IMG/VR virus record: IMGVR_UViG_3300042557_000196
Span: 1 to 54,915 of that record
DNA length: 54,915 nt
Reading direction: 5' to 3' (one strand)
Source of the DNA: a virus
Shown: positions 1 to 54,915 of the stretch, piece after piece
Position numbering within the stretch: the first letter of the stretch is position 1
How the letters are laid out: every line of letters begins with the position of its first letter
The notes under the pieces: model-generated
Database searches by the model: none
What the model was told of the DNA's origin: nothing
The model's input: only the letters and a program-made list of their open reading frames with translations
Made by a program: the position numbers and the translations under genes

Positions 1-70
1 TACGCCCCGGGGACGTGACGAGGGGTGGACACGGGCGATTGCCAGCGAGGGGGGTCCGACGGGGGGCCGG
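1..70. repeat. Left copy of imperfect terminal direct repeat
   Basis: The first ~70 bases, beginning TACGCCCCGG, match the last 71 bases (54845-54915) apart from a few substitutions and one- or few-base indels in G runs. I infer a terminally redundant or circular phage map; the differences may be real divergence or sequencing error at contig ends. The right copy carries a complete CTCTACGCC; the left copy starts inside that motif. Confidence 0.75.
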
Positions 71-228
71 AGGCTGCTACACGCCCAAACAGAATGCGAT
101 TCTGCGACCCAAGCTCTGATTTATTTCTGGGGGACACGCAGCACGATCCACGTTTAGAGGCTGCGGAACGCTGTCTCTGATTTATTTGGTGGCGGGATTC
201 TGGGAGAACACCCGTGGTTGGAGGCTGC
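69..228 (+). repeat. Short direct repeats in the non-coding left end
   Basis: Bases 1-352 hold no convincing gene. GGAGGCTGC occurs at 69-77 and 220-228, with a GAGGCTGC copy at 157-164. CTCTGATTTATTT occurs at 114-126 and 175-187, 61 bases apart, and is unusually AT-rich for this genome. A small hairpin, CAGAAT-gcg-ATTCTG, lies at 90-104. The position between TerS (right end) and TerL suits a packaging site or the leader of the terminase operon. The function is inferred from position only. Confidence 0.5.
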
Positions 229-352
229 GTTTCCTTTCTGGGATGATCTGGGTACCCTTCACGGCTGATGGGGAGGCAGGCACCGGGTTGTCTCCGAATC
301 CCCCCAGTGTTCAACCACGGCAACCCGGTGCAGCCTCCACTAAGGTTCGGTT

Positions 353-913
353 ATGGAGTACCCAATCCTTCGCCCAACGGGGAGTTCGGTCGTTCCGTAC
401 CTGCACGTCCCCTATGCGTTCTGCGACCTTGCCGAAGAACTGCCAGAGAAGGGGACGCGCTTCGTGCCGCACTCCTCCTTCGACGGGATCGACCGGCACA
501 TGGGACTCTTCGACCTTGACCAGAACGACTACCGGCACGTCTACAACCGGGTGGAGGGCACGATCCTGCACCTTCAGGAAGCGGTATGGGGCTTCAACCT
601 GTACTCGTGGCATCAGGAGCTGCGGATCAACCGCTACAAGGCCGGGGACGGCTTCCCTCTGCACACTGACCTTGGCGGCGTCGACCACACAAAGCTCATC
701 GCAGTCGTTGAGCTTGGCGAAGGCGACTACGACGGTGGGGAGCTTTCGTTCGTGACCAACCACAACGAGGGTGACGCTGCGGTCAGGACCGTGCGAATGA
801 AGAAGGGCGACCTCGTTCTGCTTCCGGGCTGGACGACGCACCGGGTTGAGCCGATCACGAGAGGCACGCGCTACTCACTGACGGGGTGGTTCGCGGGTCC
901 GAGCTTCGTATGA
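353..913 (+). CDS. 2OG-Fe(II) dioxygenase, copy 1
   Basis: A 186-residue protein of the 2-oxoglutarate/Fe(II)-dependent oxygenase superfamily (prolyl hydroxylase-like fold). The iron ligands are visible as an H-T-D motif (LHTDLGG) and a distal His (TTHRVEP), followed by the 2OG-binding Arg (GTRYSL). The C-terminal GDLVLLPGW strand is typical of the jelly-roll core. It ends in an ATGA overlap with TerL. It is clearly a paralogue of the protein at 2972-3514: both have a WGF-x-L ... LR-x-N-x-Y block and the same order of ligands. The substrate (DNA base, nucleotide or protein) is not shown. The neighbouring DNA methyltransferase makes DNA-linked chemistry possible. Confidence 0.85.
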   Translation: MEYPILRPTGSSVVPYLHVPYAFCDLAEELPEKGTRFVPHSSFDGIDRHMGLFDLDQNDYRHVYNRVEGTILHLQEAVWGFNLYSWHQELRINRYKAGDGFPLHTDLGGVDHTKLIAVVELGEGDYDGGELSFVTNHNEGDAAVRTVRMKKGDLVLLPGWTTHRVEPITRGTRYSLTGWFAGPSFV

Positions 914-2298
914 GCCAGCTCATCCTCCGCCCACCGCAGGACGACGACGAACTGCACGAGGCAATCCTGACCTTGTGCGGGTTCGACATTCCACGAGAGA
1001 AGGTCTGCCGGAACCACGTCGCACCGTTCGACGCATTCTCCGACGCCTTCTTCAGTCGGCACCCCGTGTCCATCTGGAAGGCGTCACGCGGCTTCGGAGG
1101 CAAGTCCACGCTGCTCGGCACCCTTGTCTGGGCAGAGGCGGTCCTACTGTCCGCTCAGGTGACCGTGCTGGGCGGCTCGGCGGCTCAGTCGCAGCGCGTC
1201 CACGAAGTGACGCAGGAGGTCTGGTACTCGCCGCTCGCCCCGACGGGCCTGCTGGAGTCTGATCCGACCACGTTCAAGACACGCCTCAAGAACCGTGCGT
1301 GGATCATCGCACTAATGGCATCGCAGAAGTCAGTCCGAGGCCCGCACCCGCAGCGCCTTCGACTGGACGAGATTGACGAGATGGACCTTGATATTCTGGA
1401 AGCCGCGCAGGGGCAGCCGCAGGAGGCGCGCGGAATCGAATCGCAGACGGTCATGTCCTCAACGCACCAGTACCCGGACGGCACGATGACCACGATGATG
1501 AACCGTGCCGGGGAGAAGGGCTGGCCGATCTACGAATGGTGCTGGCGGGAGTCGATGGGCACCGCTGACAACCCCGGATGGCTGAAGGAGTCGATGGTCC
1601 TTCGCAAGCAGGCTGAAGTCTCCAAGCAGATGTGGGACACCGAGTACGACCTTCAGGAACCGTCGTTTGAGGGTCGTGCCATCGTGACCGAGTTCGTGGA
1701 CCTCTGTTTCGATCCTGCGCTCGGTGAGTACGACGGCGAGCCTGAGTACGAAGTCATCGCAGAAGAGCCGGTGGAGGGCGTCCCATACGTCACTGGCGTG
1801 GACTGGGCGAAGGAGAACGACTGGACGGTCATCCGCACGTTCCGTGCCGACGGCCCGGTCTGGCAGGAGGTCGCCTTCATGCGAATCCAGCGCAAGACGT
1901 GGAGCTACATGGTCCACCTCGTCAACCGGCGCTGGAACAAGTACGGCGGCATCGTCGTCCACGACTCCACCGGCTTGGGTTCTGTCGTCAACGACTTGCT
2001 GGAGATTCCACGCACTCAGGTCAAGCCGTTCGTTCTCGTCGGGCGTGAGCGAGAGTCTGCGTTTATCGAATACATCGCAGCGATTGAGCATGAGTCGATC
2101 AAGTGCCCACGCATCACGTTCGCCTACAACGAACACAAGTACGTCCGGTCCAGCGACCTCTTCACGTCCAGTGGCCACGCCCCCGACTCGTTCGTGGCTG
2201 GGGCGCTGGCGTGGTCCGTCCGCAGGAGGGCAGTGCTGGACCCTGTACGCATCCACTCCGCTCTCAAGGACGGCGGATCGCAGTGGCAGATCGCATGA
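910..2298 (+). CDS. terL: Terminase large subunit
   Basis: The packaging motor ATPase and nuclease, 462 residues. The N-terminal ATPase has a Walker A-like ASRGFGGKST (residues 58-67) and a Walker B with acidic LDEID (D153/E154). The C-terminal RNase H-like nuclease has acidic residues in GVDWAKEND (D298), VHDSTG (D352) and HAPDSF (D426). I chose ATG 910 because it overlaps the upstream stop as ATGA; an in-frame GTG lies at 886. It ends in another ATGA with the methyltransferase. The small subunit is at the other end of the window (53913-54518), which fits a circular map. Confidence 0.92.
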   Translation: MSQLILRPPQDDDELHEAILTLCGFDIPREKVCRNHVAPFDAFSDAFFSRHPVSIWKASRGFGGKSTLLGTLVWAEAVLLSAQVTVLGGSAAQSQRVHEVTQEVWYSPLAPTGLLESDPTTFKTRLKNRAWIIALMASQKSVRGPHPQRLRLDEIDEMDLDILEAAQGQPQEARGIESQTVMSSTHQYPDGTMTTMMNRAGEKGWPIYEWCWRESMGTADNPGWLKESMVLRKQAEVSKQMWDTEYDLQEPSFEGRAIVTEFVDLCFDPALGEYDGEPEYEVIAEEPVEGVPYVTGVDWAKENDWTVIRTFRADGPVWQEVAFMRIQRKTWSYMVHLVNRRWNKYGGIVVHDSTGLGSVVNDLLEIPRTQVKPFVLVGRERESAFIEYIAAIEHESIKCPRITFAYNEHKYVRSSDLFTSSGHAPDSFVAGALAWSVRRRAVLDPVRIHSALKDGGSQWQIA

Positions 2299-2975
2299 CT
2301 ACTCCGTACTACCAAGACGACAACGTGACGATCTATCACGGAGACTGTCGAAGCGTGACACACGACTCTGGAAGGTGGGCTGACCTGCTGGTGACTGACC
2401 CCCCATACGGGATCGCCTACAAGTCAAGAGGCAGGCACGACATGATCGCTGGAGACAAGGATGGCGAGTGGGTGTCTGAAGCTATCAAACACTGCCTTCG
2501 CTCACTCAAAGTTCACCGCCACTTCTATGTATTCGGGCCGGACGTTGTTTCGGAGCACACTGTCTGCCCGACAGTCGAACTCATGTGGGACAAGGAGCGC
2601 ATGGCTGCTGGTGGTAGGAGTGATTACCCTTGGTCACCGGGACACGAGCGCATCACGTTCGGGATGTTCTCTCCTTACAAATCGCACAAAAACACAGGCA
2701 GCGGCCTAGCCCGACTTCGACGCTCTACGGTGCTGCGCTTCCCGAAGCAGAACAACGGAAGAGGGTCGTTCACGCATCCGAACGAGAAGCCCGTCGGGCT
2801 GATGAGAGTAATGATCGAAGCATCGTCGCAGTTTGGGGAGTTGATCTACGACCCGTTCATGGGTTCTGGCACGACTCTTGTTGCGGCAGTGCTAGAAGGC
2901 CGACGAGCTGTGGGTGTCGAAGTTGGCGAGAAGTATTGCGAGATAGCAGCGCAAAGGTGCGAGAAGCTCGCATGA
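2295..2975 (+). CDS. DNA amino-methyltransferase (N6-adenine or N4-cytosine)
   Basis: 226 residues. The catalytic motif IV DPPY (residues 35-38) precedes the SAM-binding motif FMGSGT (about 188-193) near the C terminus, the order of the beta class of amino-methyltransferases. No target-recognition domain of recognisable type is visible; the central part (about 70-150) is the likely specificity region. No restriction enzyme is nearby, so it is a solitary methyltransferase, probably protecting phage DNA or marking it. ATGA overlaps on both sides couple it to TerL and to the second 2OG oxygenase. Confidence 0.9.
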   Translation: MTTPYYQDDNVTIYHGDCRSVTHDSGRWADLLVTDPPYGIAYKSRGRHDMIAGDKDGEWVSEAIKHCLRSLKVHRHFYVFGPDVVSEHTVCPTVELMWDKERMAAGGRSDYPWSPGHERITFGMFSPYKSHKNTGSGLARLRRSTVLRFPKQNNGRGSFTHPNEKPVGLMRVMIEASSQFGELIYDPFMGSGTTLVAAVLEGRRAVGVEVGEKYCEIAAQRCEKLA

Positions 2976-3514
2976 CGCGCAGAACTCCGTGGCCAATCCG
3001 GTCCTACCGTGCAGACAGGTACAGAGAGTTCGCCTTGGAGCGGGGGCAGCACCTCCTGAACCTGAACGACTACTACACGGCATACGACCGATACGGAGAT
3101 GTCCGTGACGGCAGAGAAGGTGCCGTACCTCGGTACATCGACCTGCCCATGAGCGACTACAAGTGGCTCTACACCAAGGCCGAAAGGCTAGTGCGGAAGG
3201 CGAACACTGCGCTCTGGGGCTTCAAGCTGACCGGCTGGAACCAGCCTCTACGCCTGAACGTCTACCCGACGAACTCCAGCTTCGTCGCCCATAGCGACCA
3301 CTGCGCCCACGACCGCTCCAAGGTCGCATTCGTCATGCCCATCACGATGGCGAAAGACGGAGGCTCTACGTTCCTGCTGGACGTTGACCTACCTCGTGTC
3401 ATGCCGGGGGACGTACTCATCTTCCCGGCGTTCCACCCTCACGGGGTCTACCCGGTCAAGGCAGGCACGCGCGTGAGCCTTGCTGGCTGGGCTACTGGGC
3501 CAAGGTTTACCTAG
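2972..3514 (+). CDS. 2OG-Fe(II) dioxygenase, copy 2
   Basis: 180 residues, with iron ligands in HSDH, a distal His in FHPHGVYP and the 2OG-binding Arg in GTRVSL. It aligns by eye with the protein at 353-913 (WGFKL, PLRLNVY, PGDVLIFPAF, GWATGPRF), so it is a diverged duplicate. The two copies flank TerL and the methyltransferase in one overlapping operon. Both copies keep all ligands, so neither looks dead. The substrate is unknown. Confidence 0.85.
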   Translation: MTRRTPWPIRSYRADRYREFALERGQHLLNLNDYYTAYDRYGDVRDGREGAVPRYIDLPMSDYKWLYTKAERLVRKANTALWGFKLTGWNQPLRLNVYPTNSSFVAHSDHCAHDRSKVAFVMPITMAKDGGSTFLLDVDLPRVMPGDVLIFPAFHPHGVYPVKAGTRVSLAGWATGPRFT

Positions 3515-3558
3515 ACCGGCTCCCAATATCGCCACCCGCACGGGTAAAGTTCACACTC

Positions 3559-3831
3559 GTGATCGCCGACAACCAGTTCTTTGAGGTATTCGCGACCGTT
3601 ATTGCGGCGGTTTCTGGCGTCACCGCAATCCTCGTGCTTGGAGAAAAGACGACGGGCATCCTCGGGCGATGGTTCCAGCGTCAGTACCGTGAGGCGTCGC
3701 AGCAGGCTGACGCACTGGTCCGCTACCATCTCGGACCGAACGGCAGCACCATGCCGATGCACGTTCGCATCCAGAACCTTGAGAGCGACGTGACCTACCT
3801 GAAGCAGCTAGCCGACGAGAAGGACGACTGA
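3559..3831 (+). CDS. Holin-like membrane protein
   Basis: 90 residues from GTG 3559. One hydrophobic segment (about residues 10-28) is followed by a charged C-terminal region predicted to be helical. It directly precedes the endolysin and overlaps it by one base (TGATG), the usual position of a holin. I see no clear Shine-Dalgarno for this start. A single membrane segment fits a class III-type holin or a lysis accessory protein. Further small membrane proteins lie at 14245 and 25088, so the holin assignment is open. Confidence 0.6.
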   Translation: MIADNQFFEVFATVIAAVSGVTAILVLGEKTTGILGRWFQRQYREASQQADALVRYHLGPNGSTMPMHVRIQNLESDVTYLKQLADEKDD

Positions 3832-4628
3832 TGGGCACCGCCGCTGGAATGCTGGACCTCGCTCGGCAGCAGGTCGGATACGTCGAAGGCCCTCGCAACA
3901 ACCAGACGAAGTACGGCGCTTGGAGTGGCTACAACTTCCAGCCTTGGTGTGGCTCGTTCGTCAACTGGTGCCTTCACTTCAGTGGAACTGGAGGCGAGCC
4001 GAGCGTTGTCTGGACCCCCGGTGGCGCTCAGTCGTACCAGAGGCTCGGTCGTGCGATCCCCCGCAACGGCGAAGTGCGACCCGGAGATGTTGTGTTCTTC
4101 GATTGGGGCGGCTCGCTCCTCGCCAGCAACGTGGATCACGTCGGGATTGTCGAAGCACCTCTCCCTGACGGGCGCATCCAAACCATTGAGGGCAACACCA
4201 GCCCTAGCGACTTCGGCTCCCAGTCGAATGGCGGTGGCTGCTACCGGCGAATCCGCAGCAGAGGCACCATCGCCATGTTCGGGCGTCCCCTCTACGCCCC
4301 CGACCCGGCTTCTCCGTGGACGCCGCCTCCTGCCAACGTGGACTGGGCTGCACTCCGTAGGTTCGTCGCAGCCGCCCTCAGGAACGATCTGCGGGCCGTT
4401 GGGACCGTCAAGCTCGGCTCCCGTGGGAAGGCCGTAGAAACGGTCCAGAAGGCCCTGAACCATGTCTCCGGGGCTGCCTTGCAGGCTGACGGGTCGTTCG
4501 GCCCTCAGACGCACGCAGCGGTCGTGGCATTCCAGAAGTTCTTTCGCCTCGCTGGCGACGGAGTGGTCGGTCCGCAGACCAAGGCGATGCTGGACCTCTG
4601 CCTCGCCAAGATTGCGGCTGGCCAGTAG
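3831..4628 (+). CDS. Endolysin: CHAP domain plus peptidoglycan-binding domain
   Basis: 265 residues. The N-terminal CHAP-type amidase/endopeptidase has the catalytic Cys in WCGSF (C40), His in DHVGIV (H103) and a polar residue in EGNT (E120/N122). A Pro-rich linker near residue 165 joins a C-terminal PG_binding_1-like repeat containing DGSFGPQT and DGVVGPQT. It cuts host peptidoglycan at the end of infection. It abuts the convergent primase gene with one base between them. The first complete CTCTACGCC of the window is at 4290-4298, read here as Leu-Tyr-Ala. Confidence 0.9.
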   Translation: MGTAAGMLDLARQQVGYVEGPRNNQTKYGAWSGYNFQPWCGSFVNWCLHFSGTGGEPSVVWTPGGAQSYQRLGRAIPRNGEVRPGDVVFFDWGGSLLASNVDHVGIVEAPLPDGRIQTIEGNTSPSDFGSQSNGGGCYRRIRSRGTIAMFGRPLYAPDPASPWTPPPANVDWAALRRFVAAALRNDLRAVGTVKLGSRGKAVETVQKALNHVSGAALQADGSFGPQTHAAVVAFQKFFRLAGDGVVGPQTKAMLDLCLAKIAAGQ

Positions 4629-4629
4629 C

Positions 4630-5493
4630 TCACACTGAGCGATCCACGACACGCCGCAGCTTGCTGGGCGTCATGGAGTTGGGGTCCTTGACCTTGGCCG
4701 GGTACTTGAGGCGAGCAGTGGTCATCAGTCGCTGACCAATCTCGTCCTCTATCTGGTCGGCCAGCTTGTGGCCAGCGTCGTCGTTGTCAGCGGCGATCAG
4801 CACCACCTTCGGGACGAGAGACATGAGCGCCTTTCGCTGGTCGCTGGACATTGAGGACCCGTAGACCGACACGGCAGGCACTCCAATGTTCCAGAACGCC
4901 AGCGCATCGAAGCACCCCTCTGTCACCGCCACGACCGGCGACCCCATAGGAACCCGGTGATACGAGAAGAGGGTGGACTTGCGGGGGAAGCCCTTGGGGT
5001 AGCGGTACTTGACGCTGGAGTCCATGAAGCGTCGGTTGACCCCGAGCAAGCGACCTCGTGAGTCGTGCAGCGGGATCGTTATGGCCTTGGCAACTCCATC
5101 CCACCCGATCCTGAATCGCTTGGTGGTGATGCGAGTCAGATGCCGGTCGTTCCGCAGGTAGTCCCTGATCCTTGGAGGCAACACTGTGAACTGCTCCAGC
5201 CACTCCTCTGGGTAGACCTTGGGTTGCGCGCTCTGTCTGCCGCCGAGAGTGCGTTCGGTATGGTCCCGAAGCTCACTCAGACTGGGCATCGGCACGCTTC
5301 CCGCACCGACTTGCTTGACCAGCTTGCTGATCCCTCCTGACTCGCCGCAGCCGTAGCAAACGAAGAGTCCCTTGCGGACGTTGAACGCCATAGAGGGTCG
5401 GGAGTCATCGTGGAAGGGGCAGGTGCAGTACAACTCATCACCGCCGTCTATCCGCACGTCCAGATAGGTTTGAGCGAACTTGCGGTACCGCAC
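4630..5493 (-). CDS. DNA primase, CHC2 zinc finger plus Toprim
   Basis: 287 residues of DnaG type. A CHC2 zinc finger (C25-x2-H28-x17-C46-x2-C49) is followed by a Toprim core with VTEGCFDAL (catalytic Glu) and ADNDDAG. It synthesises primers for phage replication. I chose GTG 5493 because GGGAGGGG lies four bases upstream and just after the stop of the upstream gene; an in-frame GTG at 5523 has no ribosome site. It is much shorter than bacterial DnaG and lacks the C-terminal helicase-binding domain. It is the last gene of the minus-strand operon with the helicase. Confidence 0.88.
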   Translation of the reverse strand: MRYRKFAQTYLDVRIDGGDELYCTCPFHDDSRPSMAFNVRKGLFVCYGCGESGGISKLVKQVGAGSVPMPSLSELRDHTERTLGGRQSAQPKVYPEEWLEQFTVLPPRIRDYLRNDRHLTRITTKRFRIGWDGVAKAITIPLHDSRGRLLGVNRRFMDSSVKYRYPKGFPRKSTLFSYHRVPMGSPVVAVTEGCFDALAFWNIGVPAVSVYGSSMSSDQRKALMSLVPKVVLIAADNDDAGHKLADQIEDEIGQRLMTTARLKYPAKVKDPNSMTPSKLRRVVDRSV

Positions 5494-5506
5494 CTGACCC
5501 CTCCCA

Positions 5507-5815
5507 CTAGCTACCCTGCCCACCGGCAGGAAGAGTGTGCTTTCGCACGAACTGGCGACGGTTGGCCCGAGCTTGCATCAGGTCGGCGTCGATTGGACAG
5601 AGCCTTGTGTCAGGCCCGTAGTGCATCAGTGGCTCACCCTCATGCTGCGGGGTGTACCAGCGGCAATCGGCGCTAAGAGTGTCTGCCAAGCAGAGCGGGC
5701 AGGTTTCGTCTGGATGCTCGTCCTCTGTCTGGATCGCCAGTAGGTAGGTTTCGATCCAGCGAGCAGCGTGGTACTGCTCCTCGTCGTCGTAGATGTTCGG
5801 GTCGAATGGCCGCAT
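5507..5815 (-). CDS. Small Cys-containing protein between helicase and primase
   Basis: 102 residues from ATG 5815, overlapping the helicase stop by one base (TGATG). It contains CPLC, a further Cys (DCRWY) and RLCPID, which could form a zinc ribbon. The C-terminal tail is basic. The family is not recognised. Its place between a replicative helicase and a primase suggests a replication accessory or loader role, which is inference only. Confidence 0.7.
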   Translation of the reverse strand: MRPFDPNIYDDEEQYHAARWIETYLLAIQTEDEHPDETCPLCLADTLSADCRWYTPQHEGEPLMHYGPDTRLCPIDADLMQARANRRQFVRKHTLPAGGQGS

Positions 5816-7092
5816 CAGTAGTCCTCCTTTGCGGCAATGTCCTGCTCACGGATCTCTTCGGCACGTTCCTTGGTGATCTCTTCATACCCGCCAGTGTTCG
5901 GCGTGAAGTGCGTCCACCAATCGACTCCATCACGACCGTGGCGGTACTTGGCCAAGCGGAGTCGCATAACGTGGTCCGATTCCTTCCGCATCGTGAGGAC
6001 AGCATCAGCGTCGTGGCCGATGGCATCCGAACCAGCCAAGTGCTCAACTCCGGGTGCCTTCCCCCCGACGCCCATGCGGTTGATCTGAGATGCCGCCACA
6101 ATCGGAATCTGATACCGCATGGCGAGGCCCTTGAGTTCTGCCGAGAGCTGGGCCATGTTCTGCCACTGCTCTCTTTGTGCCGACCCGCCTGATCCCATGA
6201 GTCCCAAGTAGTCCACGAACACGACGTTGGGGTTGTTCCTCTCAATCTGGGACGCAATGGTCAGTGGAGTGACCCGCCCAGTGCTGGCGTCGTTGATGAA
6301 CAGAGAGCCATCCAGCTTGTCCTTCATGGACTTGAGGTATGCCCGGTACTTCCGAAGGTCAACACTCCCCTTCTGCATGTCGCTGGCCCGGAACACTTGC
6401 TCCCCGTACTTGGACGAGAGGAACGCATGGACCCGAATGGCGATCTGGAGGCGTGACTGCTCCATTGCGTCGTACTGGACCCGGTACCCGCCGAAGAGGG
6501 CAGCACAAGCCATGCGGATGAGAGTCCACGTCTTTCCCTGACCGAGCCGAGCAGCGACTACCCAGAACTCTCCGGGTTCCATGCCCCCGGTGATCTCGTC
6601 CAGAGTCTCAAACCCCGTCGGGATACCCGGCATCCCATTGTCCTGAGAACGCTTGGCCCGGTTCTGAATGTCTCTGTAGATCGACTGCCAGTCATCGTTC
6701 AGCTCTTTCTCTGAGCCGCTGCCGTCTACCTGAGACTGAACCTTGATGATGTCCCGGTGCATTGACCCGAGAACCTTGGCGGGGTCCAGACCTTCCTGAA
6801 GAGAGTCATTCGCTTCCAGCATGATGGAAACCAGAGACTTCTCAACGTGATGCTTGGAAAGCTCTTCGACTCCGTATTCCACGTCATCGACTGCTAGGAG
6901 AGCTTCACCGAACTTGGACTTGTAGAGAGACTTACTAGGGACCCTTCCATGTCTCCTGTAGTAGTTGTCGATCCATGACCATTCCTGCGAGTAGTCGTGG
7001 AACCAGTCAGTCTCTACGCCTGATGAATGAACATGAGCCATGTTGCCTGTACGCAGCACGGCTGAGATGAGGAATCTTTCCGGGTTGGCCAT
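5815..7092 (-). CDS. Replicative DNA helicase, DnaB-like
   Basis: 425 residues. A DnaB-like N-terminal region (about 1-120) is followed by a RecA-fold motor with Walker A ARLGQGKT (181-188), Walker B NVVFVDYLGLM, a QINRMG segment (motif H4-like) and a C-terminal motif with LRLAKYRHG. It unwinds DNA at the replication fork as a hexamer with the primase encoded downstream. AGGAAGG upstream of ATG 7092 supports the start. It heads the minus-strand operon 7092-4630. One CTCTACGCC (7012-7020) lies inside it, antisense to the gene. Confidence 0.9.
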   Translation of the reverse strand: MANPERFLISAVLRTGNMAHVHSSGVETDWFHDYSQEWSWIDNYYRRHGRVPSKSLYKSKFGEALLAVDDVEYGVEELSKHHVEKSLVSIMLEANDSLQEGLDPAKVLGSMHRDIIKVQSQVDGSGSEKELNDDWQSIYRDIQNRAKRSQDNGMPGIPTGFETLDEITGGMEPGEFWVVAARLGQGKTWTLIRMACAALFGGYRVQYDAMEQSRLQIAIRVHAFLSSKYGEQVFRASDMQKGSVDLRKYRAYLKSMKDKLDGSLFINDASTGRVTPLTIASQIERNNPNVVFVDYLGLMGSGGSAQREQWQNMAQLSAELKGLAMRYQIPIVAASQINRMGVGGKAPGVEHLAGSDAIGHDADAVLTMRKESDHVMRLRLAKYRHGRDGVDWWTHFTPNTGGYEEITKERAEEIREQDIAAKEDY

Positions 7093-7169
7093 GAATCCTT
7101 CCTGAGTGGTGGGCAGTTGGGTAGCTGCCGGACAATAGGCCCAGAGAGCGGCGATCCGTTCCGAAATCT

Positions 7170-7198
7170 TTGACGACTTCTAATACACGACATAGATG
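7170..7198 (+). promoter_or_regulatory. Candidate sigma-70-type promoter, upstream
   Basis: TTGACG (7170-7175), 17 bases, then TAGATG (7193-7198). The spacing is ideal but the -10 is weak. It overlaps the palindromic element at 7183-7200, as expected for a repressed promoter. It would drive plus-strand transcription into the early block. Confidence 0.35.
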
Positions 7199-7259
7199 TC
7201 TGGTATGCCCCACGCCAGTGCTGGGGTCTGGCCCAAAGCACGACATTCGTGTCGTGTAT
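7183..7259. promoter_or_regulatory. Operator-like inverted repeats in the divergent control region
   Basis: ATACACGACA (7183-7192) and its perfect inverse TGTCGTGTAT (7250-7259) flank a 57-base gap. Each arm lies in a local palindrome: GACAT-ag-ATGTC (7189-7200) and CACGACA-ttcg-TGTCGTG (7239-7256). Both share a CGACAT core, so they look like two sites for one dimeric regulator between the minus helicase operon and the plus early operon. The second could also form an RNA hairpin with a TTCG loop. Confidence 0.55.
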
Positions 7260-7285
7260 CCAAAGTCCATTGAGTGTCGAAAGAC

Positions 7286-7314
7286 TTGACTATCGTGAAA
7301 GTAGAGGGTAGGCT
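7286..7314 (+). promoter_or_regulatory. Candidate promoter for the plus-strand early block
   Basis: TTGACT (7286-7291), exactly 17 bases, then TAGGCT (7309-7314). This fits the actinobacterial vegetative consensus (TTGACW, TANNNT). It lies just downstream of the operator-like palindromes and upstream of the structured region and first plus-strand early gene. Confidence 0.5.
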
Positions 7315-7354
7315 GGTGGACGCCCCACGGGCCGCGCAGCGGTCGCGGTGGGGT

Positions 7355-7620
7355 GGCCACCCGGCCCAAGACTCCCGGGTGGCCGGGGGTCCCCGGCTAA
7401 AACCTCGGGGACAGCATCCCGGCGGCTGGCCTCGGTGGCTGGTCGTGGAAGGAACCCCGAATCAGACCGGCCTCCGGGTTGGGTGGGTGGATAGCCAAGC
7501 CCCACCTCGGTTCTGATTCAGGGTCCGGGCCTCCCCCATAGGTACCAACCGAAACCGGGAAGGAGTACTTGGCCCACGGGCCATGACTGACCCGGCCTCA
7601 GGTTGGTAGCCACTAACGGT
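7355..7620 (+). other. Dense stem-loop region; possible structured RNA or origin
   Basis: No gene is evident here. Consecutive inverted repeats are GGCCACCCGG (7355-7364) with CCGGGTGGCC (7375-7384); GTCCCCG (7389-7395) with CGGGGAC (7406-7412), loop of ten; GAATCAGA near 7458 with TCTGATTC near 7512, extended by ACCC/GGGT; and TACCAACC near 7544 with GGTTGGTA near 7601, enclosing TGGCCC-ac-GGGCCA. Two neighbouring loops are both ten bases long. The strand of any RNA is not fixed by the sequence. A replication origin, a regulatory leader or a small RNA are all possible. Confidence 0.45.
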
Positions 7621-7661
7621 GACCTCTCAGTCAGCGGCATTCCTGTCAACGACCTGATCCT

Positions 7662-7787
7662 CTACGCCCGTCGGTCGATGCGACCGCCCGGACGGGCCTC
7701 AAGTAGGGCAGTCAGGCAACGGTGGCAGGCATCGTACTCAACGATGAACCCATCCCGGTTGTACGGGGCGAGATCAGTCACCAGCAA
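7662..7787 (-). CDS. Possible 41-residue CxxC protein
   Basis: A short minus-strand frame from TTG 7787 with GGAGG seven bases upstream. It contains CHRC followed by a Leu/Ala/Arg-rich tail. The residue pattern is protein-like and codon choice resembles neighbouring genes. Its stop codon lies inside the CTCTACGCC at 7660-7668. It overlaps the end of the next upstream minus frame by 14 bases. The family is unknown and the call is tentative. Confidence 0.35.
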   Translation of the reverse strand: MLVTDLAPYNRDGFIVEYDACHRCLTALLEARPGGRIDRRA

Positions 7788-7992
7788 GCTGCAACCTCCA
7801 CTGAGCGTGGCGGGCCTTGGAAATGGCCCTCAAGGTTGTGTTCCTACCGTACAGCTTGACCACCTTCACCCCGCCCTCGGACTGCGAGCGACTGGCGGGG
7901 ACTAACCCCACCCTCTCATCGGGCACCGTTAGTTCTCCAAGCGGACACCGCTTGGCATGGTCCTCTTCGGCCTCATCGCATTCGACGTTCAT
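7774..7992 (-). CDS. Possible small basic protein
   Basis: 72 residues from ATG 7992; the frame is open further up, with an in-frame GTG at 8019 that would add a Cys. It has Cys and His residues near the start (ECDEAEEDHAKRCP) and a basic C-terminal half (GGVKVVKLYGRN). No strong ribosome site is seen. With the 41-residue frame it would form a minus-strand leader to the helicase operon, read through the structured region. The family is not recognised. Confidence 0.35.
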   Translation of the reverse strand: MNVECDEAEEDHAKRCPLGELTVPDERVGLVPASRSQSEGGVKVVKLYGRNTTLRAISKARHAQWRLQLAGD

Positions 7993-8144
7993 GGAACGGC
8001 ACCAGCGAACTCGCCGCACGACCTTGCACAAGCCCCGCAGCGGAGAATGCGACGGACGTGGCAAACGGCTTGGTCATGCGACGACCTCGCCGGGGTGCGA
8101 ATCCCATAAGCGGTTCGACTGAGAGTTCGGGGCAAACGCCACCC

Positions 8145-8158
8145 GGTGCTTCGGCACC
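8145..8158 (+). promoter_or_regulatory. UUCG-tetraloop hairpin upstream of the early block
   Basis: GGTGC-TTCG-GCACC is a perfect five-pair stem closed by C-G around a TTCG loop, a very stable RNA tetraloop. There is no T tract, so it is not a standard terminator. It sits directly before the CCAACC-rich leader of the gene at 8194 and may protect or space the 5' end. Confidence 0.5.
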
Positions 8159-8193
8159 CTCAACCAACAACCAACCAACAAGGAGAACAACCA

Positions 8194-8535
8194 ATGGCCA
8201 AGCTCACCAAGTGTCCAGACCACCTCCGGTTCCGTTCGCTGCGGGACTTCGGTGACGCCATCGACAACGCAACCCTCCCCACCGACAACATCCTCCTGAG
8301 CTGGGGAGGTCGGCACTCACTCGTCGTCAAGGTGTCACGGACTCGCGACTGCGGATGGCGGCTGACGTTCATCGACGCGCCAGACTCCATCCGCCCGGAA
8401 CGCTTCGTCGCCTTCATGCAGCGGAGGTTCAAGGGATGGGACGGCGCATCCCTCGTCACCGCCAAGTCCGTGGCAGGCAACCCGAAGGCAACCGGCCTCA
8501 AGCGGTGGACCGAACACACGGTCATCGTGGACTGA
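8194..8535 (+). CDS. Early-block protein of unknown function
   Basis: 113 residues from ATG 8194, with AAGGAG after a CCAACC leader. It is mixed alpha/beta, fairly basic, rich in Arg and Trp, and has no recognised motif. It is the first gene of the early block and, like its neighbour, begins MAKLT. A DNA-binding or host-takeover role would be a guess. Confidence 0.75.
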   Translation: MAKLTKCPDHLRFRSLRDFGDAIDNATLPTDNILLSWGGRHSLVVKVSRTRDCGWRLTFIDAPDSIRPERFVAFMQRRFKGWDGASLVTAKSVAGNPKATGLKRWTEHTVIVD

Positions 8536-8568
8536 CCATCCTCTACGCCCGCCAGTGCGGGCCAACCT

Positions 8569-8616
8569 CGTGGGGCCGGGACGCCCCTTCCTCCAACCCC
8601 TTGTCCCGGCCCCACG
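8569..8616 (+). terminator. Strong intergenic hairpin
   Basis: CGTGGGGCCGGGAC (8569-8582) pairs perfectly with GTCCCGGCCCCACG (8603-8616) around a 20-base loop. A CTCTACGCC lies just upstream (8541) and a CCAAC leader downstream. Without a T tract it may be a weak terminator, an RNase-processing site or an mRNA stabiliser rather than a full stop. Confidence 0.6.
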
Positions 8617-8650
8617 CAACGCCCAACAACCAACAAGGAGTACAACCAAC

Positions 8651-9070
8651 ATGGCAAAGCTCACCGCAACCACCTACGACGACCTCTACAACGTCCTGAC
8701 CGACGAGAACGTGGAAGAGGCTGTCATCGGCAACAACACCACGGCCTTCCTCAACCAGCGTAGTTGTGAAATCGAAACGGTGAAGGTGGCTCTCCACGGC
8801 AGCGTGATCGCCGTCCTCTACGCCAACGACAAGGTGGCGTTCTCGCTGGCTGGCTACCCCACGGTCACGACTCGTGAGCGGATCAACCAGTTCTTGCCCT
8901 CTGGCTACAAGGTCGTCCAGCGTGGCGGGGTTCAGTTCGTGTCTCTGCCTGACGGCACCTACAAGGAACTCAACCCGCTGCGGACCTACACGATCTACGG
9001 GACTCACCGGGTCAATGGCTACACCGTCCCGGCCCGCATCGCCATGACCACTTCGGTCAACGACCTCTGA
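8651..9070 (+). CDS. Early-block protein of unknown function
   Basis: 139 residues with AAGGAG and a CCAAC leader. It begins MAKLTATTYDDL, similar in its first residues to the preceding protein (MAKLTKCPDHL), although the rest differs. It is soluble, rich in Thr/Val/Asn, without Cys clusters. CTCTACGCC at 8816 is read as Leu-Tyr-Ala. The family is not recognised. Confidence 0.75.
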   Translation: MAKLTATTYDDLYNVLTDENVEEAVIGNNTTAFLNQRSCEIETVKVALHGSVIAVLYANDKVAFSLAGYPTVTTRERINQFLPSGYKVVQRGGVQFVSLPDGTYKELNPLRTYTIYGTHRVNGYTVPARIAMTTSVNDL

Positions 9071-9114
9071 CCAACCAACCAACCAACCAACCAACTACCA
9101 AGGAGACAACCAAC

Positions 9115-9327
9115 ATGGCAAAGGCAACCGAACTCACCAAGGATCAGGAGATCGAGCGGCTCAAGGAGCAGCTCGCTTGCGTGGAAGGTATCGCAGTCGA
9201 AGCGATCGGAGGCTTGCAGGCTGGCGACGGCTGGACCTACGACCTCGGATGGGACCTTTCTCGCCAACTGGACGACTTGCTCGGACGGGTCCACTTCGGA
9301 CCGGACGATGATGAGAACGACGACTGA
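9115..9327 (+). CDS. Small acidic early protein
   Basis: 70 residues. An N-terminal amphipathic helix (about 8-35, possible coiled coil) is followed by an acidic tail ending DDDENDD. It has the longest CCAA leader of the family and an AAGGAG site. The acidic C terminus might mimic DNA or bind a basic partner, which is speculative. The function is unknown. Confidence 0.7.
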   Translation: MAKATELTKDQEIERLKEQLACVEGIAVEAIGGLQAGDGWTYDLGWDLSRQLDDLLGRVHFGPDDDENDD

Positions 9328-9356
9328 CCAACCAACCAACCAAGGAGTCAACCAAC

Positions 9357-10229
9357 ATGCCCAAGGCAACCCGCAAGGCTGGGACCTCCAGCCCCAAGTC
9401 CACCACCACGACCACCAGCGGCACTCGCAAGCCCGCCGCACGACGCAAGGCAGCATCCTCTACGCCCGCCGAGCAGCACGTTCCCGAATCGACTGAGCCG
9501 AACCCTCGTGCGGCTCACCGTGAGCGGATGGCTGCCAAGGAGGCCATGACCAAGGCGGTCACGGAATCCGCCAAGGTGCCGATGGAGTACAGCGACTTCG
9601 CCAAGCTGGACGACGCCCTCAAGGCGGCGCTCATCACTGGGCTGGACGCCGACTCCAACGGTGGCCAGTCCCGCAACGAAGTGGGCGAAGAGTACTTCGA
9701 CACGTTCATGGACGAGTTGGTCGACGGCCAGATGGACTTGGACATTGACTCGTTCATCGTCGCCTTGCTCGTTCGCCGTCGCAACCTCATCCTCCACGCC
9801 ACTGGCGACCCGGAGGCGCACGAAGAGTACAGCGACTTCAACGGCACGGGCGCTGGCCTCTTCGTCAAGGGCATGTACGAAGCGTTCGGCCTCAGGGCCA
9901 CCAGCGATGCTTGGGAGGCACCCAAGCCTGCCGCCACCAGTGGCAGCAAGGACGGGCCAATCTTCTCCGTCAGGGAAGTCACTGACGGCGAGGCCAACCC
10001 AACCGAACCTGCGTATCGCTCGGTGTACGAGGCCATCAACGATGGCGTTGGCCGTGGCACTCGCATCGCCATCCTGTACTCACGAGGCAACACCAACCGC
10101 CGCAAGTACCACGGCGAGATGGGGACCGTCCTCAACGTCAACCGGACGACCATCACCGCCAAGCTGGACTCCAGCGGCATCAAGGCCCGTGTCTCGCCCC
10201 AGCTTCTCTTCAAGGTGGTGGACGTTTGA
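9357..10229 (+). CDS. Early-block protein with basic disordered N terminus
   Basis: 290 residues. Residues 1-60 are low-complexity Thr/Ser/Lys/Ala/Pro, and the remainder is folded-looking. The C-terminal part (about 215-290) holds RIAILYSRG ... KYHGEMGTVLNVNRTTITAKLD, which resembles a small beta-barrel such as a KOW/SH3-like fold. It lies directly upstream of the MoxR ATPase, which shares a similar Thr/Ala-rich basic N-terminal tail with the same Ser-Thr-Pro motif. It could be a partner or substrate of that system. No family is recognised. Confidence 0.75.
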   Translation: MPKATRKAGTSSPKSTTTTTSGTRKPAARRKAASSTPAEQHVPESTEPNPRAAHRERMAAKEAMTKAVTESAKVPMEYSDFAKLDDALKAALITGLDADSNGGQSRNEVGEEYFDTFMDELVDGQMDLDIDSFIVALLVRRRNLILHATGDPEAHEEYSDFNGTGAGLFVKGMYEAFGLRATSDAWEAPKPAATSGSKDGPIFSVREVTDGEANPTEPAYRSVYEAINDGVGRGTRIAILYSRGNTNRRKYHGEMGTVLNVNRTTITAKLDSSGIKARVSPQLLFKVVDV

Positions 10230-10285
10230 TGACCACCTCAACCACCCGCCAGTCAACCAACGCAACCAACAACAAGGAGGGCCGT

Positions 10286-11338
10286 ATGGCCACGACCACC
10301 ACCACCTCGCGGAAGGCCACCAAGCGTTCCGCCTCTACGCCCGCTGCTGCGCCGGTCCACCCGCTGGCCAGCCTCATCCCCGATCCCGCCACCTACTTGG
10401 ACGGGTACGTTCACCGCACCATCCGTGGAGTCAACGACTTCGACTACATGGATCAGGTCTGGGAGGGTGACGGCAACGCCGCCTACAACCTCCTGATCGA
10501 AGGCCCGACGGGTGCGGCCAAGACGTCGCTCTGCTACGCATGGGCGGCATCCCGTGGCATCCCCCTCCTGCCCATCAGCGGCACCAAGGCCATCGACATG
10601 GAGCAGCTCGTCGGAGGCCCCGGCATCATCGGCAGCGAACTCAAGTCGTTCGTGCCGGGTGTTCTCGTTCAGGCCATGCAGTACGGCGCACTCGTGCTGC
10701 TGGACGAGAAGAACTACATCCCGCAGAAGGCGATGGGCCGCCTCAACTCGCTGCTGGATCGCCGCAAGTCGCTGGAAGTCAAGGAGGCCGAAGGTTCCGG
10801 CTGGTGCGCTTCCTGCGGCCTCTACAACGACGTGGAAGCGATTGCCAAGGCGCAGGAGGCAGTCATCCTGCACCACCTCGGCAAGCGCAAGGCTGCGGCC
10901 AAGCCGCCAGTGTGCAAGCACTGCGGCGAGGTGTACCAGTCCACCATCGTGACCGCCCTCGCTGGCAAGTTCATGGTCGTGGCGACGCAGAACCCCGGCT
11001 ACGAGGGGGTCTACGACGACAACGAAGCCCAGCGCAACCGCTTCCACGAGGTGGTCACTTTCGACTACGACGTGGAAGTGGAGAAGGACCTCTTGTGGTC
11101 CGACGGACTCATGGCCCTCGCTGCGGCGATCCGGGGACGCTACGGCATGGACTTTGAGACACCCCTCGGCACCAACCGGCTCATGCACTTTGAGGCGGTC
11201 GCACTCAACGAGAAGCTGGGCATCGGTTTCGCCTGTGAGGGCTTGGTCGATTACTTCCAGCCCTCCGAGCGTGCTGCCGTCAAGGAACTGCTGGAGATGC
11301 ACCTCTCGCAGATCGAAGCAGAGCTGGCGGAGGTCTGA
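10286..11338 (+). CDS. MoxR-type AAA+ ATPase with zinc-ribbon insert
   Basis: 350 residues from ATG 10286, with AAGGAGG seven bases upstream. Walker A is GPTGAAKT (73-80; the usual second Gly is A78), Walker B LVLLDE (D140/E141) and sensor 1 ATQNP (N236). Between Walker B and sensor 1 there are two CxxC pairs (C174/C177 and C210/C213), likely a zinc ribbon. MoxR-family ATPases act with VWA-domain partners to remodel or insert metal into target proteins, and the next gene is such a partner. The N-terminal tail (1-25) is Thr/Ala-rich and disordered. Confidence 0.85.
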   Translation: MATTTTTSRKATKRSASTPAAAPVHPLASLIPDPATYLDGYVHRTIRGVNDFDYMDQVWEGDGNAAYNLLIEGPTGAAKTSLCYAWAASRGIPLLPISGTKAIDMEQLVGGPGIIGSELKSFVPGVLVQAMQYGALVLLDEKNYIPQKAMGRLNSLLDRRKSLEVKEAEGSGWCASCGLYNDVEAIAKAQEAVILHHLGKRKAAAKPPVCKHCGEVYQSTIVTALAGKFMVVATQNPGYEGVYDDNEAQRNRFHEVVTFDYDVEVEKDLLWSDGLMALAAAIRGRYGMDFETPLGTNRLMHFEAVALNEKLGIGFACEGLVDYFQPSERAAVKELLEMHLSQIEAELAEV

Positions 11339-11345
11339 CCGCCAC

Positions 11346-11381
11346 GCTGACCGGGGTATGACTCGCTCTGCCCCGGTCAGC
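11346..11381 (+). terminator. Hairpin between MoxR ATPase and VWA gene
   Basis: GCTGACCGGGG (11346-11356) pairs perfectly with CCCCGGTCAGC (11371-11381), with a loop of 14. CTCTACGCC (11389) and a CCAACCAACAAGGAG leader follow at once. There is no T tract. The same order of elements recurs after the VWA gene. Confidence 0.6.
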
Positions 11382-11421
11382 ACCCACCCTCTACGCCCAA
11401 CCAACCAACAAGGAGAACAGC

Positions 11422-13515
11422 ATGCCGTCTACAGTCGAAGAACGCGCTACGGCGCACGCAGAGGTCACTTCATTCTGCCAGCGAGTTCTGGCCAGCCTCG
11501 TGCAGTCGCAGGGCAAGGTTGTCCGATCCATCCTCGGCAACGACACCCCGGTGACATACCACTACCAGTTCAACTCAAGCTTCTCCGCACCGTCCATCGC
11601 ATGGACTGATATGAAGAGTGTCTACATCAGCTTCGACAAGGCTAGCGAGGGGCTGGAGAAAGCGATCAGGGACTCCAAGGTGGACACCGAGCTGGTGACC
11701 CTCTCGGCAGTCGTGAAGCACGAACTCGCTCACCTCATGTTCAGCCCCGGCATGGACTCGCAGTTGATGGATGAGGTTCGTCGTTGCGGCGTTAGCACCG
11801 CGTTCAACATCCTTGAGGACAGCAGGATTGAGCGACTCTTCATCGCCAAGTACCCCGTGATGGCCAAGCTGTTCTCCATCATGGTCAACCGCTGGGTTGT
11901 CAGCGGGAACGCAAGGGCCCACCAAACCTCTTGGACTTTGCTGGCTGGAAGGCGCTACCTCAGCAGCGCAGTGAGGGACGCCTCGCGGGCCTCATTCGTC
12001 GGCTGGGCAAGGAACATGGGCATGGCCTCGGTAGGTCAGGTTGCCGACAGGGTGCAGCAGATTCATGACGCCTTCTACCGACTCGTGCCGTCGAACGACA
12101 AGCGCATCCTCTCTACCGACGATCATCAGATGATTCTGCTGGCCAAGGAGTTGGCAGACATTATCGCGTGCGGCGCCAATATGTCTGAAAGCACTGGGCA
12201 CTCTGATCCGAGCCAGTCCGGCATGGCCAACGATAGCCGTGGTGATGCACCCTCGGAGGCTTCCAAGGACGCCTTGGAAGAGGGGGACGCTCAGGCCAGT
12301 CAGGATGGGGATGGCAGCGACTCCACTGGTGGCGACGACGCTGCCTCTACGCCGAGCGACGCCGACGATGATGCCGATGCTGATGCCGATGCCGATGCAT
12401 CCTCCGCTGGCGACAGTGACGGCGACGCCGCCTCCAGCGACGGCGAAGGCGACGGCGAAGGCGACGGCGAAGGCGACGGCGACTCCAGCGAAGGCGACGG
12501 CGGATGCGGCGGCGACTCCACTGGCAGCGGCGATGCAGGTGGTTCCAAGGACGGAGAGGTGGCGAACGAACATGGCCACGGCGGTTACTCCAAGGGCAGT
12601 GGCAGCGACGCCTACGACCCTGTAAGCCTCGGTAAGGCCGCTCAGGAGTCCATCGACGCTGCGATGCAGTCCTCCGAGATTCAGAATGAGGTCCAGTCGT
12701 ACCGGGACCTCATGAACGACGGGTCGGGGCTGCGCTCGTTCTCCAAGCGCATCGGGCCAGCGAATGTCAAGCCCAACCCCGAACACTCGGTTTACGGTGC
12801 GAGCGAAATCCGGGCTAACGCCAAGGCGGCAAGTTCCAAGGTCGCCAAGGAGTTGGGTCGCCTTCGGTCGGCGGTTGAGGAAGAGCTGCTCACGAAGGAG
12901 TCTCGTGGCCGACTGGACGTTTCGGAGATCGTGCGCCGAACCATCAAGGACAAGCCTCTCGTCAACATCTACCGCCGCTTCGACGACGGGCAGGAGGACG
13001 AGGCTGGCATCGACATGGTGGTGATGGTGGACGGTTCTGCCTCAATGGGCTACGGCCATTCGTACAAGGCTTGTGCTGCCGCTTGGGCACTCAAGCACGC
13101 GATGGATCGCATCGGGCAGCCTTGCGGGGTGGTCAGTTTCTCCAACGTCTGCCGGACGATCTACGACTCCTACGAGAAGGCGGGGTCGGAACCAGTGTGG
13201 TCCTATGACTCGCAGAACACCGACCCCTTCATTGGCGCCGTTGCGGCACGGGACTTCTTCTCTCGCCCCAACGCCAACAAGGTGCAGGTGTTCGTTCTCC
13301 TCACTGACGGTTCGTTCGATGCAGAGACTGACGTGGTGGTCAAGCAGATGAACGACGCTGGCGTCATCACCGCCCTCTTCGGCTTGTCTAATGCCGTCCT
13401 CAAGCACGGCGATCACTCGTGCGCCATTTCCAGCGACATTCAGAACTCTCTGGAGATGGTGGCGATCGTCCGCAAGATTGTCCTCGCTGCCCAGCGAAAG
13501 GTGATCGAAGGGTGA
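11422..13515 (+). CDS. VWA-domain protein with HExxH metallopeptidase-like N terminus
   Basis: 697 residues. The N-terminal part has HELAH (H100-E101-x2-H104) followed by NILEDSRIE (E132 as possible third ligand), as in the putative metallopeptidase region of DUF2201/CobT-like proteins. A long Asp/Ala/Gly/Glu/Ser-rich linker (about 250-395) leads to a C-terminal VWA domain with MIDAS DGSAS (537-541) and LLTDGS (D629). Together with the MoxR ATPase upstream it forms a MoxR-VWA chaperone-like pair. Its substrate is unknown. The acidic linker carries GAC-GGC-GAA repeats and one CTCTACGCC. Confidence 0.82.
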   Translation: MPSTVEERATAHAEVTSFCQRVLASLVQSQGKVVRSILGNDTPVTYHYQFNSSFSAPSIAWTDMKSVYISFDKASEGLEKAIRDSKVDTELVTLSAVVKHELAHLMFSPGMDSQLMDEVRRCGVSTAFNILEDSRIERLFIAKYPVMAKLFSIMVNRWVVSGNARAHQTSWTLLAGRRYLSSAVRDASRASFVGWARNMGMASVGQVADRVQQIHDAFYRLVPSNDKRILSTDDHQMILLAKELADIIACGANMSESTGHSDPSQSGMANDSRGDAPSEASKDALEEGDAQASQDGDGSDSTGGDDAASTPSDADDDADADADADASSAGDSDGDAASSDGEGDGEGDGEGDGDSSEGDGGCGGDSTGSGDAGGSKDGEVANEHGHGGYSKGSGSDAYDPVSLGKAAQESIDAAMQSSEIQNEVQSYRDLMNDGSGLRSFSKRIGPANVKPNPEHSVYGASEIRANAKAASSKVAKELGRLRSAVEEELLTKESRGRLDVSEIVRRTIKDKPLVNIYRRFDDGQEDEAGIDMVVMVDGSASMGYGHSYKACAAAWALKHAMDRIGQPCGVVSFSNVCRTIYDSYEKAGSEPVWSYDSQNTDPFIGAVAARDFFSRPNANKVQVFVLLTDGSFDAETDVVVKQMNDAGVITALFGLSNAVLKHGDHSCAISSDIQNSLEMVAIVRKIVLAAQRKVIEG

Positions 13516-13519
13516 CCGT

Positions 13520-13556
13520 GCGGTGCCTCGGTAGCTATCCGCTGCCGGGGCACCGC
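13520..13556 (+). terminator. Hairpin after the VWA gene
   Basis: GCGGTGCCTCGG (13520-13531) pairs with CCGGGGCACCGC (13545-13556) with one G-U pair and a 13-base loop. CTCTACGCC (13561) and a CCAACCAACCAAAGGAG leader follow, repeating the cassette at 11346-11421. Confidence 0.6.
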
Positions 13557-13593
13557 TGTTCTCTACGCCTACCAACCAACCAAAGGAGTGCAA

Positions 13594-14064
13594 GTGGCGA
13601 AGAAAAGAATGAAGCCTCTCATCGACCGATTCATCGAAGCGGTTGACGACGGAGAGTACGACGAACGACTGGAAGAGCTGATCGAAGTGATCGCCACCCG
13701 GTTCGCTTGGCTGGAGTCCGACGACGACGGCGACGACGACAGTGAGCGACCCTCGCTGCTGCCCGACTACCGCTACTGGTGGATCGTGTCCAAGGCAGAG
13801 TGGGGCCGGGAAGGGTACGACGGTGAGCTGATCCACCTCATCGGAGCGCCTTCGCTCGCCTACTACGCAGAGTTGGATGGCGAACATACGGTGCTGGCGT
13901 TCCCGTCGCTGGAGTCCAGCCCGTCCGACGAAGAGCTGGCCGAAGGCAAGCAGCCTCTGATGCCCTACTGGGACCCGGACGGAGAAGGCTCTGAGCTGGA
14001 ATGGGCCAGCGATGCACGACTCACTGTCAGCGACACGCCACTAAGGACGAACGATGACTCGTAA
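13594..14064 (+). CDS. Acidic early protein of unknown function
   Basis: 156 residues from GTG 13594, five bases after AAAGGAG. The sequence is strongly acidic (DDDGDDDSE near residue 50, plus many Asp/Glu) with aromatic-rich strands (YRYWWIVSKAEW). No motif is recognised. It follows the MoxR-VWA pair and overlaps the next small gene by 11 bases, so it belongs to the same unit. Confidence 0.7.
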   Translation: MAKKRMKPLIDRFIEAVDDGEYDERLEELIEVIATRFAWLESDDDGDDDSERPSLLPDYRYWWIVSKAEWGREGYDGELIHLIGAPSLAYYAELDGEHTVLAFPSLESSPSDEELAEGKQPLMPYWDPDGEGSELEWASDARLTVSDTPLRTNDDS

Positions 14065-14233
14065 GCGTCATTCCGCCCGACTCTACGCCTACCAGTGGGT
14101 TGCAGAGACACCCAAGAAGGACCGGACCTACATCTGGCTGATCTCCAAGAACAAGTCGATGTACCAGTCCGACGACCTTGCGAGGCTTGCCATGTCTCGC
14201 TTGTTCTCGTTCATGACCAACCAACTCAGGTGA
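14054..14233 (+). CDS. Small basic protein
   Basis: 59 residues from ATG 14054, overlapping the end of the upstream gene. It starts MTRKRHSARLYAYQW and is basic and aromatic with one predicted helix at the C terminus. CTCTACGCC (14081) encodes its Leu-Tyr-Ala. No Shine-Dalgarno is obvious, so translation probably depends on coupling. The function is unknown. Confidence 0.6.
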   Translation: MTRKRHSARLYAYQWVAETPKKDRTYIWLISKNKSMYQSDDLARLAMSRLFSFMTNQLR

Positions 14234-14244
14234 AAGGACTCTAA

Positions 14245-14544
14245 ATGACTGTCGAAGAATGGCTCACAACCCCGGTTCCCTACATCATTCTCGGATGGCT
14301 AGTCGTGTCCATGCTGGTCGTCAGGTTCCTTGAGAAGGAGGAAGAAGCCCGCGTTGAGCTGGAACTGCGGATCGAAGAGCGACGCAACCGCCTTGCCCAG
14401 CAAGTGCGGGAGAAAGAAGAGCGAATCGCCCGTGCCTATCGGGCGCCAGACAACTCCCGTGAGCGAGCGGACCTTGCCGTTTGGTACGCAGAAATGGTCC
14501 GCTCAATGGATGAGTACAAGCAGAAGAAGCAAGAGGAGGACTGA
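14245..14544 (+). CDS. Single-pass membrane protein with coiled coil
   Basis: 99 residues. One transmembrane segment (about 11-30, PYIILGWLVVSMLVVRF) is followed by a long charged Glu/Arg-rich helix (31-70) likely to form a coiled coil. The layout is like the holin-like protein at 3559 but the sequence differs. It could be a lysis regulator, spanin-like or exclusion protein. It ends in a TGATG overlap with the glycosylase gene. Confidence 0.7.
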   Translation: MTVEEWLTTPVPYIILGWLVVSMLVVRFLEKEEEARVELELRIEERRNRLAQQVREKEERIARAYRAPDNSRERADLAVWYAEMVRSMDEYKQKKQEED

Positions 14545-14990
14545 TGCAGACGTTCCTTCCGTGGATGAGTTTCAGGGACTCCGCTGCCGACCTAGATCGC
14601 CAGAGGCTGGGGAAGCAGCGTGTCGAAACCCTCCAGATACTCCAAGCACTTGCCAGACAGTCTGGCGGTTGGAGCAAACACCCAGCAGTCCGAATGTGGG
14701 AGGGCAGCGAGCTACTGCTGGTCAACTACGGAATCGCCGTGTGCGATGAGTGGATCAGTCGTGGATACGCCGATACCTGCCGGGAGAAGATCGCAGCGAT
14801 GGCTGGCGAGTTCTCCAGCAAGAAGAGCGGCGAATGGCCGCGGTGGCTTGGCGACACACGCCTCCACCAGTCCCATCGCTTCATGCTCTACGCCAAGGAC
14901 CCCGAGCATTACCGCCAATACAGAGGTAGCTGGGACCCCAATACCGACGGTTACTTCTGGCCAACCCAACAAGGAGAAGAAAGTGTTTGA
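14544..14990 (+). CDS. Pyrimidine dimer DNA glycosylase-like protein
   Basis: 148 residues resembling the T4 endonuclease V (DenV)/Pyr_excise family: an early LDRQRLGKQRVETLQIL helix, HPAVRMWEG, an EW-x2-RGY segment and an HQSHRFMLYAKDPEHY region. It would excise UV-induced pyrimidine dimers. The T4 enzyme uses its N-terminal Thr as nucleophile; here the chain starts MQT, so the catalytic residue is not certain. It ends eight bases into the next gene. Confidence 0.65.
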   Translation: MQTFLPWMSFRDSAADLDRQRLGKQRVETLQILQALARQSGGWSKHPAVRMWEGSELLLVNYGIAVCDEWISRGYADTCREKIAAMAGEFSSKKSGEWPRWLGDTRLHQSHRFMLYAKDPEHYRQYRGSWDPNTDGYFWPTQQGEESV

Positions 14991-15183
14991 TCCAGATACA
15001 GACGAGGATGTCTACCGGGAGCACTCCGACGTGACGTGCCCCGAATGCGGGCACACCGAGCCGGTCGTCCCCGACGTGCTCGGCTTCTACAGCAGCCGCC
15101 GCCCCCACAAGATCGTCTGGTCGTTCCTCTGCGAGAAGTGCGACCACGACTGGGAGTGGGATGAGGATCTGCGGGACGACTGA
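14983..15183 (+). CDS. Small zinc-ribbon protein
   Basis: 66 residues from GTG 14983 after AAGGAG. CPECG and CEKCD are spaced as a classic four-Cys zinc ribbon, and both termini are acidic. Such phage proteins often bind host polymerase or nucleic acid, but no specific partner can be named. Confidence 0.75.
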   Translation: MFDPDTDEDVYREHSDVTCPECGHTEPVVPDVLGFYSSRRPHKIVWSFLCEKCDHDWEWDEDLRDD

Positions 15184-15185
15184 CC

Positions 15186-15494
15186 ATGAGAATCAACGCC
15201 AACGCGCTCAATGAGGACGTGAGCACCTCGCCACGACTGGACCGGACGTACATGGCAGGGGAGAGCGTCCACGCCAGCGTCCACGACATTCAGGCGTGGG
15301 ATATCGGCGCCCACGCCGAGGGGCTGCTCCGCACCGAGCCGACCGACACGGCCCGCACCATCGCCAGCAACGGCTCCATCGTCGTCAACGTCGGTGACGT
15401 GCGGCTCTACTTCGCCACCCCGGACGCTCTCCGGGCACTGGCCGATTACGCGACCGCTGCGGCAGACGCGGCAGAGGAGGTGCTGGACCGATGA
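15186..15494 (+). CDS. Hypothetical protein
   Basis: 102 residues. The C-terminal part (about 60-102) resembles a small sheet followed by an Ala-rich helix (PDALRALADYATAAADAAEEVL), a shape common in small actinophage proteins. No motif is recognised. ATGA overlap with the next gene. Confidence 0.65.
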   Translation: MRINANALNEDVSTSPRLDRTYMAGESVHASVHDIQAWDIGAHAEGLLRTEPTDTARTIASNGSIVVNVGDVRLYFATPDALRALADYATAAADAAEEVLDR

Positions 15495-15700
15495 GCCACC
15501 GAACGCGAGTGAGGGGGCTGATTGTCCGTAAGGCAGAGCGTCACGGAGTCGACTCCAGCACCCCCGACACCGTGATCTCTACCGTCACTGAGTGGCTGGT
15601 GGAGTGTGACAAGTGCGGTCGGATCGACAAGGCCGCAGACGAGCAGACTGCCCGTGCAAGGGCGGCACGACACGAGGAGATGCCACACCGATTGCGCTAG
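15491..15700 (+). CDS. Small Cys/His protein
   Basis: 69 residues from ATG 15491 (ATGA overlap). CDKCG followed about 20 residues later by H-x4-H could make a single zinc finger (C2H2-like); the rest is Arg-rich. It could bind nucleic acid. The family is not recognised. Confidence 0.65.
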   Translation: MSHRTRVRGLIVRKAERHGVDSSTPDTVISTVTEWLVECDKCGRIDKAADEQTARARAARHEEMPHRLR

Positions 15701-15750
15701 GCACCACGCACCATGTACCGTTTCCGTATCAGCCATGAAGTGGAGGCCAA

Positions 15751-15888
15751 GTGACAGACAACGAATACACCCAACTGACTCTGTTCGACACCGAGCAGAA
15801 CCAAGAGAGTGACGACGCTGACGAGCTGCGGCTCAACTCAGAGCTGGAATGGGCAGACGCCCAAGAAGAGCGGCTCTACAGGTCGTGA
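15751..15888 (+). CDS. Small acidic protein
   Basis: 45 residues from GTG 15751, four bases after GGAGG. Asp/Glu-rich, probably helical, no Cys. A 13-codon frame starting at ATG 15713 stops inside this start (GTGA), so a leader peptide with coupling is possible. The function is unknown. Confidence 0.5.
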   Translation: MTDNEYTQLTLFDTEQNQESDDADELRLNSELEWADAQEERLYRS

Positions 15889-15929
15889 CGACAACCAACC
15901 CAACCAACAACAACCAACAGGAGACAACC

Positions 15930-16322
15930 ATGAACGGACGCACCAAGGCGTCGCTCAAGTCGCTGCTGCTCAAGGCAATGCAGCTCAAGGCAACCGCAGA
16001 CAAGGCCCAGCGTGACTACCGAGAGGCCCACGACAAGCTGATGCTCAAGATGCAGGAACACGGCGTCACGAAGTTCCCAGTGGAGTTGGACGCCGGGGAA
16101 GTCGTCACCGGGACCCTCGTGGAGAGTTCCACGTTGTCCGTGGACATGGCGGCGCTGGAAGAAGCTGTCTCTCGGGAAGTGTTCGACCGGGTGACCAAGA
16201 GGTCAGTGGACATGACGGCGTTTCGCAACGCTGTCGCAGAAGGAGCGATCTCGCTGGACATTGCAGAAGAGATCGTGGTCGAAACACCACGCCAGCCCTA
16301 CCTCAGAATCTCCGAGAAGTGA
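15930..16322 (+). CDS. Hypothetical helical protein
   Basis: 130 residues after a CCAACC leader and CAGGAG. A basic N-terminal helix (1-45; Lys/Leu/Ala-rich) precedes a more acidic alpha/beta part. The TGATG overlap couples it to the sigma-like gene. No motif is recognised. A structural or regulatory partner of the next protein is possible. Confidence 0.7.
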   Translation: MNGRTKASLKSLLLKAMQLKATADKAQRDYREAHDKLMLKMQEHGVTKFPVELDAGEVVTGTLVESSTLSVDMAALEEAVSREVFDRVTKRSVDMTAFRNAVAEGAISLDIAEEIVVETPRQPYLRISEK

Positions 16323-16786
16323 TGGAGTTTCAGGAGGCGCTCGCACGCATGGACAAGCGGATCAGGGTGGCCTGCCAAAGAGACAGGCTGCCCGGTCTGC
16401 TTCCCAGTGAAGTCAGGTCAGAAATGCTGGAGTGCTTGTGGCGAGCGGCTCAGACCTACGAGCAGGACAAGAACGACTCGTTCGACGCTTGGTACTTCCT
16501 GCTTTGGAATCAGCACAAGGCCCGCCACCTCAGATCGTTCTTCGCGCAGAAGCGTGCCCAAGGGCATGAGGTTCTGACCAACTTTGAGATGGAGGCGTTC
16601 CACCCACTGATCGAAGGGCCAGAAGCGTCCGACTCTACGCCGCCCAGCTTCGTTGCTGGAGTGGTGCAGCGCCGGGTGTGGGCCATGCTGGCAGCGGGCT
16701 ACAAGCCGTCAGAGGTGCGGTCGATGCTCAACCTGTCGCTTCGCCGGTACTACGGCATCATCCATGAATGGAGGTCGGCGTGGTGA
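16322..16786 (+). CDS. Sigma-70-like protein
   Basis: 154 residues. The N-terminal half resembles sigma region 2 (helices with EMLECLWRAAQTYEQDKNDSFDAWYFLLWNQHKARHLRSF), and the C terminus has a helix-turn-helix-like GYKPSEVRSMLNLSLRRYYGI as in region 4. If real it could direct phage-specific transcription. Similar small proteins are also seen as late regulators. The match is by pattern only, so sigma function is not certain. An in-frame GTG lies at 16319. Confidence 0.5.
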   Translation: MEFQEALARMDKRIRVACQRDRLPGLLPSEVRSEMLECLWRAAQTYEQDKNDSFDAWYFLLWNQHKARHLRSFFAQKRAQGHEVLTNFEMEAFHPLIEGPEASDSTPPSFVAGVVQRRVWAMLAAGYKPSEVRSMLNLSLRRYYGIIHEWRSAW

Positions 16787-16865
16787 TCTAGCGGAAAGGA
16801 GTGTGATAGAACCGTCTATCAGTAGTCAGTAGTCCCCATACATCAGCCAAGAACAGGAGGCAATC

Positions 16866-17831
<966 letters not shown>

Positions 17832-17840
17832 CACAAGTTC

Positions 17841-17880
17841 GCTGGGCGGGGGAGGTTGTTGGTTGCTTCCCTCGCCCAGC
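17841..17880 (+). terminator. Hairpin after the ssDNA-binding protein gene
   Basis: GCTGGGCG (17841-17848) pairs with CGCCCAGC (17873-17880); the stem extends inward with GGGGA/TCCCT including one G-U pair. No T tract follows, but the stem is strong and it lies between two genes with separate ribosome sites. Confidence 0.6.
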
Positions 17881-17903
17881 CCCGTCGATCAGAAGGAGTC
17901 AAG

Positions 17904-18203
17904 ATGACTGCAAAGAAGCCATACAAGGGTGACCTCACTGAACTGAACCCCTACGACCAGAGGATCTACCCGAAGCACTGGGCAGTTGCCCAAAGCCTCT
18001 TGTCAGGCGAGCCAGTCCTTTGGGCTGACGTTTACGAAGAGACTGGCGCTGGCAACCGAACGCTGGGCATCGTGAAGAAGCACCTCGCAGACTGCGGTGT
18101 CGAACTACGTCGCCTTCGCAACGAGGACCGTGAGATTGTCTACATCGCTTCGGCAGGTGCTTCTGCCAAGAAGGTTGAGGCAATCCCTTTGGCGATGGCC
18201 TGA
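17904..18203 (+). CDS. Small probable winged-helix-like protein
   Basis: 99 residues from ATG 17904 after AAGGAG. The middle (ALLSGEPVLWADVYEETGAG-type pattern, then VKKHLADCGVELRRL) looks like a helix-turn-helix followed by a beta wing. DNA binding is plausible but not proven. The heptamer CCCTTTG at 18185-18191 lies in the X-XXY-YYZ register 9 bases before the stop codon, and the -1 frame is open into the next zinc-finger coding region. Confidence 0.65.
   Translation: MTAKKPYKGDLTELNPYDQRIYPKHWAVAQSLLSGEPVLWADVYEETGAGNRTLGIVKKHLADCGVELRRLRNEDREIVYIASAGASAKKVEAIPLAMA
18185..18191 (+). promoter_or_regulatory. Candidate -1 frameshift heptamer CCCTTTG
   Basis: The zero frame reads CCT TTG; a -1 slip gives CCC TTT. 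The -1 frame stays open to 18544 and encodes FVCGICKR, half of a zinc finger, before any ATG, GTG or TTG. Frameshifting would fuse the 99-residue protein to the Cys-rich domain. Confidence 0.4.
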
Positions 18204-18277
18204 CGCCGGACCCTCCTGCTGGACTGCCAGAAGCCCGTTCTCTACGCCCAGCGTTCGTCTGCGGCATCTGCAAGAGG

Positions 18278-18544
18278 GTGAGCTACCCGCACGACCCGGA
18301 GTCGGCTGACTGGCTTGTTGGCTACCGTGTCAGGTCCCGTGGCTACCAGCGTGCTGATCCGACGCAGCGCCCACTCCAGATGCGCTGCCCCCAGCACGTC
18401 ACTCGGTGGTCGCTGGAATCTGTAGGCATCCCGGTCAGGCAGGAAACACTCATCCGTGTCGCCCAAGCCAAGCGGCGTGACGCAGAGAGGCTCAAGCACA
18501 ACCCAAACCACGGCATGGACTCGCCGTACTTCCTGCCGCCGTAG
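18278..18544 (+). CDS. Cys/His zinc-finger protein with unclear start
   Basis: 88 residues if started at GTG 18278. The second half of a zinc site is MRCPQH; the first half (VCGIC) is encoded just upstream of this GTG, so the true product begins earlier or by -1 frameshifting from the preceding gene (see 18185). No canonical start lies between the previous gene and the CxxC codons; CTG 18224 is another option. A sequencing indel is a further possibility. The function is unknown. Confidence 0.55.
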   Translation: MSYPHDPESADWLVGYRVRSRGYQRADPTQRPLQMRCPQHVTRWSLESVGIPVRQETLIRVAQAKRRDAERLKHNPNHGMDSPYFLPP

Positions 18545-18573
18545 GGCGGAAAGGTTGCATCGGCTCCGGTCTA

Positions 18574-18585
18574 TTACCTAGGTAA
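18574..18585. promoter_or_regulatory. Perfect 12-bp palindrome TTACCTAGGTAA
   Basis: A perfect palindrome in the intergenic region before the polymerase gene. It is AT-rich for this genome and looks like an operator for a dimeric regulator. A weak TTGCAT (18555) and TAGGTA (18579) pair with 18-base spacing would place it over a -10 box. Confidence 0.45.
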
Positions 18586-18593
18586 CCAGTTCG

Positions 18594-18675
18594 CCGCCCC
18601 CACCACCTTCACTCAGGGTGCCCACCCTTCCCTTCCTCTCCCCGGGCACTTTGACGTGAAGCGTGGTGGGGGCGG
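18594..18675 (+). promoter_or_regulatory. Large nested hairpin in the polymerase leader
   Basis: CCGCCCCCACCAC plus CTTCAC (18594-18612) pairs with GTGAAG (18656-18661) plus GTGGTGGGGGCGG (18663-18675), 19 pairs with one bulged C. Inside lies GTGCCC / GGGCAC (near 18618 and 18645). The structure ends ten bases before the AGGAG of the polymerase gene. It may terminate upstream transcripts or control polymerase translation. Confidence 0.6.
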
Positions 18676-18696
18676 TTCCTTCGTTTAGGAGAAGGC

Positions 18697-21375
18697 GTGA
18701 CGTTCTTTCATACCCACGTCCATAGCCACTACTCGGTTCTGGACGCCATGACCCCGGTTGCTGATCTAGTTCACAAGGCGCATCGTTACTCGCACCCGGC
18801 AATGGGCCTGACCGACCACGGAGTCATGTCAGGTTCGTTCCAGCTCTACAAGGAGTGCCGCAGTCTGGACATGCTCCCGTTCCCCGGCCTTGAGGCATAC
18901 GTCGTGGATGACGTGGACGACAAGACTGCGAAGCGATACCACCTCACGCTCCTGTCGTTCACGACAGAGGGCTACAAGTTCTTGGTCAGGCTCTCCTCGC
19001 TTTCGCACCAGCGTGGCCACTACCACTTCAAGCCACGACTCGGGATTCTGGACCTGATCCAAGCGGCGGGTGCTGATCCCAAGGGTGCCGCTGGAGTCGC
19101 CTGTCTGACCGGGTGCTTCTTCGGGTGGCTCATGCAGCACTACGGCGACCAGTCAGAAGGCAAGAGAGCCGTTGACCAGCTTCGTGCCATCTTCCCGGCG
19201 ACCTACGTTGAGTTGCAGCACCACAACACCCAGCAGAAGGAAGGCCCCGACGATGACGAGGCGCTCGGCTGGTTGATGGACGTTGCCGAAGCTTCGTCCT
19301 CTCCCGTGATTCTGACGCAGGACTGCCACTACTGCGACAAGAGCGAAGGCAAGCTGCACGACCGTATGAAGATGCTCGCCTATGGAGGTGCGGACCCCGG
19401 CGATGTTGGTTTCCCCGGCGACTCTTATCACTTGTCCACGGCAAGCTGGGTTAGGTCGCACGTCAGTGATGCAGTGTGGGAGGCGGCGCTCCCGGCTTAC
19501 GACGACCTGATGAGCAAGCACACTCTGTCCATCCCGACGCTGGACAACTACTCGTTCCACGTTCCGCAGCTTGGCAAGGCGGACCCGCAAGCCGCACTGG
19601 CGAAGGAGTGCGACCGTGCGCTCAAGGATGCGAACCTTGCCTCTACGCCGAAGTACGTCAAGCGGCTGGAGTATGAGCTTGACGTGATCCAGCAGCTCTC
19701 GTTCGCACCGTACTTCCACCTCGTGGCCGACTATTGCCAGTGGTCACGGGATCAGGGAATCAGCATCAACGCCCGCGGGAGTGCGAACGGGTCACTCGTC
19801 TGCTGGCTCATGGGGATCACTGACGTTGACCCGATTGCATGGAGGCTTTCGTTCGACAGGTTCCTAACGATCGACCGTGAGAGGCCACCGGACATTGACC
19901 TTGACGTTGAGGACACAAGGCGTCACGAAGTCATCGACTACCTCAAGGCCAAGCACGACGTGGTGCAGATCGGCACCTACCACGCCATGTCTGCGAACGA
20001 AGAGGGCGGCGGGTCAATCTTCGTGTCGTGGATCAGCAGCAGGCGTCGCGCTCTGGATCACGAAACCTTCCAGCGTGAGTACGGGGGTGTCCGCAACTTG
20101 TGGGACATGAAGAGCAGGCACCCGGAGGAGCTTCGTGAGCTGGACGAGCTTGCGGAGATGAACCTCCTAAAGTCGCCTTCTGCCCACGCTGCCGGGTTCG
20201 TTATGTCTGCCCCGACTCTCAAGGTGGGCGACTGGATTCCGACCATGCTGATCCCGTCGTCAGACACGACCGTGACTCAAATGACGATGGACGACGTGGA
20301 GGACGCAGGGTTCGTCAAGATTGACTTGCTCGGGCTGCGCTCTCTCACAACGCTGCGGATGGCGACGCAGCTTGTTGCTGATCGGGAGAACATGAACCCT
20401 GATGAAGTCATCGAACGTATGCCTCTCAACGACGCCAAGGTGTTCACCTTTCTCCGCAAGGGCATTCCTGACAACGGCGTGTTCCAGATGGAGGGCAAGG
20501 CTGCGGCGCAAGGCTGCCGCCAGCTTGGCGTGAGGCGGATTGAGGACTTGGTACTGGTCAACGCTCTCTACCGCCCAGCGGCCCGTGACGCCGGATACAC
20601 GGAGTCGTATCTCAAGCGGCGCAAGAAGCTGGAGCCAGTGCCGACGTTCCATCCAGTGTTCGACAAGCACCTCAAGCCAACGCTTGGCGTTCCTGCGTTT
20701 CAGGAGCAGGTGCTGGACATTATGCGCGACCTTGGTATGCCAGCCGCAGAAGTCAATAGCGTTCTCAAGGCGATCAAAGGCAAGCACGGCGGTGCTGATT
20801 CCTCTACCTACTTCGACGCCGCCTACTCCAAGTTCGTCACGTCCTGCGCCGAAGCTGGGTTGGACGAGGATCAGACAGACCATGCATGGGACTTGGTAGA
20901 AGGCTTCTCTCGCTACGGGTTCAACCGTGCCCACGCCGTTGCCTACTCCTTGCTCGGGTACAGGCTTGCTTGGCTCAAGGTCAACTTCCCGCTGGAGTTC
21001 CACACTGCGCTGCTGGCCACCACTGCGGGCACGAAGAAGGAAATCCTCTACGCCAAGGAAGCCCGTAGGTCAGGAGTTCGACTGCTGCCACCTGACGTGA
21101 ACATCTCTGGGATGACGTGGACCATCGACCGCCAGCGCAATGCAATCCGCCGTGGCCTCGTGTCCATTGACGGGGTTGGCATGAACGCAGCAGAAGAGGT
21201 TTGGGGGTCCGCACCATACGAGTCAATGGATGACCTCATCGAACGCACCCATTCCCGCATCGTCACTGGCGGAAAGGAGTGGGCCAAGTCCGGTCTATTG
21301 AAGGGAGTGCTAGTGAAGCTTCGTGAAGCTGGGGCCTTGAGGTCCCTTGGTGTCAAGCCGGAAGGAGAGTCATGA
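18697..21375 (+). CDS. dnaE: DNA polymerase III alpha subunit (DnaE-like)
   Basis: 892 residues from GTG 18697. An N-terminal PHP domain (HTHVHSHYS at 5-12, DHG near 48) is followed by the C-family polymerase with catalytic PDIDLD (D401, D403) and a fingers domain (SPSAHAAGFV, FQEQVLDIM, GYNRAHAVAYS-like GFNRAHAVAYS). It ends after the helix-hairpin-helix-like region and lacks the C-terminal OB and tau-binding parts of bacterial DnaE (usually ~1,100-1,200 residues). It is the phage replicase, with the helicase and primase at 4630-7092. Two CTCTACGCC copies lie inside. Confidence 0.93.
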   Translation: MTFFHTHVHSHYSVLDAMTPVADLVHKAHRYSHPAMGLTDHGVMSGSFQLYKECRSLDMLPFPGLEAYVVDDVDDKTAKRYHLTLLSFTTEGYKFLVRLSSLSHQRGHYHFKPRLGILDLIQAAGADPKGAAGVACLTGCFFGWLMQHYGDQSEGKRAVDQLRAIFPATYVELQHHNTQQKEGPDDDEALGWLMDVAEASSSPVILTQDCHYCDKSEGKLHDRMKMLAYGGADPGDVGFPGDSYHLSTASWVRSHVSDAVWEAALPAYDDLMSKHTLSIPTLDNYSFHVPQLGKADPQAALAKECDRALKDANLASTPKYVKRLEYELDVIQQLSFAPYFHLVADYCQWSRDQGISINARGSANGSLVCWLMGITDVDPIAWRLSFDRFLTIDRERPPDIDLDVEDTRRHEVIDYLKAKHDVVQIGTYHAMSANEEGGGSIFVSWISSRRRALDHETFQREYGGVRNLWDMKSRHPEELRELDELAEMNLLKSPSAHAAGFVMSAPTLKVGDWIPTMLIPSSDTTVTQMTMDDVEDAGFVKIDLLGLRSLTTLRMATQLVADRENMNPDEVIERMPLNDAKVFTFLRKGIPDNGVFQMEGKAAAQGCRQLGVRRIEDLVLVNALYRPAARDAGYTESYLKRRKKLEPVPTFHPVFDKHLKPTLGVPAFQEQVLDIMRDLGMPAAEVNSVLKAIKGKHGGADSSTYFDAAYSKFVTSCAEAGLDEDQTDHAWDLVEGFSRYGFNRAHAVAYSLLGYRLAWLKVNFPLEFHTALLATTAGTKKEILYAKEARRSGVRLLPPDVNISGMTWTIDRQRNAIRRGLVSIDGVGMNAAEEVWGSAPYESMDDLIERTHSRIVTGGKEWAKSGLLKGVLVKLREAGALRSLGVKPEGES

Positions 21376-22166
21376 AGTGCCCGCACGGTATGAGTTCGGC
21401 TTCGTGGTGTCGCCAGTGCAAATCCGCACTGATGGTCGCCGCAGAGCTGGCCAAGGAAGAGAAGAAGAAGGAGCGAAAGGCAAGCCGCGAAGAGCTGCAC
21501 GAAATCAGGAAGCGAGTCAGCGACCACTTGAGCGTTCTCTCTAACGCCATTGGCGTGAGCATCAGTGGACAAACCGCTGAGTCGTTTGTCAGGGCAACTA
21601 GCACGCAGCTCAAGTCCCAGAAGGCAGAGGAAGTCATCAAGTCGCTCACCAACCAAGACGGCTATCTCAAACCAAGCGGCCAGCCGCTCAGTGGCGAGGC
21701 AATCATCCGTGCGGCCAGCGATGCTGACAGAATCGCGACGCCTGAGCTGGCTGCGGTGACCTGCAAGTACGACTCCACTTGTCCAATGTGCCCGACTGGC
21801 ACGGCCCCGAGAATCAAGAAGGGGCTCTTCATTGGGCGCTTCTCACCGCCGTTCTTCCCCTCGCAGACTCACTTTGACAAGGCTGACCAGCATATGCACA
21901 GGAGGGTCATGAACCGTGACGCACCGTGGCTCTGCACGACGTGTTTCGTAGCCTGTCTGTCGGCTCACATCGACGCTGTACACAAGAACCTTGCCCACCC
22001 AGCGTCGTTCTCTATCGGAACCGTTGTTCCCGAATGGATCATCTACCTTGCGGGCGACCTCTGTGAGAGCAGGCCGCTGCTGGAGGTCCGTCAGGGGAAG
22101 CACCAGTCAAGTCGATCCCGCTGGATCACCGTTCCTCGCACGCTCGTTTCTACGACCGGCAACTAA
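21372..22166 (+). CDS. Cys-rich protein between polymerase and RecA
   Basis: 264 residues, ATGA overlap with the polymerase. The N terminus has CPHG ... WCRQC (a possible zinc knuckle), then a Lys/Glu-rich helix (25-50). The central and C-terminal parts have CPMC and CTTCFVAC. Multiple Cys pairs suggest one or two zinc sites. Its place between replicase and recombinase suggests a replication accessory role. The family is not recognised. Confidence 0.7.
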   Translation: MKCPHGMSSASWCRQCKSALMVAAELAKEEKKKERKASREELHEIRKRVSDHLSVLSNAIGVSISGQTAESFVRATSTQLKSQKAEEVIKSLTNQDGYLKPSGQPLSGEAIIRAASDADRIATPELAAVTCKYDSTCPMCPTGTAPRIKKGLFIGRFSPPFFPSQTHFDKADQHMHRRVMNRDAPWLCTTCFVACLSAHIDAVHKNLAHPASFSIGTVVPEWIIYLAGDLCESRPLLEVRQGKHQSSRSRWITVPRTLVSTTGN

Positions 22167-22178
22167 CAGGAGGCATAC

Positions 22179-23240
22179 ATGCCATCGAAAGCAGCGGAGA
22201 TTGCTGCCGAACTGAACAAGCAACTTGGCTCTGAAACCGTCAAGCTTGCAAGCGACCCGTCATTGCAGATCAGCTACCTGCGAACTGGCGTCCTCCCAAT
22301 GGACGTGCTGCTACAGGGTGGCCTGCCAAGAGGCAGGTTCGTGGAAATCTACGGCGACTACTCCACGCTCAAGTCGTATGTCGCACTCCGGGCAATCGCC
22401 ACGACCCAAGAAGCTGGCGGGGTTTGCGCGCTGGTGGACACAGAGCATTCCTTCGATCCCGACTGGGCGTCGTCGCTTGGGGTGGATGTTGGCTCGCTCA
22501 TCTTGCAGCGACCGCCTACCGGAGAGGACGCCGTTGACGTGTCCGAACTGCTGATCCGTCAGGACGTTGACCTCTTGGTTTGGGATTCTGTCGCCGCAAC
22601 TCTTCCGCAGGACGAAGCGAAGAAGCGTCTGGCCAAGGAGAACATTCAGCCTGCAAGGCTGGCTCACCTCATGTCTGCTGCGTCACGCAGGCTCACCGCT
22701 GCGAATGACAAGACTGCGGTTCTATTCATCAACCAGACGAGGCTCAACGTCGGCCAGTTGTTTGGTGATCCGACCGTGGTTCCCGGTGGCAAGTCGCTCC
22801 CGTTCTATGCCAGCTACCGGATCAGTCTCCGCAAGGCTGGCGCAGTCAAGAAGGAGATTGACGTATTCCAGCCCGGTGACGAGAAGGGCAAGGTCAAGAA
22901 GGCGAAGGGCAAGGAGGTGGTCGCATACAAGATCAAGGCGACGGTGGAGAAGTCCAAGCTCTCCAAGCCGTTCCGTGATACCTACCTCATCTACGACTTG
23001 GAAACGGCACGCATTGACGAAGTTGGTTTCGTCATCGCACACGGATTGGAGCAACGGTGGATCGAACAGACGGGAGTGGGGACGTACAAGGTCGGGGACC
23101 AAAGCGTAAGAGGAATCGACAACCTGCGTGGCTTGATTCAGAGCACCCCGCAGTTGCTGGAAGAACTGACCGCAAAGGCTCTAGGTGGCGAGCCAGAACC
23201 CGTCAGCAAGAAGGTCGTGCGACGGAGAAAGAAGTCCTGA
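22179..23240 (+). CDS. recA: RecA/UvsX-like recombinase with altered Walker A
   Basis: 353 residues after CAGGAGG. The core is RecA-like: LPRGRFVEIYG, VDTEHSFD, LLVWDSVAATLP (Walker B), FINQTR and a C-terminal Lys-rich tail. Walker A reads GDYSTLKS (59-66): Lys65 and Ser66 are kept but the usual Gly before Lys is Leu64. It should form filaments on ssDNA for phage recombination. The adjacent Holliday-type nuclease and Cas4-like exonuclease make a recombination module. Confidence 0.88.
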   Translation: MPSKAAEIAAELNKQLGSETVKLASDPSLQISYLRTGVLPMDVLLQGGLPRGRFVEIYGDYSTLKSYVALRAIATTQEAGGVCALVDTEHSFDPDWASSLGVDVGSLILQRPPTGEDAVDVSELLIRQDVDLLVWDSVAATLPQDEAKKRLAKENIQPARLAHLMSAASRRLTAANDKTAVLFINQTRLNVGQLFGDPTVVPGGKSLPFYASYRISLRKAGAVKKEIDVFQPGDEKGKVKKAKGKEVVAYKIKATVEKSKLSKPFRDTYLIYDLETARIDEVGFVIAHGLEQRWIEQTGVGTYKVGDQSVRGIDNLRGLIQSTPQLLEELTAKALGGEPEPVSKKVVRRRKKS

Positions 23241-23245
23241 CTTCG

Positions 23246-23503
23246 ATGGGAGCAAGAGTGCATCCAATGTCAGGCGCTGGGCGCATCAAAGCCGACGGCT
23301 CTGACGACGACTACCTGTACGAAATCAAGGACGCCAACAAGAGCTTCACGCTCAAGTCTGACGACCTTCGCTTCCTCTACGCCGAAGCGGTCAAGCAGAT
23401 GAGGCAGCCAGTCATGCTGGTGAGCTTCCAGCACGGCGACCTCACTGCGGTCATTCAGGTGGTGCCAACCACGTCACTGAGCAACTGGAGGGACAACAAG
23501 TGA
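23246..23503 (+). CDS. Holliday-junction-resolvase-type nuclease
   Basis: 85 residues from ATG 23246; the frame is open upstream into the end of the RecA gene. The pattern MSGAGRIKADG ... YLYEIKDA (E-x-K) then KSFTLKSDDLRFLYAEA matches small PD-(D/E)XK resolvases of phages. The helix carrying the family's first catalytic Glu would be encoded upstream of this ATG (TEKEVLTS), where no canonical start exists. So the true start may overlap RecA or use a rare codon. It ends in a GTGA overlap. Confidence 0.65.
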   Translation: MGARVHPMSGAGRIKADGSDDDYLYEIKDANKSFTLKSDDLRFLYAEAVKQMRQPVMLVSFQHGDLTAVIQVVPTTSLSNWRDNK

Positions 23504-24276
23504 GCACTAGCGACCTGCGTAAGCTGATCGGCTCTCAGAACGTCATCACGCCACGACTGACCCAGTGGCTCGTATCCAATGGCGAAGTCAACCTGACAAA
23601 CCCAGAGGTCCGTGAGCGCATGGTGGAAATCATGTCTGCGGATCACCACAGAGCCAAGGGCTGGCACCCGTCAACGATCATGTCGTGCAAGCGGGCGCAA
23701 GTGTTTGAGTGGCTTGGCGTGCCGAGCGAGCAGAACCACTCCGTTGAGCTGCTCAACATCTTCGCTGATGGGACGTGGAGACACTTGCGGTGGCAGACGA
23801 TGTTGCTCACCGCTGGCATCCTGACCGACGTGGAAATCCCCGTCAGCGACGAGGCCACTGGCTTGGTCGGTTCGATGGACGGCGAGGGAGAGTACAAGGG
23901 CGACAAGTTCATGTTTGAGCTAAAGGGCATCTTCCAGCTCAACGACTCTCTGCCCTACTCAACCCACTTGTGGCAGGTCAACGCTTACCTCTTGATGCGC
24001 CCGGACCTTGACTACTGCGTCATGGTCTATGAGGACAAGCGGACCCAGAACTGGCGTGAGTACAAGGTCACCCGATCAGCCCAGCACCAGAAGTCTCTTC
24101 GCCGTCGCTGCGAATCACTCAACAACCACGTTGCAACGAAGGAGCTACCAATTGTCCAGCCAGAGTGCGTCAAGGAAACCGGCCCGGAGTGGAAAGGTTG
24201 CCCGTATCAGTCAGTCTGCAAGTCGTTCGGTAGCTGGGGGGAGGCAGAAGAAGCGGCTGGCGCGGACCCCTTCTAG
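23500..24276 (+). CDS. Cas4/RecB-family exonuclease with Fe-S cluster
   Basis: 258 residues from GTG 23500. PD-(D/E)XK core residues are H95, D127 (GSMDG) and E140-x-K142 (FELKG). Four Cys (C63 near the N terminus; C223, C234, C240 at the C terminus) have the spacing of the 4Fe-4S cluster in Cas4 and AddB-type nucleases. It probably resects DNA ends for RecA-dependent recombination. No cas genes or CRISPR array are present. Confidence 0.82.
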   Translation: MSTSDLRKLIGSQNVITPRLTQWLVSNGEVNLTNPEVRERMVEIMSADHHRAKGWHPSTIMSCKRAQVFEWLGVPSEQNHSVELLNIFADGTWRHLRWQTMLLTAGILTDVEIPVSDEATGLVGSMDGEGEYKGDKFMFELKGIFQLNDSLPYSTHLWQVNAYLLMRPDLDYCVMVYEDKRTQNWREYKVTRSAQHQKSLRRRCESLNNHVATKELPIVQPECVKETGPEWKGCPYQSVCKSFGSWGEAEEAAGADPF

Positions 24277-24313
24277 CATCAGCACTGAGGATGATTCGCT
24301 CCGCAAGTTCCGT

Positions 24314-24646
24314 TTGGATGCAGGGCTTCCGACTCTTGCAGAATGCAGGCGTGAGCTGGACGACTACCTCCGTGTCCTGATGGGCAATGAAGAGCCGCCG
24401 ATCCAGAACGGCGTTATGTCGCTGCTGGAGGTGGCAAACGCGTACCTTTCTCGGGCACTTGAAATGACCATGCTGATCCAGCGTGCCGAGTCGGAGGGGT
24501 ATGTCACGAAGGGGTCAGCCTTCTACAAGTTCAGGACTGGGGAACTCAGGACGTTCACTGAGCTTGCCAGTAAGGCGGCAGAGCTTGGCTCTCGCCGTGT
24601 CACCGCAGCCCAAATGGAGTACCAGATGCAGGAAGGGCCAGCATGA
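24314..24646 (+). CDS. Hypothetical helical protein, start uncertain
   Basis: 110 residues if begun at TTG 24314. Coding-like sequence (SISTEDDSLRKF) extends upstream in frame but offers no ATG, GTG or TTG, so a rare start (for example CTG near 24257) is possible. All-helical, with ATKGSAFYKF-like basic segment VTKGSAFYKFRTGELRTF conserved in feel with actinophage proteins of unknown function. It ends in an ATGA overlap. Confidence 0.6.
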   Translation: MDAGLPTLAECRRELDDYLRVLMGNEEPPIQNGVMSLLEVANAYLSRALEMTMLIQRAESEGYVTKGSAFYKFRTGELRTFTELASKAAELGSRRVTAAQMEYQMQEGPA

Positions 24647-24831
24647 GTGTCTGCAACAACGTCATGAGTACCTCAAACGTCACGCTGGCGTGCGACAAGC
24701 CGAAGGGTCACAACGGCTCGCATTCAGAACACGTCGTCCCAGTCAAGGGAAGGCCCTTCATCATCTGCTGGAACGGCTCTGGCGATAGTTACTGGATTCA
24801 TGGCGAGGAGCCTGCCGGTGGCACCCAGTAG
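24643..24831 (+). CDS. Small Cys/His protein
   Basis: 62 residues from ATG 24643. C-x12-C-x-KPKGHNGSHSEH resembles a small zinc-binding motif seen in phage proteins (Cys, then GHxGxH). The function is unknown. It overlaps the next gene by 32 bases if that one starts at 24800. Confidence 0.6.
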   Translation: MSVCNNVMSTSNVTLACDKPKGHNGSHSEHVVPVKGRPFIICWNGSGDSYWIHGEEPAGGTQ

Positions 24832-25027
24832 GTGGGAGACTGTCAGATTGGCCGAACTGCGGGCTGGCGACGTGGTGAAGCACAAGCGCAGAGTCGGAGA
24901 AGTGTGCCGGGTCTACATGGAGCAGGGCGGCAAGTGCTGGTTTGACGTAAGGTGGCGCAAGCCCAGCACTGTCGCCGTCGGTCGTGGTGATCCGCAGTCA
25001 ACGATTGTGAGGAAGGCGAGCAAGTAG
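24800..25027 (+). CDS. Small SH3-like basic protein
   Basis: 75 residues from ATG 24800; TTG 24848 with GGGAG nine bases upstream is an alternative and would avoid most of the overlap. LRAGDVVKHKRRVGEVCRV ... WFDVRW looks like a small beta-barrel. Its function is unknown. Confidence 0.55.
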   Translation: MARSLPVAPSRWETVRLAELRAGDVVKHKRRVGEVCRVYMEQGGKCWFDVRWRKPSTVAVGRGDPQSTIVRKASK

Positions 25028-25087
25028 TTCCCGCCTCTACGCCGGGGTCGCCTACGCTGGGGCGGTTCGACCACCTAGGAGTGCCTG

Positions 25088-25354
25088 ATGAAGAACCTCT
25101 GGAACCGCGAGCCAGCCCTTTGGCTTGGCCTCATCACCGCAGCGGTCAACCTTGCCACGGCGTTCGGCCTGAACCTTGACGCTGCCCAGCAAGGAGCTAT
25201 CGGTGCGTTCTCGGTTGCGATCATGGCTCTGGTCACTCGCAGTGTCGTCACTTCTCCTGCTTCTGCTGCGGTCCTTCTGGACGATAACGCTGCCCTTGAG
25301 GCTTCGCTTGGTCAGGCGCTGGATCAGCTCCAGCTCCCGATGCCAGAGGAGTGA
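25088..25354 (+). CDS. Two-helix membrane protein, holin-like
   Basis: 88 residues. Two hydrophobic segments (about 10-28 and 38-56) are joined by a short polar loop, and the tail is acidic. This is the shape of small actinophage holins or membrane proteins near structural genes. The endolysin is far away (3831), so it competes with the protein at 3559 for the holin role. CTCTACGCC (25035) lies in its upstream region. Confidence 0.65.
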   Translation: MKNLWNREPALWLGLITAAVNLATAFGLNLDAAQQGAIGAFSVAIMALVTRSVVTSPASAAVLLDDNAALEASLGQALDQLQLPMPEE

Positions 25355-25355
25355 C

Positions 25356-25553
25356 GTGGCTTCGGCAGGCAGGCGAGCGACTTCGTTCGACCGGAGCGTT
25401 GCTCAGGATCGCTTTGTCTGCCAGTGGTGCTACTCGCTTCACGAAGCCATCATCGTCCCAAGTGAGCAGTCCAAATCAGGCTTGCTCATGTTCCTTCTCT
25501 GCCCAATCTGCGATGACTTGCCAGAAAAGCACACCCGTGCGGGAGGCCGTTGA
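25356..25553 (+). CDS. Small zinc-ribbon protein upstream of portal
   Basis: 65 residues from GTG 25356 after GAGGAG. CQWC and CPIC are spaced by ~30 residues as in a zinc ribbon. One-base overlap (TGATG) with the portal gene. It may be a small head-packaging or HNH-like protein, but no catalytic His motif is visible. Confidence 0.65.
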   Translation: MASAGRRATSFDRSVAQDRFVCQWCYSLHEAIIVPSEQSKSGLLMFLLCPICDDLPEKHTRAGGR

Positions 25554-27004
25554 TGCCAGCCATGCCCTCTAGGTCGCCAAACTTCAACCCGATGGACGAG
25601 CTTGGTGCGACCGGGCTGAACATCTACGCAGGTCAGGTGCGGGAGGAGTTCCTCAAGCAACTGAGCGGCATTCGGGCGATCCGTGTCTACACAGAGATGC
25701 GTGACAACGACCCGCTGGTTGGGGCGGTTCTGTTCGCCGTCGATCAGCTCCTCAAGCAAGTTGAGTGGAAGGCTTACCCCTCCAAGCAGTCGCAGGATGA
25801 GGATGACGAAGAGTCTCCGCTGCGAGAAGCTGCCGAGAAGGAAGCTGAGTTTCTCCAGTCGTGCCTGTACGACATGAACTCCTCATGGTCAGACACCATC
25901 TCGGAAGTCCTCTCCATGCTGGTGTACGGGTGGTCCTACCACGAGCTGGTCTACAAGAAGCGTGACACTGAGAACTCCAAGTACCCGGACGGGCGGATTG
26001 GCTGGAAGAAGTGGCCCATTCGCTCGCAGGAGTCGTTGCTGGATTGGGTCGTGGATGACTCTGGAACGATCCGTGGGCTGGTGCAGAACCCACCCCCTCG
26101 CTTCGGCAACGTGTTCATCCCGATTGAGAAGGCGCTGCTGTTCCGTACCTCGGTGTACAAGAACAACCCGGAAGGACGCTCGCTTCTCCGCAACGCCTAC
26201 CGCCCTTGGTACTTCAAGAAAACGATTGAGGAAATCGAAGCCGTAGGCATCGAACGTGACCTCGCTGGTCTGCCAGTCATGTATCTGCCAGTGGACGTGA
26301 TGAAGGCTGACGCTCCTGACTGGATGAAGGCGATTTACAACGACGCCAAGGAGTTGGTGGTCAACATTCGACGGGACGCTCAGGAAGGCGTGATCCTGCC
26401 GTTCCTGACTGATCCTGACACCTCCCAGCAGTCGATCCGGCTCGAGCTCTTGTCCAGCGGTGGGTCGCGTTCGTTCGATACGAGCAGCATCATTGAGAGG
26501 TACGACAAGCGGATCGCCATGACGGTGCTGGCCGACTTCATCCTGCTCGGTCACTCCAACGTCGGATCGTTCGCGCTGTCCTCTGACAAGACAGATATCT
26601 TCGCCGTCACGCTTGGCTCCATCATGCGTTCCATCCGTGACGTGGTGAACGACCACGCCGTGCCTCGCCTGATGAAGCTCAATGGCGTCAGGCAGGAGCT
26701 GTGGCCATACCTTGACTTTGGCGACATTGAGACACCGCCACTGGCTGAGATTGCCTCCTACGTTCAGGCGCTCGTTGCTTCCGGCGTTCCTCTGTTCCCC
26801 GATGAAGGTCTGTCGGAGCATTTGCTCAAGATTGCTGGCCTGCCCAAGCCAGAGCATTCCTTGGACAAGCCTGCGACGCCACCCGGCGCAGAAGGCATGG
26901 AATCAGCACCAGCCTCCGAGGAAGAGGATGAGGACGCCGACGTGGAGGCCGAGCTTGAGTCCATCCTGTCTGGCGAGGAACCGCAGGCTGATGGGGAATC
27001 GTGA
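25553..27004 (+). CDS. Portal protein, Mu gp29/DUF935-like
   Basis: 483 residues. The sequence has the pattern of Mu-type portals: RDNDPLVGAVLFAVDQLLKQVEWKAYP, ISEVLSMLVYGWSYHELVYKKR, IERDLAGLPVMYLP and a C-terminal HAVPRLMKLN region, ending in an acidic tail. It forms the dodecameric ring through which DNA enters the head. GTGA overlap with the MuF gene confirms the head operon. Confidence 0.82.
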   Translation: MPAMPSRSPNFNPMDELGATGLNIYAGQVREEFLKQLSGIRAIRVYTEMRDNDPLVGAVLFAVDQLLKQVEWKAYPSKQSQDEDDEESPLREAAEKEAEFLQSCLYDMNSSWSDTISEVLSMLVYGWSYHELVYKKRDTENSKYPDGRIGWKKWPIRSQESLLDWVVDDSGTIRGLVQNPPPRFGNVFIPIEKALLFRTSVYKNNPEGRSLLRNAYRPWYFKKTIEEIEAVGIERDLAGLPVMYLPVDVMKADAPDWMKAIYNDAKELVVNIRRDAQEGVILPFLTDPDTSQQSIRLELLSSGGSRSFDTSSIIERYDKRIAMTVLADFILLGHSNVGSFALSSDKTDIFAVTLGSIMRSIRDVVNDHAVPRLMKLNGVRQELWPYLDFGDIETPPLAEIASYVQALVASGVPLFPDEGLSEHLLKIAGLPKPEHSLDKPATPPGAEGMESAPASEEEDEDADVEAELESILSGEEPQADGES

Positions 27005-27864
27005 GTCCGGCGACCATCGCACCGCGCTTTCGCCCACGAGAGGTTGAGTCTGTCGTTGACAAGTTGTGGGCCAAGTACGACTCAGAGCTTGACGCCGCCT
27101 TCCTTGCGTCAGTCCGCAAGACGCTGAGTACCAAGGACGCACGGCGGGCAAGGGACTACCTCGCAGAATCGGCAGTCGTCCCTAGCGTGCTGATCCGACG
27201 CCTGCACGTTGAGATCACGCCGCTCGCCCGTGTCTTTGCCAAGGCGGCGAGGGACGCCCACGTCGCCACGATGAATGCCTACGGGCAGCTCTCCAAGGCA
27301 GCCATGCCGCCAGACCTGTCTGAATCGCTGCTAGCGGTGATCGCAGAGCTTTCGGATGACCTTGACGCCACGGCACGAGAGGCGGTCGTGGTGGCGCTTA
27401 CAAAGGCCATCAGGGGCAACCTCTCACCGGCAGAGCTGCGGGAAGTGTTCGACAACTCCATGTTCCTGAACCCGCAGCTTGCACTGGCGGTGGAGAATCT
27501 CCGTGCTGGGCTGGTGGCCAAGGACGTTGCGCCGGGATCAGCACGGTCCTCTGCCAACCAGTACGCCCTGTCTCTACGCCGATCACGCGCAGCTACCGTC
27601 GCCAGAACAGAGCTTGCCAAGGCCGTCGAAGCCGGGAAGATGACTGCCTACGACGAGATTCTCTCCAACGTGGGGATGCCCACTGGGTACGCAGAGCTTG
27701 AGTGGCTGGTCACGAAGGACGACCGGCTCTGCCGCAAGTGTGTGGCAATGGATGGCGACCGCACGAGCTACGACTCGCCAGCGTGGTCGGCACCTCTCCA
27801 CCCGAACTGCCGATGCACCACGCTTCTGGTGTTCCCTGACATCTCTAAGGGTGACTACTCATGA
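27001..27864 (+). CDS. MuF-like minor head protein
   Basis: 287 residues from GTG 27001. The C-terminal half has the MuF (SPP1 gp7) pattern: ARTELAKAVEAG ... WLVTKDDRLCRKCVAMDG ... PLHPNCRCTTLLVFP. MuF proteins enter the prohead with the portal. It ends DISKGDYS, the start of the KGDYPGHPFRGNQW tag carried by the next protein. CTCTACGCC at 27572 is in a third reading frame here. Confidence 0.85.
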   Translation: MSPATIAPRFRPREVESVVDKLWAKYDSELDAAFLASVRKTLSTKDARRARDYLAESAVVPSVLIRRLHVEITPLARVFAKAARDAHVATMNAYGQLSKAAMPPDLSESLLAVIAELSDDLDATAREAVVVALTKAIRGNLSPAELREVFDNSMFLNPQLALAVENLRAGLVAKDVAPGSARSSANQYALSLRRSRAATVARTELAKAVEAGKMTAYDEILSNVGMPTGYAELEWLVTKDDRLCRKCVAMDGDRTSYDSPAWSAPLHPNCRCTTLLVFPDISKGDYS

Positions 27865-29099
27865 TTCTTCAGTACATCGCCAAGGCCGGTACGACCTACG
27901 CAGGCGTTCCTATCGACTGTGAGTTCGACCAGAACCTGAGCGTTCTCGTCCTCTCGGCCAACGGGAATGTTGAGCTGATGAAGTGGTCGCACTTCGACGT
28001 TCTCTATCACTGGGTTCCATCCACCGGCATGGCGGCAGTCAGAGACAGCGTGGTTGATTCGCTGATCTCCAAGGGTGACTACCCCGGTCATCCGTTCCGG
28101 GGGAACCAGTGGACTGGAGGAATCCGTGGCGGGTTCTTCATGGCTCCTGATCGTGGCGCTGGTACTGGCGGCGGGATCGTGGGACGCGCAAAGGGCAAGG
28201 AGGTCACTACGTCGCTGGGCAAGGTCAGAAAGCTGCCCGATGCTGATTATGAGATCACCCGTGGCACGACGACCAAGGATGCGAAGGCTCAGTTGGCCAA
28301 CACGCGTGGCTCGTTCTCTCAGGCGATCAACCCTGCGACTGGGCACCGAATGTCGAACACAGAGCTTGGCGACACGATGGAAGCACTGCTCGTGGCAGAG
28401 CTACCCAAGAATGCTCAGGCCACCAAGGTGCTTGGCGGAAGCCTCACTTCACTTGTTGGCCCGTCTGGGCCGGACGGTGGAGCGAGCAGGCAGGGTGCCA
28501 TCGACTTGGTGACCTCTGGGCGTGGCAGCAAGCGTGGCAAGGCGCTGGAAGCCAAGACACTCTCAATGCAGGCTGCTGATCCGAAGGTGTCGATCAAGCC
28601 TGATGAGGTCAGGTCGAAGGCCAAGGCCGCAAGGGAGATGGAGAAGGACGGCGGCATTCTCGTGTCCTTGTTCGACAACGACACACAAGCAATCCGAGTG
28701 TTCCTCTACGACGGGAACCCTGACTTCCTGCCAACCACTCGTGAGGGACGCATCCAGATCAAGATGAACCAGTCAGGTTGGCAGAACCTCCCAGTTGGTA
28801 CGATGGTCCCGGTTGCAGAGGTAAAGGTCACGAAATCCAACTGGACGAAGGCTCAGAAGCAGGCCGGGTGGCATCGTGACAAGGACGGAAAGCTCCCGGC
28901 GTCGTCGGGCAGCGCAAAGGTTGTCAAGCAGGAGCCTGAGATGAGCGACGAGAACGACATTGAGGAAGGCGACATCGTGATCGGGCTTGCCGGTGACGGA
29001 ACTCCATACGTCGCTTGGGCTGGCGAGCCGACAGAGGACATGAAGGTGCTGGAAGCGGACTCGCTCAACCGGCTCTCTGAGATGGAGGACGAGGCGTGA
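27861..29099 (+). CDS. Head-associated cargo protein with KGDYPGHPFRGNQW tag and nuclease-like domain
   Basis: 412 residues. A KTFY-like small N-terminal domain (about 1-60, barrel-like) is followed by the tag KGDYPGHPFRGNQWTGG (71-87). Next comes a domain with AIDLV (D215) and LEAKTL (E230-x-K232), a spacing that suits PD-(D/E)XK nucleases. The C terminus is acidic. Encoded right after MuF, it may be packaged in the head and ejected into the host. The nuclease call is from motif shape only. Confidence 0.55.
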   Translation: MILQYIAKAGTTYAGVPIDCEFDQNLSVLVLSANGNVELMKWSHFDVLYHWVPSTGMAAVRDSVVDSLISKGDYPGHPFRGNQWTGGIRGGFFMAPDRGAGTGGGIVGRAKGKEVTTSLGKVRKLPDADYEITRGTTTKDAKAQLANTRGSFSQAINPATGHRMSNTELGDTMEALLVAELPKNAQATKVLGGSLTSLVGPSGPDGGASRQGAIDLVTSGRGSKRGKALEAKTLSMQAADPKVSIKPDEVRSKAKAAREMEKDGGILVSLFDNDTQAIRVFLYDGNPDFLPTTREGRIQIKMNQSGWQNLPVGTMVPVAEVKVTKSNWTKAQKQAGWHRDKDGKLPASSGSAKVVKQEPEMSDENDIEEGDIVIGLAGDGTPYVAWAGEPTEDMKVLEADSLNRLSEMEDEA

Positions 29100-29992
29100 G
29101 CCAGACAGTCCAGAACTTCTATGTCTCGTCCCCAGAAGAGGCCAGCACCATCGCTGACCTTGTGAAATCAGCATCGGCCCCGGCAGAGGGCAACACTGGC
29201 GTCATCGTGTCGAAGGACGACGACAAGCGGCTCGTGTTCGGCTGGGCCAACATTGCCAAGGACAGTGACGGGCGAGTCGTGGTTGACCGGCAGGGCGACT
29301 GGACCACGGTGGATGAGCTTGAGAAGGCCGCATACCACTACGTTCTCAATAGCCGTGACGGTGGCGAGCAGCACCTCCGCACTGGGGTGGCCACGGTTGT
29401 TGAGTCGATGGTGTTCACCAACGAGAAGCTCTCCAAGCTTGGAATCCCCGAGGGAGCCGTGCCCGAAGGCTGGTGGGTCGGATTCAAGATTCACGACGAG
29501 GAAGTCTGGAATGGCGTGAAGAAGGGCAACTACCCTGACTTCTCCATCCACGGTTCTGGCAAGCGGATGCCTCGCAAGGCCGTGGGCGACACAACGACGC
29601 CAGAGCTGGCAAAGGGCCAGCCGACTTCCACCGACGTTCACCAAGGAGGCAGCTCCATGCCCGGTTACCCGACCGCCGACCAAACCGACGAACTCGCCAA
29701 CAAGAAGCGCAAGAAGAAGCGCAAGAAGGTGATGACTGTCGCTGACGTTGAGGAGACAGTGGCCAAGCGTGAAGTTGGCATGGAAGAGCGGGAGAAGCTT
29801 GCTGGCAAGGGTAAGGCCCTGCCTGACGGCTCGTTCCCCATCGCCAACGTCAGGGACCTCATGAACGCCATTCGTGCGTTCGGTCGTGCCAAGGACAAGG
29901 CCGCTGCCAAGACTCACATCATGCGTCAGGCCAAGCGGCTTGACCGTGAGGATCTCATCCCTGAGGACTGGATGAGCGACGAGGAGGAGTGA
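29096..29992 (+). CDS. XkdF-like prohead protease/head protein
   Basis: 298 residues from GTG 29096. VFGWANIAKDSDGRVVVDRQGDW, AYHYVLNSRDGGEQH and VPEGWWVGFKI match the XkdF family (putative phage serine protease). After a Lys-rich hinge (KKRKKKRKKV) there is an MTVADVEETVAK tag and a C-terminal domain (FPIANVRDLMNAIRAFGRAKDK ... LIPEDW) often found in phage head proteins. It probably matures or accompanies the capsid. Confidence 0.75.
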   Translation: MSQTVQNFYVSSPEEASTIADLVKSASAPAEGNTGVIVSKDDDKRLVFGWANIAKDSDGRVVVDRQGDWTTVDELEKAAYHYVLNSRDGGEQHLRTGVATVVESMVFTNEKLSKLGIPEGAVPEGWWVGFKIHDEEVWNGVKKGNYPDFSIHGSGKRMPRKAVGDTTTPELAKGQPTSTDVHQGGSSMPGYPTADQTDELANKKRKKKRKKVMTVADVEETVAKREVGMEEREKLAGKGKALPDGSFPIANVRDLMNAIRAFGRAKDKAAAKTHIMRQAKRLDREDLIPEDWMSDEEE

Positions 29993-30435
29993 TGGCCACC
30001 CGTGGCCGGATCATCACCGTTGCTGATGTAGAGAAAGCTGCGGGCAACTACACCAACCCCAAGCTGCGAGAGCGCCTGAAGAACAAGATTCTCGCCGGGA
30101 GCAGAGGGGGCAAGCCGGGGCAGTGGTCCGCTCGCAAGGCCCAGCTTCTGGCTCAGGAGTACGAAGCCAAGGGCGGCGGCTATCGAGGCAAGAAGGGCAA
30201 GGCCCAGCGCAGCCTCAGTCGGTGGACCAAGGAGAAGTGGACCACCTCCAGTGGCAAGCCGTCGGAAGGTAAGCGGCGCTACCTTCCAGAACGTGCGTGG
30301 TCAGAGCTAACCGAAGCTCAGGTGAAGGCGACAAACTCTAAGAAGGCCGCTGGCAACAAACGTGGCAAGCAGTTCGTCCCCAACACAGAGGCTGCGGCTG
30401 AAGCTGGCAAGCGTGCCCGTGGCAAGAGGTCCTGA
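29992..30435 (+). CDS. Basic head-associated protein, DUF5872-like
   Basis: 147 residues, strongly Lys/Arg-rich. It begins with an ITVADVEKA tag, then a domain of the pattern RLKNKILAGSRGGKPGQWSARK ... LAQEYEAKGGGY that I associate with DUF5872. The C terminus is basic and disordered. The charge suits packaging next to DNA. TGATG overlaps on both sides. Confidence 0.65.
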   Translation: MATRGRIITVADVEKAAGNYTNPKLRERLKNKILAGSRGGKPGQWSARKAQLLAQEYEAKGGGYRGKKGKAQRSLSRWTKEKWTTSSGKPSEGKRRYLPERAWSELTEAQVKATNSKKAAGNKRGKQFVPNTEAAAEAGKRARGKRS

Positions 30436-31946
30436 TGCCCGAGAAGAAGCCACTGAAGGACCCCAAGGGTGGCCTCACTGCGGCTGGACGCAAGGCGTTC
30501 GCTGCTCGTGACGGCGCGAACCTGAAACCGGGGGTCAAGAACTACGAGAAGGCTTCCACCGCTGACAAGAAGAGGTGGATTAGCTGGGCGCTGCGGTTCT
30601 ACGGCCAGAAGGACTACCCACCTCTGGTCAAGCCCAACGGCGAGCCGACTCGCTTCGCCCTCACCGCTGCGGCGTGGGGCGAGCCAGTGCCCAAGACAGA
30701 GAAGGCCGCACGGGCCATCGCTGCCAAGGCCCGCCGCCGCCAAGCAGAGATCGACCGCATGGAGAAGTCGTCCTCTACGCCCAAGCGCCCAATCACGGTT
30801 GCTGATGTTGAGGAATCAGTCGCTAAGGGCGACTACCCCGGACACCCGTTTCGAGGCAACCAGTGGACGGGCGGAGTCCGTGGCGGCATGAGGACTGTTG
30901 TCGGCCCTGACAACGTGGAAATGCAGCTCGCTAACCCGATTGGGTCGCTCGCTGCTGAACATGGAGTCAGTAAGGACTGGCACAAGGTCACTGCCGTCAC
31001 TCCCTCTAAGCGTGCGGCTATTGCTAAGGCATACGACGACATGCCCGAGAGAAGCCGTGATCCGAAGGTGATCGCTTCGTGGGACTCTGCTGCTCGTCAG
31101 ATTGACAGCCAGTTTGAGAAGCTCACTGGAGAACTTGGGATCAGGGTTCAGTTTGTAACGAGAGATCCATACAGGGACTTTCACAACATGCGAGAAGAGG
31201 TTGAAAGAACCGGGACGCTCAAGGTTCTGCGAACCTCGTCAACAGGTGGGCACCCATACTGGTCGGACGAAACTAACGACAGGTTTAGAGCAGTTCACGA
31301 TGCGTTCGGCCACCTTGGCACTGGTAGAGGTTTCGACCGTCACGGCGAAGAAGCTGCTTACCAAGCTCACAGGTCAATGTTCAGTAGAGATGCTCACCTA
31401 GCTCTAGCCACGGAGCTTCGTGGTCAGAACAATGCTCTTATTCAGACTGGCGAGTTTCAGGTTCAGAAGATTGGTGCCCTGCCAGAAACACTCCGCAAGT
31501 TCTTTGCCATTGCAAAGAGTAATGGGCGCATCACTTCTGATGACGATAACGCCTATGAGGTTGGACGAAGCCACCATGTAAGTGGTGGGCGACACTTCGC
31601 TAACACCTCTACGCCGAAGCGCCCAGTCCCCGTCGCGGACGTGGAGGAGTCAGTCACCAAGGCAATGACGCCCATGCAGCGGGAGCAGCGACGCAACGCT
31701 GGCCGGTCGTCGGCAGCACGCCGCACCAAGGGAGTCGGCGGCAACGGGTCCAAGAAGAAGTCAGGCCCGCCTCAGGCTACAAAGAAGCGGCGTGGTGATC
31801 GTAAGGTTGTCGTGAGTGAGCAGAAGGCCAAGCGCCTGATGGACACTGCACGAAAGCGCGGCCTCAAGATTGACAGTCGTGGGGCAGAAGGAAGAGCCGA
31901 CATTGTTCTCCCAAGCGGGAGGCGCATCAAGGTCATGGTCAAGTAG
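30435..31946 (+). CDS. Multi-domain head cargo protein with two tag repeats and HDxFGH domain
   Basis: 503 residues. Domain 1 (10-105; GGLTAAGRKAFAARDG) resembles DUF6321. Tag 1 is STPKRPITVADVEESVAK then KGDYPGHPFRGNQWTGG (114-147). Domain 2 (about 150-390) has VHDAFGH (287-293) and TELRGQN (326-332), a conserved phage domain that may bind metal and be enzymatic. Tag 2 is STPKRPVPVADVEESVTK (392-409), then a basic C-terminal part. Both tags start with CTCTACGCC at DNA level (30773, 31607). It looks like a packaged polyvalent protein. Confidence 0.6.
   Translation: MPEKKPLKDPKGGLTAAGRKAFAARDGANLKPGVKNYEKASTADKKRWISWALRFYGQKDYPPLVKPNGEPTRFALTAAAWGEPVPKTEKAARAIAAKARRRQAEIDRMEKSSSTPKRPITVADVEESVAKGDYPGHPFRGNQWTGGVRGGMRTVVGPDNVEMQLANPIGSLAAEHGVSKDWHKVTAVTPSKRAAIAKAYDDMPERSRDPKVIASWDSAARQIDSQFEKLTGELGIRVQFVTRDPYRDFHNMREEVERTGTLKVLRTSSTGGHPYWSDETNDRFRAVHDAFGHLGTGRGFDRHGEEAAYQAHRSMFSRDAHLALATELRGQNNALIQTGEFQVQKIGALPETLRKFFAIAKSNGRITSDDDNAYEVGRSHHVSGGRHFANTSTPKRPVPVADVEESVTKAMTPMQREQRRNAGRSSAARRTKGVGGNGSKKKSGPPQATKKRRGDRKVVVSEQKAKRLMDTARKRGLKIDSRGAEGRADIVLPSGRRIKVMVK
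30773..31660 (+). repeat. Duplicated DNA module carrying the VADVEESV tag
   Basis: About 50 bases at 30773-30831 and 31607-31662 encode near-identical 18-residue segments and both start with CTCTACGCC. Related shorter tags are coded at about 29735 (VADVEETVAK), 30017 (VADVEKA) and 32278 (VKSVEEAVAKGY). This points to domain shuffling by recombination between tag sequences. Confidence 0.65.
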
Positions 31947-31955
31947 GGAGACACC

Positions 31956-32315
31956 GTGCCAGAAGAATCAGAACTCACGGACATGGAGCTTGACGAGATC
32001 AGTCTTGTCACTCGTGGTGCTAATCAGCACGCCAAGGTCGTTCTCTACAAGGGCGACAAGCAGGGCGGCTGCTCTACCAACCACATGCGGATGAAGAGCG
32101 GGAACGAGTGCAAGGAGTGTGGTTACGTCAAGAAGAACATGGGCGGCGGTGAATGCCCCAATGGTGGCGCTATGGCCGACTGCCCCTACGGGAGCAAGGC
32201 CAAGAAGGGCGAGGCGTGTTCCAAGTGCGGGGCTATCCGCAAGGGCGTCGCTGTCTCCATCAAGCCCGTTGCCACGGTCAAGTCTGTCGAAGAGGCAGTC
32301 GCCAAGGGCTACTGA
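31956..32315 (+). CDS. Small head protein with zinc motifs
   Basis: 119 residues from GTG 31956 after AGGGAG. LDEISLVTRGANQHAKVVLYKGD is a pattern common in phage prohead protease/scaffold proteins. Then come CKECGYVK, CPNGG, DCPYGS and CSKCG, likely one or two zinc ribbons. It ends VKSVEEAVAKGY, a form of the tag seen in the neighbouring proteins. TGATG overlap with the next gene. Confidence 0.6.
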   Translation: MPEESELTDMELDEISLVTRGANQHAKVVLYKGDKQGGCSTNHMRMKSGNECKECGYVKKNMGGGECPNGGAMADCPYGSKAKKGEACSKCGAIRKGVAVSIKPVATVKSVEEAVAKGY

Positions 32316-32518
32316 TGGCTTGGACACCGCAGAACGGCAACACCTCTATCCGTTACAAGTCTGCTAGCGGAGTCGTGTCTCCAGCAGTCATCGTGTCTGT
32401 CACGAACCCGACGACAGTGACTCTCCGCATTGGTAGGCCGGGTACCAACATCACCAGTGTCTCCAAGATTGCGAGCCGCACTGCCGCTGGCCCCGGTTGG
32501 TACCACGCTGGCCGGTAA
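32315..32518 (+). CDS. Small structural-type protein
   Basis: 67 residues, beta-rich (Thr/Val/Ser), no Cys. It lies between head-cargo genes and the metallophosphoesterase pair. It could be a minor head decoration. No family is recognised. Confidence 0.6.
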   Translation: MAWTPQNGNTSIRYKSASGVVSPAVIVSVTNPTTVTLRIGRPGTNITSVSKIASRTAAGPGWYHAGR

Positions 32519-32533
32519 GCCATGCTCTAGGCC

Positions 32534-32767
32534 ATGCCCTCCAAGGAGAAGTCCCTAGAGGACTTTGCATCCGAGCTGAGTGCCAAGCGCGTTCTCGGGT
32601 ACGCAGACACCTTGCCAAAGGACGTGCAGGACCAAATCCTCGCAAGCAAGGCGAGCGCAAGGGTTGTGGTGAAGTGGCTTCACTCCCTCGGTTATGAGGA
32701 TGCGACCTACTCAAAGATCGACCACTGGCGAAGGCAGGAGCGAAATGCCCGACAAGGAGAGCCTTGA
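32534..32767 (+). CDS. Small helical DNA-binding-like protein
   Basis: 77 residues, helical, with a possible helix-turn-helix in its second half (ARVVVKWLHSLGYEDATYSKIDHWRR). It overlaps the metallophosphoesterase gene by 23 bases. No strong ribosome site is seen. A pair of small HTH protein and calcineurin-like enzyme is known from other actinophages; the joint function is unknown. Confidence 0.6.
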   Translation: MPSKEKSLEDFASELSAKRVLGYADTLPKDVQDQILASKASARVVVKWLHSLGYEDATYSKIDHWRRQERNARQGEP

Positions 32768-33770
32768 CGGGTTTGAGGAATCCGTCGCTCATCATTCGAT
32801 TCGTAGGCAGAACGACCGGCTCAAGGCAGAACTGAAGCAGCGCGACGATCAGCTCGCGCAAGCTCTTGGTCGCATCTCTGTCCTAGAAGGAATCGACAAC
32901 CTCAACCCCAAGCCGCCCAAGTGGGCGCTTCCTAAGAAGAGGAAGCCAAACGCTGCGGTGGTATGCGCCATCCTGTCCGACACTCACTGGGACGAAATCG
33001 TGCGCCAAGAGGACGTGGCGGGGGTCAACGCCTACGACCGCACGATTGCTACCAAGCGACTCAAGGAGTGGGCGACCAAACTGGCCGCAGTGCCTACCGA
33101 CGGTCCTTCTGCTGATTACGAGGGGCTTGTCCTGATGCTCGGCGGCGACCTCACTTGCGGGTTGATCGACACGCTGCACTTGGTGGAGAGCAGCGACACG
33201 CTAATGGGGTCGCTTCTCTACTGGACTGAGCAAGCGGCAGCAGCGATCAGCTTGCTGGCCGACTCGTATGGCCACGTCCACGTTCCTGTCGTAGTCGGCA
33301 ACCACGGGAGAATGACTGCGAAGAAGCGCACCCACCTGAAGGCAAGGGACAACTCTGACTGGCACCTAGCCCACCTGATCCGTCGTCAGCTCTCTCACGA
33401 CGACCGGGTGACGTGGCAGATTGACGAAGCCAGCGACGCAGAGTTCGACGTGCTTGGCCATCGGATGCTGCTTACCCACGGTGATTCCGTAAAGGGAGGC
33501 GGCGGGATCGGCGGCGTATTCCCTCCGATCATGCGAATGGTCGCCAGAAAGCAGCAGCGCCAAGCCTCACTGGACAGGCCGTTCTCACACCTCTGGCTAG
33601 GCCACTTCCACCAAGCGATCTATGGGCCGGGGTGGACGTGCAACGGCAGCCTCAAGGGCTACGACGGGTACGCAGCAGAGTTCTCTTTCCCCGCTGATCC
33701 ACCATGTCAGGTTGTGTCTCTCGTGTCGAAAGAAGGCATTGAGTGGCGGACTGCGATTAGAGTGAAGTAG
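32745..33770 (+). CDS. Calcineurin-like metallophosphoesterase
   Basis: 341 residues from ATG 32745. The metal-binding motifs are complete: SDTHWDE, GGDLT, GNHGR, LTHGDS and GHFH. An N-terminal coiled-coil (Arg/Gln/Leu-rich, about 20-45) precedes the domain. It could cleave nucleotides, nucleic acid ends or a phosphoprotein. The place in the head operon is unusual for a metabolic enzyme. Confidence 0.85.
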   Translation: MPDKESLDGFEESVAHHSIRRQNDRLKAELKQRDDQLAQALGRISVLEGIDNLNPKPPKWALPKKRKPNAAVVCAILSDTHWDEIVRQEDVAGVNAYDRTIATKRLKEWATKLAAVPTDGPSADYEGLVLMLGGDLTCGLIDTLHLVESSDTLMGSLLYWTEQAAAAISLLADSYGHVHVPVVVGNHGRMTAKKRTHLKARDNSDWHLAHLIRRQLSHDDRVTWQIDEASDAEFDVLGHRMLLTHGDSVKGGGGIGGVFPPIMRMVARKQQRQASLDRPFSHLWLGHFHQAIYGPGWTCNGSLKGYDGYAAEFSFPADPPCQVVSLVSKEGIEWRTAIRVK

Positions 33771-33801
33771 CGGCGGGCTAACACCTTGCCTCTACGCCGC
33801 T
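33769..33801 (+). promoter_or_regulatory. Hairpin enclosing a CTCTACGCC
   Basis: AGCGGCG (33769-33775) pairs with CGCCGCT (33795-33801); the second arm includes the end of the CTCTACGCC at 33790. It starts at the stop codon of the phosphoesterase gene and precedes the scaffold gene. Confidence 0.45.
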
Positions 33802-33837
33802 TGTACGCTGGCCAACATCCGTTCATGGAGGACTGAG

Positions 33838-34470
33838 ATGCCCGAGATGACTGACGATGTTGTGGAGCTTCCCGAAGAGGTTTCCACCTACATCGACGAA
33901 CTTGAGAAGGCGAACCGAGAGCTGTCGGATCGTCTGACCGAGGAGCTGGTCAAGAGCGCCGACGCTGCTGCTGACGAGCTTGACGAGGACGACGATCTGG
34001 ACGACGAGATGGAGTCGGCTCTGGAGAAGGCCGATCCTGCCGTCAAGGCTCTGATTGAGAAGCAGCAGGCGATTCTGGATCAGGTGACTGGTCGGATGGC
34101 CGCTGCCGAGGAGATCGCCAAGGCGGAGCGCGACGCTCGCCTCACTCGCGAGTTCATCTCCAAGGCTGCTGACTACGAGGCTCTCCCCGGCGTCACCGCC
34201 GACGGGTTCGGGCTCTTCCTGAAGTCGGCCAGCGAGAAGCTGGACGAGCAGGAGTTCGGCGTGCTGACGCAGGTTCTGGACGGAGCTTCGGAGCTTGCCA
34301 AGTCCAGCGTCGCCTTCACTGAGGTCGGTGCGACCGGGGCCGGTGCGCCTAGCTCGGACATTGAAAAGGCTGCGGCCAAGCTGATGGCCGAGAACCCCTC
34401 TCTCAACAAGTTTGAGGCAATCGCCAAGGCGGTTGACCTTGATCCGACGCTCTGGCAGAAGGAGGCCTGA
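33838..34470 (+). CDS. Probable capsid scaffolding protein
   Basis: 210 residues, highly charged and helical: acidic Asp-rich segment (DELDEDDDLDDE near 45-60), coiled-coil-like stretches and Ala-rich C-terminal helix. Composition and position before decoration and major capsid genes are typical of scaffolds. No enzymatic motif. Confidence 0.75.
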   Translation: MPEMTDDVVELPEEVSTYIDELEKANRELSDRLTEELVKSADAAADELDEDDDLDDEMESALEKADPAVKALIEKQQAILDQVTGRMAAAEEIAKAERDARLTREFISKAADYEALPGVTADGFGLFLKSASEKLDEQEFGVLTQVLDGASELAKSSVAFTEVGATGAGAPSSDIEKAAAKLMAENPSLNKFEAIAKAVDLDPTLWQKEA

Positions 34471-34473
34471 GTC

Positions 34474-34878
34474 ATGGCTTACGAAGGGCAGCAGCCTCTC
34501 AAGCTCGGGGAGTTCACGGCGGCAGCCGACCTCTCGGGCAAGCAGTACTACTTCGTGAAGCTCGCATCGGCCACCACGGTCGATGTTTGCTCCGCAGTGA
34601 CGGACATTCCGATTGGAGTGCTCCAGAACAAGCCCACGTCGGGTCAGGCGGCAGAGGTCGTGACCATCGGTCAGACCAAGATCAGTGCCGACGCCAATCT
34701 CGGGCAGGGCGACCTGATCGCCACGTCGTCCGACGGTCAGGCTCAGACCTTCACCGCTGGTACTGACACCACGGCCTACTGCGTTGGCCGAGTCATCACC
34801 GATCCGGCTGCGGCTGGAGAAATCCACACGGCCATCGTCAACTGCGTCAACCCGTTCCGCGGGATCGCTGGCATCTGA
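34474..34878 (+). CDS. Probable capsid decoration protein
   Basis: 134 residues, beta-rich, with PIGVLQNKPTSGQAAEVVTIGQTK and AAGEIHTAIV, the pattern of DUF2190-type head decoration proteins. It directly precedes the major capsid gene. Confidence 0.7.
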   Translation: MAYEGQQPLKLGEFTAAADLSGKQYYFVKLASATTVDVCSAVTDIPIGVLQNKPTSGQAAEVVTIGQTKISADANLGQGDLIATSSDGQAQTFTAGTDTTAYCVGRVITDPAAAGEIHTAIVNCVNPFRGIAGI

Positions 34879-34893
34879 CAAGGAGTCTGAACC

Positions 34894-35844
34894 ATGCCCC
34901 AGCCCACTGCCTCCGACGTGCATGTTGATGCGATCCTGACCTCCATCTCGGTCGCATACATGCAGGCTGCGACTGACTTCATTGCGAGTCAGGTGTTCCC
35001 GGTCATCCCGGTGGACAAGCAGAGCGACAAGTACTTCACCTTCACCAAGGGTGACTGGTTCCGTGACGAGGCCGCAGTGCGCGCCCCGAACTCGGAGTCG
35101 GTCGGTTCTGGCTTCAACATCAGCACCGACAACTACTCGGCGCTGACGTATGCCATCCACAAGGACATTGACGACCAGACTCTGGCGAATGCGGACATTC
35201 CGCTGAACCCCCGCCGTGAGGCTGCCCAGTTCGTCACCCAGCGGATGCTGCTCCGTCGTGAAATCCAGTTCGCGACCGACTTCTTCACCACCTCGGTGTG
35301 GGGAACCGACGTCACCCCGTCGAACCTCTGGTCGGACTACGCAGCGTCTGATCCCATCGACAACATCGAGACTGGCAAGCAGACCATCCTCACCAACACG
35401 GGCTTCATGCCCAACACGCTGGTGCTCGGGTATCAGGTGTTCCGCCAGCTCAAGCACCACCCCGACATCATCGACCGCTTCAAGTACACCTCCTCCAACA
35501 ACGTGACGGCTGACATTCTCGCCCGTCTGTTCGAGGTGGACCGGGTGCTTGTGACCCGTGCGATCAAGAACACTGCGGTTGAGGGCGCTTCCAACAGCTT
35601 CAGCTTCGTCCACGGCAAGCACGCCCTCCTGTGCTACGTCCCGGCTTCCCCGAGCCTGATGACCCCGGCTGCTGGCTACACCTTCGCTTGGCGGGGTGTC
35701 TCCGACGGCATGGGTGCCACCATCGGTACCTCGTCCTTCCCGATGCGCCAGCTGCGCTCGGAGCGGATTGAGTCGCAGATGGCTTGGGACAACAAGGTTG
35801 TCTCCTCCGACCTCGGGTACTTCTTCAACGGCGCCGTTGCCTGA
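34894..35844 (+). CDS. Major capsid protein, HK97-fold (gpE-like)
   Basis: 316 residues. Features include AATDFIASQVFPVIPVDKQSDKYFTF, the long helix region RREAAQFVTQRMLLRREIQFA and PNTLVLGYQVFRQLKHHPDIIDRFKY typical of this capsid group. The preceding ribosome site is AAGGAG. It forms the head shell. Confidence 0.85.
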   Translation: MPQPTASDVHVDAILTSISVAYMQAATDFIASQVFPVIPVDKQSDKYFTFTKGDWFRDEAAVRAPNSESVGSGFNISTDNYSALTYAIHKDIDDQTLANADIPLNPRREAAQFVTQRMLLRREIQFATDFFTTSVWGTDVTPSNLWSDYAASDPIDNIETGKQTILTNTGFMPNTLVLGYQVFRQLKHHPDIIDRFKYTSSNNVTADILARLFEVDRVLVTRAIKNTAVEGASNSFSFVHGKHALLCYVPASPSLMTPAAGYTFAWRGVSDGMGATIGTSSFPMRQLRSERIESQMAWDNKVVSSDLGYFFNGAVA

Positions 35845-35862
35845 TCTGACTAGGGAGTGACC

Positions 35863-36321
35863 ATGCCAGTGTCCGACCCCCTTGCTCTTCCCATCGACAC
35901 TTCACCGCTCATCATCGTCACTCGTGACTTCAACGGTGGCGGGGTGCAGCGTTTCCGTGGGGAGATCGTTGACACGACCGGGTGGCTCTTCACGCACACC
36001 CTCATCAACCGGCGTTATGCCAGCATCGTGCCCTACGGGTACGACATGGACGCCTCTGTGGTCGTGAAGATTGACGGTGAGGACCGCAGGTTCACGCACA
36101 AGGACTACGCAGACCACGCAGTTGCCACCAGTGCTGATCTGCCGCCCTCCAGCGAGCCGGAGCCTGTAACACCTGCCTCTACGCCTGCCGAGCCGCAGGA
36201 AGCCGCTGAGGAGGAGCAGGAGCAGCCTGCTGCTACCACGGACGACGAGATCAAGGCGGAGCAGCCCAAGCAGGCTCCCCGCCAGACCACCCGCAAGCGC
36301 ACTCAGGGAGCGAAGGCATGA
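35863..36321 (+). CDS. Head-associated protein with basic C-terminal tail
   Basis: 152 residues from ATG 35863, after AGGGAG. The N-terminal part (1-85) is folded; from about 92 it is Pro/Glu/Gln/Ala-rich and ends with a basic run (RKRTQGAKA). A CTCTACGCC (36177) encodes Ser-Thr-Pro in the linker. Perhaps a neck or decoration protein; ATGA with the next gene. Confidence 0.6.
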   Translation: MPVSDPLALPIDTSPLIIVTRDFNGGGVQRFRGEIVDTTGWLFTHTLINRRYASIVPYGYDMDASVVVKIDGEDRRFTHKDYADHAVATSADLPPSSEPEPVTPASTPAEPQEAAEEEQEQPAATTDDEIKAEQPKQAPRQTTRKRTQGAKA

Positions 36322-36671
36322 GCTACAACCGTCTGACCAAGGGCACGGCAATCGTTGGTGATCTCATCATCGACGGTGGCGGTGCAGTCACCTCGTCGCC
36401 CATCAAGGCAGTTCAGGCTGGAACGGCCTCTCTTGATCCGGGTTCCATCTCCACGGTTTCCCGTGGCTCGGTGACCTTCACGCTGACGGGTGCTGCCTCG
36501 GGCGATGCCATCGTGATGATGCCGCCGTCGGCACTGAACGATGACCTCATCTTCTGCGGTGCCGATGTCACTTCTGCCAACACGGTGACGGTGTACCTCT
36601 ACAACCCCACTGCTGGCTCGATTGACGACACGGCTCGCACTTGGAAGTACGTCTGGCTGGACCTGACCTGA
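36318..36671 (+). CDS. Small beta-rich structural protein
   Basis: 117 residues, Gly/Ser/Thr/Val-rich, without charge clusters: typical of virion surface proteins. It lies between capsid genes and the fibre-like gene. No family is recognised. Confidence 0.6.
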   Translation: MSYNRLTKGTAIVGDLIIDGGGAVTSSPIKAVQAGTASLDPGSISTVSRGSVTFTLTGAASGDAIVMMPPSALNDDLIFCGADVTSANTVTVYLYNPTAGSIDDTARTWKYVWLDLT

Positions 36672-36706
36672 GGTAGCTGCGGCTACGGAAGGCTTCGGCA
36701 CTCTCC

Positions 36707-38644
36707 ATGCCCTACGACATTCCGAACTACGCAGACGCCAACTACCCCGACCAGTCTGAGCTGCAATCCGGCAGTCTGAACGATCTCGTCAAGGCTCACA
36801 ACGGCGACGGGGTGACCAGTGGGTGCGCCGTCACGGTGTCCTCTGGGATGAGCCTGTCTGTCGCTTCGGGCGCAGTGACCGTGGCGGGATCGCCTGCCAA
36901 TGTCTCAAGCGGCACTGTCACGATCACCACTGCCAACGCATCCAATCCTCGGATCGACGTTGTGCGTGCCAGCTCCGCTGGCGTTCTGAGTGTCGTTGCT
37001 GGGACTGCTGATCCCAACCCGGCAGAGCCAAAGGCTGGCGACGGATACGTCAAGCTGGCTGCGGTCTACGTTCCCACTGGAGCTACGGCCATCACGTCAG
37101 CGATGCTCTCTGACCGCAGGGTCAACATCACCAGCGCAGGCGGAGGAACAAGCGATCACGGGGCGCTCACTGGCCTCACTGACGACGATCACCCGCAGTA
37201 CCAGCGGGCTGACTCGGTGTTCACGACGACCGACCCGTACACGATCACCGACGAGTCACTTGTGATTACAACTGGAGCTGCGGTCACGCTGCCTGATGCC
37301 GCCACAAATGTTGGACGGATGGTGTCGATTGGCTCCGCTGCACAGTTCGTTACGATCAGCCCCGCAGGCACCGACCTGCTAAATGGAGCTTCCGGCGATT
37401 ACATTCTGCCGACTGGTTCCGGCGTGTCGCTCATCTCTGTGAACATCGGCGGTTGGGGCTGGGGGATCAACAACGAGCAGGGTGCTGTAGCCAACCTCCC
37501 CACTTGGTATGACGTGACCACCGGGCTGAGTCTCGGTACAGAAGGAAATGTTCTCCGTCTTGAACCAACCGGCGGCGGGCTGATTATTCCAACGTGGACG
37601 AACGGCACTCGCACCGAACACGAGTTCCTGTCCGGCACCGGCTGGACTTCCGACGTGCCAGTTCTCGTCCCGGTCAAGAACACGAGCGGCAGCACGATCG
37701 CCAAGGGAGTGCCGGTCTATGCGACTGGCACGGTCGGTGCCACGTCCACCATTGAGATCGCACCGGCCGACGCCGACGATGCCGCCAAGATGCCAGCGAT
37801 CGGCCTCACCGAATCGTCGCTGAACGTCAACGCCACCGGGTTCGTGGTCGTCGTCGGGACACTGCGAGGCGTCAACACGAACGCCTACAGCATCAACCAG
37901 CCGCTCTACGTTTCGACCACGGCAGGCCAGTTGACCGGCACGAAGCCGACCGGGACCTCCGATGCGGTGCAGATGATCGGACTGGTCACTCGGGTCAACA
38001 CGAACAGCGGCGAGATCCTCGTGTTGGCGCAGGGCGCGGACGAGGCTCCGAACGCCATCGACGCCGGGAAGATCACGTCCGGGACGCTCGCCACCGCACG
38101 CCTCGGCAGCGGCACCGCCAGCAGCGGCACGTTCTTGCGTGGCGATCAGACGTGGGCGAGCCCGACCCCGTGGACCGTCATCACGGACACGACGCTCGGT
38201 TCGGCAGCAGCGACGTTCAGCGTCACGGTGACTGGCTACAGCGTGGTAGAGGTCTACCTCACGGGTCGATCAACCGACACCGGGTTCGCAGCCCTCGGGA
38301 TGCGAATGCTGTTCAACTCCGACAGCGGGACCAACTATCTGCACAACAACTCTTCAGCGCAGACCGTCCTCGCACCGGGGTCCGTCCCCGGTTCCCTAAC
38401 CAATACGGACCGGACGGGAATCTGGCAGGCGAGCATCTCGCTAGGTGGTGTCGGGAAATACACGTCGCTCGTCTACCGCAACGCATACGTCACGTCGACA
38501 GGGACAACTGGACTCCCAGCGTCCAGCACCTCTGGGTCGGGCCACTACATCAACACGTCCGCTGCGATCACCTCAATGACCCTCTACCCGTCGTCTGGAA
38601 ACTGGGCGGTCGGGACGAGCCTCCTAGTCCTCGGGAGAGTGTGA
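36707..38644 (+). CDS. Tail-fibre/receptor-binding-type protein
   Basis: 645 residues, Ser/Thr/Gly-rich. DHGALTGLTDDDHPQYQ is a well-known phage fibre motif, and KITSGTLATARLGSGTASSGTFLRGDQTW is a collar sequence repeated in phage fibres; C-terminal part (about 490-645) is a beta-sandwich-like tip. It sits in the head region, not after the tape measure. The N-terminal ~150 residues probably attach it to the virion. It may be a head fibre. Confidence 0.75.
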   Translation: MPYDIPNYADANYPDQSELQSGSLNDLVKAHNGDGVTSGCAVTVSSGMSLSVASGAVTVAGSPANVSSGTVTITTANASNPRIDVVRASSAGVLSVVAGTADPNPAEPKAGDGYVKLAAVYVPTGATAITSAMLSDRRVNITSAGGGTSDHGALTGLTDDDHPQYQRADSVFTTTDPYTITDESLVITTGAAVTLPDAATNVGRMVSIGSAAQFVTISPAGTDLLNGASGDYILPTGSGVSLISVNIGGWGWGINNEQGAVANLPTWYDVTTGLSLGTEGNVLRLEPTGGGLIIPTWTNGTRTEHEFLSGTGWTSDVPVLVPVKNTSGSTIAKGVPVYATGTVGATSTIEIAPADADDAAKMPAIGLTESSLNVNATGFVVVVGTLRGVNTNAYSINQPLYVSTTAGQLTGTKPTGTSDAVQMIGLVTRVNTNSGEILVLAQGADEAPNAIDAGKITSGTLATARLGSGTASSGTFLRGDQTWASPTPWTVITDTTLGSAAATFSVTVTGYSVVEVYLTGRSTDTGFAALGMRMLFNSDSGTNYLHNNSSAQTVLAPGSVPGSLTNTDRTGIWQASISLGGVGKYTSLVYRNAYVTSTGTTGLPASSTSGSGHYINTSAAITSMTLYPSSGNWAVGTSLLVLGRV

Positions 38645-38892
38645 TGGAACGCACCGACGAGTTCGGTACATGGCAGAGCGACGACGGGTCGTGTTGGGTT
38701 CTCACCCAGCCATCGCAAGCGTTTCGTGATCTCCAGATCCCCGACCCGCTCTACCCACCGCTGGACTCCACCGGGGCGCTGGCGACCCTTCTCGTCGTTG
38801 TTGGTGCGCTTGACCTTGAGGACGCAGCAAACGCTATCCACGAAGAGCCAGCGCACCTTGAGCATGAAGCTCTCGCTTGGGGGCTGGGGTGA
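38644..38892 (+). CDS. Small acidic protein after the fibre gene
   Basis: 82 residues from ATG 38644 (TGATG with the fibre stop). Acidic; begins MERTDEFGTWQSDDGSCWVL, like small phage proteins that follow fibres. Could be a fibre chaperone. The GTGA at the end couples the next gene. Confidence 0.55.
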   Translation: MERTDEFGTWQSDDGSCWVLTQPSQAFRDLQIPDPLYPPLDSTGALATLLVVVGALDLEDAANAIHEEPAHLEHEALAWGLG

Positions 38893-39062
38893 AGCTGAAC
38901 TACACCAGCAATCTCAATCTTCAGGCGTTCTTCAACGCGCTCCCTGAGCCTGACGTTGGGTACGTCGCCAAGCTCTCTGAGGACGTTTACTCGGCCAAAC
39001 TGTCGTCCGGGCTTGCAGTCAAGGTGTCAGAGAGTGGCGCCTACAAGGTAGGCGTTTCCTAG
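38889..39062 (+). CDS. Small protein of the fibre cluster
   Basis: 57 residues from GTG 38889, short beta-rich protein (KLNYTSNLNLQAFFNALP then alternating strands with AKLSSGLAVKVSESG). Function unknown; the GTGA overlap and the following hairpin mark the end of this gene group. Confidence 0.6.
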   Translation: MKLNYTSNLNLQAFFNALPEPDVGYVAKLSEDVYSAKLSSGLAVKVSESGAYKVGVS

Positions 39063-39075
39063 CCTTGTGCTGATC

Positions 39076-39109
39076 CTGACGCTCACGCCCTCTGATCGGC
39101 CAGCGTTAG
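39076..39109 (+). terminator. Hairpin after the fibre cluster
   Basis: CTGACGCT (39076-39083) pairs with AGCGTTAG (39102-39109), with one G-U pair. CTCTACGCC (39116) follows and then AAGGAGG of the connector gene, the same element order as in the early block. Confidence 0.45.
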
Positions 39110-39148
39110 TCTTGTCTCTACGCCCGGTGACGACGAAGGAGGGCGAGC

Positions 39149-39988
39149 ATGGCCATCGACACCTCTAACTCGTTCATCACCCACGACGCCAATACGACCA
39201 CGTTTCGCTACGTCAGCGGGCGGGAGTTCCCGAGCATCAGGTTGTGGTGGGTTGACGATCAGGACACCCTCATCAACTTTGCGTCTGGCTACACCTTCTC
39301 GCTCACGGTGTCGCGAGGGTCAACGACGTACATCACCAAGACAACCGGCTTTACAGGAGCCGCTGGTTCTGGCACCCCTGACTCTGGCACCCCGAACCTG
39401 ACCATCGCATGGAACTCAGGCGAGCTGGACAGTGGCGTTCTCAACGCTGGGGTCTACCGCATCGACCTTGTGGCCACGTTCACGTCGTCGTCCAAGGAGC
39501 GGTTCCAGACGTTCACGCTGGTGATCGACTCGCCCTCTGACGTGACATGGAACTACACGGGCAACCCTGCTGATTCCAACCGTGACGCCGTGAGGTACTT
39601 GCTTGGCGACACTGACTACAGCGACCAACTCCTGAGCGATCAGGAAATCGACTGGTTGCTCACTGAGAACGGGACGGTCAGGTCAGCCGCCGCCGAAGGT
39701 GCCCTCTCCATCGCCGCTCGGTTTGCGCGGTGCATGGATCGTTCGATTGGCTCTCTTTCGTTCAGCTTCACGCAGCGTTTCGAGCAGTATCAGCGGCTGG
39801 CTGAGGAGCTTCGGCGCAATGTCCGTGCAGAACCGGCAGCCGCATGGTTCTCTGGTTCTAGCCGCAGCGAGAAGCGAGCGCGTGACGAGAACACTGACCG
39901 GGAGCGGACCTTCGCCACCAAGGGAATCCACGACTACTACGGGACCTCTACCTACAACCCGGATGACCCAGTGGACTACGGGCGATGA
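39149..39988 (+). CDS. Head-tail connector fused to an Ig-like N-terminal domain
   Basis: 279 residues. The N-terminal ~130 residues are a beta-sandwich (ITHDANTTTFRYVSGREFPS ... FQTFTLVID) reminiscent of baseplate/BppU-like modules. From about residue 140 the connector pattern follows: NPADSNRDAVRYLLGDTDYSDQLLSDQEIDWLL and a helical C terminus. The fusion would place a beta domain on the outside of the neck. Confidence 0.7.
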   Translation: MAIDTSNSFITHDANTTTFRYVSGREFPSIRLWWVDDQDTLINFASGYTFSLTVSRGSTTYITKTTGFTGAAGSGTPDSGTPNLTIAWNSGELDSGVLNAGVYRIDLVATFTSSSKERFQTFTLVIDSPSDVTWNYTGNPADSNRDAVRYLLGDTDYSDQLLSDQEIDWLLTENGTVRSAAAEGALSIAARFARCMDRSIGSLSFSFTQRFEQYQRLAEELRRNVRAEPAAAWFSGSSRSEKRARDENTDRERTFATKGIHDYYGTSTYNPDDPVDYGR

Positions 39989-40296
39989 AGTGCTCTAGCG
40001 GCGTTTGGCCCCATCGGGTGACGCTCAAGAAGCGAGCCAGCCTCAACACGTATGGCGAGACTGCGACAGTCTCCAACGTCAGGGTGGTCAATGCATACAT
40101 TGAGCCTGCCGATTCAATCGACCGAAGCACCCAGACCAGTGATGAGAACTACCCTACTCGGGTTATCGTTCAAGACGTTTCTGTAAATCCAGAGGACACG
40201 ATTGTCCTTCCCGATGGTAAGGAACGGATCATCCGTAACGTAGAGCGTTACGACTTCTGGGCCGACCTAGAGCATTCAGTCTTGAGCATCGCATGA
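39985..40296 (+). CDS. Head-tail adaptor/stopper protein
   Basis: 103 residues, ATGA overlap. Pattern of the SPP1 gp16-like head closure family: WPHRVTLKKRASLNTYGE at the start, an AYIEPADS strand, and DTIVLPDGKERIIRNVERY at the end. Confidence 0.75.
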   Translation: MKCSSGVWPHRVTLKKRASLNTYGETATVSNVRVVNAYIEPADSIDRSTQTSDENYPTRVIVQDVSVNPEDTIVLPDGKERIIRNVERYDFWADLEHSVLSIA

Positions 40297-40655
40297 GCAT
40301 CAGCATCGACATCAAGATTGACAAGTTTGACTCTGTGAAGGGTCAGGCCCGCCAGTACCTCCCTGCTGCCGTGTTTGCAGAGGCGGTGAGGATCATGAAC
40401 GACTCTCAGGCGAACTACGTCCCGGTCCAGACTGGTGAGCTTCGTAGGTCTGGGAAGGTGGAAGAGCCACGAGAGACAGGCTCTGGCTTTGAGGTTACCC
40501 TGAGCTACGGCGCTGATTATGCGCTGTACGTCCACGAAGCTCCACCGGGGTACGGGCAGGGCAAGCGCAAGTTTCTGGAGACACCAGTGAACGCTGCGGC
40601 CCGTGGTATGGACAGTAGGGTTGCTGCACGGCTCAAGCAGTTGTCCGGCTGGTGA
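40293..40655 (+). CDS. Neck protein, HK97 gp10-like
   Basis: 120 residues. The PVQTGELRRSGKV motif and YALYVHEAPPGYGQGKRKFLETP are characteristic of the HK97 gp10-like tail completion/neck family. It overlaps its neighbour by ATGA. Confidence 0.82.
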   Translation: MSISIDIKIDKFDSVKGQARQYLPAAVFAEAVRIMNDSQANYVPVQTGELRRSGKVEEPRETGSGFEVTLSYGADYALYVHEAPPGYGQGKRKFLETPVNAAARGMDSRVAARLKQLSGW

Positions 40656-40658
40656 TCC

Positions 40659-41057
40659 ATGATTCTGGACGAGGTTGCCACCTACCTTGACACCCAGCTT
40701 GTGACGCTCACTGCTGGCACCAACTTGTTCGCTGGGACGCTGCCTGAGACACCGATTGAGTGCGTCGCCTTGTTTGAGAACCTGTCGATGCCACCAGTGG
40801 AAACGCATGGCGACGGCACGAGGCCGGTCATTGAGAAACCGCGCCTACAGGTGATCGTTCGGTCAACCAACTATTCCTCTGGTCGGGTTCTGATCGACAG
40901 TGTGTGGGAGCAGCTACAGGTTGTTTCCAACGACACGTTGAGTGGGGTCAGGTACTTTCGTATTGCAAGCAGTGACTCCCCGACGTTGCTGAACCGCGAT
41001 GCCAACCAGCGACCTCTCTTCTCGTGCAACTTTGATGTCTGGAAAGAGCTGTCGTGA
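40659..41057 (+). CDS. Tail terminator/minor capsid-like protein
   Basis: 132 residues. The length, the order in the neck operon and the pattern (LDTQLVTLTAGTNLFAG ... PRLQVIVRSTNYSSGRVLIDSVWEQL) fit tail-completion proteins. Overlaps the next gene with GTGA. Confidence 0.72.
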   Translation: MILDEVATYLDTQLVTLTAGTNLFAGTLPETPIECVALFENLSMPPVETHGDGTRPVIEKPRLQVIVRSTNYSSGRVLIDSVWEQLQVVSNDTLSGVRYFRIASSDSPTLLNRDANQRPLFSCNFDVWKELS

Positions 41058-41245
41058 CCGGGCTGTACGGCGACCAGTCGCTACCCGCTGCTGATTCACC
41101 AGTCAGGTGCTACTCGTGCAACAAGATGCTGGCCGAGCTTGTGACGCGGCCTTGGTCGATCCGCTGCCCACGGTGCAAGTCAGTCAACTCTGGTGAGCTA
41201 ACGCAGCAACATGAGAACGACCTACGATCTAGTGAGTTGATCTAA
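41054..41245 (+). CDS. Com-like zinc-ribbon protein
   Basis: 63 residues from GTG 41054. CYSCNKMLAELV ... IRCPRCKSVN matches the four-Cys ribbon of Mu Com, a protein that activates translation of the Mu DNA modification gene mom by binding its mRNA. Whether the role is kept here is unknown, as homologues occur in many phages that lack mom. The phage does have a DNA methyltransferase (2295). Confidence 0.72.
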   Translation: MTGLYGDQSLPAADSPVRCYSCNKMLAELVTRPWSIRCPRCKSVNSGELTQQHENDLRSSELI

Positions 41246-41342
41246 TCCCCCGACGTGCCCTGCTGCGGTGGCCCGGTGCAGCCCTCTGTGACCTTGTGTC
41301 CCGAAGGATCACCACGCTGGCGCAGCTCGTTGCAGGAGCCTC

Positions 41343-41507
41343 ATGCCAGCGAAGAAGCCAGCAGCAACAAAGAAGAGCCAGTACCGGGTGACCTGCGAGT
41401 ACCTCGTCGTTGCTGGCGAGCGTGTGGAGCAGGGAGAAACGGTTGAGCTTCCACTGGCTGTTGGCACTGAGCTTGTTGAGCGTGGTCGTATTGAGGAGGC
41501 TCAGTAA
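41343..41507 (+). CDS. Small tail-operon protein
   Basis: 54 residues from ATG 41343 after CAGGAG. Lys-rich N terminus (MPAKKPAATKKS), then two strands (YRVTCEYLVVAGERVEQGETVELP). TAATG overlap with the tail tube gene. Such small proteins often precede tail tubes in actinophages. Function unknown. Confidence 0.65.
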   Translation: MPAKKPAATKKSQYRVTCEYLVVAGERVEQGETVELPLAVGTELVERGRIEEAQ

Positions 41508-42250
41508 TGCCTTTCATCCACGGCAAGTTCACCAACGTCTACTACGACGACAAGAACCTCTCTGCGTACTTCAACACCGCGAGCCGGAACTCGTCAGTCG
41601 AAACTGCCGAAACTACTGTGTTCGGCAAGAGCCACAAGACGTACATCAGTGGACTCAGGGACGGCACTGCGTCCCTGTCCGGTCTGTTCGATGGCGCTGC
41701 TGGAGCTGTTGACGAAGAGCTGGCTGCGAGCCTTGGCTCCTCTTCGTACTACCCGCTGACCATCCTGCCTTCCTCTACGCCTGCCAAGGGCGACACGCTC
41801 TTCCTTGGTCGTGCGATCACCACCAGCTACGAAGTGTCCGCTCCGGTTGGCGACGTGGTGTCCACCAGCGCAGAGTTCCAGTCTGACCTTGGGATGCACA
41901 CTGGCGTGCTGCTTCTGGCTTCCTCCACGAGCATCACCGCCACGGCGTCCACGACGAGCCATGACTTCGGCACGTCGCCCACCCCTCCCACTGCTGGCGG
42001 CTGGGTAGCCTGTCTGCACGTTCTGACCAACACTCGTTCCGCCAACGTCGCGTTCGCCCTTGAGGACTCGTCCGACAACTCAACGTGGGCGAACCTTGGG
42101 ACGTTCACCACTGTCTCGGCTACATCAACTGTCGGACAGACACTGACCATCGTGCCCGACTCTGTGGCCCGCTATGTTCGCGTCACCTACACGGTGTCAG
42201 CGGGAACCGGAGCGATGACCGCAGTGGTCAGCTTCGCACGCATCCTGTAA
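41507..42250 (+). CDS. Major tail tube protein with C-terminal Ig-like domain
   Basis: 247 residues. Residues 1-130 carry the tail tube pattern shared with the next protein: PFIHGK, SSVETAETTVFGKSHKTYISGLRDGT and TSYEVSAPVGDVVSTSAEFQ. The remaining ~115 residues are a Thr/Ser/Ala-rich beta sandwich, like tail-surface Ig domains. CTCTACGCC at 41773. Confidence 0.82.
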   Translation: MPFIHGKFTNVYYDDKNLSAYFNTASRNSSVETAETTVFGKSHKTYISGLRDGTASLSGLFDGAAGAVDEELAASLGSSSYYPLTILPSSTPAKGDTLFLGRAITTSYEVSAPVGDVVSTSAEFQSDLGMHTGVLLLASSTSITATASTTSHDFGTSPTPPTAGGWVACLHVLTNTRSANVAFALEDSSDNSTWANLGTFTTVSATSTVGQTLTIVPDSVARYVRVTYTVSAGTGAMTAVVSFARIL

Positions 42251-42262
42251 GGAGGATCAGTC

Positions 42263-42691
42263 ATGCCATTCGTTCACGGCAAGTCCGCATACGTTCTCGT
42301 TGAGGATGGCTCGGGCAGCACCGGCACCGACCGGGACATCTCGGCTTACTGCGACAACGTGTCGCACCCGTTCAGCGTGGAGACTGCCGAAACCACGACG
42401 TTCGGCAAGAGCCACAAGACCTACATTGGCGGTCTGCGAGACACCACGGTGTCGATCAGCGGCAAGTGGGACGCCACTCTGGACGGCTACCTTGCTGGCT
42501 CGTCTGGCATCCTCGGGTACAACGGGACCCGGACGATGGCGGTCGGCCCTGCTGGGAGTACCGCTGGCAACATCAAGTACACCTTTGAGGTCATCATGAC
42601 TTCGTATGAGGTGAGTGCCCCGGTTGGCGACGTGGTGACCTTCTCTGCGGAGTTTCAGGTGAGCGACACGCCGACCCGTGGCACCTTCTAA
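42263..42691 (+). CDS. Second tail tube protein (paralogue)
   Basis: 142 residues. It aligns along its whole length with the N-terminal part of the preceding protein (PFVHGK, SVETAETTTFGKSHKTYIGGLRD, TSYEVSAPVGDVVTFSAEFQ) but has no Ig-like extension. AAGGAGG precedes it. Two tube subunits may mix in one tail or one may serve at an end. Confidence 0.82.
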   Translation: MPFVHGKSAYVLVEDGSGSTGTDRDISAYCDNVSHPFSVETAETTTFGKSHKTYIGGLRDTTVSISGKWDATLDGYLAGSSGILGYNGTRTMAVGPAGSTAGNIKYTFEVIMTSYEVSAPVGDVVTFSAEFQVSDTPTRGTF

Positions 42692-42714
42692 TCCAACCTG
42701 ACAAGGGAGACATA

Positions 42715-43107
42715 GTGTCCAATCTTCGTGACCAGATCCTCGCAGCAGATGACCTGACTGCTGAAACCATGACCATCCCTGAGTGGGGTGATGCAGTCAT
42801 CGAAATCCGCACCATGACTGCGGAGGAGCGCACCAACTTCATGGGCCTTGCCTATGACTCCTCAAGTGGTGATCTGAACTTCTCCGTCCTCTACGCCGCC
42901 ATCGTCATCGCTTCGGTCTACGACCCGGAGACTGGCCTTCAGCTCTTCACTCAAGAGGACGGCCATGCCCTTGGCCAGAAGAACGGTGCGATCATGGAGC
43001 GGATCGCCACCAAGGCAATGGAGATGTCCGGGCTGACTGAAGCCGCCGTGGATGATGCGGGAAAAGGCTTCTCCACCGACCCGACCGACGATACCTCTAC
43101 CAACTAG
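42715..43107 (+). CDS. Tail assembly chaperone, short form (gpG-like)
   Basis: 130 residues from GTG 42715. It is located between tail tube and tape measure, as chaperones are. An acidic protein with EIRTMTAEERTNFMGLAYD. It contains the GGGAAAA slip site at 43059-43065, giving a longer product in the -1 frame. Confidence 0.8.
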   Translation: MSNLRDQILAADDLTAETMTIPEWGDAVIEIRTMTAEERTNFMGLAYDSSSGDLNFSVLYAAIVIASVYDPETGLQLFTQEDGHALGQKNGAIMERIATKAMEMSGLTEAAVDDAGKGFSTDPTDDTSTN

Positions 43108-43259
43108 CCGAACGACTTGGCAGGACTGTTGAGGAACTACTGAAGGGGTCACCAGCGCACCGCCCGCTCTCTGCGATGGAGCTTGTTGAGTGGATGGCGC
43201 ACGACAAGCTGACCGCTTGGGAGCAGGAGCAGGAAATGAAGAAGGCGAAGAGGGGCTGA
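42715..43259 (+). CDS. Tail assembly chaperone, frameshifted long form (gpGT-like)
   Basis: A -1 shift at G-GGA-AAA (43059-43065; zero frame GGA AAA) continues to the stop at 43257-43259 and gives about 181 residues (join 42715-43065 and 43065-43259). The extension reads YLYQLAERLGRTVEELLKG ... WMAHDKLTAWEQEQEMKKA, the typical helical T domain. The two forms load the tape measure during tail assembly. Confidence 0.82.
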
Positions 43260-43260
43260 C

Positions 43261-46200
43261 GTGATAATCGCAGACCTCGTTGCCAAGCTTCGTGCTGATC
43301 CGTCCGACTTCATCAAGGGTACGGAGCGTGCCCGTGACGAGCTTGGCAGGTTCGTTACTACCGCCAAGACTGCCACTGGCTCTTCTGGCGGCGGTGGCGT
43401 CGTCGGGATGCTCGGGCCTCTCGGCAAGATTGGTGGCCTCGCAGCTACAGCTTTCGCAGGCTTTGGCGCTGCGAGCTTCGCCAAGGAAGCAATCTTCGGG
43501 TTCAACTCCCAGCTTCAGAACGCAGAAATGGCGTTCACCAGCATGATGGGGTCGGGAGAGAAGGCCCAAGCGTTCCTTGGCGACCTCAAGCAGTTCGCCA
43601 TCGCAACGCCGTTTGAGTTCACTGACTTGGTATCTGCGTCGCAGCGCATGACGGCGCTTGGGTTCAGCGCAGAGGACATTCTGCCAGCCCTTCAGAAGGT
43701 TGGAGATGCTTCTGCCGCTATGGGTGGCTCCAAGGACGTGCTGGACGGCGTGATCCGAGCAATGGGCCAGATCAAGATGAAGGGCAAGGTTCAGGCAGAG
43801 GAAATGAACCAGCTCGCAGAACGTGGTATCCCCGGCTGGGAGATGCTTGCCGAGAAGATTGGCGTGAGCATCCCCGAAGCTATGGAGATGTCCAGAAAGG
43901 GGGCTATCGACGCTGACACTGCCATCGCTGCGCTCCTTGAGGGGATGGACAAGCGTTACGGCGGGCTTATGGAGAAGCAGTCGCAAAGCTTCACAGGAGC
44001 TATGTCCAACATCAAGGACGCTGCCATTCAGACCATCGGCGGTGGCTTCAAGCCTCTGTTCGACATTCTCACCAAGGCTGGCGTGGCCTTCGCTGCGTTT
44101 CTTGGCTCAGAGAAGGTCAAGTCGTTCGTTGAGGCCTTTGCCTCTGGCTTCGCCACGGTGATCCAGTTTCTCCTTGACGCTGGCGGCAAGGTCATAGAGT
44201 TCATCAACGGGTTCGGTGGCGTTGGCGCAATCATGGAGTACGTCATCCCGATTGCTGCGGCACTGGCTGGGTATCTCGCCATGACAGGTGCCATCGCTGG
44301 CATCGGGAAGCTCGTCGGGGTCATCTCCAACATTGGCAAGGCGCTCGCTGGGATCATGACTGCGAACCCGATTCTGCTGATCGTGGCTCTCATCATCGGC
44401 GGGTTGGTCCTTGCCTACCAGAAGGTTGAGTGGTTCAGAGATGGGGTCAACACTGCGTTTGCCTTCCTCAAGGACACGGTGATCCCTGCGGTAGTCACGG
44501 GGTTCAAGACGTTCATCGACACGTTCGTTAGTGGCTCCAACTCAATCACCCAGTCAGGCTTTCTCCAGTTCATCCAAGAAGTGGCTATTGGAGCGCGCGA
44601 CTTCTGGGACGCCCTCTACGCCGCTGGGCAGACTGCCGTGAGTTGGGTCAAGGACACTGCATGGCCAGCAATGCAGACGGCGTTTGACGGGATCAAGAGC
44701 GCCATCGAAGCGGTCAAGGGTCCTCTTGAGGACTTTGGCAACTTCTGGACGGAGCGATGGGACGCCATCAAAGAAGCCACAACCAACGTGGTGAACGTCC
44801 TCAAGCCCATTCTTCTTGTTCTCACAGCTCCGTTGTGGCTGCCGATCATCGCTGGCATCAAGATGTTCCAGTGGATTTGGGAGAACGCTGGCGACAAGGT
44901 GATGGAGATTGTTCGCACGCTTGTTGACTTGGTGAAGAACCAGTTTCAGGCGTTCGTCCGAGTGATCGGCGGCGTGATTGACGTGGTGCTTGGGCTGCTG
45001 ACTCTTGACTGGGACCGCATCAAGTCAGGCTTTGGCAACATCGTCGGAGGAATCATCGACGGGTTCAAGAACCTCATTCCTTCGTTGTTCCGCATCTTCC
45101 AGAGCGTGCTGACAATCGTTATCCGCGCCTTCGGTTCCATTGGCGGCTGGCTCCTTGGCTGGCTTGGTGATGTAGCAGGCTGGCTGCTGGAGAAGGGCGC
45201 TGGGCTAGTCACGGGAATGCTCAGTGGGATGCTTGGAGCAATCGGCGGGATCAGGGACTTCTTCCTCAGCCTTCCCGGCACGATCCTTGGCCTGATTGGC
45301 GACGCTGCTTCGTGGCTGCTGGAGAAGGGCAAGGACATTCTCACTGGCTTGTGGGATGGGATAGAGGAGCTTGCGCCAAAGGTTTGGAGCTGGTTCTCTG
45401 ATCTTCCGGGCAAGGTGATCGACCACATCGGCTCTGTAAACCGAACGCTGCGCGAAAAGGGCATCCAGCTCATCACTGGTCTGCGCGACGGAATCGTTGA
45501 GTGGGTGCCGAATATTTGGAACTGGCTCAAGTCTTTCCCCGGTAACGTCCTCGCCTTCATCGGCAACCTTGGCTCGACTTTGCTGAATAAGGGCATTGAC
45601 CTCGTGACTGGATTGGTCAGCGGATTGCTCAATGCGGCTCCCCGTGTCTGGAGCTTCATCTCTGGCATCCCCGGCAACGTGCTGCGCTTCATCGGAAGCC
45701 TTATCTCAACGCTGCTGGACAAGGGTAGCGACCTCATGACTGGCCTGAAGAATGGCATTACATCTGCTTGGGAGAGCGTCAGGAGCTGGGTGGCAGACAT
45801 ACCAGACAAGCTCTCAAAGGCCGTCGGCAGCTTGTCCAGCGTTCTGTATGGAGCTGGTCGCAATCTTGTAGACGGGCTCAAGAACGGCATTTCCGCCGCT
45901 TGGAGTGGTGTTTCAAGCTTCGTTCAGGAGCAGATCAACAAGATCCCTTCAATCATCCGCCGCCTCATGGGCATCGACTCGCCCTCCAAGGTGATGATGA
46001 AGATTGGCACCCAGATTGGAGATGGCCTATTCCTTGGCCTTCAGGACGGTTTCTCCAAGGTTGACGGGCTGGTCGGCACTGCTTCAGCTAGCCTGACGCC
46101 TTCGATCACCGGCAGCCTCATGGCCAGTGCTGGGCAGGCAGTTGCCGCTGGCTCTACGCCGGGGTGGGCTGGCGCTGGCTCTGCTACCTACGTCATCAAC

Positions 46201-46302
46201 GTCAACACTGGCGTGGGGGACGGGGTTGAGATCGGCAGGACCGTGGTGGACTACATCACCACCTACGAGCGAGTGAACGGGAAGGGCTGGCGAGCAGCAT
46301 GA
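43261..46302 (+). CDS. Tape measure protein
   Basis: 1013 residues from GTG 43261. N-terminal coiled-coil and TMP core (QNAEMAFTSMMGSGEKAQAFLGDL), hydrophobic segments near 335-390, and a C-terminal region with about five tandem 44-residue repeats (LLxKGxDLxTGLxxG ... VWSxxxxxPGxVLxFIGS) coded at 45181-45930. It sets tail length; with a rule of about 0.15 nm per residue the tail would be near 150 nm (inference). It ends in ATGA with the next tail gene. Confidence 0.92.
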   Translation: MIIADLVAKLRADPSDFIKGTERARDELGRFVTTAKTATGSSGGGGVVGMLGPLGKIGGLAATAFAGFGAASFAKEAIFGFNSQLQNAEMAFTSMMGSGEKAQAFLGDLKQFAIATPFEFTDLVSASQRMTALGFSAEDILPALQKVGDASAAMGGSKDVLDGVIRAMGQIKMKGKVQAEEMNQLAERGIPGWEMLAEKIGVSIPEAMEMSRKGAIDADTAIAALLEGMDKRYGGLMEKQSQSFTGAMSNIKDAAIQTIGGGFKPLFDILTKAGVAFAAFLGSEKVKSFVEAFASGFATVIQFLLDAGGKVIEFINGFGGVGAIMEYVIPIAAALAGYLAMTGAIAGIGKLVGVISNIGKALAGIMTANPILLIVALIIGGLVLAYQKVEWFRDGVNTAFAFLKDTVIPAVVTGFKTFIDTFVSGSNSITQSGFLQFIQEVAIGARDFWDALYAAGQTAVSWVKDTAWPAMQTAFDGIKSAIEAVKGPLEDFGNFWTERWDAIKEATTNVVNVLKPILLVLTAPLWLPIIAGIKMFQWIWENAGDKVMEIVRTLVDLVKNQFQAFVRVIGGVIDVVLGLLTLDWDRIKSGFGNIVGGIIDGFKNLIPSLFRIFQSVLTIVIRAFGSIGGWLLGWLGDVAGWLLEKGAGLVTGMLSGMLGAIGGIRDFFLSLPGTILGLIGDAASWLLEKGKDILTGLWDGIEELAPKVWSWFSDLPGKVIDHIGSVNRTLREKGIQLITGLRDGIVEWVPNIWNWLKSFPGNVLAFIGNLGSTLLNKGIDLVTGLVSGLLNAAPRVWSFISGIPGNVLRFIGSLISTLLDKGSDLMTGLKNGITSAWESVRSWVADIPDKLSKAVGSLSSVLYGAGRNLVDGLKNGISAAWSGVSSFVQEQINKIPSIIRRLMGIDSPSKVMMKIGTQIGDGLFLGLQDGFSKVDGLVGTASASLTPSITGSLMASAGQAVAAGSTPGWAGAGSATYVINVNTGVGDGVEIGRTVVDYITTYERVNGKGWRAA

Positions 46303-46955
46303 CCTACTCAAGCAACTACACGAACCGGACCTCAATCTTCGACACTGGCGACGTGATTGAGGGCGATCACGTCAAGTCGCTGTACGACGAGCTTGGTCAG
46401 TCGCCCGGAAACCTGCTGGACAACCTGTCTCCCTATGTCTCTGGCTGGTGGGTTTCCTCGGCTGGCGGGGCGAATGGGAGCGTTACTGCTACTGCTGCAA
46501 GGATGACCCTCACCCCGCTTGTTGTAGCGCAGTCCAGTGCGTCGATTGACAGAGCAGCAGTCCAGATCATCACCACTGCTGGCTCTGCTGGCTCTGTCAT
46601 CAGGCTTGGCATCTACGGCAGCTCCTACGGAATGCCAAGTGGGGCGCCCATTGCTGATTGGGGCACGGTATCTGGCACCTCTATCGCAGTGCCTGAGCTG
46701 TCAATCACCACGCTCAGCCTGACTCGTGGGCTGTACTGGCTTGCAGCAGCAACTCAGGGCGCACCTGCAACCGAGCCAACGGTTCGATACTCCACGTCAT
46801 CGAACTGGCCACTGGCAATCGGGAACACGGCTACGACAGGAATCTCTGCCGCTACCGGGCTGTACTTGTCTGGCGTTACCGGAGCATTGCCAACCATCAC
46901 TTCGGTCACTGGGTCGATCGCTACTCCAACCTTGGTCGCAGTCAGGTACGTCTGA
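46299..46955 (+). CDS. Distal tail-associated protein
   Basis: 218 residues. A short helical start (GDVIEGDHVKSLYDELG, seen in fibre-attachment proteins) is followed by a beta-rich Ser/Thr/Gly-rich part. The same start pattern appears in the protein at 48650 (FTAGSVLTASEVNSYLM). Probably tail tip or fibre-like. Confidence 0.65.
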   Translation: MTYSSNYTNRTSIFDTGDVIEGDHVKSLYDELGQSPGNLLDNLSPYVSGWWVSSAGGANGSVTATAARMTLTPLVVAQSSASIDRAAVQIITTAGSAGSVIRLGIYGSSYGMPSGAPIADWGTVSGTSIAVPELSITTLSLTRGLYWLAAATQGAPATEPTVRYSTSSNWPLAIGNTATTGISAATGLYLSGVTGALPTITSVTGSIATPTLVAVRYV

Positions 46956-46956
46956 C

Positions 46957-48630
46957 ATGAGCCGGTACGGTGACGCCTACGGTGGTGATTCCACCTACGG
47001 CTTTGAGTTCAACTCTGCGTGGCCAGCGTTTGAGGTACGAATCGGAACCAGCCTTGGAGCCAACAGCTTCGTGCTAGATGATGTCCAGCGTGGAGTGCTT
47101 GACGGCATCTACACATTGAGCGACTCGCTTGGCTTCGTATGGACCAACATCACCCCAGACATTCGTGACAGCTCTGGCATCAACGTCAGCCGTGGCAGTA
47201 CTCGTAATCAGGGTCCGTACTATCGCTACGAGGCAGGAACTTGCACGTTCACGCTGGAGAACCGGACTGGGCGCTACGACCCGCTCAACCTCTCCGGGCC
47301 GTTTGTGGTCAGCAACGTAACGCTTCTCCGTCCGAGTATGCCGGTGTCAGTCAGGATTGAGTACGACGACGTATGGCACGACCTCTTCACTGGGTACGTC
47401 GAATCGTGGAACGTGCAGTACTCCAACAATGGCAATGACTCAGTAGCCGTGGTTTCATGCGTCGATGCAGCAGGCACTCTGTCGCAGACTGACCCGCTGG
47501 AAGCTCCGGCCCAAGGTAGCGGCGAAAGTGCATCAGCACGCATCACTCGGATTCTGGACAACGTGAAATGGCCAGCAGAGCAGCGGTCTATTGCAGTCGA
47601 TACGTCCTCGTTCCTCCCGACGACTTTGGCCCAGCCAGCGTGGACAGAGATGCTTCTGACTGCTGATTCGGTCAACGGGTATCTCTGGGTGAATGCTTCC
47701 GGCGACGTTGTGTTCCAGACCAAGCAGTCGTTTGAGCGCAACGCCTCGTTCTCGTTCGGCCCGACCGCTGGAGACATCCCCATCGCTGACATTCAGGCAA
47801 GTGGTGATGCGGAGCAGGTCATCAACACGCTGAAGCTGGCTCGTGAAGAGGGCATCCAGCTCGCTGCCTTCAACGAAGAGTCGATTGGCCTGTATGGCCA
47901 GCGTGCGTACCAGAGAAACGACTTGCAGGTGTCCAGCGACACTCTGGTGCAAGAGTCAATCGACTACATCATCAGCCAGTACGCAGACCTTGAGTTTCGC
48001 GTCGAAGGATTCAACGTCTACCCGCAGCCCGAATGGAGTTCTGACCTTTGGAACAAGGTGTTGAACCTAGAGCTGCTCAGGCACGTCAAGGTGCTGTTCT
48101 CTACGCCTGACGGAAGAACGGTTGAGGTAAGCAACTTGATCCGTGGGATCAAGACCTCAATCAAGTCTGGTCAGTGGTCAATGTCGATCTCTACAGCGCA
48201 GGTACCTGACCGGGGTGGCGACTTCACCTTGGATGATCCTGAGCTTGGGCCACTGAGCTACTTCACTGAAGTGGAGCGTGAAGTTCTGCTTTCGTGGTAC
48301 CACGGAATGCTCGGAAGGTTTGGTGAAGCGACGGCTCGTGGCTACCTGCTGAATGGGTACTTGTTTCACGACTCTGTGTATGGTTGGACTAGCTGGAATA
48401 CTTATTGGGGCGCAGTAGAGGCAGGGTGGACTTTCGTAATGCCCATCACTCCGGGCTACGCGTTCGTGTTCGCTGACCAGATTTCTGGAGTAGACGAGAT
48501 AGCCACTCTTCTAAAGATGTGGGCTTGGTTCGTTGACCAGTCGGTCGCTTGGGCGAGCTTGCAGGTCACCCCCGAGAAGCTTGAGGCATGGGATGACTAC
48601 TATGCCTACGAGCGGCTGGCATTGTTCTAA
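46957..48630 (+). CDS. Minor tail/baseplate hub-like protein
   Basis: 557 residues. SRGSTRNQGPYYRYEAGTCTFTLENRTGRYDPLN and LFTGYVESWNVQYSNNGNDSVAVVSCVDA are typical of actinophage minor tail proteins downstream of the tape measure that build the tail tip. CTCTACGCC (48099) encodes FSTPDG. Confidence 0.78.
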   Translation: MSRYGDAYGGDSTYGFEFNSAWPAFEVRIGTSLGANSFVLDDVQRGVLDGIYTLSDSLGFVWTNITPDIRDSSGINVSRGSTRNQGPYYRYEAGTCTFTLENRTGRYDPLNLSGPFVVSNVTLLRPSMPVSVRIEYDDVWHDLFTGYVESWNVQYSNNGNDSVAVVSCVDAAGTLSQTDPLEAPAQGSGESASARITRILDNVKWPAEQRSIAVDTSSFLPTTLAQPAWTEMLLTADSVNGYLWVNASGDVVFQTKQSFERNASFSFGPTAGDIPIADIQASGDAEQVINTLKLAREEGIQLAAFNEESIGLYGQRAYQRNDLQVSSDTLVQESIDYIISQYADLEFRVEGFNVYPQPEWSSDLWNKVLNLELLRHVKVLFSTPDGRTVEVSNLIRGIKTSIKSGQWSMSISTAQVPDRGGDFTLDDPELGPLSYFTEVEREVLLSWYHGMLGRFGEATARGYLLNGYLFHDSVYGWTSWNTYWGAVEAGWTFVMPITPGYAFVFADQISGVDEIATLLKMWAWFVDQSVAWASLQVTPEKLEAWDDYYAYERLALF

Positions 48631-48649
48631 CCACTGCTAAGGAGATACC

Positions 48650-49276
48650 GTGGCTAACCAGTTCAAGACTTTCACCGCAGGCTCTGTCCTGACGGCATCT
48701 GAGGTGAACTCCTACCTGATGAAGCAGACTGTCATCGTCTGCGACTCATCTGCTGATTACCCGTCGTCGCCCAACGAGGGAATGTTCGTGTATGACAAGG
48801 CGCTTGACGCCTTCCTCCAGTACACGACTTCCACCACGACTTGGAGGCCACCGTGGAACCTGCCGTGGGGGCGTGTCGCCTCTGCAACCGGCAGCGCAAC
48901 CACCAACATCGGCACAACCTATGTCGATCTCAGTGGCATGTCCGTTTCATGGACGGCAGTGCAGAACCGGAGGTACCGGGTCAAGGTGCAGGCGAACATC
49001 CTCGCTCCTGCATCCGGCACCTCTGACTGCAACGTCTTCCTCAGGATCGTTGACGCTGGGGCCGTCCAGAAGGCCGAGAGCACGCAGACTGCTGCGCTCA
49101 CCTTGTCGTACACGGAGTTCACGCTCGTTGAGCTTCTGGACTACACCTCTGCCGGGGCTTCGATCAGCAGAAGGGCTCAGGCCAAGGTGTCTGCATCCAG
49201 CAACAACTCGCTGGTGACGACCAACCCGCCGCTCATCATGGTCGAGGACATTGGCCCCGCAGCGGCACCGGCCTAA
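48650..49276 (+). CDS. Tail tip/fibre-like protein
   Basis: 208 residues from GTG 48650 after AAGGAG. FTAGSVLTASEVNSYLMKQTVIVC and FVYDKALDAFLQYTTSTTTW are common at the N terminus of actinophage tail proteins; the rest is a beta-sandwich. Probably host-contacting. Confidence 0.7.
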   Translation: MANQFKTFTAGSVLTASEVNSYLMKQTVIVCDSSADYPSSPNEGMFVYDKALDAFLQYTTSTTTWRPPWNLPWGRVASATGSATTNIGTTYVDLSGMSVSWTAVQNRRYRVKVQANILAPASGTSDCNVFLRIVDAGAVQKAESTQTAALTLSYTEFTLVELLDYTSAGASISRRAQAKVSASSNNSLVTTNPPLIMVEDIGPAAAPA

Positions 49277-49285
49277 GGTAACCTC

Positions 49286-49362
49286 GCGCCTCTAGCTCAA
49301 CTGGTTAGAGCAACTGACTCTTACTCAGTAGGTTCCGGGTTCGAGTCCCGGGGGGCGTACCA
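49286..49362 (+). tRNA. tRNA-Lys (anticodon CUU) with encoded CCA
   Basis: Cloverleaf by eye: acceptor GCGCCTC / GGGGCGT (G1-U72 and one T-G pair), D arm with AGCTCAACTGGTTAGAGC, anticodon stem ACTGA / TCAGT with loop CTCTTAC (anticodon CTT), T arm CCGGG-TTCGAGT-CCCGG, then A and encoded CCA. It reads AAG, the dominant Lys codon of this phage. The next gene's ATG follows the CCA without any gap. Confidence 0.93.
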
Positions 49363-49920
49363 ATGCAAGACATTCAGCAGCTTGGCCACGAGTGTGTCGT
49401 CGGCATCGACCCATCATCGAAGAAACTTGCATGGACCGTGCTCACTAGCGGTTCGTTGTGGTGCGGATCAGCACGGCTCCCGCTCAAGAAGGCCGACCCA
49501 TACACTCCAAACAACGCAGCGGTGGCTATGACTGTCGCAAGGGAGCTTGTTGGCTACGCTGCCGACCTTGCAAGGGAGCCGGTGTTCTTCATCGAAATGC
49601 CAGTGGTCGGACGTGGTGGCGTTTACTCTTCGCTCAGTCAGGCATATGTCAATGGAGTGGTGCAGGCCGTTGTTTCAGCTCAAGGGCATGAGATAGTCCT
49701 TGTCCATCCCAGCAAGTGGAAGAGTCGTGTCGTTGGCAAAGGATCAGCAACTAAGCCCGACGTGGCTGAGTATCTTCGACTTCGATGGCCGGATCTCTAC
49801 GCCGCCGCCAATGGTGACGAGGACATCATCGACTCAGCAGCGATTGCACTTTACGGAGCTGCCGTTGTCTGCGGTGGACCGGAGGTGGATGCGCCACGCA
49901 GAGTGCGAAGGTCTGACTGA
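49363..49920 (+). CDS. RuvC-like Holliday junction resolvase
   Basis: 185 residues from ATG 49363. The RNase H-fold acidic residues are GIDPSSK (D16), FIEMPV (E78) and DEDIIDSAA (D154/D157). The start codon touches the CCA of the tRNA, so tRNA 3'-end cutting would leave a leaderless message; no Shine-Dalgarno can exist outside the tRNA. It resolves recombination branches, together with the RecA-type module at 22-24 kb. Confidence 0.82.
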   Translation: MQDIQQLGHECVVGIDPSSKKLAWTVLTSGSLWCGSARLPLKKADPYTPNNAAVAMTVARELVGYAADLAREPVFFIEMPVVGRGGVYSSLSQAYVNGVVQAVVSAQGHEIVLVHPSKWKSRVVGKGSATKPDVAEYLRLRWPDLYAAANGDEDIIDSAAIALYGAAVVCGGPEVDAPRRVRRSD

Positions 49921-50182
49921 CCTCTTCTTCTCGCATGAATGCAAGAGCAACTGCACTGACAAGAAGCCGTGCGACCGTGATCCGAGAGTTGTCGAAGCCA
50001 AGGCACTATGCTCCGAGTGCCAAGTCATCGGCCAGTGCAGGTTCTGGTCTATCGTGACTGCTCTCCCATCTGGAATCGCTGGTGGGCTCACCGTGAAGGA
50101 ACGACGCCGCATCCGCCGTCAGCTCAGGCTTGAGAACTTCCCGTTTGACGACTACAGGAGAGAAGATGGCCAAGAAGGCTGA
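49889..50182 (+). CDS. WhiB-family Fe-S transcription regulator
   Basis: 97 residues from ATG 49889 (TTG 49865 with GGAG six bases upstream is an alternative). Cluster ligands C6, C41-x2-C44 and C50 and a G-[IVW]-x-G-G turn (GIAGG; the usual Trp is Ala), then basic KERRRIRRQ as in WhiB. There are three extra Cys in a longer N-terminal loop. It probably modulates host sigma factor at late times. It overlaps both neighbours. It defines the host as actinobacterial. Confidence 0.82.
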   Translation: MRHAECEGLTDLFFSHECKSNCTDKKPCDRDPRVVEAKALCSECQVIGQCRFWSIVTALPSGIAGGLTVKERRRIRRQLRLENFPFDDYRREDGQEG

Positions 50183-51500
50183 AATCTTGGACAAGATGGT
50201 TGAGGACGTGCCGGTGTCCAAGCTCAAGACTTATCCCGGCAACCCTCGCAAGGGTGACGTGGATGCCATCGCTGAGTCGCTTGAGTACCACGGCCAGTTC
50301 CGCCCCATCATCGTGCAGAAGTCAACGAGCTATGTCCTCGGTGGCAACCACACCTTCATGGCTGCCAAGAAGCTCAAGTGGCCCACCATCAAAGCGGTCT
50401 ACCTTGACGTGGACGACGAGGAAGCCAAGCGGATCGTCCTTGCTGATAACAAGCTGAGTGATTCCGCTGGGTACGACTCGCAGCTCCTTGCGGAGCTTCT
50501 GGCGTCCGTTCCCGACACTGCTGGCACTGGGTACGATCAGCAAGAGCGTGACGCCCTGCTGGCGGTGCTGGAGACAGCTACTGAGGAAGCGTCAATGTCT
50601 GTCTTTGAGTCGAACCTCGACGCCTTGAGCAGCGTTGATGACCCGCTTATGTCGCTCCCTGACCTTGACGAGTACGAAGGCGGCGAAGAAGAGGACACTG
50701 GTAGGCCGTTCCTTGACGCTTCTGATGAACTCAAGGGTCCGTTTCAGCTCTCGGACGACATTGACATTCCTCTAGTCACTGACTGGCAGATGCCTGCTCT
50801 TCGTCAGGACATGATGGTTGAGTACATTCCAGACAACTTGCAGACGTGGGCTGGATCAGCAACTAGAGACATTGACGACGACACGATCTGGTGGCTCTAC
50901 AACTTCGGCGTGGATTCCACCTCAGGTATGCGTGACGTGTCGAAGATGATCCTCTCGTTCTACGCATGGGACGAATACTTTGAGAACTGGTGGTGGGACA
51001 CTGCGAAGTACATGAGCCGTGCGCTCAACAGCGGCGTAAAAATGGCCATCTGCCCGAACTACACGCAGGGAGATATGAGCCGGGTGCTGTCGCTCTGGAA
51101 CCTGTACCGCTCCCGGTACATCGGGCGCTACTTCCAAGAGATCGGCATTCGGGTCATGCCTGACTGCGAGATCCTTGACGACAAGCTCTTCTACCAGCTC
51201 TGTCAGGCCATCACCCCGAAGAACGTGCCGTGGGCCTCCGTTCAGGTTCAGAACATCACTGGGTCAACCCGTGGTGGTGATCGCAAGACGAGTGACGACG
51301 TTGATCGGTGGAAGGCTCAGATGCTTCGCACCTACGAAGCACTCAACAAGCCACACAACCTGATCGTGTACGGCAACTCCAACGGCTTTGAGATGATCGA
51401 AGAGATGAAGCTGCCCGTGGATGAACTGCGGTTCCTTGAGTCACGGGTGTCGAAGTTGTCCGAGCGTGCCAAGGGCCGAGAGCGAAAGACGACGCTGTAG
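50166..51500 (+). CDS. ParB-like domain fused to DUF4417-like domain
   Basis: 444 residues after AGGAGA. Residues 12-110 are ParB/Srx-like (VSKLKTYPGNPRKGDVDAIAESL, GGNHTFMAA, LADNKLSD). An acidic linker (about 150-195) leads to a C-terminal domain with IWWLYNFGVDSTSGM, AICPNYTQGDMSRVL and RYIGRYFQEIGIRVMPD that resembles DUF4417. ParB/Srx domains bind or hydrolyse nucleotides; DUF4417 has no fixed role that I know. The stop overlaps the start of the ureohydrolase (TAGTG), so both act in the same unit. Confidence 0.72.
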   Translation: MAKKAEILDKMVEDVPVSKLKTYPGNPRKGDVDAIAESLEYHGQFRPIIVQKSTSYVLGGNHTFMAAKKLKWPTIKAVYLDVDDEEAKRIVLADNKLSDSAGYDSQLLAELLASVPDTAGTGYDQQERDALLAVLETATEEASMSVFESNLDALSSVDDPLMSLPDLDEYEGGEEEDTGRPFLDASDELKGPFQLSDDIDIPLVTDWQMPALRQDMMVEYIPDNLQTWAGSATRDIDDDTIWWLYNFGVDSTSGMRDVSKMILSFYAWDEYFENWWWDTAKYMSRALNSGVKMAICPNYTQGDMSRVLSLWNLYRSRYIGRYFQEIGIRVMPDCEILDDKLFYQLCQAITPKNVPWASVQVQNITGSTRGGDRKTSDDVDRWKAQMLRTYEALNKPHNLIVYGNSNGFEMIEEMKLPVDELRFLESRVSKLSERAKGRERKTTL

Positions 51501-52225
51501 TGCTGGTCGCATACGAGTACGAAGCTGACCAGCGTTTCAGCGGTGCGAGCCGTGGCCCTGCCCAGCTTGACCAGTGGGCTGGCGGTATTGAGTGGGGGCT
51601 GCGCTTCACCTACCCGTCAACGGCGTCGTCCGAGGAAGCCATGACGGCTTTCGCTGATCGCTTGTCGAAGGTCAGCCGCAAGGAGCGGGTTGTGGTGATC
51701 GGCGGGTGCCATAGCGGCAGCTACTCGGCAGTTCTTGCTGCCCACAGACGTGCTGGCCAGAAGGTTGGCGTTCTCTGCTTCGACGCCCATCTGGATGCAG
51801 AGCCGCTGGGTGACTTCGATGGTGATTCGCTCTACACCAACGCCTCAATGTGGCGCCTGCTTGCCAGCAAGGGAGCCGCAGTGGTCAGGGTTGTTGGCGT
51901 CAGAAGCGCAGCGACCCAGTACGAGAACGACAAGGTTCGGATCAGCAGAACGGTTGGCGAAGCTCTGTCTGACCTTGCAGACATGCCGCTCTATGTCTCC
52001 ATTGACATTGACGCATTCGACACCGCCTCTACGCCTGCAACGTCGTGGCCAGTGCCGGGTGGGTTGGAGCTACAGCCGGTGATCGACGTGGTGTCTGCGC
52101 TCGCTTGCTCCAGCCGGCTTGTTGGCGGCGACATTATGGAGTTCAACCCAGCGGTGGCAGCCGGAACGCACGGCGTCACTGAGCAGAGCATCTGGTCGCT
52201 GGTAAATGCGTTCGATGCTCTTTGA
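51500..52225 (+). CDS. Arginase/agmatinase-family ureohydrolase
   Basis: 241 residues from GTG 51500. All manganese ligands are present: GGCHS (H71; the usual Asp before His is Cys), DAHLD (D95, H97, D99) and SIDIDAFD (D169, D171), plus an MEFNP Glu (E214) and the substrate-loop motif PVPGGL. It is shorter than free arginases (~300). Family members cleave guanidino groups of arginine, agmatine or arginine within peptides. The next gene codes for an Arg/Lys/Gly repeat protein, so a peptide substrate is possible (inference). Confidence 0.82.
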   Translation: MLVAYEYEADQRFSGASRGPAQLDQWAGGIEWGLRFTYPSTASSEEAMTAFADRLSKVSRKERVVVIGGCHSGSYSAVLAAHRRAGQKVGVLCFDAHLDAEPLGDFDGDSLYTNASMWRLLASKGAAVVRVVGVRSAATQYENDKVRISRTVGEALSDLADMPLYVSIDIDAFDTASTPATSWPVPGGLELQPVIDVVSALACSSRLVGGDIMEFNPAVAAGTHGVTEQSIWSLVNAFDAL

Positions 52226-52229
52226 GCTA

Positions 52230-52285
52230 GACACACAAGTGTGTCAGGGTTTAGTTACTCAACTCATTTGAGAGGAGGTGACAAC
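52230..52285 (+). promoter_or_regulatory. Operator-like repeat and near-perfect ribosome site before the repeat protein
   Basis: GACACAC-aa-GTGTGTC (52230-52245) is a perfect hyphenated palindrome just after the ureohydrolase stop. CTCAA / TTGAG (near 52258 and 52268) could form a small hairpin. The Shine-Dalgarno AGGAGGTGA (52273-52281) is complementary to the 16S tail over nine bases, four bases before ATG 52286: the strongest site I saw in the window. Confidence 0.6.
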
Positions 52286-52558
52286 ATGGACGAGATCATC
52301 GTTGATGACGAGCTGATCGCTGAAGGCGAGATGCCGACTCGTGCTTCTGGCGGAGGCACCACCAAGAAGGGTGGAGGCCGTAAGGGCGGAGGCACCAAGA
52401 AGGGCGGCGGCCGAAAGGGCGGCGGCACCAAGAAGGGTGGAGGCCGGAAGGGTGGCGGCACCAAGAAGGGTGGCGGCACCAAGGGCGGCGGCACCAAGAA
52501 GGGCGGCACCAAGAAGGGCGGAGGCCGGAAGGCTCCCCGCTCGCGGGCCAAGAAGTGA
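52286..52558 (+). CDS. Gly/Lys/Arg repeat protein with acidic leader
   Basis: 90 residues. The first ~21 are acidic and leader-like (MDEIIVDDELIAEGEMPTRAS). Residues 22-82 are tandem units of GGGTKKGGGRK or GGGTKK; the end is APRSRAKK. Lys codons are nearly all AAG, read by the tRNA-Lys(CUU) of this phage. Such a layout fits a modified peptide precursor, a polycation for DNA condensation, or an RNA-binding tail. Repeat Arg residues lie next to a ureohydrolase gene. Not recognised as any family. Confidence 0.75.
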   Translation: MDEIIVDDELIAEGEMPTRASGGGTTKKGGGRKGGGTKKGGGRKGGGTKKGGGRKGGGTKKGGGTKGGGTKKGGTKKGGGRKAPRSRAKK

Positions 52559-52573
52559 GCTGACCTCACTCAT

Positions 52574-52624
52574 GACAGGCCACCTAGTTGGGCGAGCATC
52601 ACTCACCAGCTAGGTGGCCTTGTC
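52574..52624. terminator. Bidirectional terminator hairpin
   Basis: GACA-GGCCACCTAG (52574-52587) pairs with CTAGGTGGCC-TGTC (52610-52624), with one bulged T. On the plus strand TCGTTTCT follows. It lies between the convergent repeat-protein gene and the minus-strand JAMM gene, whose last codons overlap it. Confidence 0.7.
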
Positions 52625-52971
52625 GTTTCTATGGACAGGCGCACGCCAAGCTCCTTGCCACGGACGTACCATCGCTGATCCTCTCCAGCGACGACCATGC
52701 CCAGCCACTTCGGCGGGATTCCACGCAAATCAGCACGAGATGGTTCTGGCACTTCTTGGCAGTGTGAGTGGGCCACCCCAACGATGCTGGCTAGGTCGTC
52801 CACGTCACTGCGGTAAACGGAGAACCTCTCTGCCGGGTCATCTGCACGGTTCGGCACGTGGAGCAGCGACCTGATGATGTAGAAGTATCTCCACCTGACG
52901 CCAACCATCAGGGCTACCATCTCGGCGTCGTCGTACCACAATGGCGGTGGCCACTCGGCCTGCCACAACAC
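52603..52971 (-). CDS. JAB/MPN (JAMM) metalloprotease-like protein
   Basis: 122 residues from GTG 52971; GTG 52998 is an in-frame alternative but would overlap the divergent gene. The zinc motif is complete: HSH-x7-S-x2-D (AHSHCQEVPEPSRAD). A Glu near the N terminus could be the catalytic base. JAMM proteins cut isopeptide or peptide bonds; in phages they occur in tail proteins. It is alone on the minus strand beside the repeat-protein cassette. Confidence 0.7.
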   Translation of the reverse strand: MLWQAEWPPPLWYDDAEMVALMVGVRWRYFYIIRSLLHVPNRADDPAERFSVYRSDVDDLASIVGVAHSHCQEVPEPSRADLRGIPPKWLGMVVAGEDQRWYVRGKELGVRLSIETTRPPSW

Positions 52972-52988
52972 GCGAGGAGTGTCCTTCA

Positions 52989-53816
52989 GTGACCGCACAA
53001 GAAGTCCCAGTCTCTATCCGTCAGAAGCACGAAGGCGACAACTACCGCTGGCGTCAGCGCAAGAGCGCAGTTGAGATGGTGGACATTGAGATCGCCACCC
53101 CGGATGGCGTCACGATCTACCGCTGGGACGTGACGTTCATGCTCTCCACGTTCACTTGCGTCTACGGGAACGGGTGCAAGGGTTCTCATGGGCATCCTGA
53201 TGTTGGGTGCTGCACTCGGGGTGCGTGGTTCAGTTCCGATCAAGAGATCGACAGGGTGTTTGAGCATGTCAAGCGCCTGCCTGACTCTATGTGGCAGAAG
53301 AAGCCCAAGGGTGAGATCGACAAGTCCACGGTGTTCGCCATCTCTGGCAAGGACGACGACGGGAACCTTGAGTACAAGACAAGGGTGAAGGGTGGGGCGT
53401 GCATCTTCGCCAACAACGGTGACCACGAGTACCCCGGTTGCTCGCTGCATTCCACCGCACTGCTCAATGGTGAGGACCCGATTCCTGCCAAGCCTGACAT
53501 CTGCAACCTCTACCCGGTGCGGTGGCTTGAGGACTACGACGACGAGCTTGACGTGACCATCCTGACGATTGCTCCAGTGGATTCCCACTACTGGAACCCC
53601 GATCAGGAGTGGTGGTGCGTTGAGGACCCGAGTGCCTACAGCAAGGCCACTGGCCCGTTCTACCTGCGGTGGCGCGATGAGCTTGTGCAGACCGTCGGTA
53701 TCGAAGCGTGGGAGGCATTCCATCGGTGGGTCACTGCCAACCGTTCGGCCATTGCAGGGTCACCCTCACTGCTTCCAGAACGGTACACAACGGAGCCGTT
53801 TGACTACCCTGAATGA
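52989..53816 (+). CDS. Cys-rich protein, YkgJ-like
   Basis: 275 residues from GTG 52989; an in-frame ATG lies at 52941. Cys pattern: TCVYGNGCKGSHG, VGCCTRG, GGACIF, YPGCSLHS, DICNLYPVRW, like metal- or Fe-S-binding UPF0153/YkgJ proteins (CxxxxxC...CIF...C..H..KP..CxxxP). The rest is aromatic-rich. Perhaps a redox or radical-related enzyme. The assignment is by pattern. Confidence 0.5.
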   Translation: MTAQEVPVSIRQKHEGDNYRWRQRKSAVEMVDIEIATPDGVTIYRWDVTFMLSTFTCVYGNGCKGSHGHPDVGCCTRGAWFSSDQEIDRVFEHVKRLPDSMWQKKPKGEIDKSTVFAISGKDDDGNLEYKTRVKGGACIFANNGDHEYPGCSLHSTALLNGEDPIPAKPDICNLYPVRWLEDYDDELDVTILTIAPVDSHYWNPDQEWWCVEDPSAYSKATGPFYLRWRDELVQTVGIEAWEAFHRWVTANRSAIAGSPSLLPERYTTEPFDYPE

Positions 53817-53820
53817 CGTT

Positions 53821-53855
53821 CAGTAGGCACGCTCTCAATCCACCTAGCCTACTGA
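53821..53855 (+). terminator. Hairpin before TerS
   Basis: CAGTAGGC (53821-53828) pairs with GCCTACTG (53847-53854); one outer T-A pair extends it. No T tract. It separates the Cys-rich gene from the TerS gene. Confidence 0.5.
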
Positions 53856-53912
53856 CGCAGTACCCCCAGAGTACCGGAATCGGCCCCTAGTAGTGGCAGA
53901 CTGAACGGCAGC

Positions 53913-54518
53913 ATGGCACCAGACCCCGCAGGACGCCCCGTAAAGCCCGATCTCGCCATCGACCCTGACGGTGTACCCATCGAGCTCTCCGACCCGTCAG
54001 AAGGCCACCTAGACGATGGTGCCGAAGGGTCCGGGGACGTGGGGAGCGTGATCCTGTCAGACATTCAGGACAAGCTGGCCAACGATGTACCACTAGCCCC
54101 GGCTGAGAAGCAGCGCATGGCAGTGACCCTGCGCCTATCGGGAGCTACCTACAAGCAGATCGCCGGGTCAATCGGGATCAGTGTGAGCTATGCCCACCAG
54201 CTTGTGCAGACAGCCTTGCGGGATACTGCCCATGACAGTGTTGAGGATCTAAGGCGTATGCAGTTCGCCCGGTTGGAACACATGCTCATGATGGTCTGGC
54301 CAAGCGTTGCACAACGGGACCTAGCGAGCATCCACACTGCAATGTCCATCATGCGTGACGAGAATGCACTGATGGGGGTGGACAAGCCAACGACGGACGG
54401 GGACGGACTGATGGATGCAGGCCCCACCATTGTGGCTACTGGGGACAAGGCTGAGTACCTGAAGGCACTGCGTGAAGCTAGGGAGCGTGCCCTAGAACCC
54501 AAGCCTGACACTGACTGA
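53913..54518 (+). CDS. terS: Terminase small subunit
   Basis: 201 residues. An N-terminal Pro/Asp-rich segment, then a helix-turn-helix (RLSGATYKQIAGSIGISVSYAHQLV) and helical middle part (LRRMQFARLEHMLMMVWPSVAQRDLASIHTAMSIMRDENALMGVDKP) typical of actinophage terminase small subunits. It recognises the packaging site; the GCAGT cluster just downstream is a candidate. TerL is reached across the contig ends. Confidence 0.75.
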   Translation: MAPDPAGRPVKPDLAIDPDGVPIELSDPSEGHLDDGAEGSGDVGSVILSDIQDKLANDVPLAPAEKQRMAVTLRLSGATYKQIAGSIGISVSYAHQLVQTALRDTAHDSVEDLRRMQFARLEHMLMMVWPSVAQRDLASIHTAMSIMRDENALMGVDKPTTDGDGLMDAGPTIVATGDKAEYLKALREARERALEPKPDTD

Positions 54519-54527
54519 CAGTGCAGC

Positions 54528-54692
54528 GCAGTGCATGGCGGGTGCAGTAGTGCGGCGGGTGCAGTGTCTACCTAGCAGTAGGTACCCCTAGTACCCATAG
54601 GGGAGCAGTGCCACTGTCCCTATCGGTAGTGCATGGCAGTGCAGTGTGCAGTGACAGTCATGCAGTAGAGCAGCATCCATGCAGTGTGCAGT
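54528..54692 (+). repeat. Cluster of 11 GCAGT elements
   Basis: GCAGT starts at 54528, 54544, 54561, 54575, 54605, 54636, 54641, 54648, 54662, 54681 and 54688, often as GTGCAGTG. Bases 54519-54841 contain no clear gene. A CCCCTA / TAGGGG hairpin (54585-54603) lies within. The position after TerS makes a terminase-binding (pac) array plausible. Confidence 0.65.
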
Positions 54693-54841
54693 ACCTGTAC
54701 CGCTCCATGACCCCCCTGCCCATGCTGCAAATACCAGCCTCGTCCCCACCCAGCATGTGGCTCCCGCACAATGCGCGCGGCTGGAGGCCGGCCCGTGGGG
54801 GCGGTACTTCCCCCTCGGGGCATGGGGGGTGGGGGGTGGTC

Positions 54842-54915
54842 CTCTACGCCCCGGTGAGGTGACGAGGGGTGGACACGGGCGATTGCCAGCGAGGGGGGTG
54901 CCGACGGGGGTGGAG
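54842..54915 (+). repeat. Right copy of imperfect terminal direct repeat
   Basis: Starts with CTCTACGCC (54842-54850); from 54845 it matches the first ~70 bases of the window. Mismatches are near 54855, 54858 and in G runs. It supports circular permutation or terminal redundancy. Confidence 0.75.

What the first reader, a model, noticed from the sequence alone, without database searches (positions are those of the whole stretch)
4290..54850. Strictly plus-strand 9-mer CTCTACGCC repeated 32 times
A given 9-mer is expected less than once per strand in 55 kb (4^9 is 262,144), yet I count 32 exact copies on the plus strand and none on the minus. It is spread with gaps mostly 0.5-3 kb, in coding (three frames), intergenic and antisense positions, so selection is on DNA or RNA. 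The preceding base is a pyrimidine in 28 of 32. Possible roles: Chi-like recombination signal, priming or replication polarity mark (the phage has its own primase), packaging polarity, regulator binding like stoperators, or a phage promoter element.
Basis: seen in the sequence. Interest (0 to 1): 0.88.

Follow-up and report, generated by a model that had tools for sequence, protein, structure and literature searches.

The report
One-strand 9-base signal throughout a phage
An uncultured phage genome carries an identical nine-base word 33 times, evenly spaced and only ever on one DNA strand, most probably marking places where an enzyme deliberately nicks that strand, a habit known from a few unrelated phages whose purpose has been a puzzle for some fifty years.

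Summary
It is exact (one-mismatch copies stay at chance), evenly spaced (gap CV 0.49; random about 0.97), in all three reading frames, between genes and once antisense. A codon-preserving shuffle gives at most 6 coding copies against 25 observed. At some copies conserved residues differ from all relatives, so the DNA word itself appears selected.

No relative held (up to 69% protein identity) carries it. Its anatomy matches experimentally proven nick sites: phage tf has 14 near-identical 9-mers, all on one strand, scattered in and between genes, with few one-mismatch neighbours. It does not match T7-type promoters, stoperators or type III restriction avoidance. Best reading: recognition sites of an unidentified, probably phage-encoded strand-specific nickase (localized single-strand interruptions). 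If so, 33 sites exceed the counts seen here for other phages. Nicks themselves cannot be seen in assembled sequence. Chi-like, replication or packaging polarity signals remain open. Confidence in nicking about 0.5.

The parts
3246..3254 (+). motif copy 1, in a 2OG-Fe(II) oxygenase-like gene, frame 1
4290..4298 (+). motif copy 2, in the endolysin gene, frame 0 (LYA)
7012..7020 (+). motif copy 3, antisense within the minus-strand dnaB-like helicase gene
7660..7668 (+). motif copy 4, intergenic (gene-poor stretch right of dnaB)
8541..8549 (+). motif copy 5, intergenic
8816..8824 (+). motif copy 6, coding frame 0
9458..9466 (+). motif copy 7, coding frame 2 (SSTP)
10333..10341 (+). motif copy 8, AAA ATPase gene, frame 2 (ASTP)
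11389..11397 (+). motif copy 9, intergenic, 24 bp before a start codon
12345..12353 (+). motif copy 10, VWA-domain gene, frame 2
13561..13569 (+). motif copy 11, intergenic, 24 bp before a start codon
14081..14089 (+). motif copy 12, small gene, frame 0
14886..14894 (+). motif copy 13, pyrimidine-dimer glycosylase-like gene, frame 0; residues differ from all relatives
16633..16641 (+). motif copy 14, coding frame 2
18240..18248 (+). motif copy 15, intergenic
19641..19649 (+). motif copy 16, dnaE-like polymerase gene, frame 2; residues differ from relatives
21046..21054 (+). motif copy 17, dnaE-like polymerase gene, frame 0 (LYA where relatives have KYI/GYV)
23375..23383 (+). motif copy 18, Holliday-junction resolvase-like gene, frame 0
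25035..25043 (+). motif copy 19, intergenic
27572..27580 (+). motif copy 20, head morphogenesis gene, frame 1
30773..30781 (+). motif copy 21, frame 2, first unit of an internal repeat
31607..31615 (+). motif copy 22, frame 2, second unit of the same internal repeat
33790..33798 (+). motif copy 23, intergenic
36177..36185 (+). motif copy 24, coding frame 2
39116..39124 (+). motif copy 25, intergenic, 24 bp before a start codon
41773..41781 (+). motif copy 26, major tail protein gene, frame 2
42889..42897 (+). motif copy 27, coding frame 0
44614..44622 (+). motif copy 28, tape-measure gene, frame 0
46152..46160 (+). motif copy 29, tape-measure gene, frame 2
48099..48107 (+). motif copy 30, tail-region gene, frame 2
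49795..49803 (+). motif copy 31, RuvC-like resolvase gene, frame 0
52027..52035 (+). motif copy 32, arginase-family gene, frame 2
54842..54850 (+). motif copy 33, between the TerS-like gene and the window end

Best explanation
CTCTACGCC (with weak flanks C-N-K-C before it) is most likely the recognition site of a site- and strand-specific nicking activity, probably phage-encoded. It would leave single-strand interruptions at fixed places in the plus strand of the DNA, as in phages T5, phikF77/phiKMV and tf. Shown here: an exact, one-strand, evenly spaced word under selection on the DNA itself, unaffected by gene, frame or gene strand. Inferred: that a protein reads it, that it is phage-encoded, and that it nicks. 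A nick every ~1.6 kb would cut the plus strand into some 34 pieces while the minus strand stays whole; possible benefits are easier packaging or ejection, or recombination entry points. The nickase gene is not identified.
For: Exact 9-mer 33:0 with one-mismatch copies at chance. The same blind word scan applied to phage tf returns its proven nick word at the top (TACTGTGACG 9:0; the 9-mer TACTGTGAC 11:0 with 6 one-mismatch copies on + and none on -). Over 40 phage sequences examined here, only the window, tf, T7 promoters and one regional word in G002 combine strict one-strandedness with at most as many one-mismatch as exact copies over a dozen or so sites. tf has 14 nicks in TACT/RTGMC, all in the top strand, in and between genes and antisense to two genes. 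Rembedalsseter has 13 nicks at WACTRTGAC, one strand, and 88% of the motifs in its group lie in coding sequence. Distances to start codons resemble tf (5 of 12 within 100 bp) and not T7 promoters (13 of 15); in the window 7 of 33. Amino acids at several copies are unique to this phage. The 3' part CTACGCC is absent from the plus strand outside the full motif (0 versus 5.0 in codon shuffles, 60 shuffles), as expected if partial sites are harmful. Local density is highest at 7-15 kb (11 copies, 4.8 expected, P = 0.005); tf nicks are also unevenly dense.
Against: No nick can be seen in an assembled sequence. Relatives sharing DnaE (53%), TerL (64%) and MCP (69%) lack the word, whereas the tf-type motif is conserved across 61 diverse phages. 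No ATP-dependent DNA ligase domain or HNH domain was found, although no DNA ligase is annotated in tf either. The spacing is more even than tf's (CV 0.49 versus 0.73), which known nicks do not require. No nickase candidate is supported; the one structure model made was uninformative.
Confidence: 0.5

Rival explanations
1. Chi-like recombination or nuclease-control site: the word is read by a host (or phage) helicase-nuclease entering from the right end, and its orientation protects or recombines the phage DNA.
For: A non-palindromic exact word of Chi-like length, polarised, at high density; Chi words are over-represented and polarised in genomes. The phage carries its own RecA/UvsX-like, Cas4-like and two resolvase genes.
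Against: A host word should be shared by other phages of that host. Record G080, which shares a 1-kb stretch at 88% DNA identity and so presumably a related host, has 0 copies in 28,880 bp (about 17 expected at window density). No relative carries it. Even spacing is not required. The host genome could not be searched.
Confidence: 0.15
2. Replication or packaging polarity signal other than a nick: a lagging-strand priming or loading site about every 1.6 kb, or a polarity mark for a DNA translocase.
For: Mean gap of 1.6 kb, even spacing, single orientation round the whole map; the phage has its own primase and DnaB-like helicase.
Against: From general knowledge, known phage primases read 3-5 nt, not a strict 9-mer; no relative with homologous primase, helicase and polymerase has the word.
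Confidence: 0.13
3. Transcription signal: a phage-specific promoter, operator or stoperator, as in T7 or in mycobacteriophage L5.
For: Genes run in the motif's direction almost everywhere; intergenic copies are modestly over-represented (8 versus 3.3, P = 0.01) and three lie exactly 24 bp before a start. T7 promoters show the same one-strand exactness.
Against: 25 of 33 copies are inside genes and most are far from the next start (7 of 33 within 100 bp; T7 promoters 13 of 15). One copy is antisense inside dnaB. Stoperators sit in short intergenic spaces and promoters and tolerate substitutions. No integrase domain was found.
Confidence: 0.1
4. RNA element in the plus-strand transcripts, for example a processing or binding site.
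For: All but one copy lie in the sense strand of genes or in leaders.
Against: No local structure: folding energy and motif pairing equal random sites and pasted controls. One copy is antisense to dnaB; all reading frames are used.
Confidence: 0.07
5. Restriction avoidance by site orientation, as T7 avoids EcoP15I by carrying all 36 CAGCAG sites in one direction.
For: T7 is 0:36 here and the literature explains it.
Against: Avoidance explains the missing minus-strand sites but not a 100-fold excess of a 9-mer on the plus strand.
Confidence: 0.03

Closest known systems
Localized single-strand interruptions of Pseudomonas phages tf and Rembedalsseter (PMC3517423, PMC11780129)
   Same: A strict 9-base word, many copies, one strand only, few one-mismatch copies, in coding, intergenic and antisense positions, uneven local density
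   Different: Different word and different phage lineage; 33 copies instead of 13-14; more even spacing; not found in relatives held here; nicks not demonstrated
Nick sites of phikF77/phiKMV (CCTA/CTCCGG) and of T5 (R/GCGCRGG)
   Same: One-strand nick word; the phikF77 heptamer CTACTCC differs from the window's CTACGCC at one base, possibly by chance
   Different: Only 4 sites in phikF77, all intergenic; the T5 word also occurs in the unnicked strand
Stoperators of L5-like mycobacteriophages (PMC9283540)
   Same: More than twenty asymmetric sites, orientation correlated with transcription
   Different: 13 bp and degenerate, in promoters and short intergenic spaces; read by an immunity repressor of temperate phages
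EcoP15I site orientation in T7 (PMC3874151)
   Same: All sites in one orientation (0:36)
   Different: A 6-mer whose bias is explained by absence of the other orientation, not by strong enrichment of a long word
Chi sites
   Same: Short, non-palindromic, polarised, over-represented word
   Different: A host-genome word; here phage-specific as far as could be tested

Membership tests
Phages with localized single-strand interruptions | Short (7-10 bp) exact motif, over-represented, on one strand only | tested here: met
   33:0, one-mismatch copies at chance
Phages with localized single-strand interruptions | Sites independent of gene boundaries and gene strand | tested here: met
   24 sense-coding in three frames, 1 antisense, 8 intergenic
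Phages with localized single-strand interruptions | Nick with 3'-OH and 5'-P at the motif in virion DNA, sealable by ligase | not testable with these tools
   needs virion DNA or native long reads
Phages with localized single-strand interruptions | Motif conserved within the phage group | tested here: inconclusive
   absent from all relatives held, but the nearest are 53-69% identical in protein; no close relative in IMG/VR was found
Phages with localized single-strand interruptions | Nickase gene (sciA/sciB-type) encoded | not testable with these tools
   the literature read here gives no nickase sequence; no candidate supported in the window
Chi sites | Word enriched and polarised in the host core genome | not tested
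   host unknown; no host genome could be reached
Chi sites | Word shared by other replicons of the same host | tested here: inconclusive
   0 copies in G080, which shares a recent 1-kb exchange, but a common host is inferred, not shown
Phage promoters (T7 type) | Located just upstream of genes | tested here: not met
   7 of 33 within 100 bp of the next start, 25 of 33 inside genes; T7 promoters 13 of 15
Stoperators | In promoters and short intergenic spaces; degenerate 13-mer; immunity repressor in a temperate phage | tested here: not met
   mostly intragenic and exact; no integrase domain; compare
Type III restriction orientation bias | Bias arises from missing inverted sites, without strong excess of the word | tested here: not met
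   33 observed against about 0.3 expected

The most novel reading that the evidence does not exclude
The word is a new class of genome-wide oriented signal: a near-regular ruler (about one mark per 1.6 kb, single polarity round the whole map) read by a phage-specific protein to organise replication, recombination or packaging, with or without nicking, and invented within this phage lineage.
Probability: 0.2. Interest if true: 0.9.

Novelty: new variant of a known kind. Interest (0 to 1): 0.68.

Why it matters
Strand-specific nicks in virion DNA have been known for about fifty years with no accepted function (PMC11780129). A phage that has apparently built 33 exact, evenly spaced sites, in places at the cost of conserved amino acids, says the feature is under strong selection in nature, and gives numbers (spacing, density, flanks) that any model must explain. 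It also suggests a cheap screen: search phage genomes for an exact word with strict one-strand bias, many copies, no excess of one-mismatch copies and all reading frames. Here that screen found the tf nick word without prior knowledge.

Tried and rejected
Relatives by DnaE, portal, MCP, TerL, tape measure, RecA and a virion protein: none has the word above chance (not every locus was counted). A pattern scan pairing the word with the CCAACCAA leader found 26 contigs. One (L162) has three same-strand copies, but at least two read as in-frame LYA codons, it has several one-mismatch neighbours and no window homologue, so chance. Searches of bacterial genome contigs for host links found nothing. 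RNA structure round the motif: none. Nickase candidates: HNH and ATP-dependent ligase domains absent; the calcineurin-like gene 32745-33770 also occurs in contigs L143/L144, which have no excess of the word; gene 27861-29099 looked nuclease-like by eye, but its model was unusable (mean pLDDT 31) and it has no phage homologue. G045 has its own polarised word GATGCGA (74:6), but it is degenerate and randomly spaced, so a different kind.

Full report
What was checked. The window is a whole IMG/VR record of 54,915 bp. Dinucleotide shuffles give 0.32 copies over both strands. Codon-preserving shuffles give on average 1.8 coding copies on the plus strand, at most 6 in 300, against 25 observed. Copies with one mismatch are at chance (8 on +, 2 on -). 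The word is therefore all-or-none, unlike a typical operator.

Anatomy. The gaps average 1,612 bp (275 to 3,201) and are much more even than random: CV 0.49 against 0.97, with none of 20,000 random sets as even. Flanks carry weak preferences: C at -4, G or T at -2, C at -1, never T at the second base after the word. Copies fall in frame 0 (LYA, 9), frame 2 (xSTP, 12), frame 1 (3), antisense in the dnaB-like gene (1) and between genes (8). Density peaks at 7-15 kb (11 copies, 4.8 expected). Two copies (30773, 31607) lie in an internal repeat of one gene and are not independent. RNA folding round the copies is ordinary.

Selection on the DNA word. Where relatives can be aligned, residues at several copies are unique to this phage: DnaE 784-786 reads LYA where relatives read KYI, QYI or GYV; the pyrimidine-dimer glycosylase reads LYAK where relatives read LLRK/LVRK/LIRK; the second DnaE copy reads ASTP at a position where no relative does. 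Outside the full motif the 3' part CTACGCC is missing from the plus strand (0 against 5.0 in codon shuffles). This is suggestive only: 60 shuffles and several words were tested.

The phage. Terminase, portal, MuF-like, protease, major capsid, tape measure, DnaG-like primase, DnaB-like helicase, DnaE-like polymerase, UvsX/RecA-like, Cas4-like and two Holliday-junction resolvases are present, with a WhiB gene that points to an actinobacterial host. The homologue of the gene at 53913-54518 lies upstream of the large terminase in several relatives, so it is probably the small terminase, and the window is probably a nearly complete genome opened between the two. All but three called genes lie on the plus strand.

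Relatives. DnaE relatives at 53%, TerL at 64% and MCP at up to 69% identity have the word at chance level or not at all. Record G080 shares 1,007 bp at 88% DNA identity, evidence of recent exchange and probably of a related host, yet has no copy in 28,880 bp. The shared stretch lies inside one of the largest motif gaps in the window (36185-39116). This argues against a host-wide word and for a phage-specific reader, but it is one case and the shared host is inferred.

Controls. The same blind scan was run on phages with known signals. In tf it returns the proven nick word first. In T7 it returns the phage promoters, and CAGCAG is 0:36 as published for EcoP15I. Over the 40-odd sequences at hand, one-strand words with few one-mismatch relatives over a dozen or so sites appear only in the window, tf, T7 and one regional word in G002. 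Location separates the first two from T7: 13 of 15 T7 promoters are within 100 bp of a start, against 5 of 12 tf nicks in the rightward gene set and 7 of 33 window copies.

Mechanism. The best-supported reading is a nick site. In tf, 14 nicks lie in TACT/RTGMC in the top strand only, single-substitution copies are few, and some are not nicked. In Rembedalsseter, 13 nicks lie on one strand and the motif group ignores gene boundaries. The window shows the same anatomy in a different lineage with a different word and more sites. Steps shown: a strict, polarised, selected DNA word. Steps inferred: a protein reads it, it is phage-encoded, and it nicks. The nickase gene is not known in the literature read here and was not found. 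No ligase or HNH domain was detected, but no DNA ligase is annotated in tf either. Rivals are Chi-like control, replication or packaging polarity, transcription, RNA and restriction orientation, in that order.

Membership. It is not filed as a member of the nicked phages: the physical nick was not testable and conservation within the group could not be shown. The statement is that it works like those sites.

Novelty. If it is a nick site, the word, the lineage and the number of sites are new, and the even spacing is a new constraint; the kind is known. CTCTACGCC was not found in the paper library.

Noticed in passing
window, 46 copies from 4796 to 52729, mostly after 16 kb: A second word, TGCTGAT (often followed by CC or TC), is over-represented on both strands, 27:19 against 4.3 expected per strand. 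Unlike CTCTACGCC it has no orientation.
   Followed up: partly
window 8169-14215: CAACCAAC/CCAACCAACCAA repeats, nearly all on the plus strand; at least two lie in leaders just before ribosome-binding sites.
   Followed up: no
window, whole: Many 6-bp palindromes are absent (CCATGG 0 against 28, CTGCAG 0 against 25, CGTACG 0 against 24 expected), as if under strong type II restriction pressure, while relatives G002 and G006 are enriched in CCATGG.
   Followed up: partly
L110-L112 (record G045, 47,362 bp); also L082, L084, L090: A relative by capsid has its own polarised but degenerate word, GATGCGA 74:6 and ATGCGAT 61:2, in all three phases and randomly spaced.
   Followed up: partly
L104 (record G002, 24317-38249): GGGTTGAACTT occurs 11 times on one strand within a 14-kb region, perhaps a promoter or terminator family.
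   Followed up: no
window 37145-38151 and L236 16800-17806: 1,007 bp at 88% DNA identity shared with an otherwise unrelated phage record G080: a recent exchange within a virion-protein gene.
   Followed up: partly
window 27861-29099 and 30435-31946: Both proteins carry the peptide KGDYPGHPFRGNQWTGG, and the second also an internal repeat STPKRP..VADVEESV.
   Followed up: no
window 51692-52225: An arginase/agmatinase-family domain in a phage, matched only over the C-terminal part of the model.
   Followed up: no

Follow-up and report, generated by a model that had tools for sequence, protein, structure and literature searches.

A ureohydrolase of the arginase family and a small protein with an acidic leader and a basic tail form a recurring, once-fused and co-varying pair within a gene cassette of phages. 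Sequence comparison suggests, with a probability of about 0.4, that the enzyme works as a ureohydrolase dedicated to peptidyl arginine, with the leader-tail junction of a packaging-side polycation as its site of action. That it would turn one junction arginine of this protein into ornithine, giving a phage-made, edited polycation, is a tentative extension of this reading.

The DNA analysed here, referred to as the window, comprises all 54,915 bases of an IMG/VR virus record (IMGVR_UViG_3300042557_000196), and the cassette is located at its right end (Table 1). The first-pass annotation had described a ParB-DUF4417 fusion, a ureohydrolase with all metal ligands and a 90-residue repeat protein with an acidic leader, and these assignments were borne out by profile matches, ligand positions and the repeat score. 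Its description as three coupled genes holds for the first two, as the stop codon of the ParB-DUF4417 gene overlaps the GTG start of the ureohydrolase gene at position 51500; the third gene has its own ribosome-binding site 60 nt further on. The feature originally delimited as 52230-52558 includes an untranslated spacer of about 55 nt before the coding part, 52286-52558. The position of the RuvC-like resolvase gene matches that in cassettes of Gordonia phages and of IMG/VR records, and in many relatives WhiB also precedes ParB-DUF4417. Gordonia phage DalanDe encodes a full-length relative of the window ParB-DUF4417 protein (38% identity), and the window DUF3109-like protein is 29-30% identical to Gordonia phage proteins from the equivalent position. 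A JAB gene is found in the cassette of many relatives; its orientation is minus in the window and in L197 (7255-7623) but plus in most of the relatives. The best PHROG of the helix-turn-helix protein is annotated 'Rnase E'.

Table 1. Features of the cassette and its presumed neighbour in the window.
Feature	Position	Strand	Evidence
RuvC-like resolvase, left end of cassette	49363..49920	+	PF02075 1.5e-4, phrog_159 1.2e-19
WhiB-domain open frame, putative start, overlaps RuvC gene	49700..50182	+	PF02467 1.5e-11
ParB-DUF4417 fusion	50166..51500	+	ParB_N 2.2e-6, DUF4417 2.5e-17
Ureohydrolase, arginase family, 241 aa, GTG start	51500..52225	+	PF00491 4.8e-31
Ribosome-binding site of small protein, AGGAGGTGA	52273..52281	+	sequence reading
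Leader-tail protein, 90 aa, ATG start	52286..52558	+	strong ribosome-binding site just upstream
Acidic leader, residues 1-21 of small protein	52286..52348	+	charge, leader comparison
Arg19 codon in GEMPTR, proposed ureohydrolase target	52340..52342	+	junction-arginine co-variation
Gly/Lys/Arg repeat tail, putative nucleic-acid-binding polycation	52349..52558	+	charge, repeat analysis
JAB metallopeptidase-like protein, HxH-x7-S-x2-D	52603..52998	-	PF14464 5.1e-7, alignment
Cys-rich DUF3109-like protein	52941..53816	+	PF11307 2.8e-6, below cut-off
Helix-turn-helix protein, perhaps small terminase (inferred)	53913..54518	+	weak HTH matches only
Terminase large subunit	886..2298	+	phrog_2 1e-9; cassette neighbour if genome circularly permuted

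Portal, terminase and capsid genes of the window were recognised via PHROGs. Two 2OG-Fe(II) oxygenase genes (353-913 and 2630-3514) flank the terminase gene and a DNA methyltransferase gene. At 10226-13515 an AAA ATPase (AAA_5) adjoins a VWA-domain protein with a long acidic stretch rich in Asp, Gly and Ser. The proteins encoded at 27861-29099 and 30435-31946 have KGDYPGHPFRGNQWTGG(I/V)RGG in common, the latter also containing DUF6321, and the protein encoded at 16866-17834 carries several long Asp and Glu runs in its C-terminal half.

The small protein begins with MDEIIVDDELIAEGEMPTRASGGG, followed by GGGTKK and GGGRK units. Its leader has a net charge of -6 and its tail (32 Gly, 19 Lys, 6 Arg) one of +25, a value in keeping with the strongly basic tails of the DNA-condensing, histone- or protamine-like class of phage proteins. 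Tandem Repeats Finder detected an array with a period of 33 nt and 4.4 copies (88% matches, score 218), in which the Gly and Arg codons vary between units while the Lys and Thr codons are constant. Judged by its charge, the tail would be a polycation that binds nucleic acid. With regard to a possible RiPP-precursor nature, which would require a cut that frees the core, leader and tail are distinct, and a JAB peptidase gene is located nearby in many relatives. A tblastn search with the small protein returned no match, probably because low-complexity sequence was filtered, and a literature search on Lys-rich phage proteins near portal genes returned only unrelated work.

The window enzyme scored 108.7 bits against PF00491 (cut-off 22), the only profile found with E values up to 1, and it contains the motifs GGCHS and SIDIDAFDT. 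Its predicted model (pLDDT 84) has the arginase fold (Z 25.8, rmsd 2.7, 236 aligned residues). With 241 residues, compared to about 310 in animal arginases, the enzyme is about 60-80 residues shorter than agmatinases and arginases, with which it shares the fold, the metal ligands and the catalytic Glu (H71, D95, H97, D99, D169, D171 and E214). All enzymes found after ParB-DUF4417 belong to PF00491, and the six metal ligands plus Glu are complete in eight of nine family members, the exception being L083 with Asp for the first His. At the place of the arginase shuttle residue His141, the window enzyme has Asn, L089 Ser and L188 Cys, while His is found in L104, L187, L197, L013, L011 and L083. 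The residue following GxR, which we take to be the equivalent of arginase Asp183, is Ser in the window enzyme and varies across the family. In arginase, Asp183 contributes to the binding of free arginine via its amino group.

These data also bear on the reading of the enzyme as a metabolic agmatinase or arginase that acts on a free guanidino compound in polyamine or nitrogen metabolism, its place in the cassette being an accident kept by descent. We consider this unlikely. The best NCBIfam match is indeed agmatinase, the nearest cellular relatives are bacterial family members (33-38% identity to L013), and polyamine genes do exist in phages; the part of a survey of viral polyamine enzymes that was covered reports arginase homologues in no phage and one phage agmatinase homologue (PMC9992855). 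However, the scores of the window enzyme are below the equivalog cut-offs both for agmatinase (85.5 versus 174.3 bits) and for arginase (59.2 versus 227.6 bits), the Asp183 place is not kept, and no ornithine or arginine decarboxylase (PF02784, PF01276) was found in ten enzyme-positive records, some of them fragments. Free-arginine metabolism is therefore possible but unsupported, and a polyamine pathway was set aside given the lack of a decarboxylase in these ten records. Moreover, no polyamine partner was found, the enzyme is locked to one cassette, lying outside it in none of 32 records, and it is fused to the leader-tail protein in L011. A metabolic function would not predict the junction arginine described below.

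The single-sequence search of viral contigs with the window enzyme gave no match, the comparison with phage records yielded only bacterial-type agmatinases, and a BFVD structure search returned mostly ParB proteins; relatives of the enzyme surfaced only via the ParB-DUF4417 scan. Identity falls to about 20% between family members, yet these keep the same cassette neighbour, which indicates that the pairing is old.

Recurrence of the cassette was assessed in 76 loci encoding ParB-N and DUF4417 in one frame, which fall into 34 clusters at 90% identity. They were collected from IMG/VR and phage records with a scan based on a ParB-DUF4417 alignment, and later scans added others. The scans kept 80 of 112 and 80 of 580 relatives, and the frequencies given here hold for the kept loci. 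The first-pass annotation had made its proposal depend on recurrent co-occurrence in other genomes, and such co-occurrence was found. Among the matches listed, an arginase-family gene lies directly 3' of ParB-DUF4417 in nine of 34 clusters (window, L011, L013, L083, L089, L104, L187, L188 and L197), or in eight of the 33 with room downstream. A small basic-tailed protein (45-260 aa, start within 900 nt, last 50 residues with at least 28% Lys+Arg and at least 10% Lys) is encoded in 21 of 33 clusters with room, compared to 60 of 1012 random positions (5.9%) on the same contigs. It follows the enzyme, or is fused to it, in seven of the eight enzyme-positive clusters with room. Among the twelve clusters that lack it by this rule are L003 and L083, where the proteins are rich in Arg but fall short of the Lys threshold; the L083 protein has no Lys and is doubtfully of the same family. 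In the enzyme-positive L187 the contig ends 93 nt past the gene, so that the leader lies outside the sequence. When the short-form ureohydrolase was considered, all ten viral loci found lie in the cassette; when the long form led the scan, this was true of seven of eleven loci, the other four being without DUF4417 in the fetched stretch. PF00491 was detected in ten of 32 whole records, with the best match at the cassette every time. DUF3109 used as bait yielded two loci.

Full-length relatives of ParB-DUF4417 are also encoded by cultured phages of Gordonia and Brevibacterium. The order in UBSmoodge, ChisanaKitsune, GMA6 and Cantare is RuvC, ParB-DUF4417 and a small protein whose acidic N terminus is followed by a stretch rich in Gly and then by a basic tail. 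DUF3109-like and JAB genes follow in the Gordonia phages UBSmoodge, ChisanaKitsune and GMA6, and a JAB gene in Cantare. No arginase-family gene was found in the whole records of these four phages or of DalanDe. The three Gordonia phages thus share the window cassette genes in nearly the same order, including the acidic leader, Gly-rich junction and Lys/Arg tail, but differ in lacking the enzyme and in having GAGS or GAGN at the junction. As these cultured relatives have the small protein without the enzyme, the repeat protein is seen as a conserved part of the cassette and the enzyme as optional; most cassettes are without the enzyme, which marks it as an accessory part. In many contigs the small protein is encoded directly 5' of the portal gene. 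Since portal and terminase genes adjoin it, the cassette is read as packaging-side. In L015, L020 and their copies, the terminase large subunit gene directly follows ParB-DUF4417, with neither small protein nor enzyme.

In L011, enzyme and leader-tail protein are joined in one frame of 460 aa, which leads via an acidic stretch into MDTDDIIEGGMATRSTKAVKKAGRGAKK. No clear ribosome-binding site precedes the inner ATG (codon 359); a separate internal start remains conceivable. An unrelated peculiarity was observed in L083 (7647-10196 of IMGVR_UViG_3300036652_000269), where a 351-aa intein-like insert interrupts DUF4417 between VIMSFY and CFDDYFENW, at a motif that is among the most conserved of this domain. 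Inteins often mark active sites.

The leaders of the small proteins differ at their junction to the tail depending on the presence of the enzyme. Enzyme-positive loci have GEMPTR (window), GAMPTR (L104), GSMPTR (L188), GGMATR (L011), GAATR (L013), GAAR (L089), GAR (L197) and, less surely, GSR (L083), whereas enzyme-negative loci mostly have GAGG, some GAGS or GAGN, and L012 and L199 GSGR. A rule that the first basic residue past the last acidic residue of the leader is Arg, with no more than two intervening Gly, describes 8 of 8 enzyme-positive and 2 of 18 enzyme-negative leaders (Fisher 2.9e-5, ignoring kinship). The 26 leaders were selected by eye among cassettes in which a leader could be recognised; near-copies were omitted, as were L024, L028, L033, L072 and L023, whose N termini are of other kinds. 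The rule was derived on 24 leaders, so that only L283 and L284, both negative, are out-of-sample, and it was worded in the knowledge of L089, whose upstream GSG had made an earlier regular expression score it negative. On a tree built from 27 ParB-DUF4417 proteins, four changes of the enzyme label are required. Four independent pairs on this tree gave on average 3.7 in the same direction and 0 in the opposite one (sign test p 0.125; with four contrasts this test cannot reach 0.05). An earlier tree of 25 proteins contained three independent pairs, and a single deletion common to L284 and the L007 clade would perhaps reduce the contrasts from four to three. Co-variation of junction and enzyme is thus consistent in direction, with numbers too low for a firm conclusion.

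The arginines of the GGGRK repeats, which the first-pass annotation had regarded as the target, are not favoured by the data and were rejected as such. The share of Arg in the tail is equal with and without the enzyme (Mann-Whitney p 0.88), and L011 has five Arg in 102 aa. This disfavours an edited repeat polycation and favours a single edit at the junction. Of the original idea of an enzyme-edited polycation, the link between enzyme and arginine survives in another form, as the enzyme tracks one junction arginine (Arg19 in the window).

A natural loss of the enzyme was found in L284, the sister of L089 (support 100/99). Their ParB-DUF4417 proteins are 79.5% and their portal proteins 99.8% identical. 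There is no enzyme in the fetched stretch of L284, and the last 14 nt of the L089 enzyme gene plus flank are present right after the ParB stop codon (24 of 24 nt identical). By this comparison, L284 has lost the enzyme and retains a deletion scar. The leader junction reads SGAGGTGGGKGG in L284 compared to SGAARAVAGSKGKG in L089 (SGAGG versus SGAAR). L284 came from the last scan, after the junction rule had been seen; the other new locus with downstream sequence, L283, is enzyme-negative with GAGG. L007 retains GCATA...AGATATACTCTAA of the same junction. The scar is clear in L284 and L007, supportive in L009, L198 and L200, and weak in L190, L194, L195 and L283, and no convincing scar was present in the outgroup. 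If the L007 clade shares the L284 deletion, recombination must explain the ParB tree. Across the phages compared, the junction arginine is usually missing where the enzyme is missing, which suggests, short of proof, that the enzyme edits this arginine.

Fusion, co-loss and co-variation would be explained equally well if the ureohydrolase fold served as a binding partner on which the leader-tail protein docks, with the junction arginine held in the pocket and left unhydrolysed. Drift in the active site, i.e. the replacement of His by Asp in L083 and the variable His141 place, fits with this possibility. Against it, the six ligands and Glu are kept in eight of nine members, and a mere scaffold would not need these ligands; overall this reading seems improbable.

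A further alternative is that the enzyme acts on a guanidino or formimino group provided by ParB-DUF4417, for example in modified DNA, and that the small protein merely brings the enzyme to DNA. The model of the window ParB-DUF4417 protein (50166-51500) shows a TIM-barrel-like domain beside the ParB-N fold, and the best solved matches of DUF4417 include tRNA-guanine transglycosylase (Z 8.5, rmsd 4.5, 207 aligned residues). ParB-like proteins pair with such enzymes in 7-deazaguanine DNA systems. Yet the Z score is near the TIM-barrel background and ties with that of an unrelated hydrolase, no QueC was detected in 17 records, and a base target gives no reason for the junction arginine, all of which makes this alternative very improbable. 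A role of DUF4417 in 7-deazaguanine modification was rejected because of the missing QueC and the weak structural match.

The preferred reading, action of the ureohydrolase on the junction arginine, can be outlined as follows. The cassette consists of RuvC, in some cases WhiB, ParB-DUF4417, the optional ureohydrolase and the leader-tail protein, often followed by DUF3109-like and JAB proteins. The leader would be an acidic, hydrophobic docking part ending in Gly, and the tail a polycation that presumably binds nucleic acid. As the dedicated partner, the ureohydrolase would convert a single peptidyl arginine at the junction (Arg19 within GEMPTR in the window) to ornithine and urea. This edit would alter recognition or cutting of the junction before the tail is used in packaging or assembly. 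In most phages without the enzyme, the arginine is replaced by a junction rich in Gly (GAGG). Ornithine can in principle form a lactam and so break the next peptide bond, and the junction edit could thereby act as an inbuilt switch for releasing the basic tail from the acidic leader; enzyme-less relatives would then cut their Gly-rich junction in another way. No paper on cleavage of a peptide bond by ornithine lactam formation was found in the literature searched. Points against a junction edit are L012 and L199, which have GSGR without an enzyme, the Asp ligand of the L083 enzyme and the Asn at the His141 place of the window enzyme. The arginine can also be a docking residue that is not modified.

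Precedents by analogy for ornithine in peptides are the products of KgrD (PF00491) and OspR (PF12640). The earlier statement that peptide arginases are known in this enzyme family is correct with respect to KgrD, a peptide arginase of enteropeptin biosynthesis which, according to the parts of the publication covered, belongs to PF00491 and acts on Arg in a ribosomal peptide of its own cluster (PMC12703449). As with KgrD, a candidate ribosomal substrate is encoded beside the phage enzyme, namely the leader-tail protein that follows or is fused in seven of eight clusters. In contrast to the window enzyme, KgrD needs thiomorpholine in its substrate and is part of a bacterial natural-product cluster, whereas the candidate partner of the window enzyme is a phage polycation of a packaging-side cassette. 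The peptide arginases OspR, FlmR and OhkR are members of PF12640 (PMC10028609, PMC12703449, covered in part). Like the window pair, these systems combine a ureohydrolase-superfamily enzyme with a precursor that has a leader, one precursor type bearing a DD(I/V)LF motif. They differ from the window enzyme, which matches PF00491 only, in Pfam family and motifs. Fusions of a ParB-CTPase fold to DUF4417 are described as frequent or enriched in phages and of unknown function (PMC12704722); the main text of that paper contains no match for 'arginase', and the leader-tail protein does not appear in the parts covered. Literature searches on DUF4417, peptide arginase, KgrD and phage arginase returned no paper on this cassette.

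The ureohydrolases described here represent a family in phages that occupies a fixed place and has a protein as its probable partner. Should the proposed edit be true, it would to our knowledge be the first case of an arginine changed to ornithine in a viral protein; we know of none in the literature on peptide arginases, phage arginases or KgrD. The sister pair L089 (enzyme-positive) and L284 (enzyme-negative) makes this question testable. A junction edit would mean that a RiPP-like enzyme serves virus assembly, and DUF4417, which is common in phages and has no known function, would gain a defined cassette for experimental study.
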